A program made the position numbers and the translations under genes. From positions 62,001 through 126,000 of the forward strand of contig CAJNDS010002853.1 of assembly GCA_905221605.1 (NCBI GenBank): a stretch of 64,000 nucleotides of DNA, in the 5' to 3' direction. The notes below the pieces were generated by a model, which was given only the letters and a program-made list of their open reading frames with translations, was not told the origin of the DNA and did no database searches. Positions 1 to 64,000 of the stretch are shown here, piece by piece. Position 1 is the first letter of the stretch. Each line of letters begins with the position of its first letter. This DNA comes from Symbiodinium natans. Its lineage: Eukaryota > Sar > Dinophyceae > Suessiales > Symbiodiniaceae.

Positions 1-1690
1 GCTGAAAGGCCCCTGAAGCCATCCAGCCTTCGCTTCGTCCATGGTCACCTTCAGCAGATCGCGTTCTAGCTCGGGATCGGAAGCACGATTTTCCAAAAGT
101 AGCGCTGCCCGTTTCAAGGGAGCGACTTGACGGAGCTCCGCTTCGGTAGACGTGGCAGGTTTCACTTTGACATCAAAGGCAGCAGGGCATTCGGACACAC
201 CCGACAACTTCACCCCCGACTTCAAAAGCTCGATTGCCTCCATGTCATCGAAATTGTGCTGTCGCAGCAAAGACTCCAGAAGTAGGATCCTCTTGCCTTG
301 CATCACGGTCTGCATCCACGATGGCATCGCTGAGTGAAGTTTGCTTTCGTCTTGTTCCAACTTTTTGGAAAGGATCTCTGCTTTCATCAGTGCAAGTTTT
401 CGACGAAGAAAGAGGGCTCGGCGATCAGCTACCATGTTGGCCTCAAGAGAAGCTTTCAGCTCCTTTGGGAGTTTGTTCTCGGAGTCAAGAGGGTGGCACA
501 CTTTCTTAGCAGCCTGGAACCATTCACAAGGATCCCTGTAGAAACCAACCTGGCAATCCTCACCCCTATCCAAACCAAGCCCCTCGCTGTCTGGGGAAGT
601 CTCAGGAAGAGCCTCGGCGACCTCCCCCGAATCACCCCCTTGCACGGGAGGCGCGCCGAGGACCTTGCAACCGGATGAGGGAATTTTGCCGCGGGGCATG
701 ATGCGCACGAATTTATATTCGGAAACCAAGGGCTTATGCTTACGGGTTTGGCGTCCCACCGCGGAGAGAGACTGCAAGCGCGGGTCGGGGGCCTCGGGCT
801 GGCCAGGGGAGACATTGCAAGCAGAAGCAAAGCATGCGGCCCAGCGAGCAGCCAACACAACAGGATACTGGGCCTCGAGATGAGTGGACCACACCCAACC
901 GCCAGCACGCCAGCTGACGCCCCAAGGTTCGTGCACATGACGGCCGCTGCAGCGGGCACGAAGGCTGCCAAAGGCAGCCCGGTTGCTGAGGAGCTTGGTG
1001 GACTTGGGACGAGCGCCACCGTGCTCACAAGCGTCGAAGATGATCTCATGCAAGTCACTGAACCAACGGCGGACCTTGGGCGAAGCGTGCATTCGGACCT
1101 TCAAGGCCAGCACACTCCAGAACCACGAGTTCGTGGGGTTTTCAAGAGTGAAGACACAGTCGTGCTCAGCGCACCAAAGCAGGACATGAAAGACCAAGTC
1201 ATAAAGACGATTGGCAGCGGCGAGGCGCAAACCATCAGGGCTAGCGGGGTCAATGTGAGGCAAGCCGAGGGGAAAGTCGGCGCTCCGAAGCGGCCGAGGG
1301 TCACGGAGGCCGAGGGCGCGTAACTTGGCCGGCAAGGGCCGCTCACGGGCCCGAGACGATGTGCCACAAGGGGGGCCTAGATGCACCGCGGCAGGCTTTT
1401 TGTCATGCAGCAAACGAAACAAGGCATCGCGGCCCATATCGGAAGCAAGGTCAAGGCGAACCGTGGGAACTTGAGGACGCCGGGGACAGTTATCAACAGC
1501 AACGGCCGTGAACCCGAGCCTCTGGGCGGCTCGAGCCAGGGTCGCGGACCCGGAGAAGACCTCGAGAAAGAGTTTGGGCGGGCCAGGGGTGGGCAAGGCG
1601 GATGAGGAGGGTAGGCGGAAGCCAATGTCACCCAGCCAGTCACGGTCGGCAAGGGGAAGCTTGGGACTATCCCGGGGGGGGGAAAGCAAT
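1..1690 (-). CDS. YR retroelement A polyprotein fragment: C5-methyltransferase-like domain and linker (open to left edge)
   Basis: Reading the minus strand from about 1,690 to base 1 gives one frame without a stop that leaves the window. It shows cytosine-C5-methyltransferase-fold features in order: motif I FLEVFSGSATLARAAQ, an acidic residue after the second strand, motif IV LGPPCGTSSRAR with the catalytic PPC, and motif VI FTLENPTNSWFW. A linker rich in H/W/EA motifs follows, then a charged helical stretch ending in a GWLQGP-type sequence; in dinoflagellate retroelements such a linker lies before reverse transcriptase. No target-recognition domain is evident, so DNA methylation activity is uncertain. 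The preceding dioxygenase ORF joins this frame through a single-base slip in a run of nine G (plus strand, about 1,674-1,682). Gag and recombinase lie upstream, suggesting one polyprotein. The RT itself would lie beyond the window. Confidence 0.7.
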
Positions 1691-2233
1691 CAGCACAACC
1701 CTGCGGCCTTCCCAAGGCAAAACAGCATGGCGGTTCACGGCGGCATGAAGCAAGACTGGTCCGGCGGATACATCATGCAGACGCCCCCAAAAAGTGCCAG
1801 AAGCGTCTTCAAAGCGGTCAGCCCCTCCTTCGCATTCTTCCCAGATGTGGCCTTTGCGAAATCGGGTCAAGGGGATGACGAGGTTCCAGGAGGAGCGGTC
1901 ATTGTTGCAGTCCACATGGAGTGGGCTTTGAACATCATCGAGCAAGACCAGGCTGGAAAAGGTGTGGTGAGGATTCACTTGGTGAACATAACGGCAAAAG
2001 AGAGCGGAGCTCTTTGGAAAAGACTTAGTATCTGTACGAATTCCGATCTGGGACCCGAACACCCAGGCACCGCAACCAAAGCTTCGGTGATGGAAGGCAT
2101 CTCGTTTAGATGGATTCCTGGGCAAGAGGTCGAAAACTCGCAAAACATCAAAGGCTTCCAAGGTTGGCTTTCGAAGAAGTTGCTCGGCAAGGGCTTCGGG
2201 ACCTAAGCCAACAGAGTTCGCCTCAAAAGGCAC
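1667..2233 (-). CDS. 2OG-Fe(II) dioxygenase-like domain of YR retroelement A
   Basis: A 188-residue frame shows the double-stranded-beta-helix dioxygenase signature: HxD iron ligands in PLHVDCNN, then WNLVIPLTRF, then a distal His in VNRHAVLPWEG followed by Arg in GRRVVLIAF that would bind 2-oxoglutarate. The same H-D...H...R arrangement occurs in element B (17,764-19,749), so it is a conserved element domain. The HxD-N spacing resembles TET/JBP nucleic-acid dioxygenases, but that assignment is inference; prolyl-hydroxylase-like or AlkB-like relatives are alternatives. The reading frame closes at 1,667 only because of a G9/C9 homopolymer; one base fewer continues it into the methyltransferase-like frame. 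It begins 66 bp after the Gag stop and was probably expressed with Gag by frameshifting. Confidence 0.6.
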   Translation of the reverse strand: MPFEANSVGLGPEALAEQLLRKPTLEAFDVLRVFDLLPRNPSKRDAFHHRSFGCGAWVFGSQIGIRTDTKSFPKSSALFCRYVHQVNPHHTFSSLVLLDDVQSPLHVDCNNDRSSWNLVIPLTRFRKGHIWEECEGGADRFEDASGTFWGRLHDVSAGPVLLHAAVNRHAVLPWEGRRVVLIAFPPPG

Positions 2234-2299
2234 GGGCGTGACACAATGCGGGGAGAGCGGCGCAGGCTCCGGGGGAAGATCGGAGCCCCCCGCCCGGAG

Positions 2300-3511
2300 T
2301 CAAGACCCCTTTGTGCACAGATGGCCAGGGTGGTCGCCACCACACCCAGCCCTCCAACAGATGTGGAAACCACGGCCGCAACGGTTCTTGGAGTTAACTC
2401 GAAAGCGGCACCTTCCTTGGTTGAAGGCAAAGCAGACAGGCTTGTCGTTCACGCGGCTGACACAGCCGTCGGGCACTGTGAACTCCTTGCGAACCTCACC
2501 CTTAGACGACTTGCCCTTCCCCTTACCTTTCCCTTTATCGCCCTTCTCACCGCCTTTGGGGTCATCCCATTTGCGCTTGCCTGGCCAGGGGGCAGAAGGA
2601 GGAGGAGTAGGGAGAGCGTTAAGGTACTGCAAAACCTCTTGCGACTCGGACAACAGCTTGATCTGGGTTTCCAAAGGCTTCTCACGGCCGGGCTCGCCGG
2701 CAAGTTTTCCAAGGAGCGCATGCGAAGCCAGCGTGAACAGGTGCCTGTCGGCAGCAATAAGTTGATGAGTGGTTACTTTGGAGTAACCACTGGGCACGGG
2801 CCTCATCAAGGCAAGGAAGCATTTGTGACACCACTCCTCAAGCACCTGAAAGCTGCACAAGCCGGCGAGATCATATGCCAGCGAGCGACGAGTCCAAGCG
2901 TTGCGCAGAGCTAAGTCAGTGTGCGTGTCACAAGTGGCAGATTCGGCTTTGCTCGCCATCTTCAAGTTCCCCTCGCCATCAACCACCACTTGCTGGTCTT
3001 TCTTCAACATCTGAGCTTCCTGGGCACGGCTGATGATGCGATAGGCTGGCAAGTACTGGAGGACTCCATCCTCGAGTTGTTTGACAAGAGTGTCCACAAC
3101 GGAATGAGCTGGCAAGGTTTCAGGCGAAAGAATGAGGCCCGTGACACGCTTCTTCAAGGCCTCCTGGCGGGCCAAGCGCTCCGCATTGGGCATAGCACGA
3201 ACCGCAGCTGTGTCAGCGGCAGGTTCCACGCGTGCCTTCATGTCAGCCACGCTTAGGTTCTGGGCTTCAAACATCAAACGTCTCACCTTAGAGGACTGAT
3301 CAGGCGGGAAGTCATGTGGAAAAATGTTTCCCATCCATCGCTTCACATCGGCTTCATCCAATTGTGTCGGCGTGGTAGACACAGCAAAAGCCAAGGTTCC
3401 GAAGCTCTTGAATCCCGCATCGACAAGAGTGCGAATGGTGGACTCGCTGAGTTTGACCTTCTGGCAACGCTCCAAAAACCAGGCCTCGCTATCCACTGCA
3501 ATCCCCGCCAT
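2300..3511 (-). CDS. Gag-like protein with CCCH-type zinc finger, YR retroelement A
   Basis: A 403-residue protein with a helical N-terminal part (TIRTLVDAGFKSFGTLAF and following), a lysine/glycine-rich low-complexity stretch GDKGKGKGKGKSSKG near residues 325-340, and a C-terminal Cys/His cluster beginning CFAFNQGRC and continuing through HICWRAGCGG to HPGHLC. This layout of helical domain, basic linker and terminal zinc knuckle fits a retroelement Gag that binds RNA. The N-terminal part aligns by eye with the Gag of element B (LGELGIRTLVLFAGL region). It lies between the recombinase ORF upstream (3,904-6,087) and the dioxygenase-like frame downstream, all on the minus strand, as in element B. 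No host function is suggested. Confidence 0.6.
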   Translation of the reverse strand: MAGIAVDSEAWFLERCQKVKLSESTIRTLVDAGFKSFGTLAFAVSTTPTQLDEADVKRWMGNIFPHDFPPDQSSKVRRLMFEAQNLSVADMKARVEPAADTAAVRAMPNAERLARQEALKKRVTGLILSPETLPAHSVVDTLVKQLEDGVLQYLPAYRIISRAQEAQMLKKDQQVVVDGEGNLKMASKAESATCDTHTDLALRNAWTRRSLAYDLAGLCSFQVLEEWCHKCFLALMRPVPSGYSKVTTHQLIAADRHLFTLASHALLGKLAGEPGREKPLETQIKLLSESQEVLQYLNALPTPPPSAPWPGKRKWDDPKGGEKGDKGKGKGKGKSSKGEVRKEFTVPDGCVSRVNDKPVCFAFNQGRCRFRVNSKNRCGRGFHICWRAGCGGDHPGHLCTKGS

Positions 3512-3903
3512 GGCTCGACACCTAGCAAGTCGGGACGATCTCGCTCCTTGTCAGGTTGAAGCCTAAAGATCGACTTCGGACAAGTAAGATGGGTATTGCA
3601 ACGCAGTCAAACGTGTCCGCAGTTTCCCCGAGCAGAAGCCCATGCTTTTATCATGACTGTGATTCCGAAGTGCTCTGACGGTGAACGAAGCCTCGGCTCT
3701 CACAGCTGGGTGATTCTCGATAAAGGCTTCGAGTCAGCTGGAGTAGGCTCAACTTGTTCTCCCCAAAGATCTCGACTTGCGCTCGAGTGGGAGCAACATC
3801 ACCGATTGTCAGACTTCGGTGCGACGCCTGAGATTGGCCAGAAGGATGTACCGTCTGTGCTGTTCACAAGGACAGATGCACTCGTTTTCCTTCAAGATTT
3901 CGA
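3512..3903. other. Intergenic spacer in YR retroelement A
   Basis: About 390 bp between the recombinase stop and the Gag start. Only short overlapping frames are present and no motif was recognised. It may hold the internal untranslated leader for the Gag-Pol frames. Confidence 0.4.
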
Positions 3904-6087
3904 TCACTCTGCAGCCTCCAAAATGTGCCGGCATTGTTTACAGGGGTCAGGGTCCTCAAAATAGACCCCCGCTTCACGGAAAGGAATATGGTTCCTCGAG
4001 AGAGGTCGGCCACACCACAAGTTGGCTTGATCCTTCAAACAATGCGTTATGCCGGACACTGTGTGTCCACCGCGGCCTGGAGCCTCAGAAGCTTCAGAGC
4101 TCTGTGAAGACGGGGGGTCCTCGAACTCGTCAAAATCGTGTCGTGGCACAGGCGCCTCGGGTTCCGGAGCAATGACGTCCTGGGCGGCACCTGGTCGCTC
4201 CGCTGCAGCCACTTGCACCACCCGATCAACGTCAGACAAGTCAGGGTCATAGTCTCCCGCGCGGATGGCTTCGAACATCGCCATGACTCGCCCGTACAAA
4301 AGGGTGTACTGCTGCCGGGCGTAGGTCGCCGGTGATTTCTCCTTTGGAGCAATGTGGTGTCCAAGAAGGCGCTTTTCCGCTCCACTGAATTTTGGGCGAG
4401 GGCAGCGGCCCGCCCAAGATGTCAAAGTGGCCTTCAACGAATGCGTCGCCCTCTGCATGGCTTGGTCTTGATCGATTCCCTTCAAAATCAGAAAGTCCTG
4501 CAGGTAGCTGGTCGCCTCGACGCTCCCCATCTGAACAGAGCTCCAGCGGTTTTGGCTCTCGAGGCGTGACGGCAGCGCAAAGTTCTCAAGGGAGAGGCCT
4601 TCATGTTCACGAGCCTCCAGCCAAGCTTTCGCCCAATTGTTGCCAGACAACCCACAGCCGAGGGCTGCGTAGGGAAGCAGCCGGGTTTTTGCCTCCTTAG
4701 AGACAGTCGTCTTGGATGTCAAGCCTGATGCAACAACTAAGATCACGCCGTCGGACTCCTGAATTGAAATCTCCTTGAGGTTCTGAGAATCGCTCCATCT
4801 GTCAGCCGAATGCGCACAAAACAGCAGCTGTCCACAAATGCACGCAAGTACTGGTCCAGTTTCCACACAGAATGCTTCCAATGCCATCAACATGGGAACC
4901 GTCAGTTCAGGTTTCTGTTGCAGAGGACGCTTCATCAAATATAGGTCCCGGCTTATGCCAAGCACCCGGCTGGAGAGGACTGTTTCAGGCTCCATGTGCA
5001 GCAACTTGGCGACCCCGTGCACAAAGCGAAGGCCTTCCACAAAATGCGTCATGCTGGTCGGCCTGGCTCCTGAGTCACGCAAGAAGTTTGCATACATGTA
5101 TATGGTCGGCTCATCGACTGCAAGAGGGCTGTCTATGCTCTCTGTTGTGCACCAGGAAAAATACCTCAGGAGGGACCCACCTCGCTTTGAGATTGTCCTG
5201 GAAGCTTTAGTTCTGAAGGCATCCGAAAAAGACTTCTTGATGGCCTCCTCGTTTACATCTGCCCCGAGCAACGACAGCAAAGACCTTCCCAAGCTACTCA
5301 CCTCTGGATCCCACAAGATGACCAGCCTCATCTTCTTAAGAGCAGCCGTTCGGATGTCTTCCTCCGACCGCTCCACTGTGATGCGTTTCAGGAACTTAAC
5401 CGTCGTGGGTGGCACACACCTTCGTTTTGCTTCGTCATCGGATTCCTCTGGATCAAGAAAATCAATTGCACCAATAACTTGCAAAGGACTCGTTCCTCTC
5501 TCCCAGGAAAAACGCAAAGACGAAGATGTTTCCCATGAAAATCTCGGCCTGCTCTCAAAACGCTGTTGTGAAGTAGCCTCTACAGCTGCACGCTGGAAAT
5601 CACCCAAGATTCGGTCATCTGGAAGAGGGACCAGAAGCGAAGCGTCATCGGATTCTTGAAAAGAATGGCTTGCCACACGCAAGGTGGCACTCAAGAAATC
5701 GTCTGTCTCCAAGTCACGACAGGCGTCATACCAAGCAGCTTCAGAAATTGAAGTAGGTGCACACGACGAAGGCGGTATGCGTGGGCCGAATACAGGCTCT
5801 CTGCCCTGAACCCAGCCTGGGTCGACCCAACCCTCGTCGTCCCCTGGAACCCCGGGCAAACCCTGAAAAGGCCTAGTGCAGTTGACCCAGTTGCGACTCT
5901 CCAAAGCCTCAGTATCTTCAAGGGCTCCCGACTCACCCCCTTGGAAAGAGCCCTGAAGAGAACGAACGAAAGACTGGGCTTGCTCATCAGCGGCACGCAA
6001 GTCACACTCGGTCTGGTCGACCACACCTGCGGGGCTGAACAAGAGCCAAGGGTCGAGATTGTCGGGTTCGGAGGAAGGATTCGACAT
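3904..6087 (-). CDS. Tyrosine recombinase of YR retroelement A (DIRS/Ngaro-like)
   Basis: A 727-residue ORF whose C-terminal 350 residues carry the tyrosine-recombinase signature in order: first Arg in CAHSADRWSD, a beta-hairpin Lys candidate in GLTSKTTVSKEAK, the H-x-x-(R/K) box as THSLKATLTSWAG with Lys in place of Arg, LLGHH, and the nucleophile in SPATYARQQ. The N-terminal 250 residues are acidic and low in complexity. In DIRS-like retroelements this enzyme inserts a circular DNA copy by recombination without a DDE integrase and without target-site duplications. Here it is the first gene of element A, followed by Gag, dioxygenase-like and methyltransferase-like domains. The Lys substitution in HxxR may reduce activity or be a family trait. 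Confidence 0.7.
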   Translation of the reverse strand: MSNPSSEPDNLDPWLLFSPAGVVDQTECDLRAADEQAQSFVRSLQGSFQGGESGALEDTEALESRNWVNCTRPFQGLPGVPGDDEGWVDPGWVQGREPVFGPRIPPSSCAPTSISEAAWYDACRDLETDDFLSATLRVASHSFQESDDASLLVPLPDDRILGDFQRAAVEATSQQRFESRPRFSWETSSSLRFSWERGTSPLQVIGAIDFLDPEESDDEAKRRCVPPTTVKFLKRITVERSEEDIRTAALKKMRLVILWDPEVSSLGRSLLSLLGADVNEEAIKKSFSDAFRTKASRTISKRGGSLLRYFSWCTTESIDSPLAVDEPTIYMYANFLRDSGARPTSMTHFVEGLRFVHGVAKLLHMEPETVLSSRVLGISRDLYLMKRPLQQKPELTVPMLMALEAFCVETGPVLACICGQLLFCAHSADRWSDSQNLKEISIQESDGVILVVASGLTSKTTVSKEAKTRLLPYAALGCGLSGNNWAKAWLEAREHEGLSLENFALPSRLESQNRWSSVQMGSVEATSYLQDFLILKGIDQDQAMQRATHSLKATLTSWAGRCPRPKFSGAEKRLLGHHIAPKEKSPATYARQQYTLLYGRVMAMFEAIRAGDYDPDLSDVDRVVQVAAAERPGAAQDVIAPEPEAPVPRHDFDEFEDPPSSQSSEASEAPGRGGHTVSGITHCLKDQANLWCGRPLSRNHIPFREAGVYFEDPDPCKQCRHILEAAE

Positions 6088-6750
6088 GTTGCAAGCGGCA
6101 CCTTAGTTGGACAGCTGAAGAAGAAGGCGAACACACGTATGCGGGCGGGGGCCGGTGCAGGCAAGAGCAAGCCAATGAGGAGGGTCGAGAAACAAAAGGA
6201 TCCTGGATCCTTCTCTGGTACTGACCAACACACCACAGAAAGAGCTCTCGAGGACGTAGGAAAAGAGACTGGGAGGAGCGTCTAGCTGACGCTGAAGTGA
6301 AGCAGTATGAAAGGACCGAGGCCGGATGCAAACCGCCTGGAAAACGGGGGCTGGCGGCACAACAGGCCAGTCCCAACTGAGAGAGCTGCTCGTAGAGCTC
6401 GACTCGCTGTCCATCCGCCGAGAGCTCACAGGCTCTCGGCTTGCACGACCCCTAAGGGGAGACCAATAGCACCTCGAACCTCTAGCACGGCACCCTTACA
6501 GGATTAGCGGAGGCTCAAAAGGACCACAAAAATTTTCTCTCAGCCCGAGCTCGAGCAGCTGTGAACATGAACGGGCCAACTGTGGATTCAAGCATGCAGC
6601 AAGTCACATGGCTAAAAATAACGTTCATGATGCTGAGGAAAATTCGTTTAAAACTCGAAACACTTTCCGCAACTCAAAAAGGTCGCAAAAAGGATTATTA
6701 AAAACCCCGTGCTCGAAGGAAGAGCACTACAACTTTAGTTTGAGAGAGAA
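6088..6750. other. Non-coding flank between element A and a copia fragment
   Basis: About 660 bp with no convincing gene. It should contain the 5' untranslated/terminal repeat part of element A, which reads leftward from 6,087, and the truncated 5' border of the copia fragment, which reads rightward from 6,751. No direct copy of the element B terminal repeats was seen here. Confidence 0.4.
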
Positions 6751-8421
6751 ATGTCAGGCGAGCTGAAATTTTCCTTAAGCGTACATGAAGGTTCAATGAG
6801 TTTTCTGAAGAGAGGTTTCAGCGCCGTGAACGACGGAGACGTTGAGATAACGATGAACTCGAAGTATATCGAAGGATTGGTCGAGGCATTGGAGTTGGAT
6901 CAGTCGTATCCGAAGAAGTTGCCATGCCCGGCAGACAACGGAAGAGCAATGCAGACGAAGAAAGGAGGAATGGACCCATTGTCTGAAGAAGATCACCACA
7001 CGTACAGGAACGGTGTAGGTATACTGTTGTACTTAGCACCAGAAAGGCCCGATCTAATGTATGTGCTGAAGAAACTTTCGACGAAGCTAGCATCGCCTGT
7101 TGAAGCAGACATGGAACTGCTACGGCATGCTGCGAAGTATCTGACGGGTACACCCGATGTGTCGCTGATACACAAGAAGAGTTATCCAGGAAGAAGTTTC
7201 ATCGAAGAGAGAAATGAAAGGAAAGAAGAAGAAGTAGAGAGAAATGTCTATGAGCAAGAGTCACTGTTGGAGATAGTGACGGATTCGGATTGGGCAGCCG
7301 ACAGAGAATCAAGACAGAGTGTGTCGTGTGGAGCGATCATGCTGAATGGAAATCTGATCCACTTTCAGAGCAAGCGGCAGAAGAGCATAGCTCTAAGCTC
7401 ATGTGAAGCGGAAACGATCGCCGCAATGTCAATACTTTCCGAAGGAGTGTTCCTGAAGGCGCTGTTGACGAGAATCCGTGGCAAGGAGCCGAAGATGGTG
7501 ATGTACTCAGACTCAAGCAGCTCAAGGCAGCTGATTGCGAGAAAAGGACTGGGGAAAGCCCGTCATCCCGACGTTGATCTGTTCTGGATCCAGAGTATTC
7601 CGAGGTTGATCATCAAAGCGATCAAAGGAAAGGACAACCCAGCTGATCTGGGAACAAAGAGCTTGAGCAAAGACAAGATCAGGAAGTACATGGCAAGCCT
7701 TGGATATGTAGGAGAGTTTGTTGATCAAGAAGAAGTTGCAGGCAATGGCCAAGTGAGAAGATTGAACGGCAATGGCCGAGCCGGCAATGGCCGGAAGGTG
7801 AGCGAAGAGAAGCTGACAAAGATCATTCAAGCCGTCACCATGGCTGTTCTTGTAGCCTTAGGTGAAGCGAAGAAGTTCGGCGAAGGAGAAGAAAATGCAA
7901 AAGGCGAAGGATTAACGTTGTGCATGAGAGCCTTGATTGTGTTGATAGGATGCACATGTTGCTACTTGATTCCCGTCGCAGCCGTTTTGCGGATCAAGCT
8001 TTTGAGAGTAGAAAGAAAAGAAAGAAGAGAAGGAATGGCTGAAGAGCATTCCGAAGTGATGGGGCAGCGGCTTGAAGAGCTCGCAGAAATGAGATGGCTC
8101 GAAGGGAGAATTTGCTCCAGGAGAATGCTCCTGACGAAGAAAAGAAAGAGAATGCTCCTGAGAAAGAAGAAGAGAAAAATGTTCCTGAGAAAGAAGAAGA
8201 GAAAAATGCTCCTGAGAAAGAAGAAGAGACGCAGAGCAAAACCGACGATGAGTCCTCCTCGAGTTCCTCCAACGAAGGGCCAAAACCCTCGAAGGCTGAG
8301 CAGCCAAAGGACCCTGAAGAGAAAAAGGGCGAAGAAGGTTAGAAGGACCAGGAAGAGTTGGTGCTTTACGAAAACTCACTGCACCTCTTCTTGGGAGAGG
8401 AAGGCCTCTGGAAGGTGGTAA
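6751..8421 (+). pseudogene. 5'-truncated Ty1/copia polyprotein fragment: RT tail and RNase H
   Basis: The first 350 residues match the end of a copia Pol: connection region SFLKRGFSAVNDGDVEI and YIEGLVEALELD, RT-tail YRNGVGILLYLAPERPDLMY, then RNase H with VTDSDWAADRESRQSV, SSCEAETIAAMS, MYSDSSSSRQL and the terminal KGKDNPADLGTKSLS. Gag, protease, integrase and RT palm are missing, so this is a 5'-truncated copy. After RNase H comes an unusual extension with a strong hydrophobic segment (LCMRALIVLIGCTCCYLI) and then 27-base tandem repeats read as Arg/Lys-rich. The overlapping frame 8,094-8,342 reads the same repeats as an acidic EKEEEKNAPEK series ending in a natural-looking DDESSSSSS tail, so a frameshift before the repeats is likely. 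Confidence 0.75.
8110..8238 (+). repeat. 27-base coding minisatellite at the end of the copia fragment
   Basis: Four to five diverged copies of a unit built on ctcctgagaaagaagaag. Because 27 is a multiple of three, every frame is repetitive: one basic (RKKKRKM), one acidic (PEKEEEKN). Confidence 0.7.
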
Positions 8422-9050
8422 AGGATTCGGCAATGCTGGAAGACGAGTAAAGGTACTCCTGCAAGAAGAATCTGCGCTGGACACCACGAATCTGAAGAAC
8501 GATCGCACGCGTGTCATCTTTGATGAGTTCAAAGAGAAAATGCACGAGCCACGGCAAAGTTGCCGTTGCCAGATGGCTTTGGAAACGTGGTACAGCAGTG
8601 AGAAAAAAACAGTCGAAGAACTCCACGACATGGGAGAAAGCATCAACATTTACAATGCCGATATGGACGGCCTACAGCAAGAGACAGAAAGCGCAAGGCG
8701 CAAGCATCTGCAGAAGGCGCGAGATTGAGGAAGACCTCAAAAAACCCAAAGCCTGAAGGCAATGCAAGAAACCGAGAAGACCGTTGACGAAGCCAATGGC
8801 GAAGCACCAGAAGCAAAGGGATGTAGTGAAGGCCATGAATGGTGAAGGCAAAGCCAATGAGAAGGTTCCAGTGCTGAAGAAGCTGTCAATGGACGAGCCA
8901 GAGCAGAAGCCAGAAGGTTGAAGAAAAGCCCCAAAGAGACCCTCGATTGAAAGGTTGCTTTTTCTGTAGCGTACCAGAAGCTCATGTAGTCGAGTTGTTT
9001 ACAGAAGAAGGAGCTCATGTAGTCAGAGAAATGACGAAAGGAGATTTTTT
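8422..9050. other. Non-coding stretch after the copia fragment
   Basis: About 630 bp with only short scattered frames, purine-rich on the plus strand. It could be the 3' untranslated region or terminal repeat of the truncated copia element, but no second repeat copy was found to prove it. Confidence 0.35.
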
Positions 9051-9056
9051 TTTTGG

Positions 9057-9780
9057 ACCGGTGCCTCTTTACTACATCAGCAGCGCAGTAGGCCGTTCTT
9101 AGGGATCTCGACACGAGAGGTGAAACAGAGCAGGTGCGAAAACCAAAGCAAACACACACCAAAACAACCACAAAACACAACCACCAACCAGCAGCAACCC
9201 GCAAGAACAGAGCACAAAACGTCTACGTGTCCCCCGCGCTCAGTACTCGAAGTCGTCGCAGCAGTCCAGGTGTAATCGAGCAGCGCAGAGCATACGGGGG
9301 GGTCGCAAAATGCGAGGGTATGCCAGATCATCAAAACCACCATCATGTAGCCACTGGCGCAAAGAAGGTCAGCACGGAAAGCTGTAAATCGAGGAAGGAC
9401 AGCAGAATTACCGACCGACACGGTGAGGTACCAGGCGCACAGTAGCGAAAAGGGAAGGCACAAAATGGCCCAATATCCCAGAGGGAAGGCAAGGCCAGCA
9501 CGCGCCCCATGGTGGTCAGCCAGTGGGGACTTGTTGCAAGAACAATGGATGCAAGACCAGCCCAGGGCACCCCATGGTGGTCAGCCAGTGGAGCAGCCCC
9601 GAGCAACAGCCGACACAACTTGTGGCTTTATTATTGGAGCCCGGCCAAGGTTCCCAGCACCAAAGTGCACAACTGTGCCCAGTTTGACCACATACCCAAG
9701 TAGAAACAGGGGCCGCGGTCAGCAGGGCCTTCAACACTTCCCAGGGAGGGAGCCTGCGAGAAGCAGCGGCTACCGATTCT
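9057..9780 (+). repeat. Diverged repeat unit, copy 1 (related to 24,985-25,810 and about 26,240-26,620)
   Basis: The segment opens with cctctttactacatcagc at about 9,064 and shares with the copy starting near 24,988 the following blocks: the ctactacatcag...cagtaggccg block, an aaccaccatcatgtagcca block (9,336; 25,250; variant at 26,333) and paired ccatggtggtcagccagtgg boxes. It lies at the 3' side of the broken helicase-locus copy, as the other copies lie beside related gene fragments, so it is probably the 3' flank of the repeated locus. No protein was recognised in it. Confidence 0.55.
9507..9591 (+). repeat. Paired 20-bp boxes, copy 1
   Basis: Two exact copies of ccatggtggtcagccagtgg at 9,507-9,526 and 9,572-9,591. 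The first is followed by ggactt and the second by agcagc, as in the other pairs. Confidence 0.8.
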
Positions 9781-10824
9781 GAGGGGAAAGACTACCAGTG
9801 TCAGAAGAGATGCAACACACCTCCGACGGGGCCTGTGTCGTGGCCACAGAGGGCTCCAAGATGACAGGCGTCGCAAGGAGGCTCTCCAGAGGCAGCACGC
9901 GCCGCAGGAAAACCACAACCCTTGCGGTTGTGTCAGGCCACTCCAAATTGTAGACGGACCAGAAGTGTTCAATGTCCTGGTTTGCAACAGAGGCCGCGAG
10001 GGCCTGCCGAATGGCATCAAGGAAGTGAACTGGTGGTATACCTGGCCTAAATTCTTGATACTGGCGGTGTCCCAGTGTTTGCGAGCCTTGAAGCGAAATC
10101 CGTACAAACGCATTAACGCCAGGTTGCTGTGCTAACCTGGCAGTTTCCAGATTCGTGTGCTTGGCAGCCTCCGCCCAGGCCTGCAAGGCCTCCTGCGATA
10201 TTTGTCCGTGGACTGAGTCCTTGGGGGTCCACCACGTATTTGGTTGCCGGGCACGTGGGCAGCTGGTATGCACGGCCAGCGAGAAAGGCCACCATAGCTG
10301 CAGGAGGCACATTGACCTGTAGGTCTGTAATGCGATTGTCCGTCTCAGGGAAGCCCAAGACTACAGGCAGCCCGGCTGCTCGTCCCAAGGGACCCTTTTG
10401 ATGAGACTCAAAGGCTAGCAAAAGCGCCCCCAACCAGTAGGCGCAGCAGCAACTCTTCATAGGTCCTATACGTGCGAAGTTGCTGCCCATGCGTCGTCAA
10501 ATGAGTTGAATCGCGCAAGCACATGTAGGGCCTGGGCTTCACGCTCCTCCCAAAATGATGCCCCGCCTCAATTCCACGCCACATGAGCCCGCAAACAGAA
10601 TTTTCACTTTCATGGAGAGGAGACTCATGGCTCGGAGTCCTGCGATCGGGCATTGCTTGGTTCGCCAGGCCCCCTTGGCTTGGACCTGGGCGGCTCCTGG
10701 GAGCCGGTATTGTCATGCAGAAGGGGCCGACTTTCTTTGCGGCCAGGGGAGACCAGTCGGCCAGCTGGGTCAGGCCAGGGGGGGCGTAGCACCAGACAGC
10801 GACCTGTGTGAGGCAGGACCTCAT
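9631..10824 (-). pseudogene. Degenerate copy of the 795-aa companion protein of the helicase locus
   Basis: Overlapping minus-strand frames correspond in pieces to the protein at 27,753-30,140: GHHFGRSVKPRPYMCLRD and HLTTHGQQLRTYRTYEE, then, after a large internal deletion, YWLGALLLAFESHQKGP, the PPAAMVAFLAGRAY block and EHFWSVYNLEWPDT. At least three frame changes and the deletion show it cannot make the full product. The function of the family is unknown: it has no motif I recognise beyond a His-rich GHHFG and a cysteine pair in the better copy. It is the downstream end of broken locus copy 1. Confidence 0.65.
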
Positions 10825-12536
<1,712 letters not shown>

Positions 12537-13472
12537 TCATGACCTGCCGATCGGAGGAGCAACCCCCAAGCCAGACCCTGTGCCAAGCCTCCCAGTGAGG
12601 GGACAGGGCCAACTCATGAACCCCCTCGGCTCCCTGGCCTTTCTCGGCGTGCCACACGGAGTGCGCGACGCGTCCCTGCGTGAGGGCGGCGGCGGACTGA
12701 CGAACCGCCACCGAACCATAGGGCTAGGCTTGAGCCACGGTGTACTCCACCGCCCAGCCCTTAGCGTACCCACACCAGGCTCGCCAGAGTCCGTACGGCT
12801 ACGCTGTGCAGGGACATCAGCTTTCGGCACTGCCGCCATACTTGTGCAGACACTTCCCGCGGGCACAGGGCTGTTTCCCGGAGAGTCCACTTCGATGGCC
12901 GATTCAGAAGTGAGTTGGCCAGCCCGCACAGGAAGGAGGCGAAGGCCTTGTGGAGCTTGCTGTATGCCCGCTTTGTGCTCAAAGGACGGATCCACTCGAG
13001 GGGCAGGTCCCTTCCGGGGCGGCGTCAGAATTTTGGCATCCCCCAGCAGGTGGGTAAGATACTTAGCAACGCCGTCGCACTCACGCGCGGATTGAAAGGG
13101 AACGCAGTAAACCGCATTGGGCAGCGGCTCCAGAACAAATCCACGCGCCCGCAAGCTGGTCAAAGTGCCTGAGTAGGAGTTGGATGTGTAGGACGGGGGG
13201 ACGGCCCCAGCCTTCAGACTGAGCACGCGGTACAAGACCACGTGCTCCTCGCCCCAAGTAGCCTTCAGCGCCCACGCCTGGGCAAGGGGTGGCGTTCCAA
13301 ACAGATCCAGCCCGACCCTGCGATCCGTGGGCAGCACAATGCTCGCCACCCTTTGTTCCCGAAAGGCCTGCTTATTCGACTCCTTCGCAATGCCGGGGCC
13401 ATCAAGGCTCCAAAGGCTGGCCTGTGTACGTAGGTATTCGGCACATAAAGGAAAGTAGAACACGCAGATCAA
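12537..13472 (-). pseudogene. Helicase-locus copy 1: C-terminal helicase portion and start of the companion protein
   Basis: The frame continues the helicase homologue with AEYLRTQASLWSLDGPGI, VGLDLFGTPPLAQAWALK and LEPLPNAVYCVPFQ. It then runs through DSPGNSPVPAGS into the proline-rich start of the companion protein. In the better copy these two parts are separate frames (30,166-32,400 and 27,753-30,140), so this fragment shows that they were probably one continuous protein. Upstream, homology is interrupted by the ADP-ribosyltransferase-like segment; downstream it ends near 12,537. It is part of a gene broken by several insertions. Confidence 0.65.
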
Positions 13473-13589
13473 GCCACCAAGAGGATGTCTATCATTATGT
13501 CATTGCGATATGGCTGCTGGTGCCTGGATGTGGGATTCCTCATCACCTCAGGGCCTCAGCCACTGGCTTGGCAAAAAAGTCCTTTCTGT

Positions 13590-14192
13590 TCAGGACGATC
13601 CCGGAGCTTCCCAGAAAAGTGGCAAGTCAGGCGCTCCGGGGATTTGCGCCTCGAAAGGAATCAAGCGCGATGATGTCATCCATGTCCGTTCTACATGCCC
13701 TCGGTCACTGGGAGCGAGGTTTGAGTCGTTGACACTTCGGTCGTAATAGTCCAAACCCGGCTGAATCTCTGGATCATCTGGGACATAAGCGAACAGAACC
13801 TGTCCGGGTGTGCCATCGTCATTCTGCGCATAGCCTCTAGCAACATCGATATCCAGGGCAAGATAAACCCCGGTCCAGTCTGGATGGCCATGCCACAGGG
13901 TTGGTCTGAACATTGCCTGTGCCAAGATAGACTGTGCATTCTGAGTAGAGGTGCCATGGAAACCCGCAAAATAGAGTACCGGATCTTTCTTGTCCTGCGG
14001 CGGGCTCGGTGGGAGGATCACGGGCCTTGGGGGCTTGCGACCGACCCCGGTACCAGGTAACGGCGGTGAGCGTTGGGGGGGTTTGGGCACCGGTTTGGGC
14101 ACCGGTTTGGGCACCGGTTTGGGCACACGCGGGCGGCGGCCAATTCGAGGAATCCGAAAAAATCGGGCATGAAGTCCTTTGAAGTTTGACAT
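13590..14192 (-). CDS. ADP-ribosyltransferase/PARP-like fold protein, possibly a fragment
   Basis: A 200-residue frame with four PKPV-type repeats near residues 25-40, then a compact domain with YFAGFHGTSTQNAQSIL, WTGVYLALDIDVARGYAQ and GQVLFAYVP. The spacing FHGTS...GVYLA...A..YA...G.VL is that of the His-Tyr ADP-ribosyltransferase/PARP catalytic fold, which transfers ADP-ribose from NAD to a target. The third catalytic residue could not be placed. The first 12 or so residues use DNA of the interrupted helicase pseudogene in another frame, so the true start is uncertain and the piece probably arrived as an insert of roughly 13,450-14,175. No secretion signal is visible. Alternatives are an inactive fold relative or a chance resemblance. 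Confidence 0.45.
   Translation of the reverse strand: MSNFKGLHARFFRIPRIGRRPRVPKPVPKPVPKPVPKPPQRSPPLPGTGVGRKPPRPVILPPSPPQDKKDPVLYFAGFHGTSTQNAQSILAQAMFRPTLWHGHPDWTGVYLALDIDVARGYAQNDDGTPGQVLFAYVPDDPEIQPGLDYYDRSVNDSNLAPSDRGHVERTWMTSSRLIPFEAQIPGAPDLPLFWEAPGSS
14050..14130. repeat. 12-bp tandem repeat (ccggtttgggca)
   Basis: Four near-perfect 12-bp units within the ADP-ribosyltransferase-like ORF, encoding a PKPV repeat on the minus strand. Confidence 0.85.
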
Positions 14193-14199
14193 GCCTCCA

Positions 14200-15092
14200 T
14201 GAGGCTCATATGAACTTCACCCAGCTGGTCTTCTAGAACACTGGAACGCAACAGAAACTTCATTTGGACCACGATTGTCGCATACTGAAAAAACCAGCCC
14301 AATGGGCGCTCCGGCGAAAACCTGGTGTCCAAAGGTGAGTACAATGTCGGCCAGCAACCAGCTGAGGTCGTAACTGCTGCCCAGTTTGCTTTGACTCTGC
14401 TGCGTAACGGTCTCGCAAGCAGATGTTGCAAATTGGGGCCTGGTGGCATGCGAAGACAGGGAACCTGTCCCCTCAACTCGAAAGTGCAGGCTTCCGAGTG
14501 CAGGCACACAAGACAGCAGAAATTTCCGGGGGGAGGCGCATGGAGGAGCAAAGCGGCTCAGCTTCCCATACTCGGTGCTCATTAACAGGTTGAAGGATGT
14601 GGAGCTTCTGCTCAGGGATGAAGCACAGCAGCTGGGCACACCCGGCTCCAACACCATTCTAGCCCAGGCAGCCGGCGGGAGGATCCCGACCGAATTACCA
14701 CTATGTGACGGAGCTCCTGGAGCAAAAAACCTGCGGCCTCAATGCCGTCCCAGCTGATCTGTATACGCCTGCCACGCTCCCAGATGCACTGTTAAGGCAA
14801 ACGCTTAATAGCCCCGGACCGTGGAAAAAAGGGCAAGGAGATATGCCTTCCTGGGGCAAACCAAATTTGCACCCTGACTGTACGGAGTCTGGGTTTTCGG
14901 CCAACTCCATGCTGGAAGCCATCCTCTGCCTGAGCTGTGTTAAGCCAAAGCAGGCCGAAACGGTCATGCAAGCCGCGGGACTAAAGGCTATTGTGGGTCC
15001 AGCTATCAATCTGTCGAGCAACTATAGTCCCATGTGTCGCTGCCACTAGCAATCCCCGGAACGCATCATGTGCGTCGAAGGGAAGCTTGTAG
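14200..15092 (-). pseudogene. Helicase-locus copy 1, middle part, with a 0.5-kb internal inversion
   Basis: Minus-strand sequence next to element B reads KLPFDAHDAFRGLLVAATH, matching KLPFDVHDLYRGLLVATTH in the better copy. The homology then jumps strands: at about 14,540-15,030 the plus strand reads LINRLKDVELLLRDEAQQLG, CGLNAVPADLYTPATLP and KPKQAETVMQAAGLKA. After 14,540 the minus strand resumes with MRLPPEISAVLCAC. The block carrying helicase motifs II and III has therefore been inverted in place, with small deletions as well. The gene cannot be functional. Confidence 0.75.
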
Positions 15093-15410
15093 GTGTTTCT
15101 GGAAAGTGAAGCCCAAAGGGAAAAACTCAAGGCAATGAGTTTTTACATGAAATAGGGTGGCGGTTTTGCTTAATGCACCACCAAGAATGAAGACAACGCA
15201 AACTCAAGAGGACTAGAACAATTCGAGAACAGCCCCCGAGAGAATGTGACATGAACATGCCTGTCAATGCAGAACGTGTCAAGAAGCTGCAAACGCACTG
15301 ACCACTTTTGCTGCGAATCACAAAACGTGCAGTTGTGTGAGAAGGGAGCAGCTGTACGTGACATACCGCCACATACAAACAAGTTGCAGCTCGCAACCTG
15401 AACACGCCCC
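15093..15410 (-). repeat. Split direct repeat B2 of element B
   Basis: About 318 bp, nearly identical to 15,587-15,904 (one extra T in a T-run). It forms the 3' end of the element in the coding direction. Confidence 0.9.
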
Positions 15411-15425
15411 AGGGATGGGTGGGTG

Positions 15426-15588
15426 GGCAACAAAAATTTTCAATGCTGCCAGCAAGCTTGAACATGCGCGGGCCGCTACGTCAAGTTCAAGCAAACCCAA
15501 TACAGAACAAGAGATTTTGGAATAAATGCACCCAAAATCAAAAAGGCACACTACCTGAAACACACTCCGCTGGACAAGTCCACTTTGC
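15426..15588 (-). repeat. Split direct repeat A2 of element B
   Basis: 163 bp, nearly identical to 22,111-22,273. It sits between B1 and B2, with a 15-bp GGGTG-rich spacer before B2. Confidence 0.9.
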
Positions 15589-15904
15589 GTGTTTCTGGAA
15601 AGTGAAGCCCAAAGGGAAAAACTCAAGGCAATGAGTTTTACATGAAATAGGGTGGCGGTTTTGCTTAATGCACCACCAAGAATGAAGACAACGCAAACTC
15701 AAGAGGACTAGAACAATTCGAGAACAGCCCCCGAGAGAATGTGACATGAACATGCCTGTCAATGCAGAACGTGTCAAGAAGCTGCAAACGCACTGACCAC
15801 TTTTGCTGCGAATCACAAAACGTGCAGTTGTGTGAGAAGGGAGCAGCTGTACGTGACATACCGCCACATACAAACAAGTTGCAGCTCGCAACCTGAACAC
15901 GCCC
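15587..15904 (-). repeat. Split direct repeat B1 of element B
   Basis: About 318 bp, the internal copy of the repeat also found at 15,093-15,410. It directly follows the RT-RNase H gene. Confidence 0.9.
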
Positions 15905-15938
15905 CCCCTTTCGCAAGAATGACGAGCAGCAACGCACA

Positions 15939-17816
15939 TCATCTCCACGGGTCGGTTGCAGCCAGCTTCTCTGTCTTCGATTTCTTCTGTGGCAAAATGC
16001 CACCCTTTCGCTTCTTCCAAGATGCAAGCTCAGTGTAAAGTTCGGCGCCAGACTCTAGAAGTTCACGCAGCACCAAACCACGGTATTGAGATACATCGAA
16101 GCGAACCCTTTTGGACGGGTCGAAGTCTTTAAAGTCTTGATTCGTAAGAGAGTCTGCCAAAGTGTTCTGAAATCTAGGGGCCCAGTGCAAATCCAGCATG
16201 AGCGACTTGGACTGAAGAACTGCCGCCAAATCCATGAGCACCACGCATAAAGGAAAGGAAGTAGTGAGCCACCGTGATGTCAAGAAACTGTTGCCGCGAT
16301 TGTCTGTCGCGGCGGAACAGGTAAAAGTCGCGCTCGTCGGTTGCAAAGGTGCAAACAAGTGGACAGCAACCAACGTCGACAAAAGCTCTAGTGCAGCGAT
16401 GGAGCGGTATGACTGGCCAGCCTGATAAAACCAAGGAGCGTCAGTATGCTGGACTTTCTCAGCAAACCACCTGCACCCCCAAGGCGTTGAAGCATCACTG
16501 CAGGCCCAACCTCCCAACCACATCTCCGAACCCTCTGCCTTTGCATCAGTGCGAAAGAGTTCCTGAGGGACAGATTTGGCCCGAGGCACAGTGATTGTAC
16601 GGAACCCTTGAAGAAGCACCTTCTCGATGAACGCCAAAATCATAGCTACAGCTTTCGGGAGCCGCAAAGTATGGCAATGCCTCACTGCACTCACCCACGC
16701 ATAGAGCGGCCCCAGAAAAGGGCGCAATAGTGGTAAAACAGTGAAGCCAAACGAAAGGCGTCCTATGACCGCCTCCAAGTCCGCAATCTTAACGAAGCCG
16801 TCAGCCCTGACACGTTGTATCCAATTCACTGCCCAGTCACACCGGGCCTGAGAAAAGCCCAGAAGTCTCTTGTGCGCAAAGATCGAAAATCCAATCCAGC
16901 AATGCTCCGTTCCCCCTTTGAACTTATGCCAAGCCCAAGGCACGCCGAGAATCTCAAGTAAAAGGATCGATGCCAGGATGCGCGCCAAGCCATCCGAAGA
17001 CTGGGTAATCCACAGTAAGTCGTCCACGTAAGATAGGAGCGTCGTTTCATCAACCCCATGGCAGTAGTACAGCAAACGTCCCAACCCAGAAAACAAGCGA
17101 TACCACCAGTAGCTCGCAGATGAAACGCCAAAGGTTCCAACAGCGTTGAGGTAAACTTTGTCATGACGTGATGCCCGACAGGCCTGCCTGGCCCAATCGG
17201 CCCGCCTCACCTTTACTAAACGATGCGCACGAGAGATATCTCCTGAGAGAGAAAAGTATGCGGCCGGCAGTTCTTCAAGTGCCACCGAGAGATCGCCCCC
17301 AGTAGGATACGATTGTGCATCCCGTACTTTGATCGAGTCGTTTAAGTGCACACCATGCGTTCCGTCGTGCAAGACTCGAACAGAATCATCCGGCTTGAGA
17401 AGCGCACCAAGCGAAGCAATACTCAGGGCCTCGCCGAATTCTTCCTGCGCCTCGGCCAAGTCCATCTCGACCATTGCACCACAAGAGATCTCCTTCTGAA
17501 ACTGAAAATCAACCCGTTCAGCATGCTCCTGCGCAGAGGGGTAATTCTCCCTCGGCAAGTCGGGCAGCGGCTCATCGACCCCGGGAAAAGCACGATGTTT
17601 ATGCTTGCGTTCAAACAGAGCCGGAGTCCGGGGAAGCCGGACTCCGACCCCAAGAGGAACCCCTGCAGCGAAAGACCACGTCGCCTCGGTATACCGCCTC
17701 CAGTCTGGGTCGCCAGCGAGTCGCAGCAGTTCGCCAATGGCACCAAGGAAAAATGGCTGACGGTCAGGAACCACAGAGATCTGTGCGGTTGACCCCTGCC
17801 TGCCGAAGCTTATCAA
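15939..17816 (-). CDS. Reverse transcriptase-RNase H of YR retroelement B
   Basis: A 625-residue ORF. RT motifs appear in order: VRVLHDGTHGVHLND (fingers), LSGDISRAHRL (motif A Asp), FGVSSASYWWYRL (motif B), LLSYVDDLLWI (catalytic YxDD), then a hydrophobic thumb. The C-terminal third is RNase H-like with WACSDAST, IAALELLSTL, SAATDNRGNS and LDLHWAPRFQNTLADSL, giving the D-E-D-D pattern of DIRS-type elements. It copies element RNA into DNA and removes the template. Its start overlaps the end of the methyltransferase-dioxygenase ORF by 53 bp in another frame, suggesting frameshifted translation. The catalytic residues look intact. Confidence 0.85.
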   Translation of the reverse strand: MISFGRQGSTAQISVVPDRQPFFLGAIGELLRLAGDPDWRRYTEATWSFAAGVPLGVGVRLPRTPALFERKHKHRAFPGVDEPLPDLPRENYPSAQEHAERVDFQFQKEISCGAMVEMDLAEAQEEFGEALSIASLGALLKPDDSVRVLHDGTHGVHLNDSIKVRDAQSYPTGGDLSVALEELPAAYFSLSGDISRAHRLVKVRRADWARQACRASRHDKVYLNAVGTFGVSSASYWWYRLFSGLGRLLYYCHGVDETTLLSYVDDLLWITQSSDGLARILASILLLEILGVPWAWHKFKGGTEHCWIGFSIFAHKRLLGFSQARCDWAVNWIQRVRADGFVKIADLEAVIGRLSFGFTVLPLLRPFLGPLYAWVSAVRHCHTLRLPKAVAMILAFIEKVLLQGFRTITVPRAKSVPQELFRTDAKAEGSEMWLGGWACSDASTPWGCRWFAEKVQHTDAPWFYQAGQSYRSIAALELLSTLVAVHLFAPLQPTSATFTCSAATDNRGNSFLTSRWLTTSFPLCVVLMDLAAVLQSKSLMLDLHWAPRFQNTLADSLTNQDFKDFDPSKRVRFDVSQYRGLVLRELLESGAELYTELASWKKRKGGILPQKKSKTEKLAATDPWR

Positions 17817-19749
17817 AAACCAGCGTCCTCCCAGAATCGATCAGTCCCGATGCAAAGGGGGAAGATGTCATCCTCCCCGTGGCCAAAGCGCAGACGACCT
17901 TCTTAATGTCCAGCGAACGCGACAGTAAAGCCAGGAGACCGTCCATGATTTCTTTGTGAAGCGAAAGACAGCCATGTGACGCAGCAGTGGGCCTCTTCGG
18001 GGGAGGCCAGCGCCCTGGTGAAGCCAGTCCGTGTCCATCTGAGAACCAACGCACTCGGCCCGAAAGTCGAGACCGCAGTGGAGGCCCCTGACCCAGACAG
18101 CCATGCCCATAGAGTGGCTTTCTCACACCATCTTCGTCCTCATCAGACGTAGGGTCGTCACAAGTGTCATCCCCCACGTCGCCTCCTTGCACCTCAAGGT
18201 GTTCAGCTTCTTCGCCCGGCAAAGACCGCCACCACTCAGCGGTACCCACAGCATCATCGTTCGTGCCCAAGTTTCGTAGCGGCGCATTGTCAGTCCCAAC
18301 AAATCCCGGAAGCGTAAACCCCAAAGCAGCCAAGCGCCGACGGTGATCCTCTGTCAGTGCCTCGCCAAGAAATGGCGTGTATGCCACAAGGACGACCCTC
18401 GTCCCCTTCCACTTCGCTGTGCAGTGCAGATCTCTGGGGTTGAAAATCGAGAAAGAGGAGGCAACTTCAAGCAGATCCCCCGTCACAGAAAAACCCTCGA
18501 AAGGACAAGCAACCGAACCCGACCCCGAAGCAACCCACACCTCGCCACCAGAAAAACACGAAAGGCCAATCACAAGATTATAAGAGCCCTCCAAGTTGCC
18601 GGTGTCCTTGTGTGGAGCCGTCCGAAGATTGCGAAAGATGGCCGCTGCAGTGTATTCGAAGCCCGGCTGCAGTGCATCGATGAAACGACAAAGCATCTTG
18701 GTGAACTCCGGAAATTTGTCAGTGTTGGAGCGAATGCCAGCCAGACCCCCTCCTCTTGAAAAAGCCCCCACCGTGAAGGACTTCGAGTCAGGGCCAGGCT
18801 CGCCCCTCGCCGGGGGATCTCCCGGAAGGAGCTCGAAGAGTTGTACGATCTCTCCCCTGGTGGGAATCAATAGTGAAGCAGCTGCTTTTTCAACATCAGA
18901 CAAGAAAGCGCCAGTGTTAGCATTCTCCGTGGTATCCAGGGACCGAAGAGAAGACCCCCCCACCGAGGACCTGGAAGGATCATCCACTTGCCAAGCCAGC
19001 AACGCCAGAGCCCGGCACAGGCCGGAAGGATAAGCAGCTGTAGGTGCAGTCGCAAAAGTGCCGTCCTCAAGAAAGCCAAGCAAAGGGGGGTGATCATGAC
19101 CGCAAGATTTGGGCAAAGGGCCCCGGTAGCAACCATTGCGATCTAATTGAGGCCACCCTCGAAAACCCAGGGTGCCCAGGTTCGGCCAGGTGCCTGCAAG
19201 CCTTGTAGGCTTGGCATAAGGGGCCCCAAAGGCGCATTGATGAAAAACGACAGTCGCGACAGCATTCTGTTCGAAGAACTTTCGCGAATAAGCCCAAGTC
19301 CAGACCGAGGCAGGCGTGCCTCGGGGTGTGGTACCGAGAAATTCTGGATGCTCAAGCAACCAAGGAACCCCAACTTCTGAAGCCACGGCAGCCAAGTCGA
19401 GGGCGCGCCGCAGCAACTCCGTTCCCGCCTGAGCCTTGTCCTTCAGGCGGCCAGTGAGCCACGGAAAGCCTTCCGGCCAGTCTGCATTGCGCAGAGGTAC
19501 GGACCCTGGTGAATTCGAAAAAGAAGCCCTGCTGTAGGTGTTGCAGGGCGGGCTCAAAAGAATCAAGTCAAACTGTTCGGAGCGGACCTGTTCAAGAATG
19601 TCCTCCCAGAACTCGTCGTGCAAGACATTGTGTGACGTATTGCGAGCAACATCAATTTCCACTAAATGGAAACTGCGGCCGGACGATTCTTTTTCCAACC
19701 AGCTGCGAATATCCCCTTTGCGTGGTTCACCAGCAAAGAGGTAGAGCAC
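17764..19749 (-). CDS. Methyltransferase-like plus 2OG-Fe(II) dioxygenase-like protein, YR retroelement B
   Basis: A 661-residue ORF with two enzyme-like domains. Residues 1-250 resemble a C5-methyltransferase fold: MLYLFAGEPRKGDI in place of motif I, LILLSPPCNTYSRA with the PPC of motif IV, PWLLEHPEFLGT where ENV would be, and FGAPYAKPTRLAGTWPNL. Residues about 290-460 carry HxD in TAPHKDTGNLEG, NLVIGLSCFSGGEVWV, a distal His in RDLHCTAKWKG and Arg in TRVVLVAYTPF, the 2OG-dioxygenase pattern. An acidic linker (about residue 530) and a basic tail follow. In element A the dioxygenase precedes the methyltransferase, and the methyltransferase-like domains look only distantly related. The pair could modify element or host DNA; a TET/JBP-like role is inference. 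Confidence 0.65.
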   Translation of the reverse strand: MLYLFAGEPRKGDIRSWLEKESSGRSFHLVEIDVARNTSHNVLHDEFWEDILEQVRSEQFDLILLSPPCNTYSRASFSNSPGSVPLRNADWPEGFPWLTGRLKDKAQAGTELLRRALDLAAVASEVGVPWLLEHPEFLGTTPRGTPASVWTWAYSRKFFEQNAVATVVFHQCAFGAPYAKPTRLAGTWPNLGTLGFRGWPQLDRNGCYRGPLPKSCGHDHPPLLGFLEDGTFATAPTAAYPSGLCRALALLAWQVDDPSRSSVGGSSLRSLDTTENANTGAFLSDVEKAAASLLIPTRGEIVQLFELLPGDPPARGEPGPDSKSFTVGAFSRGGGLAGIRSNTDKFPEFTKMLCRFIDALQPGFEYTAAAIFRNLRTAPHKDTGNLEGSYNLVIGLSCFSGGEVWVASGSGSVACPFEGFSVTGDLLEVASSFSIFNPRDLHCTAKWKGTRVVLVAYTPFLGEALTEDHRRRLAALGFTLPGFVGTDNAPLRNLGTNDDAVGTAEWWRSLPGEEAEHLEVQGGDVGDDTCDDPTSDEDEDGVRKPLYGHGCLGQGPPLRSRLSGRVRWFSDGHGLASPGRWPPPKRPTAASHGCLSLHKEIMDGLLALLSRSLDIKKVVCALATGRMTSSPFASGLIDSGRTLVFDKLRQAGVNRTDLCGS

Positions 19750-19797
19750 ACTGAGATCAGCACGCCCTCGTGCGTTGGCCGAAGTGTCGGCCGAAAG

Positions 19798-20763
19798 TCA
19801 GCGGGAAACGGTATCGCGCTTGACCTGACTGCATTGATAATACCCGTGTTTTCCAAAGCACCTCTGGCAGGCATGGACAAAGCGACAATTAGCATCATTG
19901 CACCCACCCTGGCGATTGTACCGCCAGCAAAGAGGCTGGCCATCCGGAGTGCGAAGAGCTTTGCCCTTGGTCTGCTGTGAATCCTTAGGCTGAGTCCTGA
20001 CCCCACTACGGCCACGCCCTCGGCCTCGCCCCCGTGCACGAGGAGGCGAACCAGCAGCCGAAGGAGGAGGAACGTCCACTTGCACAACCGAGGCAGCCGT
20101 GATATTCAAGGAGAAGGGAATCACCAAGTAACGCTGCAAGACTTCCGTATCCGTAGTAGCCCTCTTGAAAGCCGCCTCCAGGTCCGTGACTTCGCCGTCC
20201 CGCAACCACTTGTAGGCGGCCTTGCGGGCTTCATGCTCAAACTGCAAAACCAAGTTCCAAGTAGGGCGTCGACCATCACCTGCCATAAGGCCGGCGACCT
20301 GCTGGCCCAGAACATAATCGCTGAAGCGCCTGAAAGTGTCAGTCATGTTCTTTGAAAGCCAATTGCGATTGGAATGTTTAGTCGCGAGCATGTCCCAGGC
20401 GAGACCGATCCTGCGGTGACGAAGACGCAACTCCTCGGGGGACTGCGGGGTTGAAGTCAACGTCTTGCCAGTTTTGATCTTCAAGACGTTTGTAGCAGGG
20501 TCGATCACCGCTGAATACATTTCAAGCTCGGAATCCTCCAACGAGGCCACCTCAGTGAGACACTCCACCGCCGGTTGATTGGCCTCGATCTGTTCAAGCT
20601 TGGTCGCCAAGAACGATCGCGAAGGAACTTCCTTGTCTTTCAAAGAACCCAGGACAGCCTCCACCGCCACGCGCATGGAATGTTGTTCACTCGGCTGAAC
20701 CAATCGATTTTGAGTTCCAAGACGTGACTCGGCTCTGTTCTTCTCATTCACCTCGAGATGCAA
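19798..20763 (-). CDS. Gag C-terminal part with CCCH-type zinc finger, YR retroelement B
   Basis: A 321-residue frame that is helical through most of its length, then rich in Arg-Gly (ARGRGRGRGRSG), then a zinc cluster CWRYNRQGGCNDANCRF followed by HACQRCFGKHGYYQC. This is a typical RNA-binding Gag tail and parallels the Gag of element A. It overlaps the upstream frame (20,748-21,470) by 16 bp, and the N-terminal Gag motif lies in that frame, so the gene is split by one frameshift, programmed or mutational. Confidence 0.6.
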   Translation of the reverse strand: MHLEVNEKNRAESRLGTQNRLVQPSEQHSMRVAVEAVLGSLKDKEVPSRSFLATKLEQIEANQPAVECLTEVASLEDSELEMYSAVIDPATNVLKIKTGKTLTSTPQSPEELRLRHRRIGLAWDMLATKHSNRNWLSKNMTDTFRRFSDYVLGQQVAGLMAGDGRRPTWNLVLQFEHEARKAAYKWLRDGEVTDLEAAFKRATTDTEVLQRYLVIPFSLNITAASVVQVDVPPPSAAGSPPRARGRGRGRGRSGVRTQPKDSQQTKGKALRTPDGQPLCWRYNRQGGCNDANCRFVHACQRCFGKHGYYQCSQVKRDTVSR

Positions 20764-21470
20764 TTTCGAGGCCCCCAGGCTGAAATCAGACGTGCCATTT
20801 CGAGACGGTTGGCCAGAGAAGCTTGCACGTCAAGAGGGAGCTCACTTGCGAGCGCCGCGCGGACTCGCTCGCGAGATTCATCCAGACCTGCAAATAGAAC
20901 CAAAGTTCGGATGCCAAGCTCACCCAAACGTGCCTGATTAACAGGCGTGACCTCAGCCTGGGCCAGCTGGAAACGCAGATCGGTGCTCAAGGTTGCAAGA
21001 TGCCTCTTCTGATCCGCTGTCAAAGCTCCCATGCTTGAACTATCAAAGCCTTGAACAAAAGGTTCTGAGACAGACCCAACTGGCCCATCTCGCCCAATCC
21101 CTGCACCAGAACTCTGGCGCGACCGGGAGCCGCGGGAACCGTTCAGAACGTACAGGACATGCTCATGCCCTGACACGTCACGTTCCAGCATGAACCAACT
21201 GCAGATCACAAGCCCAGGAATGAAACGATCCACATGAAGAAGGCACGAAGCCGTATTGAAATTTCTCTGCAGCACGCTGAAGTGTTCGCACACATCATGC
21301 TCAGCTCCCCTCCGAGCTAGATTCTTTCTCGGAAGAAGAACTAGAGGAGCTATCCTCATCAGCATCAGACTCCTCTTCCTGAAGAGCCTCCTGTTCCCGA
21401 CGCTCCGGTCGAAAACAATGCTTGCATTCCACATCATACGGCACACCCTCAAGCACGTCATAAAACTCAC
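20748..21470 (-). CDS. Gag N-terminal part, YR retroelement B
   Basis: A frame whose last 100 residues (MGALTADQKRHLATLSTD onward, with LGELGIRTLVLFAGLDE) match the N-terminal part of the element A Gag by eye. The first 140 residues overlap the recombinase frame 21,301-21,933 on the same strand and are probably not translated in this frame. A start at the Met near 21,030 is more plausible. The zinc-finger part continues in the next frame (19,798-20,763). Confidence 0.5.
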   Translation of the reverse strand: MSFMTCLRVCRMMWNASIVFDRSVGNRRLFRKRSLMLMRIAPLVLLPRKNLARRGAEHDVCEHFSVLQRNFNTASCLLHVDRFIPGLVICSWFMLERDVSGHEHVLYVLNGSRGSRSRQSSGAGIGRDGPVGSVSEPFVQGFDSSSMGALTADQKRHLATLSTDLRFQLAQAEVTPVNQARLGELGIRTLVLFAGLDESRERVRAALASELPLDVQASLANRLEMARLISAWGPRNCISR

Positions 21471-21960
21471 AACAGGCTACACGTTCGGGCCTAGTGCAAC
21501 ATGCCCCGGATCGGTGCAACCTGCGAAGCTTCCGTTTCCCTAGCACTGAAATGAAAAAGCGGGACTCACGCTCGGGGCCTCGTTCCTGTAAGACCTCAGG
21601 AGTCGAAAGGCGTTGCAAGTCGATGGGTTGCTGACCGAGAAAGGCGCGGCCCCTCCATAATGCCCACTCACGTGGCATCTGTAGTTGCTCTGCCCCAGCC
21701 AGTGCAAGTGCATCCTCCAAGCCGAATGACTTCAACCTCTCCTGTATCTCACCAATGCCCAAGCTCAGTAACTCTTTCATGCTTGTACAAGACCGCACAA
21801 GAAACCGCTGCAAAGTCGTAACAACAAACCAAGCAGACCTCACATAGACATCGGAAGACTCAACGATCTTCCAACGTCCAAGATACTCCTTGCGCTCACG
21901 ATCAACTCCAGCCCAAGTCGCCAATGTAGCCATAGAAGCCCTCTCAGAGACTTCGAGAGA
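21301..21960 (-). pseudogene. Tyrosine recombinase C-terminal remnant, YR retroelement B
   Basis: The frame reads SERASMATLATWAGVDRERK, then EYLGRWKIVESSDVYVRSAW, then VVTTLQRFLV. This matches the last third of DIRS/Ngaro recombinases: HSxRA box, LGRW, and the nucleophile Tyr in YVR. The box lacks its His (V instead) and an in-frame stop lies a few codons upstream near 21,962. The N-terminal catalytic Arg region is absent between here and the terminal repeat at 22,111. The copy is therefore not autonomous for integration. The tail is acidic and serine-rich (EEESDADEDSSSSSSSEKES). Confidence 0.65.
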
Positions 21961-22110
21961 ATATCATGGACTAACAGCCACTCAGGAGAGCCCATCGTAA
22001 AGCCCCACGTTTCGATCAAAAGGTTAAGATCATCAGCAGTGGAAAATAGAGAAGCGTCTGGCACAGGCATCAAAGGAGGCCGAAGGAAGGCCGCCCTAAA
22101 GTTGTTACGG

Positions 22111-22273
22111 CAACAAAAATTTTCAATGCTGCCAGCAAGCTTGAACATGCGCGGGCCGCTACGTCAAGTTCAAGCAAACCCAATACAAAACCAGAGATTT
22201 TGGAATAAATGCACCCAAAATCAAAAAGGCACACTACCTGAAACACACTCCGCTGGACAAGTCCACTCTGCGT
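22111..22273 (-). repeat. Split direct repeat A1 (5' terminus) of element B
   Basis: 163 bp, nearly identical to 15,426-15,588. The right border adjoins helicase pseudogene sequence coding SKEKDT. Confidence 0.9.
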
Positions 22274-23282
22274 ATCCTTTTCCTTACTGGCCGGGACGCG
22301 AATGATGCGACTGCGGACGAAATCATGGCTTGCAGCGGTTAACCGATCAACGGCTTCGATGTAGGCTCGCGCTGACTCGTTGCCATGTGCGGTGTAGAGG
22401 GTGAGTCTGTTGGTCAGGCAAGCAACAAGTATTCCCAGGAACGCACACGAACGTGTTTTGCCGCTGCCGGGGGCACCAGTAACAAAGACAGAGGAGCGAT
22501 TGGCACCCAAACCGTAAGAGCAGGTTCCAATTAACGCCGCAAGATGCCCGTCCGCCCCCCAAAAAGTGTCACAAAGACACGGGAGGAAGGACGGCCCCGC
22601 CGCAAGTGCAAAGACACTGGCTCGGTTCCTGGGGTCTTGCTCATTGCTTAACGAGTTCGGGCTTAGGCTTAAACGTTCCGCATGCCACAGCGCAGGAGTT
22701 CGGGCGTCCTCTTGGCTGAGCTGGGCAGCGGTGCAACAGGCAGGGTATCTAGAGTCCGGCCAGCAACTGCGGAGTCCATTCTTCAGCATAGACTTTGTCC
22801 TCCTCTAGCCAGCTTGCTAGGAGGCTACTTAGAGGATCGTCATAGCCTATCCCATCAAGACGAGAGGCCTGGCTGACTTGCGTGCCATGCCTTCCCCTGA
22901 GAACCTGACAGACTACAGGGTGGACAAGATGGGCCCACGAGTCATGCCAATGCTCTTGGAAGAACAAGCACAAGATCCGTGAGAAAATTCGGCAGCCAAT
23001 ACGGCTGGCGAATGCTTCCAATGGGGAGTCCGCCAGCTGTACTCCAAGAGCGACATGCTGTCGCTCCTTAGGCATGTGCAGCAACGCATCCCAAAGCGGG
23101 GTAGAAGCTCCGCCAGGGAGAACCTCCAGCTGGCTGACCCTGGGCAAGGTATGTTGATTCACCAGGTGGTTGCGCTGATCATCCGACAGTAGCAGGGCAA
23201 TTGTTAGGTTTACGGGCTGCATTGCTTTGGTCTCGCCCGCGTTGGTACGAAGCTTCTTAAGGGCGGTAAGCTCAATGAACAC
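22274..23282 (-). pseudogene. Helicase-locus copy 1, N-terminal part with Walker A
   Basis: Two minus-strand frames. The first (from 23,282) has LPRVSQLEVLPGGASTPLWD and MPKERQHVALGVQL; the second has PALWHAERLSLSPNSLSN, CDTFWGADGHLAALIG and the Walker A VTGAPGSGKTRSCAFLG. Both align with the better copy at 32,600-31,700, which shows the same frame break, suggesting either an intron or an old shared frameshift. The gene is cut at SKEKDT by insertion of element B and resumes at 15,092. Confidence 0.7.
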
Positions 23283-23378
23283 ACCTGGGTAGGTCGTGTC
23301 ACGACTGCCTTCGCTCAGAGTGACCAGCAGCGCAGTGCCCTTGGCGGGAACTTTGCCGGTGGTGGACTCTGTCCAGGG

Positions 23379-24173
23379 TTACGTCAACAGGCATGCCAGG
23401 CAATGGAGTGGGCACTCCACTGGGGAGGATGAGTCTCGTAAACGCGCGGGCCAACGCCGCACGCACGATGTCCACAGCTTCAACAGCAATGCGCGGAATG
23501 CCGAAGGAGGTTGCGGGCACGATGCATCAGGGGCATCCGGGTAGAAGATCACCAACCCCCCATTGGCCTCAAGCTGATCCTCCGACGCACAAACCATGCC
23601 AATGGAGTTAGGTGACCGGGCTCCGGACGGAATGTATCTATCCGGCGAACAGCTCCAAGGAGAGGATGGAAGCGAGCCACAGGGCTGTGTCTCGTCCACC
23701 TCCACGTCCATTTTACCTAAAGGCTCCACCGACAGGGAACTGGGCAGGAGGTCCAGAACTGCAAAGCGCCGTAGCTCCTCAGCCTCCCATCTGGCGGTGA
23801 AGAGGGTGTCATGATCCAGCAATATCAGGACAGTACCTGGCGCCAGAACCCTGAGAACAGTCATGATTTCAGGCCCCGCCCACGTGAAGTGCACTGCCGC
23901 TTGTCCAGCCTCTAGAGTGTTCACAAAGATAGGGAACCACGTTTCCCTATAAGTTCCTTCCCACTGCATTCGTGCAACGAGATGCCGTATAAAGTAGGGG
24001 ATGTCCGTGACCAAGAGGAGGACGTTGGCACCCACGTGCTCAGCGTCTCGAAGCTGCGGGAGCAGCAACGAAAGCCTGCTTGTCCAAACCCCGCCGGATG
24101 TGTACAGTGTCTCTGCCAACACGGAACCTGTGTCTCCCGCATCGATGGAGGACCTGGCAGAGGAAGCGGACAA
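23379..24173 (-). CDS. Unknown protein with a glycosyltransferase-like DxD stretch
   Basis: A 264-residue frame. The stretch VLILLDHDTLFTARWEAEEL contains a DxD-type acidic motif after a hydrophobic strand, and EANGGLVIFYPD resembles the N-x-G-(V/L)-hydrophobic block that follows in some nucleotide-sugar transferases. This is weak evidence. The segment lies upstream of the helicase fragment of copy 1 and no equivalent was found in the better copy. The last 50 residues look like out-of-frame sequence. It may be a decayed gene. Confidence 0.3.
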   Translation of the reverse strand: MSASSARSSIDAGDTGSVLAETLYTSGGVWTSRLSLLLPQLRDAEHVGANVLLLVTDIPYFIRHLVARMQWEGTYRETWFPIFVNTLEAGQAAVHFTWAGPEIMTVLRVLAPGTVLILLDHDTLFTARWEAEELRRFAVLDLLPSSLSVEPLGKMDVEVDETQPCGSLPSSPWSCSPDRYIPSGARSPNSIGMVCASEDQLEANGGLVIFYPDAPDASCPQPPSAFRALLLKLWTSCVRRWPARLRDSSSPVECPLHCLACLLT

Positions 24174-24680
24174 ACCAGAGGCGCAGGTGCACGATTGGCG
24201 TTTCTCTGAACTGCGAACTACTGACCTTGCGACCTTGCAAGAAGTTGATGTTGCTGCTCCTTTTTCGGCTGCCGGTCATTGACGATGAGCATTGGAAAGG
24301 GCTCAGCACAACACCTACTAAGCATGGACCCCAACGTTCCCAAAATGCGTGGTATGATGCTGCCACTGCATTGGGCTGCCCTCAAGGGGCTCGCAATCCA
24401 AGCATCCAACTTCGCAGCAACTTAACAGCTTCTGGTTCAAGCTGTACTGCCATGGCACTCCCAAGCCCGAGCCCTTGGCCCTTGCTGCCGCGCTTACCAC
24501 CTTCCCCCTTTCAGTATTGGGACAAAGGTGTGGTGCAATATTGGCAAATACAGGCGCCATTCCGACGATGTGGCATGCAGCCCAAGCCTTAATGAAACGG
24601 CACATAGGGGGCTTCATTCCAACTGGCATTTCTAAGTGGGGGATTAGCGAGAAGGAGTTGCCACAAGTATGCTTTAGGCC
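24140..24680 (+). pseudogene. Inverted fragment of the companion protein's C-terminal region
   Basis: The plus strand reads EAQVHDWRFSELRTTDLA and EHWKGLSTTPTKHGPQ, then frame-shifted pieces such as QYWDKGVVQYWQIQ. These match the end of the companion protein region (27,568-28,200), which lies on the minus strand. Orientation is thus opposite to the surrounding copy 1 fragments, another rearrangement of the repeated locus. Confidence 0.65.
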
Positions 24681-24984
24681 TTTGTGATGCCGCCAGTAAC
24701 GAGGATTTGAAAGTGGCCAAAGGTACTAAGCCGATTGCCAAAAAGTCAGCAAGACGGGCCCATACTGTCTGCATGCTAACAAATCTTTCTTCCGCAAGGC
24801 AAGAGAAGACGGCAGGGTCAACAACAAGGCCGAGAGCTCAAGCGCCTTAAAGTTGCACAGTTGCCAAGAAGGTTGGAGTGCCATGGAAACTTTCTATTAC
24901 AAGCGTGCGTGCGCCTTATGGTGGTTAGCCACTGGGACTTACAAGTAAGCACTGCAGACCAGCCCAGGGCTTCTTTTGCGCGTG
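24681..24984. other. Non-coding interval
   Basis: About 300 bp with no gene recognised. A degraded box (atggtggttagccactggga, near 24,919) shows that it belongs to the repeat-rich flank. Confidence 0.4.
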
Positions 24985-25810
24985 ACGCCTCTTTACTACA
25001 TCAGTAGCACAGTAGGCCGGTCTTGTTGGGCTCGACGTAAAGGGTGAAACAAAGTCAGCGCACACAATCCACCAGACACAACAAGCAACCACCAAGCAAA
25101 CAAACACCAAAGAAACAAAGCGAGCAATCGCGCTGAACTACTAGATACCCCACGGACTCAGTACTCGAGGTCGTCAATGAAGTCCCGGTTCACAAGGAAG
25201 CACAGAGCTTGTGGGGGAATCGCAAATTGCGACATTGCCAGATTCTCAAAACCACCATCATGTAGCCACTGGTGCGACAGCGGTTATTCAAACCGAGGTC
25301 ATCAGAAGAGGTTCGGATCACGTACACGTTGTCAAGGACAGACAACCGACACTCAATGGCGAAAGGATGTTGCAAGTCAGACTCCCTACAAAGGATGAAA
25401 GATGTGCATATGCCCCATGGTGGTCAGCCAGTGGGGACTTAACAGCAAGAACAATCAAGGCAAGACCGGCCCAGGGCACTCCATGGTGGTCAGCCAGTGG
25501 AGTAGCTCCGAGTTTTGGGTGCTCCAGTCACCTTGGCGTACAAGTGCCCACCCCGAGAGGTGTCCGCGCCCGGCACAGGGGGCATAAGCCCCATGGAGGT
25601 CAGCCAGTGGGGACTTAACAGCAAGAACAATCAAGGCAAGACCGGCCCAGGGTACTCCATGGTGGTCAGCCAGTGGAGTAGCTCCGAGCACAGGGTTCTC
25701 CAGTCAACCTGGCGTACAAGTGCCCACCCAGAGAGGTGCCCGCGCACGGCCAGAGGGGGGACAAGAGTAGCTGCAGCTACCGATTCCACGGGGAGAGTCC
25801 ACAGCGAGTT
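24985..25810 (+). repeat. Diverged repeat unit, copy 2
   Basis: Shares with 9,057-9,780 the opening cctctttactacatcag block, the ccaccatcatgtagccact block and paired 20-bp boxes. Here the box pair occurs twice (25,415-25,500 and 25,591-25,676) within an internal duplication of about 170 bp. It contains no recognisable gene. Confidence 0.6.
25415..25676 (+). repeat. Paired 20-bp boxes, copies 2 and 3
   Basis: ccatggtggtcagccagtgg at 25,415-25,434, 25,481-25,500 and 25,657-25,676, with a one-base variant (ccatggagg) at 25,591-25,610. Left boxes are followed by ggacttaacagcaagaacaa, right boxes by agtagctccgag. Confidence 0.85.
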
Positions 25811-25834
25811 ACCAAACCCTTAACGCCACAGGGT

Positions 25835-27476
25835 TTATAATGACAACGAGGAACCTCCCAGTCCAGGCATCTCACACAAGGCCACGCAACCTTGGCGCTG
25901 GCCTGCGCATCGGCACGCATCAGGTCCCTCCAAACCCAAACCCGCGAGGTACGTCGGTAAGGAGATGGGAGGGCTCACATCACATTGGTGCCGAAGTGCA
26001 AGGATCTCCATGGTATTGCTACTTTGGTCCAATCAGAGCCTTCAGGTAACATCCACGCGGGCGGGGAGCCCACTTGCCCTGCCGCAGGCCAAGCTCAGAC
26101 GAGGGTGACCCTCTAGAGTCTCAAGAGGGCCAGGTTGTTCTACAAGTGGGGAATGGCTCCCTGCCAAGTCAGCGGGTGCATAATCTCCACGTAGAAGTGT
26201 CCACAGCCAGCGCGCCGAACTGCTAGGTCACCCTGTGCACTCAGTACTCGAAATCGTCGAAGAGGCCGGGAGCACACATGTAGCACCGAGTGCGCAGGTG
26301 CGTCGCAAAATGCGACGTTGCCAGATTCACAAAACCACCATCATGCAGCCACCGATGCGAATACACTTAGCACCAGCCAAGGCCGTTCACGAGAAGGTTC
26401 ACAAGTCCGCCATCACAGGTGGGGCATGGTCGTGCCTTGGCACGGGACGTTGCAGGCGTCAACCTTCTTGATCCGAAGTATAAAGTTGCCCCATGGTGGT
26501 CAGCCAGTGGGGACTTAACGGCAAGAACAAAGGGTAGGACCAGCCCAGAGCACTCCATGGTGGTCAGCCAGTGGAGCCTCTCCGAGCACAAGGCGCAACG
26601 TTCTTTTGACTCACAAGAGTCCCGACGGCCAAAGCAGGCTTGACTGCTTCGTTCCAATCAGAGCCATCAGGTAAACCCAAGCAGGCGGGAACCCCACCTG
26701 CCCCGCAGGAAGCGGGAGAGTCCCCCAGTCGAAACTTCGCACTCAAGGCCAAGCAACTATCTCCTTGGCCGGTGAGGGTTGAGGGTTCAATAACCAGAAT
26801 CAGACCCTCCATGCCCAAACCGACAGACGTCGGCGAGGAGATGTGAGGGCTCACCACCTACCGATGGGGAGGTAGTCATGTATGGCTGCTTTGACGCAAG
26901 CAGAGATATACACCCAAGCAGGCAGGGAACCCCGCAGCACCCAAGCACAGGCGAGAATGGCTCTCGTGAAGGCCAGGTTGTCCACAGGTGCTCGATGGCA
27001 CCTTGCCAGGGAAGTGGAAACCTGATCTCCGCGTAGAAGTGTCCACAACCCAGAGGCAGCATCCCCTAGCTGGTCTCTCCCAATTGGCATGACGCCGTTG
27101 TACGACAAGGGGGTGTCACCGTCCAGACGAGAGATGGTCAACACTCAAGTCCGAGGGGTTCACACACGGTCGTAGCACATAGAAGCAGGCAACCAGCCCA
27201 CCTAGAGGGGGCAGAGGAAAGGAAGATTGGCCGTTTCACCGATGACAAAGCTGGAACATCCAGGCAGGACCGGTCCAGGGTAGTCCGTGGCAGATGGCCA
27301 GTGGAGCAACCACGAAAGAAAGGCCCCCCGTTCCCACAGGCACACCGCGGGGCCGACCCAGAAGGGTGTTCACAGCTGCAAGCTGTAAGCACACGAAAGA
27401 CAAGCACGATCCAATCCGTGGCATAGACCACGAGAGGGTTGCCAAACCAAGAATATCCGGGGTAGTCTTGCGGCAT
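25835..27476 (-). pseudogene. Degenerate copies of the 281-aa protein at 33,511-34,356
   Basis: Short minus-strand pieces resemble parts of the better gene: CGHFYAEIRFPLPWQGAIEH (better copy CGHFYVENMHPLPWQGAIEY), ILACAWVLRGSLPAWVY, and PPISLPTYLAGLGLEGP (better copy PRISLPTYLMGLGSGG). They are spread over 1.6 kb, out of frame and partly duplicated, and interleaved with box repeats. This is dead sequence of the repeated locus, 3' of the better copy. Confidence 0.6.
26491..26574 (+). repeat. Paired 20-bp boxes, copy 4
   Basis: Exact ccatggtggtcagccagtgg at 26,491-26,510 and 26,555-26,574, 64 bp apart, with the same left/right context as the other pairs. Confidence 0.85.
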
Positions 27477-27567
27477 GTATCGGCGAGGAGATGTGAGGGC
27501 TCACATCACTAGGCAGCATGCCATGAAAGGACTCAATGGCGCGTTCGCATGGCGTCCGTAGGAGCCC

Positions 27568-30140
27568 TCAGATGACAGTTTGCTGTCTATTGCCAGGAGC
27601 CATCCCAGTCCGGACGCCGGGAGCGGTGGCCAGCTGAGGTGGTCTGGGAACGCGTACGGCTGGGCATGACCTGCATTGGAGGCACTCAGGGATGCCGTCC
27701 GGAATGGGGATACGCATGTATCTTGTCATTGAGGTTTGGGCCGCGAGCCACATCACCCGGACAGCTTCCTGGATTTGCCTGTACTGCACAACACCTTCGT
27801 CCTTATACTGAAAGGGGAAGGAGGTAACAGCAGCACGCAGGGCCGAAGGATCAGGGTCCTTGGGGGTGCCATGACAGTACATCCTAAACCAGAAGCTGTT
27901 GAGTCGCTGCTTGGTTGGATGCTTAGCTCGCATGAGCCCCTTAATGGCAGCCCAGTGAGCAGTGGCTGCGTCATACCACGCATTTTGGGGACGTTGGGGC
28001 CCATGCTTGTGGGTGTGGTGCTGATCCCTTTCCAATGCGCATCAAAGATGACTGGCAGCCGGAAAGGGGCGGAGACATCCACTTCTCGCAAAGCTGCAAG
28101 GTCAGTGGTTCGCAGCTCCGAGAAGCGCCAATCATTCACCTGTGCCTCGGGTTCGTCCTCCGCGTCCGACATGTCATCCATCGGGCAGGGAGAGCCTTCG
28201 TTAGTTTCGGAAGAGATGCTGACGACCTCCGGCGAGGTTGCTGCAGTGTTCGCTTCCACAGGCGCAGCAAAGGGCGAGGAGAGCAAGCACTCTAGGGGCA
28301 ACACTCGCCGTAGAAAAACAGCCATTCTGTGAGAAGTGTCAGGCCATTCCAAGTTAAAAACTGACCAAAAATGTTCAATGTTTTGGTTGGCCACCGAGGC
28401 CGCAAGAGCAAGCCGGATGGCGTCAAGGAAATGGGCAGGGGGGAGGTCCGGCCTAAATTCTTGATAGTGCCTTTGCCCAAGTGTCTCTGTGCCCTGCAGC
28501 GTGATGCCTAGGAACGTATTCAGGCTGGGCTGGGCAAGCCTGGCCGTTTCCACGTCCGTGTGCTTAGCAGCTGCGGCCCATGCCTGCAAGGCTTCTTGGG
28601 AGGCTTGGCCAGTGACTTGTGGCAGTCCACTGTGCGCGTCCATCACATATTTGGTAGTAGGGCACTTGGGACACCGATAAGCGCGGCCAGCCAAGAAGGC
28701 CACCATGGCTGCAGGCGGCACATTGATTTGCAGGTCAGTAATTTTATTGTCAGATTCAGGAAAACCAAGAACAATGGGCAGCCCTGCCGTACGCTCCAGG
28801 GGACCTTTTTGGTGGGACTCGAATGCGAGCAGAAGTGCACCCAGCCAATAATCTGGGTCAGCGTAGCTGAGCATTGCAGGAAAACTGGCATTGATGACAC
28901 TCGGCAAGTCCGACACCGCAGAGAAAAGATCCGCGATGTACTGCGCTGTGGTAAGAAAGCCATACCCCACCAGGGACTCCGAAAGCCTTGCTTTGTCCAG
29001 CTGCGGGACCGGGCAATCCAACATTTCAGCAAGGTCGAAATGCTGCAATGCCCCCGACAATCTAAGGCACTGCGTGATGATAGGGTCATAAACCTTCAAA
29101 TACGCTGCCGGAAACGTTTCAGGCAGATGCAGTAGCGTGTCAGCGATTCCGATCAGCATATCCGAGTCTTGCAGCTGGTTCGGTATGCCGTTCAAAAACA
29201 CCTCATAGGCCCTATATGCCCGAAGCTGCTGGCAGTGTGTTGTGAGGTGTTGCGAGTCACGCAGGTTCATGTAGGGCCGAGGTTTGACATTCTTACCAAA
29301 GTGATGTCCCGCTGCAAGTGCGCGCCACATGAGATCACAGACCGAGACTGTGTTGCTCTGCATGATGGGTGCGCAGGCTGGGGCGCTGGGATCGCGGGTG
29401 CCGCTGGGCTCGCTAGGCCCTCGAGGCTTGGCTTTTGGTGGTTCCAGCTGCTGAGAGCCGTCTTTGTCCAAAGCGAGAGGCCGACTTTCCTTGCGAGCTT
29501 GGACAGCGGGCACAGGCCTGGCGGGGATGGGCGTCAGGCCATGGGGAGGCATAGGGTGATACGATTTTGGTTCCGTCAGGCCAAGTGAGTCCGTGGGAGA
29601 CTTAGCGCAAGGGGGCTGTGACGCCTCAACCGTCCTAATCCCATCCGGAGATGCTGTGTGCGTGGGCCGTGTCCGGGGGCTGGGTGGACGTCGTACGCCA
29701 GGCGGCGGGTCCCTAATGTTGCCGCCACTACGGGGTGGACACGAGGCGGCGCTACCCCCTCCGATCCTGTGATCAACTTCACTAGAGGGAGTCGTCACAC
29801 CAGCATCCAGAGCAATAGGACTCGCGGCCGGCACAACCGCAGGCTCTTTCGTTGCAGGCTCCTTCGTCAGTGGTCCTCTCTCCCGCGTTGGGGTGCCGCA
29901 AGGGGTTCGGGAAACGTCCCGTTTAGCTGGCGGAGGCGGGCTGATAGCTGCCGCAATGGAGCCCCCCGCGGCCCGAGGCTTGAGCCATGGTGTACCCCAC
30001 CGCTCGCCATGGCGCGCGTTGGTGGTAGCCTCGCCTTGGGCTGGCGACTGCTGCGGCGTATGAACCTCGACTGCAGTAGCAACCACCACGTCGGGACTGT
30101 TACTACCCGCGGGCACAGGGCTGTTTCCCGGGGAGTCCAC
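27568..30140 (-). CDS. Companion protein of the helicase locus (unknown function)
   Basis: The main frame (27,753-30,140) gives 795 residues: a disordered Pro/Ser-rich N-terminal third, then a folded part beginning SVCDLMWRALAAGHHFGK and KPRPYMNLRDSQHLTTH, a helical middle (YWLGALLLAFESHQKGP), a cysteine pair in YRCPKCPTTKYVM, and EHFWSVFNLEWPDT. Near 28,030 the conserved frame shifts: a second frame (28,035-27,568) continues with PQNAWYDAATAHW and YKDEGVVQYRQIQEAVR, which also appear in the fragment at 24,140-24,680. In copy 1 the DSPGNSPVPAGS start is fused in frame to the helicase, so this is probably the C-terminal half of one long protein. No known family was recognised. Multi-copy occurrence points to a mobile or virus-derived locus. 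Confidence 0.5.
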
Positions 30141-30165
30141 ATCAATCGCAGTTTCGGAGGCAGCC

Positions 30166-32400
30166 TTACCTGTACGAACAGGTAGGAGGTGAAGACGGCA
30201 TCCTAATGCTGGTGTCCCCTAGCAAGCAGGTGAGGTACTGGGCAACCCCATCTCCTTCCCTCACCGGCTGGAAGGGGACACAATACACAGCATTGGGCAG
30301 GGGCTCCAGGACGAAGCCGCGCGTTTGCAGACTAACAATGGTGCCCGAGTAGGAGTTGGAGGTGAAAGAGGGACTCCCCCATCCTTCTTGCTGAAGTGTG
30401 CGGTAAAAAACCTCCCGCTTATCTCCCCAGGTGGCCTTCAAAGCCCACGCTTGATGCAGGGGTGGTGTTTCAAAGAGGTCCAGCCCAACTTTGCGTTCCG
30501 CAGGCAGCACGATGCTGGCTACTGTCCGCTCTCGGAAGGCTTGCTTGTGTAATGCCGTTGCAATGCCAGGGCCATCCATGCTCCACAAGCTGGCTTGTGT
30601 GCGCACATATTCAGCGCATTCAATTAGGCCCCCGGTTGCGCAGGCCGCCATTTGGAAGCATGCACCTATACCATCAGAGTAGTGCGGTGCCACGAAAACC
30701 AAAGCCCCAAGCCCTCTCGTGAAGGAGGAGGTGGCTCGGGCAAACCCTGCCTCGCTACTAAACAGGAATCCAGAAGCCCGACATGTCACAAAGACACATA
30801 TCCCAAATGTGGGGCCAGTGGAGCAGGCCGTGGTGATAGCGCCGAAGAAGCGTTTAAGGGACCCTATGCGATTCATGAGGAAGGTCCGAAACGTCACAAG
30901 GCTCCAAGTGTTGGGCGCGCCAGTCAGCGGGAAGTCTTCCGCGGTTTGGCAGGCTTCAAGTAGGCTCATATCGTCATCGCCCAGCGGGTCTGCGGGGAGA
31001 CTCAACTGCAGCATAAACTTCTGGCACGCCTCCGAGTACCGACATGCGTATAGAATGGCAGCAATCTCAGGAGGGAGGCGCATGGATGAACAGAGCGAGA
31101 GGTTGACAGCCGGTCCGACAATGGCCTTCAGCCCGGCGGCCTGCATGACTGTCTCGGCTTGCTTCGGTTTGACGATGCTTAGACAGAGAATCGATTCCAG
31201 CATCGAGACCGCTGAGAACAACACCTCAGACGCTCCAGAGGAACGGTGGGGCTTGCCCCAAGAGGGCATCTCGCCTTGTCCCTTTTTCCACGGGCCGGAA
31301 CTTTGGGCCGTTTGCCGCAAAAGGGCCGCAGGCAAGGTGGCTGGCGTGTGGAGGTCGGCAGGGACCGCATTGAGACCACAAATCTTTTGCTCCAACAACT
31401 CCGTGACGAAGTGGTAATTGGGTCGCGATCCTCCAGCGGGCTGTCTGTGGTCGCCAATCATGACATCAAGTGCATGCTTGATGTGCGCCAGAATGGTGTT
31501 GGAACCAGGCGTGCCCAATTGCTGGGCTTCATCTCGGAGGAGCAACTCAACATCCTTTAGACGGTTAATGAGCTGCGAGTAGGGAAAGCTAAGCCTTGCC
31601 ACAATCGTACCATGTGTCGTGGCTACAAGTAGCCCCCGGTACAAATCGTGCACATCAAAAGGGAGCTTATGTGTGTCCTTCTCCTTGTTACCCGGTATGC
31701 GAACGATGCGGCTGCGAACAAATTCATTGCTAGCAGTCGTGAGCCTATCAACCGCTTCGACATAGGCCCGAACCGATTCATTGCCATGAGCGGTGTACAG
31801 GGTGAGCCGGCTCGTCAGGCACGCAAGGAGTACTCCTAGAAACGCGCAGGATCGTGTCTTCCCGCTGCCGGGCGCACCCGTTATGAATACAGAAGTACGA
31901 TTAGCGGCCAGGCCGTACGAGCACGCTCCCAGCAGCGCTGCCAGGTGTCCGTCCGCCCCCCAAAAGGTATCACAGAGGCACGTAAGGAAGGCGGGACCAA
32001 CCGCGAGCGCAAAGATGCTGGCTCGAGTCCTCGGATCGTGCTCGTTGCTCAACGAGTCATGGGACAGGCGTAGACACTCCGCATGCCACAGCGCAGGAGT
32101 CCGGGCGTCCTCTTGGCCGGGCAGCGGAGAGTCAGGCAGCGTAGCACTCAGCAGCGTCGGCGTCCATTCTTTGCGATAGGATTGTTCCTCCGCAAGCCAA
32201 AGGTTGAGGAAGCTTTGCAAGGGGTTGGAAGCCCCCGGACCCGCAGTAAGCGATGCCTGCGCAGCTTGCGTTTCGTGCTTGCCTCTGAAGACTTGGCAGA
32301 CCTCCGGGTGAATGAGCTGTGCCCATGTGTCGTGCCAGTTCCCTCTCACCACTCGATAAGGAGGACAAGCACTAAATCTGTGAGAAAGCCCGGCAACCAC
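30166..32400 (-). CDS. SF1 (Upf1-like) helicase-domain protein
   Basis: A 744-residue frame with the SF1 motif series: Walker A VFITGAPGSGKTRSCAF (about residue 170), motif II VELLLRDEAQQLG (DEAQ), motif III VMIGDHRQPAGG, a motif IV-like LSLCSSMRLPPEIAAI, and a motif VI-like FARATSSFTRGLGALVFV. This order and the DEAQ/GDxxQ pair place it with Upf1/Dna2-type helicases that unwind RNA or DNA with ATP. About 30% of the length after the helicase is of unknown type and runs toward the companion protein. The N-terminal conserved block (LPRVSQLEVLPGGASTP) sits in another frame at 32,346-32,591. A broken paralogue lies at 12,537-23,282. The host or mobile nature of the gene is not settled; copy number favours a mobile element. 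Confidence 0.65.
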   Translation of the reverse strand: MVAGLSHRFSACPPYRVVRGNWHDTWAQLIHPEVCQVFRGKHETQAAQASLTAGPGASNPLQSFLNLWLAEEQSYRKEWTPTLLSATLPDSPLPGQEDARTPALWHAECLRLSHDSLSNEHDPRTRASIFALAVGPAFLTCLCDTFWGADGHLAALLGACSYGLAANRTSVFITGAPGSGKTRSCAFLGVLLACLTSRLTLYTAHGNESVRAYVEAVDRLTTASNEFVRSRIVRIPGNKEKDTHKLPFDVHDLYRGLLVATTHGTIVARLSFPYSQLINRLKDVELLLRDEAQQLGTPGSNTILAHIKHALDVMIGDHRQPAGGSRPNYHFVTELLEQKICGLNAVPADLHTPATLPAALLRQTAQSSGPWKKGQGEMPSWGKPHRSSGASEVLFSAVSMLESILCLSIVKPKQAETVMQAAGLKAIVGPAVNLSLCSSMRLPPEIAAILYACRYSEACQKFMLQLSLPADPLGDDDMSLLEACQTAEDFPLTGAPNTWSLVTFRTFLMNRIGSLKRFFGAITTACSTGPTFGICVFVTCRASGFLFSSEAGFARATSSFTRGLGALVFVAPHYSDGIGACFQMAACATGGLIECAEYVRTQASLWSMDGPGIATALHKQAFRERTVASIVLPAERKVGLDLFETPPLHQAWALKATWGDKREVFYRTLQQEGWGSPSFTSNSYSGTIVSLQTRGFVLEPLPNAVYCVPFQPVREGDGVAQYLTCLLGDTSIRMPSSPPTCSYR

Positions 32401-32591
32401 TGTGGCTGCCGGATGGTATCAAGAGGCGAGTCTTCTAGCGGAACGCCCAATGCAACATGCTGCCTTTCCCTAGGCATGTGTAACAGAGCATCCCAAAGCG
32501 GGGTAGAGGCTCCTCCGGGCAGCACCTCAAGCTGGCTGACTCTCGGCAGTGAGGGTCGTTGCGCGAATTGGTTGTGCTGTTCATCAGTCAA
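32346..32591 (-). CDS. N-terminal frame of the helicase-locus protein
   Basis: An 81-residue frame with LPRVSQLEVLPGGASTPLWD and MPRERQHVALGVPLEDSPLD, nearly identical to copy 1 (22,749-23,282). In copy 1 the homology continues in frame through HWHDSWAHLVHP; here the corresponding NWHDTWAQLIHP lies in the next frame (30,166-32,400), so one frameshift separates the two near 32,360. Confidence 0.5.
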   Translation of the reverse strand: MTDEQHNQFAQRPSLPRVSQLEVLPGGASTPLWDALLHMPRERQHVALGVPLEDSPLDTIRQPQWLPGFLTDLVLVLLIEW

Positions 32592-32605
32592 GAGCAGGGC
32601 AATGG

Positions 32606-33307
32606 TTATATTGACTGGACCTGTGGACCTGGGTGGCTAGGGACCTGCCAAGGTGGCAGGTCGGCTGCAACTGGCGCGGGAGGTGGCCTCCCATGTGGAA
32701 TTCGCGGCTCGATCCTACTGACCTCACCCACTGGGTATTCTCCAACACGTGGAGGAATCGGCGGTATGGGAGGGCGAGGACAATTATCCGGCCAGCAGAC
32801 CCTAGGTGGATTAGGTGATGGAGTTTGCCAGGGCCCGGGAGACAGGGCTGTCTCCCTACCCGCTCCTTGTTCGGTGACAACACTCGCCCAAGGGGGAAGG
32901 TCTATCGCGTCACCAGGCAAAGCACTGTGCGTGGACACCGCTCGCCCCATGAGGGCACTGCTATGCTGCATGATGCCGATGCCTGGCCTCCATGCATGCA
33001 GGAGAAAACAGCGAACCGTGGGTTGCCGGGCGAAGCAGACGGCGTTGCTGTTTCTCAAAAAGGCAGAATGGTCCAGACACAACAAGGGTTGTATTTCCGG
33101 CGGAAAGTATCGGCACCAACCGGCAGCATCGAATTCGTGAGGCAGGATGACGCCGGCTTGCATCTGCCTGGTCATTGCGATATCACTGGTCCCTAAAGTG
33201 GCAAGTGCAGTGAGTTGCCCTCTCCTGGCAACGTGGACTTGGAGCACTTGCGCTCCAACCCGGATCGCGTACGGTTGACAGGCATACGACTCCATGGCAT
33301 CACTCAC
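32606..33307 (-). CDS. Hypothetical protein upstream of the helicase
   Basis: A 233-residue frame, not recognised. The N-terminal 120 residues could be folded (VLQVHVARRGQLTALATLG, HEFDAAGWCRYFPPEIQPLL); the rest is Pro-rich and disordered (PPRVCWPDNCPRPPIPPIPP). It ends just before the helicase N-terminal block and may be the N-terminal part of the same protein. Confidence 0.35.
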   Translation of the reverse strand: MSDAMESYACQPYAIRVGAQVLQVHVARRGQLTALATLGTSDIAMTRQMQAGVILPHEFDAAGWCRYFPPEIQPLLCLDHSAFLRNSNAVCFARQPTVRCFLLHAWRPGIGIMQHSSALMGRAVSTHSALPGDAIDLPPWASVVTEQGAGRETALSPGPWQTPSPNPPRVCWPDNCPRPPIPPIPPRVGEYPVGEVSRIEPRIPHGRPPPAPVAADLPPWQVPSHPGPQVQSI

Positions 33308-33510
33308 CGAACATGGCAGGCCAAACTCATGTGACTACCCCACAGACAGCGGAGAACCACGAGGCAACCTCCAGACACCAAGATCCCTGGAAAGCCCTTA
33401 CAAAAACAAGGGAGGGACTCCAGGAAAGGGAGGACCAAACAAAAAGCACAGCACACAGGAGAGAAGAAGCAGAAAGGCGAGAAAAAACCAGTCAGGAGCG
33501 TTACAACCCT

Positions 33511-34356
33511 CTACACAATGTGTTCCTCGTGTGAGTCTTCGGAAAGGGCTTCTGTGACAGGAGGCACGCGATGATTGCCCCGCACCGAGTAGCACATCCG
33601 AAGGTGGTGCTGAAAGGTCTCTACGTCCTTTCGTCCGCCATAGACTAAAATTCGTGTTTCCCCGCCCGTGGGGGCTGGCAGCAAAGAAGGCAGCCTAATG
33701 GGGCCCATGCAAACACAAGCCCGGAAGGTCGCATGGGCCTCGGAAATTGCAATCTGGTAGGTGATGGTTCCTCCAGAGCCAAGGCCCATGAGATATGTGG
33801 GCAAGGAGATGCGAGGGCTCGCATCACGTTGGACGGCCAGTAGGAGCGGTAGAATTTCCATTGTATACACTGCCTTGGTCCAGGCAGCACCGTCAGGCAG
33901 CATCCAGGCAGGCGGTGAGCCTGCTTGTCCCGCCACAGGCCATGCGCAGGCAATGACGGCCTTTTTGAAAGCCAGGTTGCTCCACAGATACTCGATGGCC
34001 CCTTGCCAAGGCAGTGGGTGCATATTCTCCACATAGAAATGTCCACAACCAGGGAGGAGAAGCACTATCGAGTTGGCTTCCCCTGCATCCGCACTCGGCC
34101 GGGATACAACAAAGGGGAGGGTTGAACTGCCATGGCTCGCCGTAATCCAGGTGTTTTCACGCCCAGCTACGAGCGGAGGGGCGACCAATGGAGGAGGCTG
34201 CAGGTTCTCCAGGCCAAGGGGCTCTTGCAATGCCATGGCGAAGAAGAGGCAGCCTACCCAATTGATGGGGCAAGGTAGAGGAAGACTGGGCAGTCTTGCC
34301 TGAGAGCCGTGCCGTCCAGCGCAAAGAATGTCACACAACAACAAGCTTGCTCCCAA
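33511..34356 (-). CDS. Hypothetical 281-aa protein, most upstream frame of the helicase locus
   Basis: Not recognised. Conserved pieces are LLLPGCGHFYVENMHPLPW, a Cys-His-Tyr region, and ASPRISLPTYLMGLGSGG. Diverged fragments occur at 25,835-27,476, showing that it belongs to the repeated locus. It is followed by a 200-bp gap and the 233-aa frame. Confidence 0.4.
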   Translation of the reverse strand: MGASLLLCDILCAGRHGSQARLPSLPLPCPINWVGCLFFAMALQEPLGLENLQPPPLVAPPLVAGRENTWITASHGSSTLPFVVSRPSADAGEANSIVLLLPGCGHFYVENMHPLPWQGAIEYLWSNLAFKKAVIACAWPVAGQAGSPPAWMLPDGAAWTKAVYTMEILPLLLAVQRDASPRISLPTYLMGLGSGGTITYQIAISEAHATFRACVCMGPIRLPSLLPAPTGGETRILVYGGRKDVETFQHHLRMCYSVRGNHRVPPVTEALSEDSHEEHIV

Positions 34357-34534
34357 CTTCCCCTGACTCAGCTCCCTTTAGTTGGAGACTACATCAGCAG
34401 TATAACATGATCAATGGTTACAACTTTCCAAATCGGTCAAGACAACAGCATGACATTACAGGAATGCCGCATGACCATGGATAACGACCGATGTACTAGG
34501 CCGCCGTTTGTTCCGTATTCGCACAAGGTCAGCG

Positions 34535-35395
34535 TTAGATGTCACTATCCGAACGCCGATTGTCCTCAAGCAGATGCATGGTCTCGTCATCTAAATGCTC
34601 GAGAATGTCGGTAGCAATACGTTCATCGAGGAAGCACGCTACCCACTCCAGAATGACGGCATTATCATTAGGGACAGCATCGGACATCGCTTGCAAAAGC
34701 AAATTGACTTTATCGGCAGTGAAACGCCATGCAAGCAAAAGATGCTGCTCCAAATGTGCTTTTATGAGGTAAATTGGAAAATCTTCCTGGCGATGCCCAG
34801 TGACTGGGGTCCTAGCCTGGCTAGAGGAGGGGAAGAGTATAGCATTGTTTCGCATTCGCGCGACACCCAAGTCCATCAATTCCGTAACATGAAGCTGCAA
34901 TTTGAAATGGGTGCAGTTCACACGCACGACGGGCACAACACGCTGTGTACTGGCGAAGGTTGACGTCGATGTCACAAAACGCCTGCGCGATGCCCAAGCC
35001 CCGATGATACCTCCCCAGCGCCGACAAACAGCAGCCACTCTCGCGGTTTCCCTCAGGGATGGGAGGGCAACCCTATAATTCTCGACTCCAGGAGCGACGT
35101 GAGGGAGGCGAGTATAACAACAACCCCAATTCGACTGTTGTTGCCGCCAGAGGTACACCTGTGGAGGCTCGGAGAGGCCTTCGCGCGGCTCTATAATTAA
35201 CCACAGGCTCAAGCACACAGTGCACGCATCAAAGAGGATACAACGCAATGCATCCAATGGGCAGTCGTGAAGGTGTCTATCGCTGTGCCTGGAGGCGGGC
35301 CTACAGTAGGCCGAAGTAGGGCTCAACTGCGAGACAATCACAAGCAGCGGAGCAAGACGTTCCATATGGCTTTGAGGGCTGGATGCCTCAACCAT
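34535..35395 (-). CDS. Hypothetical 286-aa protein
   Basis: Not recognised. The C-terminal half (AHLEQHLLLAWRFTADKVNL, EWVACFLDERIATDILEH, ETMHLLEDNRRSDSDI) looks like a natural helical acidic tail. The N-terminal half is Arg/Cys-rich and may not be translated. No paralogue in the window. Confidence 0.3.
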   Translation of the reverse strand: MVEASSPQSHMERLAPLLVIVSQLSPTSAYCRPASRHSDRHLHDCPLDALRCILFDACTVCLSLWLIIEPREGLSEPPQVYLWRQQQSNWGCCYTRLPHVAPGVENYRVALPSLRETARVAAVCRRWGGIIGAWASRRRFVTSTSTFASTQRVVPVVRVNCTHFKLQLHVTELMDLGVARMRNNAILFPSSSQARTPVTGHRQEDFPIYLIKAHLEQHLLLAWRFTADKVNLLLQAMSDAVPNDNAVILEWVACFLDERIATDILEHLDDETMHLLEDNRRSDSDI

Positions 35396-35592
35396 GTTAG
35401 TGATGCCTTCCTGAGGGGAAGGCGGTGGACTACCTCGGATCTACAGAGTTGACCTGAGCCAGCACTGCACAGCACCCATGAAAAAGTCCCGCCAACACAT
35501 TCCCTAGACTGCAAAACCGCGATAGCAGTGTGAAACTGGAGAACGAGACCCTCATGCTTCCAAGGCCAAGAATTAGTGAAGGGGCGGGGTCC

Positions 35593-37011
35593 CTACTGCA
35601 TTTTCAGAAATATGTTTGCATTCGGAGCAAAAGCTTGGAGTACTGCCGACGCAGGACTCGCAACTGCCCCTTGTGAGTCGGCCAGGACGAAAGATCGACA
35701 CTCGAGGTGCCCACTGCGTTCTCTCATCGCTTGCACGCATTTGACCATCAACAGGGACACAGGCCAGCTACAAGAAGCCAAAACAGGGCAAGGTAGGTCA
35801 TTCCAATCGCTTGGGTTGAGGAGCTGCAGGTGCCAGGACGGCCAGCCAACAGTGACGGGTGGATGCGCAGCCCTTACAGCCAGGAGATCATTGTAGGCAT
35901 ATACAGTGAACGGTGTGCCCACCGGCCAATCTACCAGGGCACAGCACGGAGGGACAGGTAGGTGACTAAGTTGCGAAACAGCGAAGACCCCAAGGAGATC
36001 TGGCTGCAGGCGGTTCGGGCACAAAGCACATAAGGCAGGGAAAAGTTGAGTGGTAAGTTGGAGAGTATCCCCTTCAAGAGTTTCTTGTCGAAAGGGGGCA
36101 ACGCACCAAACGATTTGAATCATACAACCTTGATGTTGAGTAACGCGCACAAGGGTGAGATTGGCGACAAGGCCAGCATACCTTACCCTACAACGAGAAG
36201 CTGCTTCACGGACTGACCAAGGGGCAGGCACGTGACGCTGCAAGGTGGACTGTGTGCGAGGCCATAGACTGCCACAGTGGCCCTCTGCCTGCGGGTGAGG
36301 AGAATCCATTTGGGCAGGCCAATGATGCTCATGAGCAAGTCGCCCGCCCAGGAGCTGCCTTGCAGGAGTTTGATTGGCAAAGTCAGCTGTAAACGGTGAA
36401 CGCAGTCGGAGGAAGCGGAGGCTCGCGAGTGGGAAGTCTCCAACTGCATGGACGTCGTAAGTGCATTCGTCAAGAGGCGTGACTCCAAAGAACGCTCCGG
36501 CGTGTTCCCCCGTGGGAATCGCAAAGAAGGGCATTCCCCTCAGACCTTCCAAGAGAAGTCGGAACCAGTGCGAATTAACTGATGCAAGACAGGCCACAGA
36601 CTGGATAGCCAATTGGCACCAATGGAGCATGTGCCAATGAAAGTCTAAGCCGCCCGAGACCTGGCCGATCTTTATTTCTTGTCTTATGCTCCAACTAAGC
36701 CAAGCCTGGAAGGCATCAGCGGCATTTTCAGTGCCATGAACACTCTGCAATGGCAGGGCAAGAACAACCTTGATGTTGCAGAGATCCACAAGAAGGCGTT
36801 GCGCGACTGACGATGTCAGTCTTTGCACAGGGTCCTCTCCACCTCCGCAAAGAGGGATTAGAGGGTCATTGCCTAGGACCAGCGTCAAGGCCACGGGGGA
36901 CAAATCCAAGGACAGAGCTTGCGGCAGAGCAAGAGTACGGGCGTACTCAAGCTGCCTTGGGTCGCTGTCAAGGCAGTCTTCCTCTGTTGACATGCTCAAT
37001 TTGGGCCGCAA
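35593..37011 (-). CDS. Hypothetical 472-aa protein with a diverged downstream duplicate
   Basis: Not recognised. It is hydrophobic and Leu-rich without clear membrane segments; conserved pieces include CCALVDWPVGTPFTVYAYND and AMRERSGHLECRSFVLADSQ. A decayed second copy of its C-terminal half lies directly upstream on the same strand (37,157-37,860), so the pair arose by tandem duplication. Codon use resembles the flanking repeats, and the protein may be another part of the repeated-locus family. Confidence 0.4.
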   Translation of the reverse strand: MRPKLSMSTEEDCLDSDPRQLEYARTLALPQALSLDLSPVALTLVLGNDPLIPLCGGGEDPVQRLTSSVAQRLLVDLCNIKVVLALPLQSVHGTENAADAFQAWLSWSIRQEIKIGQVSGGLDFHWHMLHWCQLAIQSVACLASVNSHWFRLLLEGLRGMPFFAIPTGEHAGAFFGVTPLDECTYDVHAVGDFPLASLRFLRLRSPFTADFANQTPARQLLGGRLAHEHHWPAQMDSPHPQAEGHCGSLWPRTQSTLQRHVPAPWSVREAASRCRVRYAGLVANLTLVRVTQHQGCMIQIVWCVAPFRQETLEGDTLQLTTQLFPALCALCPNRLQPDLLGVFAVSQLSHLPVPPCCALVDWPVGTPFTVYAYNDLLAVRAAHPPVTVGWPSWHLQLLNPSDWNDLPCPVLASCSWPVSLLMVKCVQAMRERSGHLECRSFVLADSQGAVASPASAVLQAFAPNANIFLKMQ

Positions 37012-37156
37012 GGCAACGAGTCGTAAAGTGTGGCGGCAGGAAAGTGACGTCGCGGGGCAGCCTCAGACTCCCATGAGCCAAAGCACTACTACGCTAGTGT
37101 GAGCCAAAAGGCGGCAAGAAGGCGTTACCAATGCAGCAAAGCCAGCCGTCCTAGCA

Positions 37157-37860
37157 TCAAAGTAGGCTGTGGGAGGCGGAGACCAATCTAAACAGGTGAC
37201 CTTCGAAGGTGAGGCACTTGTACTTAAGAAGCACCCTCGCATCCTCATGGAACGCTGTTTGGATTTTGGTGCACGTGTCCGCAACAAAGCCCTGTTCATC
37301 GCAAAGTACGAAGGCCCGACTTTCAAGGTAACCACTCCGTTGCCGCATGTGTTGCACAATTAGTATTTGCAGCATCAGGACCGGCAGCATTGGATCGATT
37401 GTGAGATTGAGAGGGAGCATCCCATCAGGCGGATTGACAATACAGAGGCGCCTACTAAAGTAAGACCCTACCAGGACCGGATGTGCCTCTACCATGTGAA
37501 GGCAACAGCAATAAAGACCGTGCCAACAGGCCAATCAACAAGAAAGCTGACTAGAGGGACAGCAAAAGTCAGTCCCTGGACAACTACTTGGATTTGCACC
37601 AGATTGAGATCAAGTCGGAAGGCCATGTTTTCCAGGAGGAGCGGAAGAAGTTCAGCGCCTAGTTGGGTAGAGTCGAGGAGGTACCACTCTCCGTGCGTGT
37701 AGGGTGAGCAACACATGGTGTACTTGAGCATACATCCAAACTCGAGTCCAACTTCAACGAGGACGAAGGTGGCGATTTGGCCAACGAAAGCACAGGTCGC
37801 ACCAAGACCCTGTTCGTGAAAGGCGCAGGCCGTTTGGGTGGTGAACTGGTACTCTTGCAC
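37157..37860 (-). pseudogene. Decayed tandem duplicate of the 472-aa protein
   Basis: Two overlapping frames match it in order: MLKYTMCCSP and SFLVDWPVGTVFIAVAF (compare CALVDWPVGTPFTVYAY), then HMRQRSGYLESRAFVLCDEQ (compare AMRERSGHLECRSFVLADSQ). The frame break and truncation mark it as a pseudogene. It ends about 130 bp from the palindrome at the left border of the virus-like island. Confidence 0.55.
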
Positions 37861-37987
37861 TCGTGGCGCACCGGTGCCATTCTCGGCTGGGAGGGGCCCA
37901 GAGGGGCGCTTAAGAACGCCAGGCCAAAAACCATGGTGGGTGGCACGAGCAAGCAGGGTGGGAGGTGACCTTTGGTATGCGAGAAGA

Positions 37988-38447
37988 CTCTCTCATAGGC
38001 AGAAACGCCCACACCGCGCCACAACACAGCTGAGAGGATCGAGGATCTAAGTTTGAGGAGTGTCGTTCTAGAGGCCTCAGTTCCAAAACTGCATCAGAGT
38101 GCAGTTTCAGGTCTCACAGTAGCATCGCTGCAGCCGATTTTGAGGCCAGAAAATTTGCTCGTAATCGGAATCGCAACAGGATGCAGTTCTGAGGCTGCGG
38201 AGTTGTGGAGTTCCACGTTTGTTACACTCCACAACTCCGCAGCCTCAGAACTGCATCCTGTTGCGATTCCTCCCTCGCAAATTTTCTGGCCTCAAAATCG
38301 GCTGCAGCGATGCTACTGTGAGACCTGAAACTGCACTCTGATGCAGTTTTGGAACTGAGGCCTCTAGAACGACACTCCTCAAACTTAGATCCTCGATCCT
38401 CTCAGCTGTGTTGTGGCGCGGTGTGGGCGTTTCTGCCTATGAGAGAG
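37988..38447. repeat. 460-bp near-perfect palindrome at the left border of the virus-like island
   Basis: The left arm starting tctcataggcagaaacgccc pairs with the right arm ending gggcgtttctgcctatgaga. Arms of about 215 bp with few mismatches flank a spacer of roughly 14 bp near 38,217. The outer 30 bp of the right arm overlap the outer end of the island's left terminal repeat. It could be a foldback element, a terminal hairpin of a replication intermediate, or an assembly artefact. Confidence 0.85.
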
Positions 38448-39090
38448 ATGCTTTTTTGCAGCCATGATGCTTTCGTGATGCGACAAAAATGCTCCGTGAT
38501 GATTTCATGATGCGGCAAAATGCTTTCATGATGCGGGAAAAATGCCTCGAAAATGCATGTCGCGCAACGCGTTCATTTGCACACGCCGCGAAACGTGTTC
38601 ATTTGCACATGCCGCGTAACGCGTGCACTTTTGCATGTCGCGCAACGCGTTCATTTGCACACGCCGCGAAACGCGTTCATGTGCCATGCCGCGCAACGCG
38701 TGCACTTTTGCATGTCGCGCAACGCGTTCATTTGCGCATGCCGCGCAACGCGTTCATTTGCACGTGCCGCGAAACGCGTTCGGTTGCAGAGTCTCTCCAA
38801 GTCTCTGCCCTTTTCCTCGGTGGGGACTCGGGGGAGGACTCAGTCTCTGCGGGGTAAATACCCCGGAAGACTGCAGTCTGTAGCAGGGGCGCGGTGCGGC
38901 GGCGCGGTGGGCATGCGGGTGAGATGGGGAGCTCGGTCCGAGAACGGTGCGGTGCGGCCGCGGTGCGGCGGCGCGGTGGGCATGCGGGGGAGATGGGGAG
39001 CTCGGGCCGAGAACGGTGCGGCGGTGCGGTGGGCGTGCGGGGGAGATGGGGAGCTCGGACCGAGAACGGTGCGGTGCGGTGGTCCGGAAC
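38418..39090 (+). repeat. Left terminal inverted repeat of the virus-like island
   Basis: It matches the reverse complement of 57,130-57,986. Outer part: gtgtgggcg, then agagatgcttttttgcagcc (38,444 on) and several atgatgcttt repeats. Middle: tandem cgcaacgcgttcatttgca units (about 38,556-38,790). Inner: three copies of a gagatggggagctcgg unit (38,920-39,090). The left copy has an extra tctg near 38,432. Confidence 0.9.
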
Positions 39091-39144
39091 GGTTATTTCG
39101 CCCTCCCGGCCATCCCGGGAATCACCGGGATGGCTCCGCGGCTC

Positions 39145-41925
39145 TCAGATCACGCTCAGGAGCTCCGCGCCCGTGGCCCGCGACGCGCCGACATAGAGAT
39201 GCTTGACAGAAAAATGCGGGTTCTCGGCGTCGCAGAGCCACACCCTCCCCCGCAGCGTGAGGCCCTGGCAGGAGGCGTACGTGACCGCGTGGCAGAGCCG
39301 CGTGTGCCGCAGCAGCTCCGCGGGCGTGAAGCTCTGCCCGTCGTCCAGCGAGATCCGCTCCCCCACCTCCCGCACCGTCGCGAAGCAGCCCTTGGGCACC
39401 CTGCCGCCCGCGCCCACGAGCCTCAGTCCGGGCCACACGCGCATCGTCTGCGGCTGGTTCGTGCCCGCGGGCCCCTGCGCCCGGTGCTCCACCAGCAGCG
39501 CTCCCTCCGGCGCGAGCCGCCGGTTCTCTCGCTCGTTGATGGCCATCCTGTGGGCGTGGGAGATGACCAGGCAGGTGTCGGGGTGGCCCCGCCGCGGGAA
39601 CCGCTCCCGCGCCGCCTGCACGGCCTCCCGCAGCGGCGGCTGCTCCGGCTCGTCCACGCGCAGCCACCGCAGGAAGCGGAAGATCGTCTCGTCGCTGCGC
39701 TGGTTCTCCGTGAGCTCGTGCACGCAGCCGCCCGCCAGGTCGTGTAGCAGCTGCGAGTCCTTCAGCGAGCGCAGCACCGGCGCGCCCCCGAAGGCGTCCT
39801 GCACGGCGGGCAGCTGCCGGAAGTCGCCCAGCAACAGGAAGCGCACCCGGCGGTTCGTGGAGAGCTCAGCGATGTCGGCCCACAGCCCCACGTCGAGCTG
39901 CGTGACCTCCTCCACCACGAGCCAGTCCAGCTCGCAGCGGCCCGCGCGCACGGTGCGCCGCACCCAGTGGTCCGCCGTCTGCGCCCCCAGGCCCAGGTTC
40001 TGCACGCTGCAGCGCGTCTTCGAGATGAGCGTCACGTCCTCGCCCTGCGCCGAGAGCTGCGCCACGATCCGCCGCGCCAGGTGCGTCTTCCCCGTGCCCG
40101 GCATGCCGGAGAGCAGCAGGCTGCCCCCGTCGAGGCAGTGCGCCACGGGGTCCTCCACGTGCCTCCAGGGCTCCTGCGGCGGCGGCGGCTCCGTCTCCAG
40201 CCGCGGCTCTCGGTAGTCTCCCTCCAGTCGCTTCACCTCCTCGAAGCGGTACTTCGGCGTGCCGTCCCGGTGCCGGTGCCGCGTGAGCGCCTCCACGGCG
40301 GGCAGGAACTTTTTCGGCAGGCCCTGGCAGACGAGGCAGTCGGTCTTCAGCGCCACGAGGTAGCGGGGCGGCACCTCCCGCAGCGCGCGGTGGATCCTCG
40401 CCATCGCCACGTACTCGGAGGCCATCACGAAGTCGTGCGCCGGGCGCGTGGAGCGGTTCGTGAAGAGCTCCGTGGCGTAGACGTGGTCGTAGTGGCAGGC
40501 GCCCGCGGCGTCGAAGAAGACCTGCAGGAACTGGGAGCCCCAGGCGTCCGCCTCGTGGCTGCTCGTCCTCATGGAGTAGAAGACGTCCTTGGAGCGCGCC
40601 CACAGCCCGATGAGGGCGTTCACGCTGAGCTTCGCGAAGTGCTCCTCGCCCTCGGGCCAGCCCCCCTCCATGACCTCCAGCGCCCGCGCCAGGCAGTCGG
40701 GCGCCACGTGGGCCGTGGCCTGCAGGGACCACTCGCAGTCCGCCCATCTCGCCAGGCCCGCGTCGAGCATGTAGGCCACCGCCGGCTTCCCGTACCAGCC
40801 CGGGCCGACGTAGGGCAGCCGCGCCAGAAAGCCCTCGCGCTTGTCCTCCCGCTTCCGCACGAAGGTGAGGTCCGCCAGCTGCCCCTCCTCCGCCGGCCGG
40901 ATGCTGTCCAGGGGGCAGAAGACGGGCAGCGGGAAGGGGGCGTTGGCCAGGGCGTTCTTCCGGCACCGCACCACGTCCACGCCCTGGCACACCTTCTCGG
41001 GGTTGCATTTCGACAGGCCGCACACGAGGGGAGGCAGCCGCGGGGAGCAGGCGTAGCTCTCGTAGACGTGGCGGCAGAAGCGGCTCTCCAGGCTCGTGGC
41101 GTGGGAGCACTCCAGGAACGTCTTGGCGCGGTGGCACTCCAGGCACAGGGCCTGCAGTGGCTGCCGCTGCCCGAAGAAGGACTGGTGCACCGGCACCACG
41201 TGGTCCGCCTCGCAGCTGCCCGCGTCGATGGGCGCGGCGCAGAGCGCGCAGGCTCCCCGCTGCTCCCGCAGCAGCCGCTGCACATCGCCGCGGTCCCGGC
41301 GCGCCTTCAGGAGCGCTGCGAAGACCTCGCTGGCCGCGCCGGCGAGCCGCTGCCCGCGGTACACGAAGCCCAGCTTGCCCATCCACGCGTCCAGCACCTC
41401 CGCGTCCTCGGGGTACTCGTGAATGACACAGTCTCCCTGCTGCCCCCGCACGCGCAGCCGCAGGTAGCGCCACTCCACGAGCCCCCGCAGGACCACCTTG
41501 GGTTGGTGGCCCTCCGCGAGCAGGCGGGAGCGCGCGACGCGCAGGTCCTTGGCCCAGTAGTGCCCGGGCTCGAGGGCGCCCTGCCACTCCCGCCACTCGC
41601 CGAAGGGCGGCACGGTGGACTCCCGCCGCTCCCCGCGGTAGCTCGGAACGTCCCGCGGCTCGCCGTCGCACCAGGCCACGGCCCGCGCGCTCTTGTAGAA
41701 GTAGGCGTGGTCGCGATACACGCACAGCGCCAGGGCCCGCTCCTCCTTCACGGGCGGCTCGTAGCAGTCGATCATCTGCCCCCGACAGTTCACGATGAAG
41801 AGCGGCGCCTTGCGCCACTCGCAGAACTGCCGGATCTCCTTGCCGGTGACGCCCCTGCGCTCCCAGCCACGGGGGCAGATCGCGTCGAAGTCCGAGTAGA
41901 TCTCCTCGAAGGGGAGCTGCAGTCC
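39145..41925 (-). CDS. Replication protein, main part: family-B polymerase-like palm, HNH motif and SF1 helicase
   Basis: The frame (882 residues from 41,793, open upstream to about 41,925) has three parts. An HNH-type zinc endonuclease motif lies at residues 180-225 (ACALCAAP, EADHVVP, LCLECHRAK). A family-B-polymerase-like segment follows at 270-490: VVRCRKNALANAPFPLPVF, GPGWYGKP, motif B K-x3-N-x3-G in AKLSVNALIGLW, and motif C YLVALKTDCLVC, where KTDC replaces DTDS but keeps the second Asp. Residues 555-882 form an SF1 helicase: GMPGTGKT, VVEEVTQLD, LLLGDFRQLPAV, VTYASCQGLTL and YVGASRATG. It would replicate the element. The polymerase call rests on motif order only; the helicase is secure. 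Confidence 0.7.
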   Translation of the reverse strand, partial: GLQLPFEEIYSDFDAICPRGWERRGVTGKEIRQFCEWRKAPLFIVNCRGQMIDCYEPPVKEERALALCVYRDHAYFYKSARAVAWCDGEPRDVPSYRGERRESTVPPFGEWREWQGALEPGHYWAKDLRVARSRLLAEGHQPKVVLRGLVEWRYLRLRVRGQQGDCVIHEYPEDAEVLDAWMGKLGFVYRGQRLAGAASEVFAALLKARRDRGDVQRLLREQRGACALCAAPIDAGSCEADHVVPVHQSFFGQRQPLQALCLECHRAKTFLECSHATSLESRFCRHVYESYACSPRLPPLVCGLSKCNPEKVCQGVDVVRCRKNALANAPFPLPVFCPLDSIRPAEEGQLADLTFVRKREDKREGFLARLPYVGPGWYGKPAVAYMLDAGLARWADCEWSLQATAHVAPDCLARALEVMEGGWPEGEEHFAKLSVNALIGLWARSKDVFYSMRTSSHEADAWGSQFLQVFFDAAGACHYDHVYATELFTNRSTRPAHDFVMASEYVAMARIHRALREVPPRYLVALKTDCLVCQGLPKKFLPAVEALTRHRHRDGTPKYRFEEVKRLEGDYREPRLETEPPPPQEPWRHVEDPVAHCLDGGSLLLSGMPGTGKTHLARRIVAQLSAQGEDVTLISKTRCSVQNLGLGAQTADHWVRRTVRAGRCELDWLVVEEVTQLDVGLWADIAELSTNRRVRFLLLGDFRQLPAVQDAFGGAPVLRSLKDSQLLHDLAGGCVHELTENQRSDETIFRFLRWLRVDEPEQPPLREAVQAARERFPRRGHPDTCLVISHAHRMAINERENRRLAPEGALLVEHRAQGPAGTNQPQTMRVWPGLRLVGAGGRVPKGCFATVREVGERISLDDGQSFTPAELLRHTRLCHAVTYASCQGLTLRGRVWLCDAENPHFSVKHLYVGASRATGAELLSVI

Positions 41926-42698
41926 GCGATTTGGCGCACCACGCAGAGCCTGTCCGCGCGCTCCTCGAAGGCGCTCTCCAGGAGCTCCGAGCCCCTGTAG
42001 AGCTGGTAGGAGACGTCCCGCAGGGCCCCCAGCGGCTGGCGCAGCGTCACCTCCGTCTCCACCTGGTTGTTCTGCGCCACCTGCATCGTCTGCTTGGAGA
42101 CGCCCCAGTCCCGCGAGGCGTCGAATGTGTATTGCTCCTCAGAGAGCTCCATGACCACGTCGCCGTCCGCGGGGTTCCCCATTTTGCGCAGCGCGGCCGC
42201 GATCACGTTCCGGTGCTGCTGCACCTCGCTCAGCCCGGCGTTCTGGCGCCCGAGGCCGTCCAGAGTCACGGGCAGGAAGTCGTCCCTCTGGTATGGCTGC
42301 CCGCGTCGCCGCCTCCCGCGGATCCTCACGGGCATGTGGGCGATGTAATCTGTCCACTTGTCACGGAAGAAGGCCTTGCCCAGCTTGGTGACGCGGTAGC
42401 TGCCGTCGGGCTGCAGGCTCCGCACAAGTTTCTTGGCGCCTCCCCGTAGCAGAATGTAGTCATTCGGGCCGTCGCGCACGAGCGGCTGCGCCTCGTTGAA
42501 GCGCCGGGAGGGCGGGCGCCGCCCGACCAGCTGGTAATAGAACTGCCCGGCGCGGGTGGGCTGCCCGTCCGGCCGGGCGAGCAGCAGCTGCTGGGCGTTG
42601 GGGAGGCGCAGGAGCTCCGAGCCCTGCGGCGAGGTGCGCGCGGAGATGCCCGCCTCCACGGCCCGCCGGATTCTCTCGCGCTGCTGCGCCCAAGACAT
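41915..42698 (-). CDS. Replication protein, N-terminal part (separate frame)
   Basis: A frame starting MSWAQQRERIRRAVEAG at 42,698, preceded by agtaaatc just before the ATG. It runs through LCVVRQIAD and then should pass to LQLPFEEIYSDFDAI, which lies one frame over and leads into the polymerase-HNH-helicase ORF. The slip is at about 41,919. The reading after it (CSSPSRRSTRTSTRS) looks like out-of-frame GC-rich sequence, so the annotated C-terminus at 41,790 is false. The joined protein would be near 1,170 residues. The N-terminal 250 residues have no recognised motif; the junction block resembles the region before the catalytic part of viral family-B polymerases. Confidence 0.6.
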
Positions 42699-42706
42699 GA
42701 TTTACT
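42696..42706 (-). promoter_or_regulatory. TAAA-type start-proximal motif, replication protein
   Basis: agtaaatc directly precedes the ATG on the minus strand, in a GC-rich context. Confidence 0.5.
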
Positions 42707-42742
42707 ACCCGCCCCTCGGCGGCGGCGGTCGGGCGAACGCGT

Positions 42743-43207
42743 TTAGAAGGGGCACTGCGGTTTGGGGGAGGGCGTCCAGGGCAGGTTGCCCCAGATCCTC
42801 GTGGGTTTACGGTACAAATAGCCGAACTTGCAGTAGGTGACGTCGTGGAAGGGCAGCCCGGCCATGTACTCGCGCGTCTTCAGCAGCCCCGTGGCCGGGT
42901 TCTCGAGGGCCCACCACCTGGGCTTGAGGTAGTCGATGATCTCGAGGGCCTTGAGGACCAGCGCGTCGCCGGCCGGCAGGTCGCGGGGGCGGTTCCTGAG
43001 GGCCATGGAGAACTCGGTGCACACGGGGCTCGCCCAGACCATGTCGAAGTGGCCGGGAGCGTAGTCCCTGTACTGCCACTGGAGGATGTCGCAGCAGATG
43101 GTCGGGCGGGCCTTGGCGTTCAGGTCGAGGCTCGTGACCTCCCAGCCGCGGGCCTCGAAGGCGCGGCCCACGGACCCGGTGCCCGAGAAGAGCTCGAGCA
43201 GCCGCAT
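42743..43207 (-). CDS. Small cytosine-C5 DNA methyltransferase-like protein of the provirus
   Basis: A 154-residue protein beginning MRLLELFSGTGSVGRAFEAR (motif I), with SLDLN after the second strand, MVWASPVCTEFS in the position of the PPC loop (SPVC keeps the catalytic Cys), WWALENPATG (motif VI ENP) and CKFGYLYRKPTRIWGN (motif VIII/IX-like). The size fits the short C5-methyltransferase-fold proteins of algal viruses and phages; no target-recognition domain is present. It may modify element DNA or be a non-catalytic relative. It reads leftward, upstream of the replication protein, with an A7 run just before its ATG. It shares the KPTR block with the retroelement B methyltransferase-like domain. 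Confidence 0.75.
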   Translation of the reverse strand: MRLLELFSGTGSVGRAFEARGWEVTSLDLNAKARPTICCDILQWQYRDYAPGHFDMVWASPVCTEFSMALRNRPRDLPAGDALVLKALEIIDYLKPRWWALENPATGLLKTREYMAGLPFHDVTYCKFGYLYRKPTRIWGNLPWTPSPKPQCPF

Positions 43208-43211
43208 TTTT

Positions 43212-43341
43212 TTATGACCACGGTTCCTCCCACGGTCTCGCGAGGACCCACAGCACGGCGACGCCGCCGGCCAGCGTCAGCGCGACGCACAGAAACTCCC
43301 CGAAGCTCACGGGGCTCCCGGCGCGTTCACAGGGCGGCATT
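43212..43341 (-). CDS. Small single-pass membrane protein
   Basis: From the ATG at 43,341 (preceded by eight A) a 42-residue peptide MPPCERAGSP... contains one hydrophobic helix, FLCVALTLAGGVAVLWVLA, and ends RPWEEPWS. It sits between the methyltransferase and the divergent rightward genes. Short membrane proteins are common in such viruses; function unknown. Confidence 0.5.
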
Positions 43342-43472
43342 TTTTTTCTGCCGAGAATAAAAACCGGGAGCATGACGATTTTGCTGGGCAACATTCTGAC
43401 CAACAGCAAGGGAGGTCGCTAGATCCCGCTGCGTACGGAGGGCGGCAGCGATGGAAGAGCGACTGGCTCAAA

Positions 43473-44066
43473 GTGATTTGGAACCCATCCTGCTACGGCG
43501 ACCCCGAGGCGGTGCGCGTGTCCATGTGCCTGGAGCCCGACGAGGCCGCCCGGGCCTTCTTCCGCGAAACGGAGGAGCTGGTGACCAAGGCGCTGTCGGA
43601 GCACTCTCAGCGCGACTCCCGCATCTTCGGCAAGCCCCTGAAGCCCGAAGAGGTGAAGGAGCGGATGACCAGCGCGCTGAAGACCAGCACCCGCGGCACG
43701 GAGTTCCTCAAGTTGAAGCTCCACTACGACAAGATACGCCTGTGGGGACCAGACGGCGAGGAGCTCCCTGTGCAGAAGTGGGACCTGCAAGGTTGCTTGT
43801 GTAAAGTCCACGTGGAGCTGCGCCAGGTCTGGCTGATGAGCTCCCAGTGCGGCGTGCTGGCGGAGGTCACGGACGTGATGCTGCAGCAGGCCGAGCCCCG
43901 CGGCGTCTGCAGGAAGGGCGACCGCTGCGAGGCCTTCGACGGCCGAGGGCACCCTGCGAGCGCGCAGCGGGGCTCCCGCAAGGGCTACGAGGGCAGCTTC
44001 TTCAGGGACGATCTGTACTCCACTCCTCCCCCCCTCTGCGACGAGATTGCCGGGAGCGTCAGTTAA
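43473..44066 (+). CDS. Probable OB-fold/ssDNA-binding-like protein
   Basis: A 197-residue frame without a clear upstream ATG: it opens at a GTG (43,473), and the first in-frame ATG is 43,524 (MCLEPDEAARAFFRETEE). The core alternates strands and turns: EFLKLKLHYDKIRLW, GPDGEELP, LQGCLCKVHVELRQVWLM and GVLAEVTDVMLQQ. This resembles the OB-fold single-strand-binding proteins of large and Polinton-like viruses (lysine-rich strand, G-x-x-v strand, W at the strand end). The C-terminal 60 residues are polar and disordered. The assignment is by pattern only. It is the first rightward gene and precedes the ATPase by 48 bp. Confidence 0.4.
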   Translation: MIWNPSCYGDPEAVRVSMCLEPDEAARAFFRETEELVTKALSEHSQRDSRIFGKPLKPEEVKERMTSALKTSTRGTEFLKLKLHYDKIRLWGPDGEELPVQKWDLQGCLCKVHVELRQVWLMSSQCGVLAEVTDVMLQQAEPRGVCRKGDRCEAFDGRGHPASAQRGSRKGYEGSFFRDDLYSTPPPLCDEIAGSVS

Positions 44067-44106
44067 AAATGTGCTGCGGGCTCCACGAGTGCTACCGCGC
44101 GCTCTG

Positions 44107-44117
44107 GGTAAAGAATG
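44107..44117 (+). promoter_or_regulatory. TAAA-type start-proximal motif, packaging ATPase
   Basis: ggtaaagaATG, with the ATG at 44,115. Confidence 0.5.
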
Positions 44118-44942
44118 GGCAAGGTGCGTCTCTTCAAGACGCCCGACTACACCGTCAAGCAGCCGCCCGATCCGGTGGTCTGCAAACCTCCCGCCAACGG
44201 GATCCTCTGCGCGCCCTCGGCCAGCGGGAAGACCGTTCTCCTCGTGTCGATGATTTTGGAGCAGTACCGGGGCTGCTTTGAGCGCATCTACATCTTCTCG
44301 CCCTCGGTGGAGGTCGACTCCGCCTGGCAGCCCGTCAAGGACTACATCACAGACGAGCTGGGCGTGAACACGGACCGCGAGCAGTGCTGGTGGGAGGACT
44401 GGGACGAGGGGGCGCTCCGGAAGATCATCGCGGACCAGAAGCGCATCACGCAGAAGTCCAAGGAGCTGGGCCTCAAAAAACTATATCAGGTATTGATAGT
44501 TTTGGACGACCATGCCGATAACCCCGCGGTCCACCGCAAGACGGGAGACGGCGTGCTGGACACGCTCTTCATCCGCGGCCGGCACTTCTGCATCAACACC
44601 TGGGTGAGCACCCAGAAGCTGCGTCTCATGAGCTCCGCCGTGCGGGTCAACGTCATGTTCTACTGCGTGTTTCGCTTGCGGAACCAGCTGGAGCTGGACG
44701 CCCTGGTGGAGGAGCTGAGCGCCATGCTCCCCAAAGAGACCCTCTACGCCATGTACGAGGAGGCCACGCGGGAGCCCTATTCGTTTTGGATGGTGAACCT
44801 CCGCGCGCCCAAGGAAGACATGTTTTGGGTGCGCTTCGACCGGAAGTTCCTCGTAAACGGCGATGGGCAGCCTGCTGAGCCAGATGGCGGCCAAGCTGCT
44901 GGGCGGGGGTCCGATCTGCGAGAGCGAGTGCAACAACCTTAG
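44115..44942 (+). CDS. A32/FtsK-HerA-type genome-packaging ATPase
   Basis: 275 residues. Walker A ILCAPSASGKTVLLV (about residues 30-44) and Walker B YQVLIVLDDHAD (124-135) fit the FtsK/HerA superfamily packaging ATPases of Polinton-like viruses, virophages and nucleocytoplasmic large DNA viruses, which pump DNA into preformed capsids. A sensor-like region INTWVSTQKLRLMSS follows near residue 160, as in A32. The length is in the usual 220-300 range. The gene starts with ATG right after a taaa motif, is intact, and its last 80 bp overlap the start of the penton-like gene in another frame, typical of compact viral genomes. Confidence 0.85.
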   Translation: MGKVRLFKTPDYTVKQPPDPVVCKPPANGILCAPSASGKTVLLVSMILEQYRGCFERIYIFSPSVEVDSAWQPVKDYITDELGVNTDREQCWWEDWDEGALRKIIADQKRITQKSKELGLKKLYQVLIVLDDHADNPAVHRKTGDGVLDTLFIRGRHFCINTWVSTQKLRLMSSAVRVNVMFYCVFRLRNQLELDALVEELSAMLPKETLYAMYEEATREPYSFWMVNLRAPKEDMFWVRFDRKFLVNGDGQPAEPDGGQAAGRGSDLRERVQQP

Positions 44943-45699
44943 GTGCTGCACCGAGGAGTCGGCCGCCAGCGAGTTCCCGGCGCGGCGCACGGGGATTTTC
45001 CGCCGTAAGAGAAAGCTCATGACCTCCATCTACGTGGACTCGCGCAAGCTGGCCGTCTACAAGGTGCGCATCGCCGACGCCTTCCTGAGCACGGACCGCG
45101 GGACGTTTTTGTACTGGGAGGACGAGGTCGCCGGCACCCTGCACTACGCGGAGCTCCCCGTGGGCGCGCACACGGGCCCTCGGCTGGCCGCCTGGATCAG
45201 CAGCAACTTCGCCGCGGCCACGTACACCGCGGAGACCAACGAGCTGGACGTCACCTACGACGGCGTGCACCTGATCCTCAACGACGCCGAGCTCCGGCAG
45301 CGCTTCCCGGGCACGGGCTCCTACCCGCCGGGCGCCTCGCCCAGCAAGCCCCAGTCCATCAACCACCTCCTGGGCCCCAGCTACCTCACGGGCTCCGTGC
45401 AGCGCTTCATCTTCGTCCAGATGAACGTGTACTCAGAGCTGTACTTGCGCTGCCCCTCACTGGCCAACGGCGAGACCACGGTGGGCCCGCTGGGCCACGA
45501 CATCCTCTGCAAGATCATCGTCTCCAAGAGCGTGGGCCACATCATGGAGACCGAGACCTCGGAGGGCCACTGGGTTCAGCTCCACGGGCCCATCACGCTG
45601 CGCCACCTGCGCTTCAAGCTCACCGACTACCAAGGCAACGTGGTGAACACCAGGGGCACCAGCGTTTCCTTCGTGGTGTTCCTCGACACCGAGCGATAA
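44863..45699 (+). CDS. Penton-like minor capsid protein
   Basis: 278 residues in a single frame. After a Cys-rich N-terminal 50 residues comes YVDSRKLAVYKVRIADAF, characteristic of the (I/V)DSR opening of Polinton-like penton/minor capsid proteins, and a beta-rich body ending LGHDILCKIIVSKSVGH, PITLRHLRFKLTDYQGN and VSFVVFLDTER, strands expected of a single jelly roll. It would form the capsid vertices. The start is ambiguous: MGSLLSQMAAK at 44,863 overlaps the ATPase gene and carries an N-myristoylation-type MGxxxS, while Met at 45,019 directly precedes the conserved DSR. Its position after the ATPase supports the call. Confidence 0.65.
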   Translation: MGSLLSQMAAKLLGGGPICESECNNLRCCTEESAASEFPARRTGIFRRKRKLMTSIYVDSRKLAVYKVRIADAFLSTDRGTFLYWEDEVAGTLHYAELPVGAHTGPRLAAWISSNFAAATYTAETNELDVTYDGVHLILNDAELRQRFPGTGSYPPGASPSKPQSINHLLGPSYLTGSVQRFIFVQMNVYSELYLRCPSLANGETTVGPLGHDILCKIIVSKSVGHIMETETSEGHWVQLHGPITLRHLRFKLTDYQGNVVNTRGTSVSFVVFLDTER

Positions 45700-45710
45700 A
45701 AAAAAAAATC

Positions 45711-45722
45711 TTTTATTAAATG
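45711..45722 (+). promoter_or_regulatory. TAAATG motif in an AT-rich gap, AT-hook gene
   Basis: After a run of ten A, ttttattaaATG gives an exact TAAATG at the start codon (45,720). The 20-bp AT stretch also ends the penton gene and could serve as a 3'-end signal. Confidence 0.5.
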
Positions 45723-46133
45723 GCTGAGCAGGAAGATGCACCCGCTCCTGTGGCCGCCGAGCCACCCGTGGCCGAGCCTCCCGTGGCCGAGCCTGCCGCG
45801 CCCGAGCAACCCGAGCCAGCACAGCCCTCGGAGCCGTCGGTGGTTCCCGCTCCCGAGCCGCCGCAGCCGAAGCGAAGAGGCAGGCCGCCGGGCTCCAAGA
45901 ACAAGCCCAAGCCCGCCCCGCCCACCGTGGCGGTACAACCGGTGCTGGCCGAGCCTCCGAAGGCTCCTCCCACGACTGCACCCGCCCCCGAGACCCCCGC
46001 GCCCCCTGCCGCGCAGCCCCCGGAGCCTGAGCGGCCCGTCCGCATGACGCCCTCGGAGGCCCGCCACGCCCGGCACCTCTCCCGCGCAGACCGCTTCCAC
46101 GAGCTCCTTCTCCGCAACACCATGGATCTGTGA
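45720..46133 (+). CDS. AT-hook protein, Pro/Ala/Glu-rich
   Basis: 137 residues. Both flanks of a central DNA-binding AT-hook (KRRGRPPGSKNKPKP, about residues 50-65) are low-complexity Pro-Ala-Glu. The C-terminal 30 residues, SEARHARHLSRADRFHELLL, look folded or helical. AT-hooks bind the minor groove of AT-rich DNA, so it could condense or tether the viral genome, or bind the AT-rich start motifs. It is flanked by the penton gene and the 267-aa gene, all in the same direction with 10-20 bp gaps. Confidence 0.6.
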   Translation: MAEQEDAPAPVAAEPPVAEPPVAEPAAPEQPEPAQPSEPSVVPAPEPPQPKRRGRPPGSKNKPKPAPPTVAVQPVLAEPPKAPPTTAPAPETPAPPAAQPPEPERPVRMTPSEARHARHLSRADRFHELLLRNTMDL

Positions 46134-46137
46134 TCCT

Positions 46138-46144
46138 GTAAATG
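46138..46144 (+). promoter_or_regulatory. TAAATG motif, 267-aa gene
   Basis: gtaaATG, 4 bp after the AT-hook stop; an exact TAAATG at the start codon. Confidence 0.5.
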
Positions 46145-46945
46145 ATGCCCTTTCCGGAGCGGCGCAACGAGGCGGCCATGTTGAGGGCCTTCCACAAACA
46201 GTACCCAAGCTACAACCTGACGCCGCTGCTCTACAAGAGGCAGCAGCAGCTCATCGACGCGCGGGCCTTCAACGAGTGGCTGGCCAACCGGCGGCAGCGC
46301 CAGGAGGGCGAGAGCTACGCGGACGAGGTCGGGCGCATGACCGACGCCGTGAACCGCAGGATCCCCCAGCTGAGGTGGGCCCCCGCCGAGCGGGCGGGCG
46401 TGCGCCGCATGGCGCGGGACGTGGCCGCCGGCCGGAACACGGCGGACTCACAGGGGTCTGTAAAAATGTACGAGAGCTTGGTGGAGCAGGCGACGGAGAG
46501 CGACTGGACGGAGGAGGAGAAGCGCGACTGGTACAGGGAGCGCCCGGACGACGCAGAGTACTACCAAGTCCAGCGCGACCTCTTGCGGGACGGGCTGACC
46601 CGCAAGGCGCAGCTGACGCAGCTCGCGCCCCACCGGGAGGGCGGCCCGATGCTCTGGGCCATCGGCCTGGAGGGCCCGTCGCCCCTGAAGCGCCCCGAGG
46701 CGGAGCAGTACCACCCGCTGCACGTGAGCCTGGCCTTCGACGACGAGCTCTCGGAGGAGCAGAAGGAGGACCTCCTCTGCGAGTGGGGCGAGGAGCGCGA
46801 GGTCACGCTGCGGTTCCACCGCTTCACCTCCGGCGGCACGGGCGAGCTCTCCCTCAACTGGGATCCCATCGCCAACTCGGAGAGCGTGCAGAAGGCGCAC
46901 GAGCTGGGCTTCTTGCGGGACCGCGCGCTGCACGTCAGCTTCTAG
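46142..46945 (+). CDS. Unknown 267-aa protein with a possible 2H phosphoesterase C-terminal domain
   Basis: The N-terminal 160 residues are charged and helical (KRQQQLIDARAFNEWLANRR) and unrecognised. The last 75 residues contain two H-x-S boxes, YHPLHVSLAF (about 191-200) and RALHVSF at the very C-terminus, separated by strands VTLRFHRFTSGG and ELSLNWD. Paired H-x-(S/T) motifs after hydrophobic strands are the signature of 2H phosphoesterases (LigT/CPDase-like), which cleave cyclic or 2'-5' phosphodiesters. The motif spacing of about 70 residues is acceptable. In a virus such an enzyme could act on RNA ends or on nucleotide signals of host defence, but this is inference. The gene is intact. 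Confidence 0.45.
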   Translation: MMPFPERRNEAAMLRAFHKQYPSYNLTPLLYKRQQQLIDARAFNEWLANRRQRQEGESYADEVGRMTDAVNRRIPQLRWAPAERAGVRRMARDVAAGRNTADSQGSVKMYESLVEQATESDWTEEEKRDWYRERPDDAEYYQVQRDLLRDGLTRKAQLTQLAPHREGGPMLWAIGLEGPSPLKRPEAEQYHPLHVSLAFDDELSEEQKEDLLCEWGEEREVTLRFHRFTSGGTGELSLNWDPIANSESVQKAHELGFLRDRALHVSF

Positions 46946-46953
46946 GACAATCA

Positions 46954-46965
46954 AGTAAAGACATG
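46954..46965 (+). promoter_or_regulatory. TAAA-type start-proximal motif, hydrophobic protein
   Basis: agtaaagacATG, with the ATG at 46,963. Confidence 0.5.
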
Positions 46966-48287
46966 GAGGAGCGGCGCGCGCACGGCTTCCGCGTCAAGCC
47001 CTCCTACTCTCAGGTCCTGGGCTTCATCGCCGAGGGCGAGCCCCTGCCGATCAACCTCCCGAACCGCAACGCCAGCATCTACACCTCCAGTCACTTCTGG
47101 CTGGACGACTACCCCCGAGCTCGGAGCCCGAGCCAGCGCCGTTGCCGCACACGACCGTGGACCCCGCGGCGGCCTACGAGGACGCCAACGAGGGCTACGA
47201 TGGCGTGCCCTTCCCGAGAAGGGACTTCCTGCGCCCACGGCCCTTCGACCTGGACAGCGAGTCTGATTTTGGGGCTGTGGATCCCGGGCAGGCGCTGAGA
47301 AACGACGGGTTTCAGCCGCCGCCGGCGCCGGGCTTCCTGGGGCGCCTGCAGCAGGCCGAGGCCGCGGCGGGAGCGGCGGCGGGGCTGGCGGGCTCCGCCT
47401 CCGCCATCACGGAGCACGGGCAGGACCTCTACAACGCCGCGCGCAGGGGTCGCAACTGGATCGACCGGAACTTGCGCATCCCGCGCACGCCCGAGGGCCT
47501 CGCGCCCCCGCCCGACGAGGTGGCCCCTCCGCAGATCATCGGGAGGCCCAGCGAGGTGGAGCCGCTCCTGGAGCGGGCGGGGCAGCGAGCCCAGGAGGTG
47601 GAGCGGGCCGCGGCGCGCGACATCGAGCAGTTCATGAGCCAGCAGATGGCTGAAGCAGAGGCAACCGAGGGCTTCGCTTCCGCGGCGGAGGCGGCCGCGG
47701 GGGCAGCGGAGGCGGCCACGGCCGCGGAGGCGGGAGGAGGCACGCTCGCGGCCATCGGCTCCGGGCTGGCCGCCGCCGGAGAGGCTGCGCTGCCCGTAGC
47801 CGCCACGGTGGGAGCGGCGGCGGGAGGCCTGGCAGTGGCGGGCGCGGGCGCAGCTCTCGTGGGCACCGCGTGGGCGCTGCACGGGGGCATGGTGGCGGCA
47901 GAGCACCTGATGGGCTGGGGGGGAGGAGGCGGAGGCTGCCTCCCGCTCCAGCTCCGCGCCCGACATCCAGACCCTCAACGGCATGCAGGAGTTTGGGGCG
48001 GAGCAGCACTTCCAGGTCCGGGAACAACGCCCGAGGCCCCGGTCTACCGCATGGACACCGAGAGCGAGGCCGAGCCGCGGGCGCAGCCGCCCCCGAGGGT
48101 GCAGGCCCGCCCCGCGAGGCCCACGCGCTTCCCCACGGGCCTCAACCCCGCTCCCCTGGCGCAGTCCTCGGGCAGCGAGTCCTCCCGCGCGCCGCGGATG
48201 CAGCGTCAGGCCTCAGACAGGTCCCGCGCGGCACCACCGCCTTCCTTCGAGGCGCTTCGCAGCGCGAGCGAGCCGGAGGCCGCGTGA
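46963..48287 (+). CDS. Ala/Gly-rich hydrophobic virion-type protein (frameshifted)
   Basis: From the ATG at 46,963 the frame reads MEERRAHGFRVKPSYSQVLG to SSHFWLDDYP, then must slip in a C5 run near 47,116 into the frame that holds AAYEDANEGYDGVPFPRRDF. A long Ala/Gly helix follows (AAEAATAAEAGGG, then LPVAATVGAAAGGLAVAGAG and TAWALHGGMVAAEHLMGW), a glycine-zipper-like membrane-active segment. A second and third slip near 47,935 and 48,030 surround IQTLNGMQEFGAEQHFQV before the Arg/Pro-rich tail. The layout recalls amphipathic minor virion proteins placed next to the capsid gene, such as adenovirus pVI/pX-like proteins in Polintons, but no homology is shown. Indels in homopolymers may be assembly errors. 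Confidence 0.5.
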
Positions 48288-48301
48288 AATCTTTCCGGTA
48301 G

Positions 48302-48313
48302 AGTAAAACCATG
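48302..48313 (+). promoter_or_regulatory. TAAA-type start-proximal motif, major capsid protein
   Basis: agtaaaaccATG, with the ATG at 48,311; nearly the same as that of the fibre gene. Confidence 0.55.
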
Positions 48314-49518
48314 GAGCAGGTGACTGCTGCCGTGAACGACGAGCTGGTCCAGAGCCTCGACTACAAGCTCCAGTCGAGCAACGTCAATTACGTGCAGAGC
48401 CGCAAGGATGTGCAGTACTACCCGAGCTCCCTGAGCGTCTTCACGCCGACCACGAGCCGCGTGTGCCGCATACCGCTGACCAGCGGCATGGACTTCGTGG
48501 ACGGGGAGTCTGTCAAGCTCGGCTTCACGGTGCGCAACAACTCCACCACGGCCACGCTGCAGCTCGGCTCGCCGGACCCCAGCTGCCTCATCGACCGCGT
48601 CGAGGTCTTCGCCAACGGCACCCGCATCGAGGACATCTCCTACTACAACCACTGCTCGTATTTGTACAGCCTCCTGAGTGGTGGCTGAACCGGCACATCC
48701 AGGGCTTTTTGGCGGACGGCGGGGGCCACGCCGCCGAGATCGCGGCCTCGGGCTCCCGCACCGTGCTCATGAGCCCGCACCTCATCGGGATCTTCAACTG
48801 CGGCAAGATGCTGCCCCCCGAGCTCAACCTGGTGCTCCAGATCACCTTCGCCGACCCCTCGGACGCGGCCCGCAACGTCAGCGCGAGCCAGGACTACACC
48901 ATCGAGAACGTGAAGCTCTACGCCTCCCAGGTGACCCTCGACTCCGCCCTCCGCGAGAGCTTCCGGAGGATCATGACCAGCGGCCGCAGCCTGATCTTCA
49001 GCTTCCCGACCATGCACACGCAACTCTCTTCCGTCCCCGCCGGGTCCACCAGCTACAACATCACCGTGGCCCGCGCTTTCACGAAGATGCTGGGCGCCTT
49101 CGTGACCTTCAACAAGACCACGGAGGACCACGTGGACAATTTCGAATACGCCGGAGCGAACGCGAACCGGAACCTCAAGGGCCAGCTGCAGCTGGGTGCC
49201 TTGCAATATCCTCGCACGGCCAACGAGAGCATCGCCGAATGGCATCACTTTTTGGAGATTCTGGCGGGAACCTACGACTCCAAGCTGCGCAACATGCGCA
49301 TCCGGGACAACCTCTTCGGGAACTCGCAGTTCATCGCGGCCTTCCCCGTGGAGCGCGTGCCGAAGCACCCGCTCTCGGGCATCTCCACGCGCTCCGGAGA
49401 CCTCTGCCGCTTCAGCTTCTCGAACATGGAGGCGGAGCGCGTGGACCAGTGCTTCGTGCACATGCTGTCCTACCAGCTCGTGACGCTGTCGGGCGCGGGG
49501 GTCAGTTCCCTGGATTAG
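48311..49518 (+). CDS. Probable double-jelly-roll major capsid protein (one frameshift)
   Basis: About 400 residues in two frames. The first (48,311 to about 48,675) starts MEQVTAAVNDELVQSLDYKL and has strand-rich SGMDFVDGESVKLGFTVRN and CLIDRVEVFANGTRIEDI. After a 1-nt slip near 48,675 the second gives EWWLNRHIQGFLADGGG, GIFNCGKMLPPELNLVLQIT, YTIENVKLYASQVTLDSAL and LVTLSGAGVSSLD. Two successive beta-rich halves, a size near 400-500 residues, and the position between the hydrophobic virion protein and the fibre fit the major capsid protein of Polinton-like viruses, which forms the icosahedral shell as pseudo-hexameric trimers. The assignment rests on pattern and context; a structure prediction would decide it. 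Confidence 0.65.
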
Positions 49519-49529
49519 AGTAAAACATG
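49517..49529 (+). promoter_or_regulatory. TAAA-type start-proximal motif, fibre gene
   Basis: agagtaaaacATG, with the ATG at 49,527, 8 bp after the capsid stop. Confidence 0.55.
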
Positions 49530-52429
49530 AGTCTCTTTTCTTCCACGATCACAGGGAACGTGCTCAACGACGGGGAGACCCCCATGGCCACGATCGAGGT
49601 GACCGGCGTCACCGCGGGGCAGCTGGCCACCGTGCTGACCCAGTACACGCCCCTGGAGACGACCACCAGCAACACCGCCTCCATCGGCACCAACTCCGCC
49701 GCCGTGGCCGCGCTGCAGACGCAGGTGGCGGCCATCCCCGCGCCGCCCGATCTGACCCCATACGCTCTGGCGGCCGACCTCGCAGCAGCCGAGGGCCTCA
49801 TCGCCGCCAACCAGTCCTCCATCACCTCCCTCAGCACCAGCCTCACCACGGGCCTGGCGGGGAAGGCGAACCAGTCGGCCCTGGACGCCCTGCAGCTGGA
49901 CGTGGACGGCAAGAGCACGCCCGCCTCCGTGGACCTGAAGCTGGCCAACCATCCCACCAACGCCTCGATGAACAGCGCGATCACCAGCGCCAACAACGCC
50001 ACGCTGGCCACGGTGGCGGCCAACTACGGGCTGAAGAGCACGCAGGATCAGCAAGCCCTCGACATCGCGGCCCGGCAGACGGCCGCGGACGTCTGCCAGG
50101 CCATCGCCACCGCGCTCCTCCCGTACACCGACACCAGCAGGCTGAACAGCGCGGTGGCCCTGCGCACCACGCCCGCGGACGTGGACCAGAAGATCGCGAC
50201 GGCGCTGCTGCCCCTGGTCGCCCAGACGGCGCTGGACGCAGCCCTCGCCCTCCGCGACGGGCGGCTCGACGCCGCGGAGGCGGCCCTGGCGACGCTGCAG
50301 GCAGCGGGCTTCCAGTCGGCTGCCGACGTTGCGGCGGCGCTCGCCACGGCCCTCGCGGCCTACACCGATACCGCGGGGCTCAACGGTCTATTGGCCGTGC
50401 GGGACGCGCGCCTGGACGGGGCACGACGCGGAGATCCTGGCCCTGCAGGGAGCGGGGCCCTTCGCCACCTCGGCCGACCTCTCGGCCTCCGAGGCGAGCC
50501 TCCAATCGGCCATCGACGCGCTCAACTCCGCGCTGGCCGCGCTCACCACGGGCGGCGGCACGAACCTCGCCAACGCCCAGGCGTGGCCCGGGCAGACGAC
50601 CTGGGACCTCCTGGTGGGCACCAACACCATCCGCAACCTGCACTTCAGCGGCGCCCCCCTGAGCGTCTCCCTCGAGAACGACAACTTCACGCTGTCCCTG
50701 GCCTGCGACGCCTACACGCAGGCGGAGGTCACCGCCCTCCTGGCGCCCCTGGCCAGCGAGTCCTGGGTGCTGGCCACCCTGGGCGGCTACTACACGAGCG
50801 CCGAGACCAACGGGGCCATCACGGCCGCCCTGGCCGCCTACTACGACTCGGCCCAGACGGACGCCGCCATCGCGGCGGCGCTCGTGCCCTACTCAACCAC
50901 CGTGCAGATGGACGCCGCCGTCGCGGCCGCGCTGGTGCCCTACAGCACCACGGCGCAGATGGACGCCGCCATCGCGGCCGCCGTGGGGGCCATCGACCTC
51001 TCCGCCTACAGCACCATCGCCGCCCGGGACGCCGCCATCGCCGCCGCGCTGGTGCCGTACAGCACCACCGTGCAGATGGACGCCGCCATCGCCGCGGCCG
51101 TGGGGGCCATCGACCTCTCGGCGTACAGCACCGTGGCTGCCCGGGACGCCGCCATCGCGGCCGCCCTGGTGCCCTACAGCACCACCGTGCAGATGGACGC
51201 CGCCATCGCGACGGCCCTGGGCGACTACGTGCCCTGGATGGGGCTCCAGGCCCCCATCGTCAACGAGATCAACATCGCCCTGACGGACTACTGGGACCAG
51301 ACGGAGACTCCCGCTACTTTCCCACGAACGGGAACGTGGAGGAAGGGGGCATCTACACCATGGTGCTGGAGCAGTTCACGCCGCGCATGATCCGGGCCCT
51401 CCTCCCGCCGGCGCCCCTGAGCGCCACGCCCATCCTGGGCAACGGGGCGACGCTGCGCCTCAACGCGGACTGCTACTCCAAGGCGGAGAGCGACTCCCGC
51501 TACGCCACGCCGGCCGACCTGGACGTCATCAGCTGCACCAGCCTCACCGCCAGCAGCTTCGTGAACACGCTCAACTTCGCCGCCACGGGCAACGTCTCGG
51601 GCGTGGACGCGCTCTTCACGGTGGACGTGCAGACGCCGCTGCTGCGGGCCGTGAGCGGGGACGGCTACCTGCGCTTCGGGGGCGGGCTGGTGGGCCTCCA
51701 GTTCCTGGACAGCGGCGCGGCCGTCGTCGACGAGATGACCTCCTCCCAGATCGCTCTGGAGCAGGACGTGAACGTGGCCCAGAGCAGGACGCTCGCCTGC
51801 GCCAGCATCGCGACCACGGGCGGCGTGGCCAACCTGGCCATCCAGGGCGGCACGCAGGGCATCGTCTGCACCTCCAAGGGCCTCAACGTCACGGAGAACT
51901 TCCCGCTCTCCGCCAACCCGACGGACGGCAACGTGGCGGTCCGCGTGGAGAACACGGCCCCCACGGGCTTCGCGATGCTGGAGATGAGCGCCAACGGGGG
52001 CGCGAGACGCCGTCCACGGGCGGCTGCACGCTCTACGCGCCCAACCAGGAGATCTGGCTGCAGAACCGCACGAGCGGCTCCGCGCCCCTGGTGGTGGAGA
52101 CGGACTCGGACGTCACGGTCAACTACGGCTTCAACAACCTCAGCGACGAAAAGGTGAAGACGAACATCGCGGACGCGGACCTGGAGGCGCTGCAGGCCAT
52201 CTTCGACGGCGCCCACCCGAAGACCTACGACCGCACAGACATCGAGCACTACGGCCGCCTGGGCTTCCTGGCCCAGGACTTCCTCGGGGCGGGGGTGACG
52301 GGGAAGACCTACAGGGACGGGGAGGAGCTGCTGACGCTCGACTACAGCAGGCTCACGGCCGTGCTCTGGGGCGTCGTGAAGAAGCTCCAGGCCCGCGTGG
52401 CGGCGCTGGAGAAGAAGCCCAAGAAGTAA
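49527..52429 (+). CDS. Virion fibre with coiled-coil repeats and C-terminal peptidase-S74 chaperone domain (frameshifted)
   Basis: Roughly 965 residues over several frames. The N-terminal 600 residues are Ala/Thr/Asp-rich heptad-like repeats, including several copies of [16 protein letters not shown] and [17 protein letters not shown], expected to form a trimeric shaft. A beta-rich head follows ([19 protein letters not shown]). The C-terminal 110 residues are an S74 intramolecular chaperone: [52 protein letters not shown] and ARVAALEKK. In phage tail spikes this domain trimerises the fibre and then cuts itself off using Ser and Lys. Frame slips near 50,420, 51,310 and 52,005 break the gene. 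It is probably the host-attachment fibre of the virion. Confidence 0.75.
50860..51230 (+). repeat. Tandem coding repeats in the fibre shaft
   Basis: Repeats of about 60-120 bp encoding VPYST..QMDAA and [14 protein letters not shown] modules, four to five copies at high DNA identity. Confidence 0.75.
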
Positions 52430-52436
52430 GAAAATG
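52425..52436 (+). promoter_or_regulatory. TAA-rich start-proximal motif, integrase
   Basis: agtaagaaaATG, with the ATG at 52,434; it overlaps the fibre stop codon. Confidence 0.4.
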
Positions 52437-53591
52437 GCGGAGGAGGCGGCGCTCCAGTTCTTCCGGGGCCTCGCGGAGGAGTACAACGCGCGGGACCCAA
52501 GGAAGCTCCACCAGCTGGCCCGCAGGGATCACCCCGAGCGCAGGGACCTGACGGCGGCGCGGGCCCGCCAGGCCCTGCGGGGGGACGTGGCGCGGCAGGT
52601 GCTAGCGCCCAAGCCGCGGAGCCTGGGCAAGAGCGCGGCGGAGGGCCCCAACGACCGGCTGCAGGCGGACCTGGTGGACTTCTCCCAGAACACCCGGGGG
52701 AGGAACAAGTACGGGCTGGCGGTGACCGACGTCTTCCCGCGGGAGGTGGCCACGAAGGCCCTGCCCGACAAGCAGGCGGAGACGGTGACCCAAGCCGCCG
52801 CCGAGATCATCCCGAAGCTGGTGGAGGAGGAGGGCAACTACGTGGTCACGACGGATTTGGGAAACGAATTCCAGGGCCTGGAGGAGGCGCTCCCGGAGCC
52901 CGCGGTGCACCGGCACAAGCGGCCGGAGGACCGGAACGCGCTGGCCGTGGTGGACAGGGCCATCCAGACGCTGAAGCGGGACCTGGCCGGGAAGGTGGCC
53001 CGGGACGGGGGCGGCTGGGCGGAGCACGTGGAGGGGGCCGCGGAGGCCTACAACAAGCGCCCGCACGAGGCGGTGCACGCGGCGCCCGAGGATGTGGAGA
53101 AGCAGCCGGCCACCACGTTCCGCGTCTACCAGGACAACGCGAGGAAGTTCCAGCACAACCGGGAGCTCACGGAGGGCCGGCAGCGGCGCCTCCAGGAGGC
53201 GGGGGCCTTCCGCGCCCCCACCAACGCCCAGAGGAGCTTCCAGCCCCAGTACGGGCCCGTGAAGCAGCTGGCAAGCTACGACTCGATGACCGTGCGGGCC
53301 ACAGACGGCACGGAGGGCCTGCTGAAGCACGTGCAGCCCGTGCCCAAGGCCAGCGGGGAGCCTGTGCAGAGGCTCACGCAGCCGGGCGTGCCGCTGGCCG
53401 CCAGGCAGCTGCGGGACTTCAACGCCGCCCCTGGCCCTGCCCCTGGCCCTGCGGCGGCTGCCCCTGGCCTTGCCCCTGGCCCTGCGGCGGCTCCCAAGGC
53501 CGCCGCGGCGAGGAGGCTGCCCCTGGCCGTGCGGCAGCTGCGCGACTTCAACGCCCCGCCGCCCGCCAGGGCGCCGCGGGAGCTGAACTAG
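52434..53591 (+). CDS. Retroviral-type (rve/DDE) integrase of the provirus
   Basis: 385 residues, uninterrupted. The catalytic core shows Asp in RLQADLVDFS (about residue 79), Asp in YVVTTDLGNEFQ (141), and NALAVVDRAIQTLKRDL (174), where the usual Glu is Asp, 33 residues after the second Asp as expected for a DDx35E core. GGWAEHVEGAAEAYNKRPHE matches the conserved W and YN..PH block. A chromodomain-like or SH3-like tail is not evident; instead the C-terminus has two RQLRDFNAPP-type repeats in Pro/Ala-rich sequence. The protein would insert the linear viral DNA by its terminal repeats. Asp in place of Glu may be a lineage trait or affect activity. Confidence 0.85.
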   Translation: MAEEAALQFFRGLAEEYNARDPRKLHQLARRDHPERRDLTAARARQALRGDVARQVLAPKPRSLGKSAAEGPNDRLQADLVDFSQNTRGRNKYGLAVTDVFPREVATKALPDKQAETVTQAAAEIIPKLVEEEGNYVVTTDLGNEFQGLEEALPEPAVHRHKRPEDRNALAVVDRAIQTLKRDLAGKVARDGGGWAEHVEGAAEAYNKRPHEAVHAAPEDVEKQPATTFRVYQDNARKFQHNRELTEGRQRRLQEAGAFRAPTNAQRSFQPQYGPVKQLASYDSMTVRATDGTEGLLKHVQPVPKASGEPVQRLTQPGVPLAARQLRDFNAAPGPAPGPAAAAPGLAPGPAAAPKAAAARRLPLAVRQLRDFNAPPPARAPRELN

Positions 53592-53649
53592 GGATCACTT
53601 GGGATCCAAGCAAAAACTGCGCGGCCACACGGGAGTGCTTCGGGGGCGC

Positions 53650-54424
53650 GTGGGATCCGAGCAAAAACTGCACAGCAAAACGGCTTCCTTACAGGTCAAG
53701 GAGGTGCTGCCGCACACGGCCACGTGCTTCGAGAGGGGGGCGCGTGGGATCCGAGCAAAAACTGCAGAGCAAATCGGCTTCCTTACAGGTTAAGGAGGTG
53801 CTGCCGCACACGGCCACGCGCTTCGAGAGGGGGGCGCGTGGGATCCGAGCAAAAACTGCAGAGCAAATCGGCTTCCTTACAGGTTAAGGAGGTGCTGCCG
53901 CACACGGCCACGCGCTTCGAGAGGGGGGCGCGTGGGATCCGAGCAAAAACTGCAGAGCAAATCGGCTTCCTTACAGGTCAAGGAGGTGCTGCCGCACACG
54001 GCCACGTGCTTCGAGAGGGGGGGCGCGTGGGATCCGAGCAAAAACTGCAGAGCAAATCGGCTTCCTTACAGGTTAAGGAGGTGCTGCCGCACACGGCCAC
54101 GCGCTTCGAGAGGGGGGCGCGTGGGATCCGAGCAAAAACTGCAGAGCAAATCGGCTTCCTTACAGGTTAAGGAGGTGCTGCCGCACACGGCCACGCGCTT
54201 CGAGAGGGGGGCGCGTGGGATCCGAGCAAAAACTGCAGAGCAAATCGGCTTCCTTACAGGTTAAGGAGGTGCTGCCGCACACGGCCACGCGCTTCGAGAG
54301 GGGGGCGCGTGGGATCCGAGCAAAAACTGCAGAGCAAATCGGCTTCCTTACAGGTTAAGGAGGTGCTGCCGCACACGGCCACGCGCTTCGAGAGGGGGGC
54401 GCGTGGGATCCGAGCAAAAACTGC
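53650..54424 (+). repeat. 94-bp tandem repeat array
   Basis: Nine starts of gtgggatccgagcaaaaact at 53,650, 53,744, 53,838, 53,932, 54,027, 54,121, 54,215, 54,309 and 54,403, i.e. a 94-bp period (one 95), with a diverged start near 53,600. Internal order: aaatcggcttccttacagg, then aaggaggtgctgccgcaca. Since 94 is not a multiple of three, successive units read in different frames, so it is probably not coding. The last unit is cut after aaaaactg, where the next gene begins. Confidence 0.95.
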
Positions 54425-54430
54425 AAGCCG

Positions 54431-55606
54431 GTGGAGGAGCCCGCGGTGGTGGAGCCCGCACCGATGGACGTCGAGCCCACGGCGGTGGAGACCGTGGAGC
54501 CCGTGCAGGCGGCGGAGGAGCCCGCGAAGCCGGCAGCACAGCCTTCGGAGCCGTTGGTGGTGGAGCCCGAAGCCGTGGAAGAGTTCGGGGAGAAGCCGGC
54601 GGAGCCGTTGGTGGTGGAGCCCGAAGCCGTGGAGGAGCCCGGGGAGAAGCCGGCGGAGCCGGCAAAGCCGTTGGTGGCGGAGGAGCCCGCGAAGCCGGCA
54701 AAGCCGGTGGAGACCCAGGAGGTCTCGCAGCAGGAGGTGGAGGCGATCCGCAATGAGATCGCAAAGCAACAGGCGGAGCGGGCGGCGCAGGAAGAGCACG
54801 CGGAGGCGGAGCGGAAGCGCGAGCTGCAGGAGCGGCTTTACCTGGAGCAGGCCCAGGGACTGCGGCGCATCCAAGGCTTCCTGGCCAGGCCCTTGAACAA
54901 CGACTGGATCGAGTTGGCGCTCGAGAACTACGAGGACGCCAAGTTCCGCGTGGAGGGCGGCTTCACCTTCGGCACGGTCGCCAAGTGCCGACTGATCACG
55001 GACGACGACGTCCGCGAGGTGAAGGCGCTGCCGGAGGTCAGGCCCGAGACCACGAAGGTGCACCTGCAGCTCGTAAACTCGGGGCCGACGGTGTACAGCT
55101 GGGCCCCCACGGCGCTGCCGAGCAGGCCAGCTCGCAGGATGCCCGAGGCCGCGAAGCCGGTGGTAGTGGAGGAGCTTCCGGCGGAGCCTGCAGTGGAGCC
55201 CGCTGTGGCAGAGCCTACGGCGGAGGAGCCAGTGGAGGAGCCGGCGGAGGAGCCTGCGGCGGAGCCTGCGACGGAGGAGTCTGCGACGGCATCCACGGCG
55301 GCCTCCACAGCGGAGGAGGAGGAGGGCGAGGTGGTGGCGGGCCTGCAGGTGCGTCGCGTGACGCACAAGAACGTGCAGTGGCTGGAGCTGGCGGCCAGGA
55401 CGCTGGAGCAGTACAGGGCAGACCTGGAGATCCTCACGGCCAGGACGGCCGACGGAACCGTGGAGGCCTGCCGGCTGCGCTGGGGCACGAACACGTGGGC
55501 CAACGAGCTCTACGCCATCAACTCCAGCACCGGCAAGCTCGTAGCGCCCAAATCCAAGAAATCCGTCGAGGCGGACCAGGCCAGGGTGCAGTTCCGCCTG
55601 AAGTGA
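54431..55606 (+). CDS. Acidic Pro/Glu/Ala-rich protein with a duplicated about 80-aa domain
   Basis: 391 residues from a GTG-opened frame; the first ATG is 54,464 (MDVEPTAVETVEPVQ). Pro-Glu-Ala repeats (PLVVEPEAVEE occurs twice) fill the N-terminal third and a linker near residue 230-300. Between them are two related globular segments: DWIELALENYEDAKFRVEGG with FGTVAKCRL, and QWLELAARTLEQYRADLEI with DGTVEACRLRW. The family was not recognised. The frame continues upstream into the last 94-bp repeat, so the array may have expanded at the 5' end of this gene, removing its original start. It may be a virion or assembly protein, by context only. Confidence 0.55.
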   Translation: MEEPAVVEPAPMDVEPTAVETVEPVQAAEEPAKPAAQPSEPLVVEPEAVEEFGEKPAEPLVVEPEAVEEPGEKPAEPAKPLVAEEPAKPAKPVETQEVSQQEVEAIRNEIAKQQAERAAQEEHAEAERKRELQERLYLEQAQGLRRIQGFLARPLNNDWIELALENYEDAKFRVEGGFTFGTVAKCRLITDDDVREVKALPEVRPETTKVHLQLVNSGPTVYSWAPTALPSRPARRMPEAAKPVVVEELPAEPAVEPAVAEPTAEEPVEEPAEEPAAEPATEESATASTAASTAEEEEGEVVAGLQVRRVTHKNVQWLELAARTLEQYRADLEILTARTADGTVEACRLRWGTNTWANELYAINSSTGKLVAPKSKKSVEADQARVQFRLK

Positions 55607-55768
55607 GGCGGCATTTCACGAGGGGGTAGGCACTCGGGACAGCAGCATCGCCCTCGGAAAAAAAAGCCGGCAGACCCGCTTTTTTTTATGGAACCAGGCA
55701 CGGTAGGGGGACATGAACGCAAACGCCGTGCAGCCATTCAGCCCTTCCCAGCAACGCCCTAGGGCGCC

Positions 55769-56110
55769 ATGGACAGCTCGGACAGCAGCTGGGAGGAGGA
55801 CGAGCGGCTCCCGAAGCCGCCGCCGCGGGTGGACCGGCGGAACCGCGTCTTCGCGCGGCTGAAGCAGGACGTGAAGGAGGCCCGGGCCCTGCGGGCCTGC
55901 GGCGCCAGCTTCCTGGACCCGCACCTGCTGGCCTGGCGGGCGCGGGAGGCGGAGGAGCGCCTGGAGGCAAAGGACCGGCGCCTCCAGCAGCAGCGCGATG
56001 CGGCCCAGCAGCTCTTGCAGCCCAGGCACCACCAGGTGCAGGGTCACCGTGCCGCTTCCTGCTCCCGCCTCCTGCGGGCTTCCTCCTCCCTGCCCCACTG
56101 GGCCGCGGCT
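55769..56110 (+). CDS. Small acidic/charged helical protein
   Basis: From the ATG at 55,769 the first 90-100 residues look natural: MDSSDSSWEEDERLPKPPPR, FARLKQDVKEARALRACG, LLAWRAREAEERLEAKDRR. They would form a charged helix or coiled coil. Beyond about 56,060 this frame turns into Ser/Leu/Pro-rich sequence that is antisense to the opposite-strand gene at 56,000-56,643, so the true end is uncertain. No family recognised. Confidence 0.4.
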
Positions 56111-56643
56111 TCCTCCTCCTCCCGCCTCCTGCGGGCCTCAGATTCCTCCCTGGTTTTTGGGATGCCGCTTCCTCCTCCTCCCGCATCCTGCGGGCCTCAG
56201 CTTCCTCCGCCCTCTGGGCCGCGGCTTCCTTGGCCCTCTGGGCCGCCGCTTGCGGGCCTCAGCCTGGGCCGCGTCCCTCTGGGCCCTCTCCTCCTCCTCG
56301 ATGCCGCGGGACATGTCCTCCTCCGTCCCCTCCACCGCACCGCCAGCCCTCTCCCGGGCTGCCTCCATCGCAGCTCTGCGCCTCCGCTCCTCGATGTCCT
56401 CCCTCCTCCGCCGGGGCCTGGGGGGGGCCTGCCACCGCCGCCGCCGCCGTGGCCCCGCCGTGCCCTGGACACCGCCGCTCCCATCATGGAGCCCCCCTGC
56501 CCACTTCCAACCTCCGCCGTTACCACCTCCTCCGTGGGCGCCACCTCCGCATCCTCCGCCAGCCCCTTTGGCCCTGCTAGGGCCATCTGGAGCACGCACA
56601 ACGCGAGCACCGCCAGGGCTCCTCCTCGCATGAAGCTCGCCAT
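56000..56643 (-). CDS. Secreted or membrane-anchored coiled-coil protein (frameshifted)
   Basis: The Met at 56,643 begins MASFMRGGALAVLALCVLQM, a good signal peptide or signal anchor, followed by an acidic stretch and a Gly run. In Gly/Pro-rich sequence the conserved-looking frame shifts to DIEERRRRAAMEAARERAGG and MSRGIEEEERAQRDAAQAEA, and then again near MREEEEAASQKPGRN (56,186). Both are long Glu/Arg/Ala helices. At least two indels, again in GC-rich homopolymers, separate the parts. It is convergent with the small charged protein at 55,769. Function unknown. Confidence 0.35.
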
Positions 56644-56730
56644 GGGGTCAGGAGTCTCCGTTGCTACCAAAACTGCCTATGCCTAGGCTGTGAAAGTCTG
56701 TGAAAGTGCCTTAAGGGTTTCGAGGAGTGT

Positions 56731-56885
56731 GCCCCATGGAGGTGCTACGGTGCTGTGCCCCATGGAGGTGCTACGGTGCTGTGCCCCGTGGAGGTGCTAC
56801 GGTGCTGTGCCCCATGAAGGTGCTACGGTGCTGTGCCCTGTGGAGGTGCTACGGTGCTGTGCCCTGTGGAGGTGCTGTGCTGCTA
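56731..56885 (+). repeat. 27-bp minisatellite
   Basis: Five to six units of the type ggaggtgctacggtgctgtg preceded by ccccat/ccccgt variants, between the last genes and the right terminal repeat. Confidence 0.85.
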
Positions 56886-57129
56886 GTGTTGCTGCTGTGT
56901 CCCCAGACTCGTGTTGCTGTCAAACCCTTGAACCATGGAGCGGCGCGGCAAACATGTTAAGGTTCAGGGCCTTCTCGGAGGGGGGATCGGGCTTAGGGGG
57001 CTTGTGCAGGGCACTTGGTTGGCACTCCTACGGGGCAGCAAGGGGGTTAGGGCTGCAGGGCACTCTAGAAAAATCGGTTACACGGCGAAAGTCAGTGGTT
57101 TTTGATCATCAGTTTCAAGTTTTCGCCGC
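56886..57129. other. Short non-coding stretch inside the right terminal repeat
   Basis: About 245 bp with no gene or motif recognised. Confidence 0.4.
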
Positions 57130-57986
57130 GCGCCACCACCGCCGCACCGCACCGCGCCGCCGCACCGCCCGCCGCACCGCACCGTTCTCGGCCCGATCTC
57201 CCCATCTCCCCCGCATTCCCACCGCAGCGCACCACCGCACCGCACCACCGCACCGCCGCACCGTTCTCGGCCCGAGCTCCCCATCTCCCCCGCATGCCCA
57301 CCGCACCGCACCGCCGCCGCCGCACCGCCACCGCCGCACCATTCTCGGCCCGAGCTCCCTCCCCCGCATGCCCACCACAGCCCACCGCACCACCGCACCG
57401 CCGCCGCACCGCGCCGCCGCGCCGTTCTCGGCCCCAGCACCCCATCTCCCCCGCACCCCCACAGCGCACCGCACCACCGCACCGCCGCCGCAGGCCCGAG
57501 CTCCCCATCTCCCCGCATGCCCACCGCGTACCGTGCCGCGCGCACCGTTCTCGGCCCGAGCTCCCCATCTTCCCGCATGCCCCGCGCGCCTGCGCACCGC
57601 CGCTGCACCGCACCGCGCCCAGACTGCAGTCTTCCGGGGTATTTACCCGCAAATGAACGCGTTGCGCGGCATGTACAAATGAACGCGTTGCGCGACATGC
57701 AAAAGTGCACGCGTTGCGCGGCATGGCACATGAACGCGTTTCGCGGTGTGCAAATGAACGCGTTGCGCGACATGCAAAAGTGCACGCGTGACGCGGCATG
57801 TGCAAATGAACACGTTTCGCGGCGTGTGCAAATGAACGCGTTGCGCGACATGCATTTTCGAGGCATTTTTCCCGCATCATGAAAGCATTTTGCGGCATCA
57901 TGAAATCATCACGGAGCATTTTTGTCGCATCACGAAAGCATCATGGCTGCAAAAAAGCATCTCTTTCATAGGAACGCCCACACCGC
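57130..57986 (-). repeat. Right terminal inverted repeat of the virus-like island
   Basis: Reverse complement of 38,418-39,090 with more units. Six copies of the inner ctcggcccgagctccccatc unit (57,183-57,570) against three on the left, then the same gactgcagtcttccggggta block, the cgttgcgcgacatgcaaaag array (57,643-57,870), and the outer aaaaaagcatctct and cgcccacaccgc (57,975-57,986). Confidence 0.9.
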
Positions 57987-58412
57987 CCTGTGAGGAGGCG
58001 GATCCGGACTCATCAGGCTGGAAGCAGTTGGTTCAGCGGCTGTTGAGGCACTTTGGAGCCCGGGCAAGGTGGTTTGTCTGGAACTGGTTGTGACCGATCT
58101 TGGAGGAATACGGTGCTTGGTAGAGTAGAACTAAGGTTCTTCAGGAGCCTGGACCATCTGGTGTTGGTGAGAGAATTTTCGCCGAAGACGTTGTGGAGAG
58201 ACTGCAGGCTGGAGCCTGAGTTCAGGAACTATGTTGAATACATCCCCACGACATACCAGTGGAGCTCATGTGAGGAGTCCAAGAGGTGGACGAGAGCGTG
58301 GAATCTCTGTGCCCATCATGGATGCTGAGACAAGGCGAAGGGTAGACCCTTTTTCCGGGTTTGGGAAATCCCAACCCACTGTGGGTGCAAGATTTGGCAC
58401 AAGGGCCAACCT
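57987..58412. other. Flank between the virus-like island and the copia element
   Basis: About 425 bp with short frames only. It probably holds the 5' untranslated region and possibly the 5' terminal repeat of the copia element; the matching 3' repeat would lie beyond the window. Confidence 0.4.
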
Positions 58413-58920
58413 GTGTATGGCCCAGTGCCCAGAGGTCGAACTCCCGCCAGAAGCCCTCATGGGGTAGCTACTGGAGCACCCCAACAGACAATGGGAGGCC
58501 CTTCTTTTCCCTCTGGTTTGCCTCAGCAAGCGGTAGGAAGTCCTTCGTACCCCAGAACTATCCACTGGACCTCTCAACCTGTGGTGACACCATCACAAAC
58601 ATCACCCGACGTGCAAGGGTTGACGAGACAAGTGCGAGAATTGGAAAGCATGATGCAGCAACTGGTTGTGCAGCAACAGCAGTTTATGCAAACGATGACT
58701 TCGTCCATGGTAGCAACAGCAGCAGCATCAGCAGTGGATGATACATCAGCATCAGCAACAGCAGCCACAGCAACAGCAACAGGTGAATCCCTCCTTACCT
58801 CAGGATGGTGTTCCTGAGAACATTGCCCAGTTCTTCTTCGGGATGTCAAGGTGCATCGCCAGTGGGTACTCCTGCGAAGGGGACCCAGCTTTTTCGGATG
58901 GCGAGCCCAAGTCCCTCTGA
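58413..58920 (+). pseudogene. Copia Gag N-terminal region (broken)
   Basis: Plus-strand frames carry a disordered, Pro/Gln-rich Gag start: LPQQAVGSPSYPRTIHW, a coiled-coil LTRQVRELESMMQQLVVQQQ and Gln runs (QQQQPQQQQQVN). The reading is split: one frame stops at 58,817, another at a TGA at 58,918-58,920, and the conserved block VFARSDKWCP sits in a third frame just before the main polyprotein frame. At least two indels therefore separate the N-terminal part of Gag from the long open frame. Confidence 0.55.
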
Positions 58921-58953
58921 GACCTCCACCTCTGGAGCAAGAAAGGGAAAGGG

Positions 58954-61900
58954 ATGTGTTTGCTCGATCGGACAAATGGTGCCCAGTTTGCGACCATTGA
59001 CTTTTCGTCTTGGAAGGATCGCATCTCTGAAGCTCTTGGATTCTTGACCTGGATGGAGAAGCTGACCAGTTGGGTTGGTTTGGGTTCAGAAGTGTTTCCC
59101 AATGAGCTCATGCATGCGGTGAAGACTCAAGAAGAGTCTCGTCGGCTGAAACAGGATCGACTTATTGTGGAGCAACAGAAGAGGTCGACGAGGCTGATGC
59201 ACATCCTGCGACAGACTTTTGCAAATCATGAGAAGAGTTCTCTGATTTTGCAGACATATGTTGAAAGTGAGAGCACTTATCAACAATCTGGTTTTGTGGC
59301 TTTGAGATTGCTGGCGAAGGAGTTTTGCCTGAAGTCGCGAGCTGAATGCCTGTTCTTTCGGTCGCAGCTGGTGAATCAAACCGTGAAAGCACCCAGTATT
59401 CCGGAGATCATTCGAAAGATTGAGCATGAGTTGAACAAGTACACCAAGCTGCTCAATAGTCTTGATCCCGATGTGCATGCTGGTGGTTTGCAGATCCAAG
59501 AAGCGGATTCGGTTATGGTTTTGCTGCGCAGTTTGCCAGATCGGTGTAGAAGCCATTGCTTGTTGCATGGCGATAGTGAATCGTTTGAAGATCTGAAAAG
59601 AGTTGCTCTGAAGTTTGAGGTGCAACAAAGGGTGTGGTCAGAAGCCCCTGGCACGAAGCTTCAACCTTTTCGAGATCCCAATGAGGGAAAGGGCAACGAA
59701 GGAAAACCAAAAGGCAAAGGAAAGGAACAGAAAGGCAAGCGCGAATCAAGCAAAGGTGCTGGCAAACGAGCTTCAAGCCAGAACAAGAAGGATGTGGAGT
59801 GCTATGTGTGTGGTGGAAAGGGACATTATGCCCGCGATTGCTGGTATAAGGAGGGAGATTCAGGCAAGAAGCCCAATTCCCCCAATGCTAAGGCGAAAGC
59901 CAAGGCAAAAGGAGATCCCAAGAAGAAGCCCGAAAAGGGAAAGCCCAAAGGAAAAGGCAAAGGAAAGGGGAAGACAGTTGCTGAAGTCTCCCAAGAGGGT
60001 GAGTCGAGTGACTACCAGCTAACTGGAGGTGAATGGAATGAACCTGAGTCAGAGGCCCGAGTGGAATCTGTGTTGCAACCTCTGGAAGGATTGCTCGATG
60101 AAGTGAGAAAAGAGTGGATTCCCCGGAGTACTGATGAGATAGATTGGTCATGGGAAGTTGAGACGAGAGTCCGGATTGCCGAGTTGGAGCATCGGATCTC
60201 TACCGATTTATCTCAGATGTTGCCATCTAAGTCAGTTCGGTCTTTGATGAAACCTCCGATGAATCAAGTCAAAAGCATGGAAAAGGATGATGCAAGCAAA
60301 TGGTGGTTGATTGACTCAGGAGCATCGGTGACTGTGATTGCGAAAAGATACTTGGATGAGTTCCAGATCTTGGATCGGAAGGCGTTGGGACCTAATGAGA
60401 GGTACTCAGCAGCCAACGATACCCCGGTGAATGTCTTCGAGCGAGTTCGCATCCGAGCCTTGCTGCCTATGTATGAAGGAAAGCAGTATCTTGGTTTGAC
60501 ATCGGTGTGTGTGACTGGAGTTGTAGCAGATGTGGCTCACAACATCTTGAGCACCGAGCAGATGGTGAATACTGGTTGGGAAGTGAAGTTCACTCGAAGA
60601 GAGATTTCGCTGCGACACGAGAAGAAAGGAGTCATGGGATATGGAGTATCCTGGGCTGGATGTCCTTGGATCTACCTGCAAGGTGATGCTGGAAAGCGAA
60701 AGAAAGTAACCTTTGGAAGAACTGAGGTTCGACCCATGGATGTGGATGATGGCCAACGACCGATGGAGGTTGATCAGATGCAGTCAGTGCAGTCAATGAC
60801 CAAGAAAAAGCAAGAAGAAATGGAGCTGCATCGGATGCGAGGCCACATTCCTTTTTCGTCCGAATGTCCTCATTGTCGGATGACAAGAGGAACAACCCAG
60901 CATCGTCGGACCAAGGATGCTCAAGACCGACCCGTGGCGTTGCAAGCAGATTTCTGCTTCATCAACCTGGTAACTGGTACTTTTGCGAAAGACCAGCCGA
61001 CGGCTCCCAACATGAAAGTACTGGTCATGACTGAAATGTCAACCAGAATGATTGGATGTCTGTTGGTAGGGACCAATGCTGACAATACCTCCAGCTGGAT
61101 TCGTTATTGGATGAATGCTTTCGGACTGGACATTGCAGGGTCTGCTGTACTGTTGAGGACAGACAGCGAGACAGCGGTGAGCGCCCTCATCAAGAGAGCC
61201 AATCTGGGGATTAGGATTGTGACCCAAAGAGCACCTCCGCAGGGACATGAAGCGGTTGGTGGTGTGGAAAGGGCAGTGAGGACACTCAAGGAGTTGTTCA
61301 GCACGGTGAGGTTGGATCTACGAGCGCAGGGCTTTGACTTGAAAAGAAGTCCTCGAGCGTTTGAGTTTGGTCTGATTTACTGTGCTGCAATGCACAATCA
61401 CCATGCAGCTGCCTTTGATGGGAAGAAATCACCCCAGGAGTTGGTACTACAGAGATCCCTCCATGAGTGTGGATCGTCGTTGATAGGTGCTACAGTTCTG
61501 GCTGAGCTACCGGATTCGATGAAAACCACGGCGCTCTCCCGGTTTGTGGAAGCAGCCTATGTGTACCCTGAAGTTGGTGGCTTGACTCATGTTGTGAGTG
61601 CCATGGTGGATGGTTGTCCAAAACACTTTCGAGCAAAGTCCATCAAGCACATCGTTCCGTTGAAGATTGGGTTGGAGCATTGTCAACATTTGCTCAAGGA
61701 GCATGATCCATCGGATACATTGGCTCCCCCGATTCTGAAGGAGAAAGAGGATGGTGTGCCCGATCGGATTGAAGGTGAAGCGGACAAGGCCTTTGAGGGC
61801 CGAGTGTCTGATGGACCGACCACAGACATGAGCAAAGTTGGACCTCCAGCTGCATGGGTGAAGGAACATGGTGGCACAGCGAACTGTCCTGCGTGTGGTC

Positions 61901-64000
61901 CAAAAAGAGGAAAAGCCAACCACAATGCTGAATGCCGAAAACGGTATGATGATTGGTTGAAAGCTCAACGACAACGGTTGGAATCGAAAGAACCAACAGA
62001 GGAAACTCCAAAAATGGACCAGAGAAGCTCAAAGGATGCGGGGGTGATGGAGTCTGGAAGTGAGCCTTCACTCCTGAAACGCCCGAAGATCACCTATGAG
62101 AGTCGACCAGATCCCAAGTTGGAGGAGAGGCAAAGCGTCCCAACACCTGCGACAGAAGTTGTGGATGTTGACATGGAGGATTTTGAGGATCCAAGTTTGC
62201 CTTACCAAGGGATTCCAGATGAGGCAATGGAACCTGGATACTTCGAAGGAGAAACTCCCGCTGAGGATGAAGCGATCCCAATGGAGGAAGAAAAACCTCA
62301 AATGGATGTGGATTCAGTTCCAAATGAGTCCAGTCGAGTTCCCCGGCGTTTAGAGAGTTTAACTTCAGATGTGAACTCAGTTCCAGATGAGTCCAATCGA
62401 GTTCCCCGGCTGATCAATCGTATTTATTTAGACCCAAGACTCGATGTGCCTCAAGGTCCTATTAAAATGGTAAGCAGTGACGAGAGTCCGAAGTTGGTAC
62501 ATGTGACCAATTCGATTCTGCTCAACAAGAATAGCACTTTCCCGGAGTCCATGAAGGTGTGTGGATCCCAAGTTTGGCTGGCAAGACCCACGAGTGTTCT
62601 GTCTGAGATAGATGGATGTCCATTAGATGTGGATAAAACAGTGGAAGGCCGGCGAACTGAGCTGCAGAGTATGACTGCTCACAAAGCAGGGAGAGTGGTT
62701 GGAGCAGACGAGGCTCAGAAGTTTGCTCGTCAGCATGGGATAAAGATCATCCCAACCCGATGGGTCATAGGCCCAAAGGTGGTGAATGGCAAGGAAGCTG
62801 TGAGAGCTCGGTGTGTGGTGCAAGACATCGCAAAGGGGAGCACAGCATCATCTTTAGGACTGAGTGCTACGACTCCTTCTTTAGAAGCGTTACGGACGCT
62901 TTTGGCCATTGCTTCGGTAGATGCTATGGATATCGCAACTTTGGATGTTAGCACTGCATTCTTGCATTCCCCCCTTCCGAAAGGATCGAAGGCGATTATC
63001 CAATTGCCCAAGGATGTTTCCGCCTGCAAGGACTATTATGTCCCGGTGTTTATGATTCTGGATCAAGCCATGAATGGTTTGAGAGTTGCCGCCAAAGCTT
63101 GGAACTTGAAGCTGGCGACAGTTGTGAAGAAAGTTGGGTTGAAGCAATGCCCAACGGAACCTTCCGTCTTCGAGGGCACTGTGAGAGGGAAAAGATTCCT
63201 CATGTTGTGCTATGTGGACGATTTGATTCTGTGTGGCACTAGAGATGCCATTCGGTTGGTGACCGACACCCTGAACGGAGAGTTGAAGATCAAGGAAACG
63301 GGTCGAATCACTTCCACTGGTGGAAAGATCACCTTTTTGGGGCGAGAGATTGAGAGACAAGGGAGTCATCTCAGGATGCGAGTGCCCCCGGCATACTTAG
63401 ATGCCCTGTTCGAGACAGAGTTCTGTAAGGACCTGAAGGTGGTTACTGCTCCTCCGGACATCGTGAAAACGGTCGAGAAGGGCAGAGCAAGTGGTTCGGA
63501 TCCTGAGTTGAGTGACACTGCAGCTGCGAGGTACAGAGCAGTACTTGGCCGGATTGCATGGTGGGGTCAGTCGAGACCTGACCTGAGTAGGTGGATGTCC
63601 ATTCTTTCGCAAGCCAGTTGGGCACCCCAAGCGTCGTTAGGACGAAGATCTGTGTCGGGCATAGCCATCTTTTATAGAGGATGCCTGATCAAGGGAATCT
63701 CTCGAGTTCAAGGGTGTGTATCGCTGAGTTCTTGTGAAGCCGAGTTGAGAGCCATCTTGACTGCGGTACAGGAGAGTGAGGGACTTGCGACTTTGATCGG
63801 TCAGTTGGCCGAGTCAGATGTCACGATCCGATTGCACACTGACAGTTCCTCAGCGAGAGCGGTTTTGCTAAACCGTGGGTTGAGTAGGCGAGTTCGCCAC
63901 TTAGACATCGCTGTCTGCTATCTTCAGGAGCGGATACAGGAAGCTCAGACCTTGAAGGTCATTTGGTGCCCGACAGCGGGAATGATCGCTGACGTTCTTA
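58954..64000 (+). CDS. Ty1/copia polyprotein: Gag, protease, integrase, RT, RNase H (open to right edge)
   Basis: One frame without stops from 58,954 to the end of the window, about 1,680 codons. Domains in order: Gag helices (DFSSWKDRISEALGFL), zinc knuckle CYVCGGKGHYARDC (59,800-59,841), aspartic protease WWLIDSGASVTVI (60,301), integrase zinc part HRMRGHIPFSSECPHC (60,830), catalytic ALQADFCFI, LLRTDSETAVSAL and GGVERAVRTLKEL (60,940-61,290), an acidic linker, RT with IIPTRWVIGPK and LCYVDDLILCG (62,750-63,235), and RNase H with SSCEAELRAI and LHTDSSSARAVL to the edge. The order protease-integrase-RT-RNase H defines Ty1/copia. An intact Pol suggests a recent insertion; only the start of Gag is damaged. 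It differs in sequence from the copia fragment at 6,751. Confidence 0.95.
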   Translation, partial: MCLLDRTNGAQFATIDFSSWKDRISEALGFLTWMEKLTSWVGLGSEVFPNELMHAVKTQEESRRLKQDRLIVEQQKRSTRLMHILRQTFANHEKSSLILQTYVESESTYQQSGFVALRLLAKEFCLKSRAECLFFRSQLVNQTVKAPSIPEIIRKIEHELNKYTKLLNSLDPDVHAGGLQIQEADSVMVLLRSLPDRCRSHCLLHGDSESFEDLKRVALKFEVQQRVWSEAPGTKLQPFRDPNEGKGNEGKPKGKGKEQKGKRESSKGAGKRASSQNKKDVECYVCGGKGHYARDCWYKEGDSGKKPNSPNAKAKAKAKGDPKKKPEKGKPKGKGKGKGKTVAEVSQEGESSDYQLTGGEWNEPESEARVESVLQPLEGLLDEVRKEWIPRSTDEIDWSWEVETRVRIAELEHRISTDLSQMLPSKSVRSLMKPPMNQVKSMEKDDASKWWLIDSGASVTVIAKRYLDEFQILDRKALGPNERYSAANDTPVNVFERVRIRALLPMYEGKQYLGLTSVCVTGVVADVAHNILSTEQMVNTGWEVKFTRREISLRHEKKGVMGYGVSWAGCPWIYLQGDAGKRKKVTFGRTEVRPMDVDDGQRPMEVDQMQSVQSMTKKKQEEMELHRMRGHIPFSSECPHCRMTRGTTQHRRTKDAQDRPVALQADFCFINLVTGTFAKDQPTAPNMKVLVMTEMSTRMIGCLLVGTNADNTSSWIRYWMNAFGLDIAGSAVLLRTDSETAVSALIKRANLGIRIVTQRAPPQGHEAVGGVERAVRTLKELFSTVRLDLRAQGFDLKRSPRAFEFGLIYCAAMHNHHAAAFDGKKSPQELVLQRSLHECGSSLIGATVLAELPDSMKTTALSRFVEAAYVYPEVGGLTHVVSAMVDGCPKHFRAKSIKHIVPLKIGLEHCQHLLKEHDPSDTLAPPILKEKEDGVPDRIEGEADKAFEGRVSDGPTTDMSKVGPPAAWVKEHGGTANCPACGPKRGKANHNAECRKRYDDWLKAQRQRLESKEPTEETPKMDQRSSKDAGVMESGSEPSLLKRPKITYESRPDPKLEERQSVPTPATEVVDVDMEDFEDPSLPYQGIPDEAMEPGYFEGETPAEDEAIPMEEEKPQMDVDSVPNESSRVPRRLESLTSDVNSVPDESNRVPRLINRIYLDPRLDVPQGPIKMVSSDESPKLVHVTNSILLNKNSTFPESMKVCGSQVWLARPTSVLSEIDGCPLDVDKTVEGRRTELQSMTAHKAGRVVGADEAQKFARQHGIKIIPTRWVIGPKVVNGKEAVRARCVVQDIAKGSTASSLGLSATTPSLEALRTLLAIASVDAMDIATLDVSTAFLHSPLPKGSKAIIQLPKDVSACKDYYVPVFMILDQAMNGLRVAAKAWNLKLATVVKKVGLKQCPTEPSVFEGTVRGKRFLMLCYVDDLILCGTRDAIRLVTDTLNGELKIKETGRITSTGGKITFLGREIERQGSHLRMRVPPAYLDALFETEFCKDLKVVTAPPDIVKTVEKGRASGSDPELSDTAAARYRAVLGRIAWWGQSRPDLSRWMSILSQASWAPQASLGRRSVSGIAIFYRGCLIKGISRVQGCVSLSSCEAELRAILTAVQESEGLATLIGQLAESDVTIRLHTDSSSARAVLLNRGLSRRVRHLDIAVCYLQERIQEAQTLKVIWCPTAGMIADVL

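Follow-up and report, generated by a model that had tools for sequence, protein, structure and literature searches.

The block at positions 37988-57986 of the window (the whole 64,000-nt stretch of Symbiodinium natans DNA analysed here) is a decayed integrated copy from a family of Polinton-like viruses (PLVs), with an rve integrase and a Tlr1-like replication protein, that has multiplied in the genome of this species. Several copies, read at their ends, show that the integrated unit of the family runs from palindrome to palindrome and that insertion leaves a 7-bp target site duplication (TSD). We put at about 0.6 the reading that the palindromic ends of this multiplied family, of which the block is a decayed member, would serve as hairpins in free linear viral DNA. 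PLVs are already known from dinoflagellates; the palindromic ends and the true left end at 37988 are new. The first-pass annotation of this DNA had recognised a Polinton-like element that carries viral genes and is integrated in the genome of a dinoflagellate, which gene content and paralogues support. Absent from it were the palindromic ends, which are the unusual feature of the family. The features by position in the window are:

37388-37987: host flank, a high-copy repeat; left integration junction at 37987/37988
37988-57986: whole block, GC-rich, between inverted repeats; PLV copy
37988-38447: left terminal palindrome, arms 37988-38211 and 38226-38447, 14-nt loop
38448-39090: left inner inverted repeat; contains tandem repeats of 26 bp and of 53-77 bp
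39145-41775, minus strand: polymerase-HNH-SF1 helicase, C-terminal 876 aa of a split gene (palm, HNH nuclease, SF1 helicase)
41790-42698, minus strand: N-terminal part of the polymerase-helicase gene, in another frame than the remainder
42743-43207, minus strand: N-terminal part of a C5 cytosine methyltransferase, in the opposite orientation to that of other copies; DNA_methylase over cut-off
43524-44066, plus strand: chimeric ORF, unknown protein (residues 1-125) joined to a stretch (126-180) that in other copies is the C-terminal part of the methyltransferase
44115-44942, plus strand: A32-like packaging ATPase, open frame
45013-45699, plus strand: penton-like (minor capsid) candidate with an in-frame loss of 24 residues
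46142-46945, plus strand: ORF of unknown function, open frame
47634-48287, plus strand: ORF of unknown function
48311-49518, plus strand: major capsid protein candidate, one frameshift (48311-48688 / 48769-49518)
49527-52426, plus strand: repetitive fibre gene, S74 tip within 52001-52426
52434-53591, plus strand: rve integrase, open 385-aa frame
53642-54425: 94-bp tandem repeat, 8.3 copies at 98%, directly downstream of the integrase
57144-57986: right inverted repeat, truncated about 27 bp into the inner arm of the palindrome
57987-58587: right flank, inside a second, different high-copy repeat, at least 40 copies at 96-97%

GC content was 0.62-0.74 per kb inside 39-58 kb versus 0.48-0.61 outside the block, in agreement with the sharp rise described earlier. 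The inverted terminal repeats also described were located at 38436-38662 and 57746-57972 (227 bp, 99% complementary), embedded in longer repeat-rich arms. Such repeats, and the 20.6-kb unit between the TSDs of the copy on contig C1755, match the terminal inverted repeats and 14-40 kb size of PLVs, as does the presence of an A32/FtsK-type packaging ATPase: the predicted ATPase scored 26.6 bits with Pox_A32 (cut-off 22.8) and matched the terminase phrog_2666 at 1.5e-9. The S74 assignment of the fibre holds by 0.9 bit (Peptidase_S74, 22.9 bits against a cut-off of 22), and the gene changes frame at least three times by eye. For the integrase, the open frame, an apparent catalytic triad DD33D read by eye, and a 93-95% identical copy in C1755, spread over two frames, support the earlier assignment, while its rve score of 23.9 bits lies under the Pfam cut-off of 32.6.

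The two candidate capsid genes belong to families that we regard as real and conserved on the strength of their homologues. For the penton-like protein, 252 of 583 candidates matched at E<=1e-3, mostly 220-320 aa long and adjoining the ATPase, and the closest homologues retain the 24 residues missing from the window copy. For the major capsid candidate, 278 of 672 candidates passed the same threshold, and the homologues P0001 and P0002 are single ORFs of 405-414 aa. Pfam gave chance-level matches only for both, with no meaningful family for the penton candidate, and the capsid profile had no PDB match. A 479-aa member of a second capsid-like family aligned over its whole length with the window family (hhalign 99.9%, 27% identity); the solved-structure search with this second family returned weak unrelated matches only. 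The methyltransferase of the window copy appears to be split by an inversion. In the other copies shown that match both parts of the chimeric ORF, the two are encoded on different strands, residues 126-180 downstream of the methyltransferase and on its strand; relative to the copies shown, the N-terminal part and its neighbouring ORF are inverted.

The virus had been called complete; however, the capsid, fibre, polymerase-helicase, penton and methyltransferase genes are damaged and the right terminal palindrome is gone. With five damaged genes and this lost end, the window copy is probably unable to make virions by itself. Part of its frame changes could be assembly errors. The ATPase and integrase frames are both open, and intact capsid and polymerase ORFs are present in homologues. 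An Rfam scan of 36-60 kb gave nothing at the gathering threshold, an NCBIfam scan gave below-cut-off matches only, and IMG/VR scans for relatives gave no confirmed locus.

The polymerase-helicase proposed earlier was recovered with palm, HNH nuclease and SF1 helicase in a gene split by a frameshift within an OTU-like region; in homologues of about 1130-1260 aa a single ORF spans the two parts. AAA_30 and HNH scored above their Pfam cut-offs. The palm carries KLSVNALIG and KTD, which we take to be motifs B and C. In an alignment of 19 rows, which include the two pieces from the window, K690/N694, K785-T786-D787 and GxPGxGK fell within columns at least 90% conserved; kept across the family are the K..N of motif B, the shortened motif C (KTD), the Walker A loop and, in the HNH, the C/H positions and the D-H pair. 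At the level of sequence, a palm with motifs B and C followed by a C-terminal SF1 helicase makes this a Tlr1-like pPolB-S1H protein. The separate full-length pPolB with exonuclease of Polintons sensu stricto was not found, the protein being a palm-HNH-SF1 fusion. PolB was absent from the Pfam matches of the scans, the solved-structure search matched nothing, and no terminal-protein domain was identified in the polymerase-helicase; OTU-like Cys/His stretches adjoin the palm, by eye only.

The replication module is therefore less unusual than first described, since pPolB-S1H proteins and HNH-helicase fusions are covered in the available parts of PMC11071308 and PMC12220804. According to the former, OTU, palm and SF1 helicase are combined with homing nucleases in Tlr1-like proteins, and palm and SF1 helicase share one protein, with a homing-type nuclease, in Tlr1, transpovirons and TvV-S1, as they do here. 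The missing first Asp of motif C is a further likeness, and an OTU-like region before the palm, read by eye, may be another; polymerases without the same Asp can be active, and the OTU-type region has been linked to terminal-protein release (PMC11071308, same parts). In the Tlr1-like elements described there the nuclease lies at the C terminus, whereas in the window family the HNH precedes the palm.

The family ends in near-perfect palindromes of about 455 bp with the end motif CTCTCTC...GAGAGAG. In the left palindrome of the window the outer stem is perfect over 171 bp; an 8/6-nt asymmetry separates it from a 45-bp stem, which a 14-nt loop closes. The palindrome folds at -299 kcal/mol versus a mean of -67 in 100 shuffles. 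The block had been placed from 38418 onwards, but homology common to the copies extends left of that position to 37988, within a few bases, and the palindrome bounds this homology. TSDs of 7 bp were found in three of the four elements with both outer ends read: GCCCGCA on C1755, TTCAATG on C1867 and TCCCACT on C322. The fourth, on C347, has a truncated left end and no TSD. As the units between the TSDs measure 10.7 kb on C1867 and 3.2 kb on C322, shortened elements exist; neither of these two has a match to the ATPase or capsid, and only their ends tie them to the family. Both palindrome arms are present at both ends on C1755 and C347, and one arm is kept at the right end on C322 and C1867.

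Searching the genome with the palindrome sequence gave at least 67 matches, grouped by hand into 40 clusters (best 40 of 66 candidates scored). The PLV inner repeat lies within 0.7 kb in 21 of the 40 clusters (chance about 0.002), and an ATPase or capsid match, taken from 50 of 140 ATPase matches and 56 capsid matches, lies within 30 kb in 11 (chance about 0.2). One marker or the other accompanies 26 clusters, and 14 have no PLV marker nearby. Two loci of 2-3 kb, C322:61270-64485, which has a clean 7-bp TSD, and C1380:434037-436332, carry palindrome matches at both ends and are candidate non-autonomous derivatives. Outside the left palindrome on C1755 (L013:560-763), sequence matching part of the integrase was observed; this copy may have inserted into another PLV.

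The alignment of 14 palindromes (218 pairs, 2989 cells) shows that the two arms evolve together. Paired cells made up 99.4% versus 92.5% in shuffles, but the informative part of the test is the two-sided changes, which occurred in 206 cells versus a shuffle mean of 61.8 (0 of 500 shuffles as high); 62 of the 218 pairs had changed on both sides versus 31 in shuffles. Sliding the arms by 1-3 columns left 37-44% paired, with at most 7 pairs and 19 two-sided cells, a comparison in which the true register is favoured because the pairing structure was derived from one of the aligned sequences. Further pair types did not rise above shuffles (78 versus 76.5; 180 of 500 as high). In 16 of 22 looped palindromes, those with at least 150 aligned arm positions, the own arms were 90.6-100% alike versus medians of 85-90% to other elements, above the median in all 16; in 7 of the 16, some other element had an arm that was closer still. 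In the tree, outer and inner arm were mutual closest relatives in 9 of the 16; the other 7 were mixed with very close copies, among which (C2541, C389, C1755; C347) inner arms partly group with inner arms. The median tree distance, 0.019 versus 0.170, also counted for co-change. The family thus has what is looked for in a hairpin telomere, a terminal palindrome with concerted arms.

The exact loop pattern was present at 20 sites and the control pattern at 0. With orientation taken from the inner repeat, the TSD pair or genes, 14 were as in the window, 4 reversed and 2 without orientation; the ATPase side alone orients C1861, among the 4, and C2373, among the 14. Over 22 palindromes, 18 loops were as in the window and 4 inverted. 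The stem asymmetry had the window polarity in 13 of 18 readable palindromes, was symmetric in 5 and reversed in none, and the three inverted loops with both arms readable all sit on symmetric stems. Free hairpin inversion predicts reversed asymmetry, so parvovirus- or poxvirus-like hairpin replication is only suggested by these data; what most weakens the hairpin reading is the lack of any reversed stem, which also weakens a simple AAV-like flip/flop. An end kept in a single orientation, as the left end of a parvovirus is reported to be in the available part of PMC1185569, would fit better than free inversion. Many copies share one centre and keep the asymmetry and TSDs although their arms have diverged, which speaks against an artefact of foldback reads.

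A dinoflagellate-type host had been proposed, and a motif that we take to be the DinoSL core gave 205 exact matches versus 0 for the reversed pattern. The left-flank repeat has at least 40 further copies at 96-98% (40 scored of 122 candidates), and one, on C337, matches through 37987 and then continues differently, which makes it an empty site. At least 140 matches to the ATPase were found in the genome (140 scored of 408 candidates): by hand count, 39 at 82-100% identity, including the window itself and some gene fragments, 15 at 49-73% and 86 at 40-45%. That the block is a contaminating contig, a caveat raised earlier, is unlikely: the left junction interrupts a host repeat whose uninterrupted form exists elsewhere, and the ATPase has 39 close matches and no fewer than 101 at lower identity, many on other contigs. 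The right-flank repeat extends upstream of 57987 in at least 40 scored copies at 94-100%. The right flank is thus the interior of a repeat, and the right junction is a later rearrangement or an assembly join rather than an integration junction. As the right palindrome is lost, a TSD is not readable for the window copy.

Under the hairpin reading, the rve integrase would make the insertion, the ends of the free linear viral DNA would fold into hairpins, and in replication one arm would template the other, in the manner of parvoviruses or poxviruses. Copying of these ends would fall to the fused polymerase-helicase that the virus encodes, and the conserved HNH nuclease may be the nickase that resolves them. 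Tentatively, and with more doubt than confidence, we extend this to a PLV lineage in which self-folding hairpin ends stand instead of or beside a terminal protein, the Tlr1-like polymerase-helicase copies them, the HNH acts as their resolvase, and the integrase, recognising the palindromic end, leaves the 7-bp TSD. A rather unlikely but serious competitor is an ordinary PLV, protein-primed like Polintons, whose palindromes are kept alike after integration by gene conversion or recombination at the centre and play no role in replication. The OTU-like stretches next to pPolB-like motifs hint at a terminal-protein route, the polarity of the stem asymmetry is conserved, and gene conversion by the host could also keep arms alike. 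However, host conversion should erase the asymmetry too, yet it persists in 13 of 18 palindromes, and the co-change of the arms at 62 of 218 positions across 14 palindromes, in units from 3.2 to 20.6 kb, argues against this competitor.

Two further explanations are much less probable. One makes the palindrome a foldback or MITE-like element in its own right, lying beside PLV ends as target or hitch-hiker. It would account for the 14 clusters with no PLV marker nearby, but we consider it very improbable: the TSDs enclose whole units, no 7-mer matches on the two sides of the single palindrome in the window or on C1755, and the palindrome is low-copy and sits at both ends of the elements on C1755 and C347 and partly on C322 and C1867. 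A contaminating viral contig or an assembly chimera is equally hard to credit. The right junction, where a truncated PLV end meets the interior of an unrelated high-copy repeat, has the look of a chimera, but the left junction matches the empty site exactly, and other contigs carry many paralogues, of which some have host flanks and TSDs.

Small eukaryotic DNA viruses include those with protein-primed ends, those with hairpin ends (poxviruses, asfarviruses) and mixed systems (bidnaviruses). How protein-primed ends gave way to hairpin or mixed ends becomes a testable question with this PLV family, which offers conserved palindromic ends and a recognisable polymerase type in an alga with a sequenced genome; if the hairpin reading is true, hairpin-ended PLVs would connect protein-primed polymerases to telomeres of the parvovirus or poxvirus type. 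The exact boundaries, set by the end motif and the 7-bp TSD, allow insertions to be counted and dated and short non-autonomous derivatives to be found.

Among known elements, the endogenous PLVs of dinoflagellates described as the 'Dino group' by Bellas et al. 2023 (PMC10120064) are likewise high-copy and integrated, with capsid genes, integrases and inverted repeats in protists including dinoflagellates; the available part of that paper does not mention palindromic ends, which the window family has. Dinoflagellate PLVs also appear in the accessible part of PMC11071213. The Symbiodinium PLVs in the portion available of PMC12220804 share the HNH fused N-terminal of the helicase, a size of 14-40 kb, terminal inverted repeats and, in part, rve. 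Their TSDs are typically 5-6 bp, with 5 bp in one Polarella PLV and one imperfect 7-bp case, whereas the window family has 7 bp in three of three readable elements, compared with 6 bp in Polintons/Mavericks, and its palindromic ends of 455 bp. OmPLV of Oxyrrhis marina, as far as PMC12721341 is available, is also a dinoflagellate PLV with decayed copies and a helicase-polymerase fusion, but it has about 25% GC, an N-terminal helicase, a Y-recombinase and no TSD; the window family is GC-rich, with a C-terminal helicase, rve and the 7-bp TSD.

Parvoviruses (PMC1185569) and poxviruses or asfarviruses (PMC11788076), again in the parts available, share the imperfect terminal palindrome with a loop and stem asymmetry. 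Their ends are hairpins, whereas the present family is known from its sequence, and the scans made of the family gave no Rep/NS1-type or pox-type resolvase. No report of hairpin, palindromic or flip-flop ends in a PLV or Polinton appeared in the titles and the beginnings of abstracts of the papers listed, in a search mostly outside subscription journals; the accessible parts of PMC11814242 and PMC11788076 report no such ends for PLVs, and that of PMC5182062, on Tlr elements, says nothing of their ends.

Further copies are present in the same genome. Fourteen near-identical ATPase copies lie on C2338, C112, C1018, C1302, C1826, C1852, C269, C50, C428, C1894, C1753, C343, C864 and C194, contigs that are not among the listed matches of the inverted repeats or palindromes (for the latter, the best 40 of 66); these copies may have other ends or may have been amplified by another route. 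Amplification of a broken ATPase was ruled out: the stop common to all fourteen is at residue 269 of 275, so they are merely slightly shorter; one has a further stop at residue 163. The capsid gave at least 175 matches when 150 of 344 candidates were scored; a distant family, whose ORFs are often 480-490 aa long, is among them. C1065, C1110 and C1806 each carry two equal-score capsid matches 8053 bp apart, either because a unit is duplicated or because one locus was assembled more than once. Among the 120 matches listed per protein, the homologues named by organism are from Symbiodinium, save one capsid homologue, P0078, filed under an Alphaproteobacteria metagenome bin, which is probably dinoflagellate contamination.
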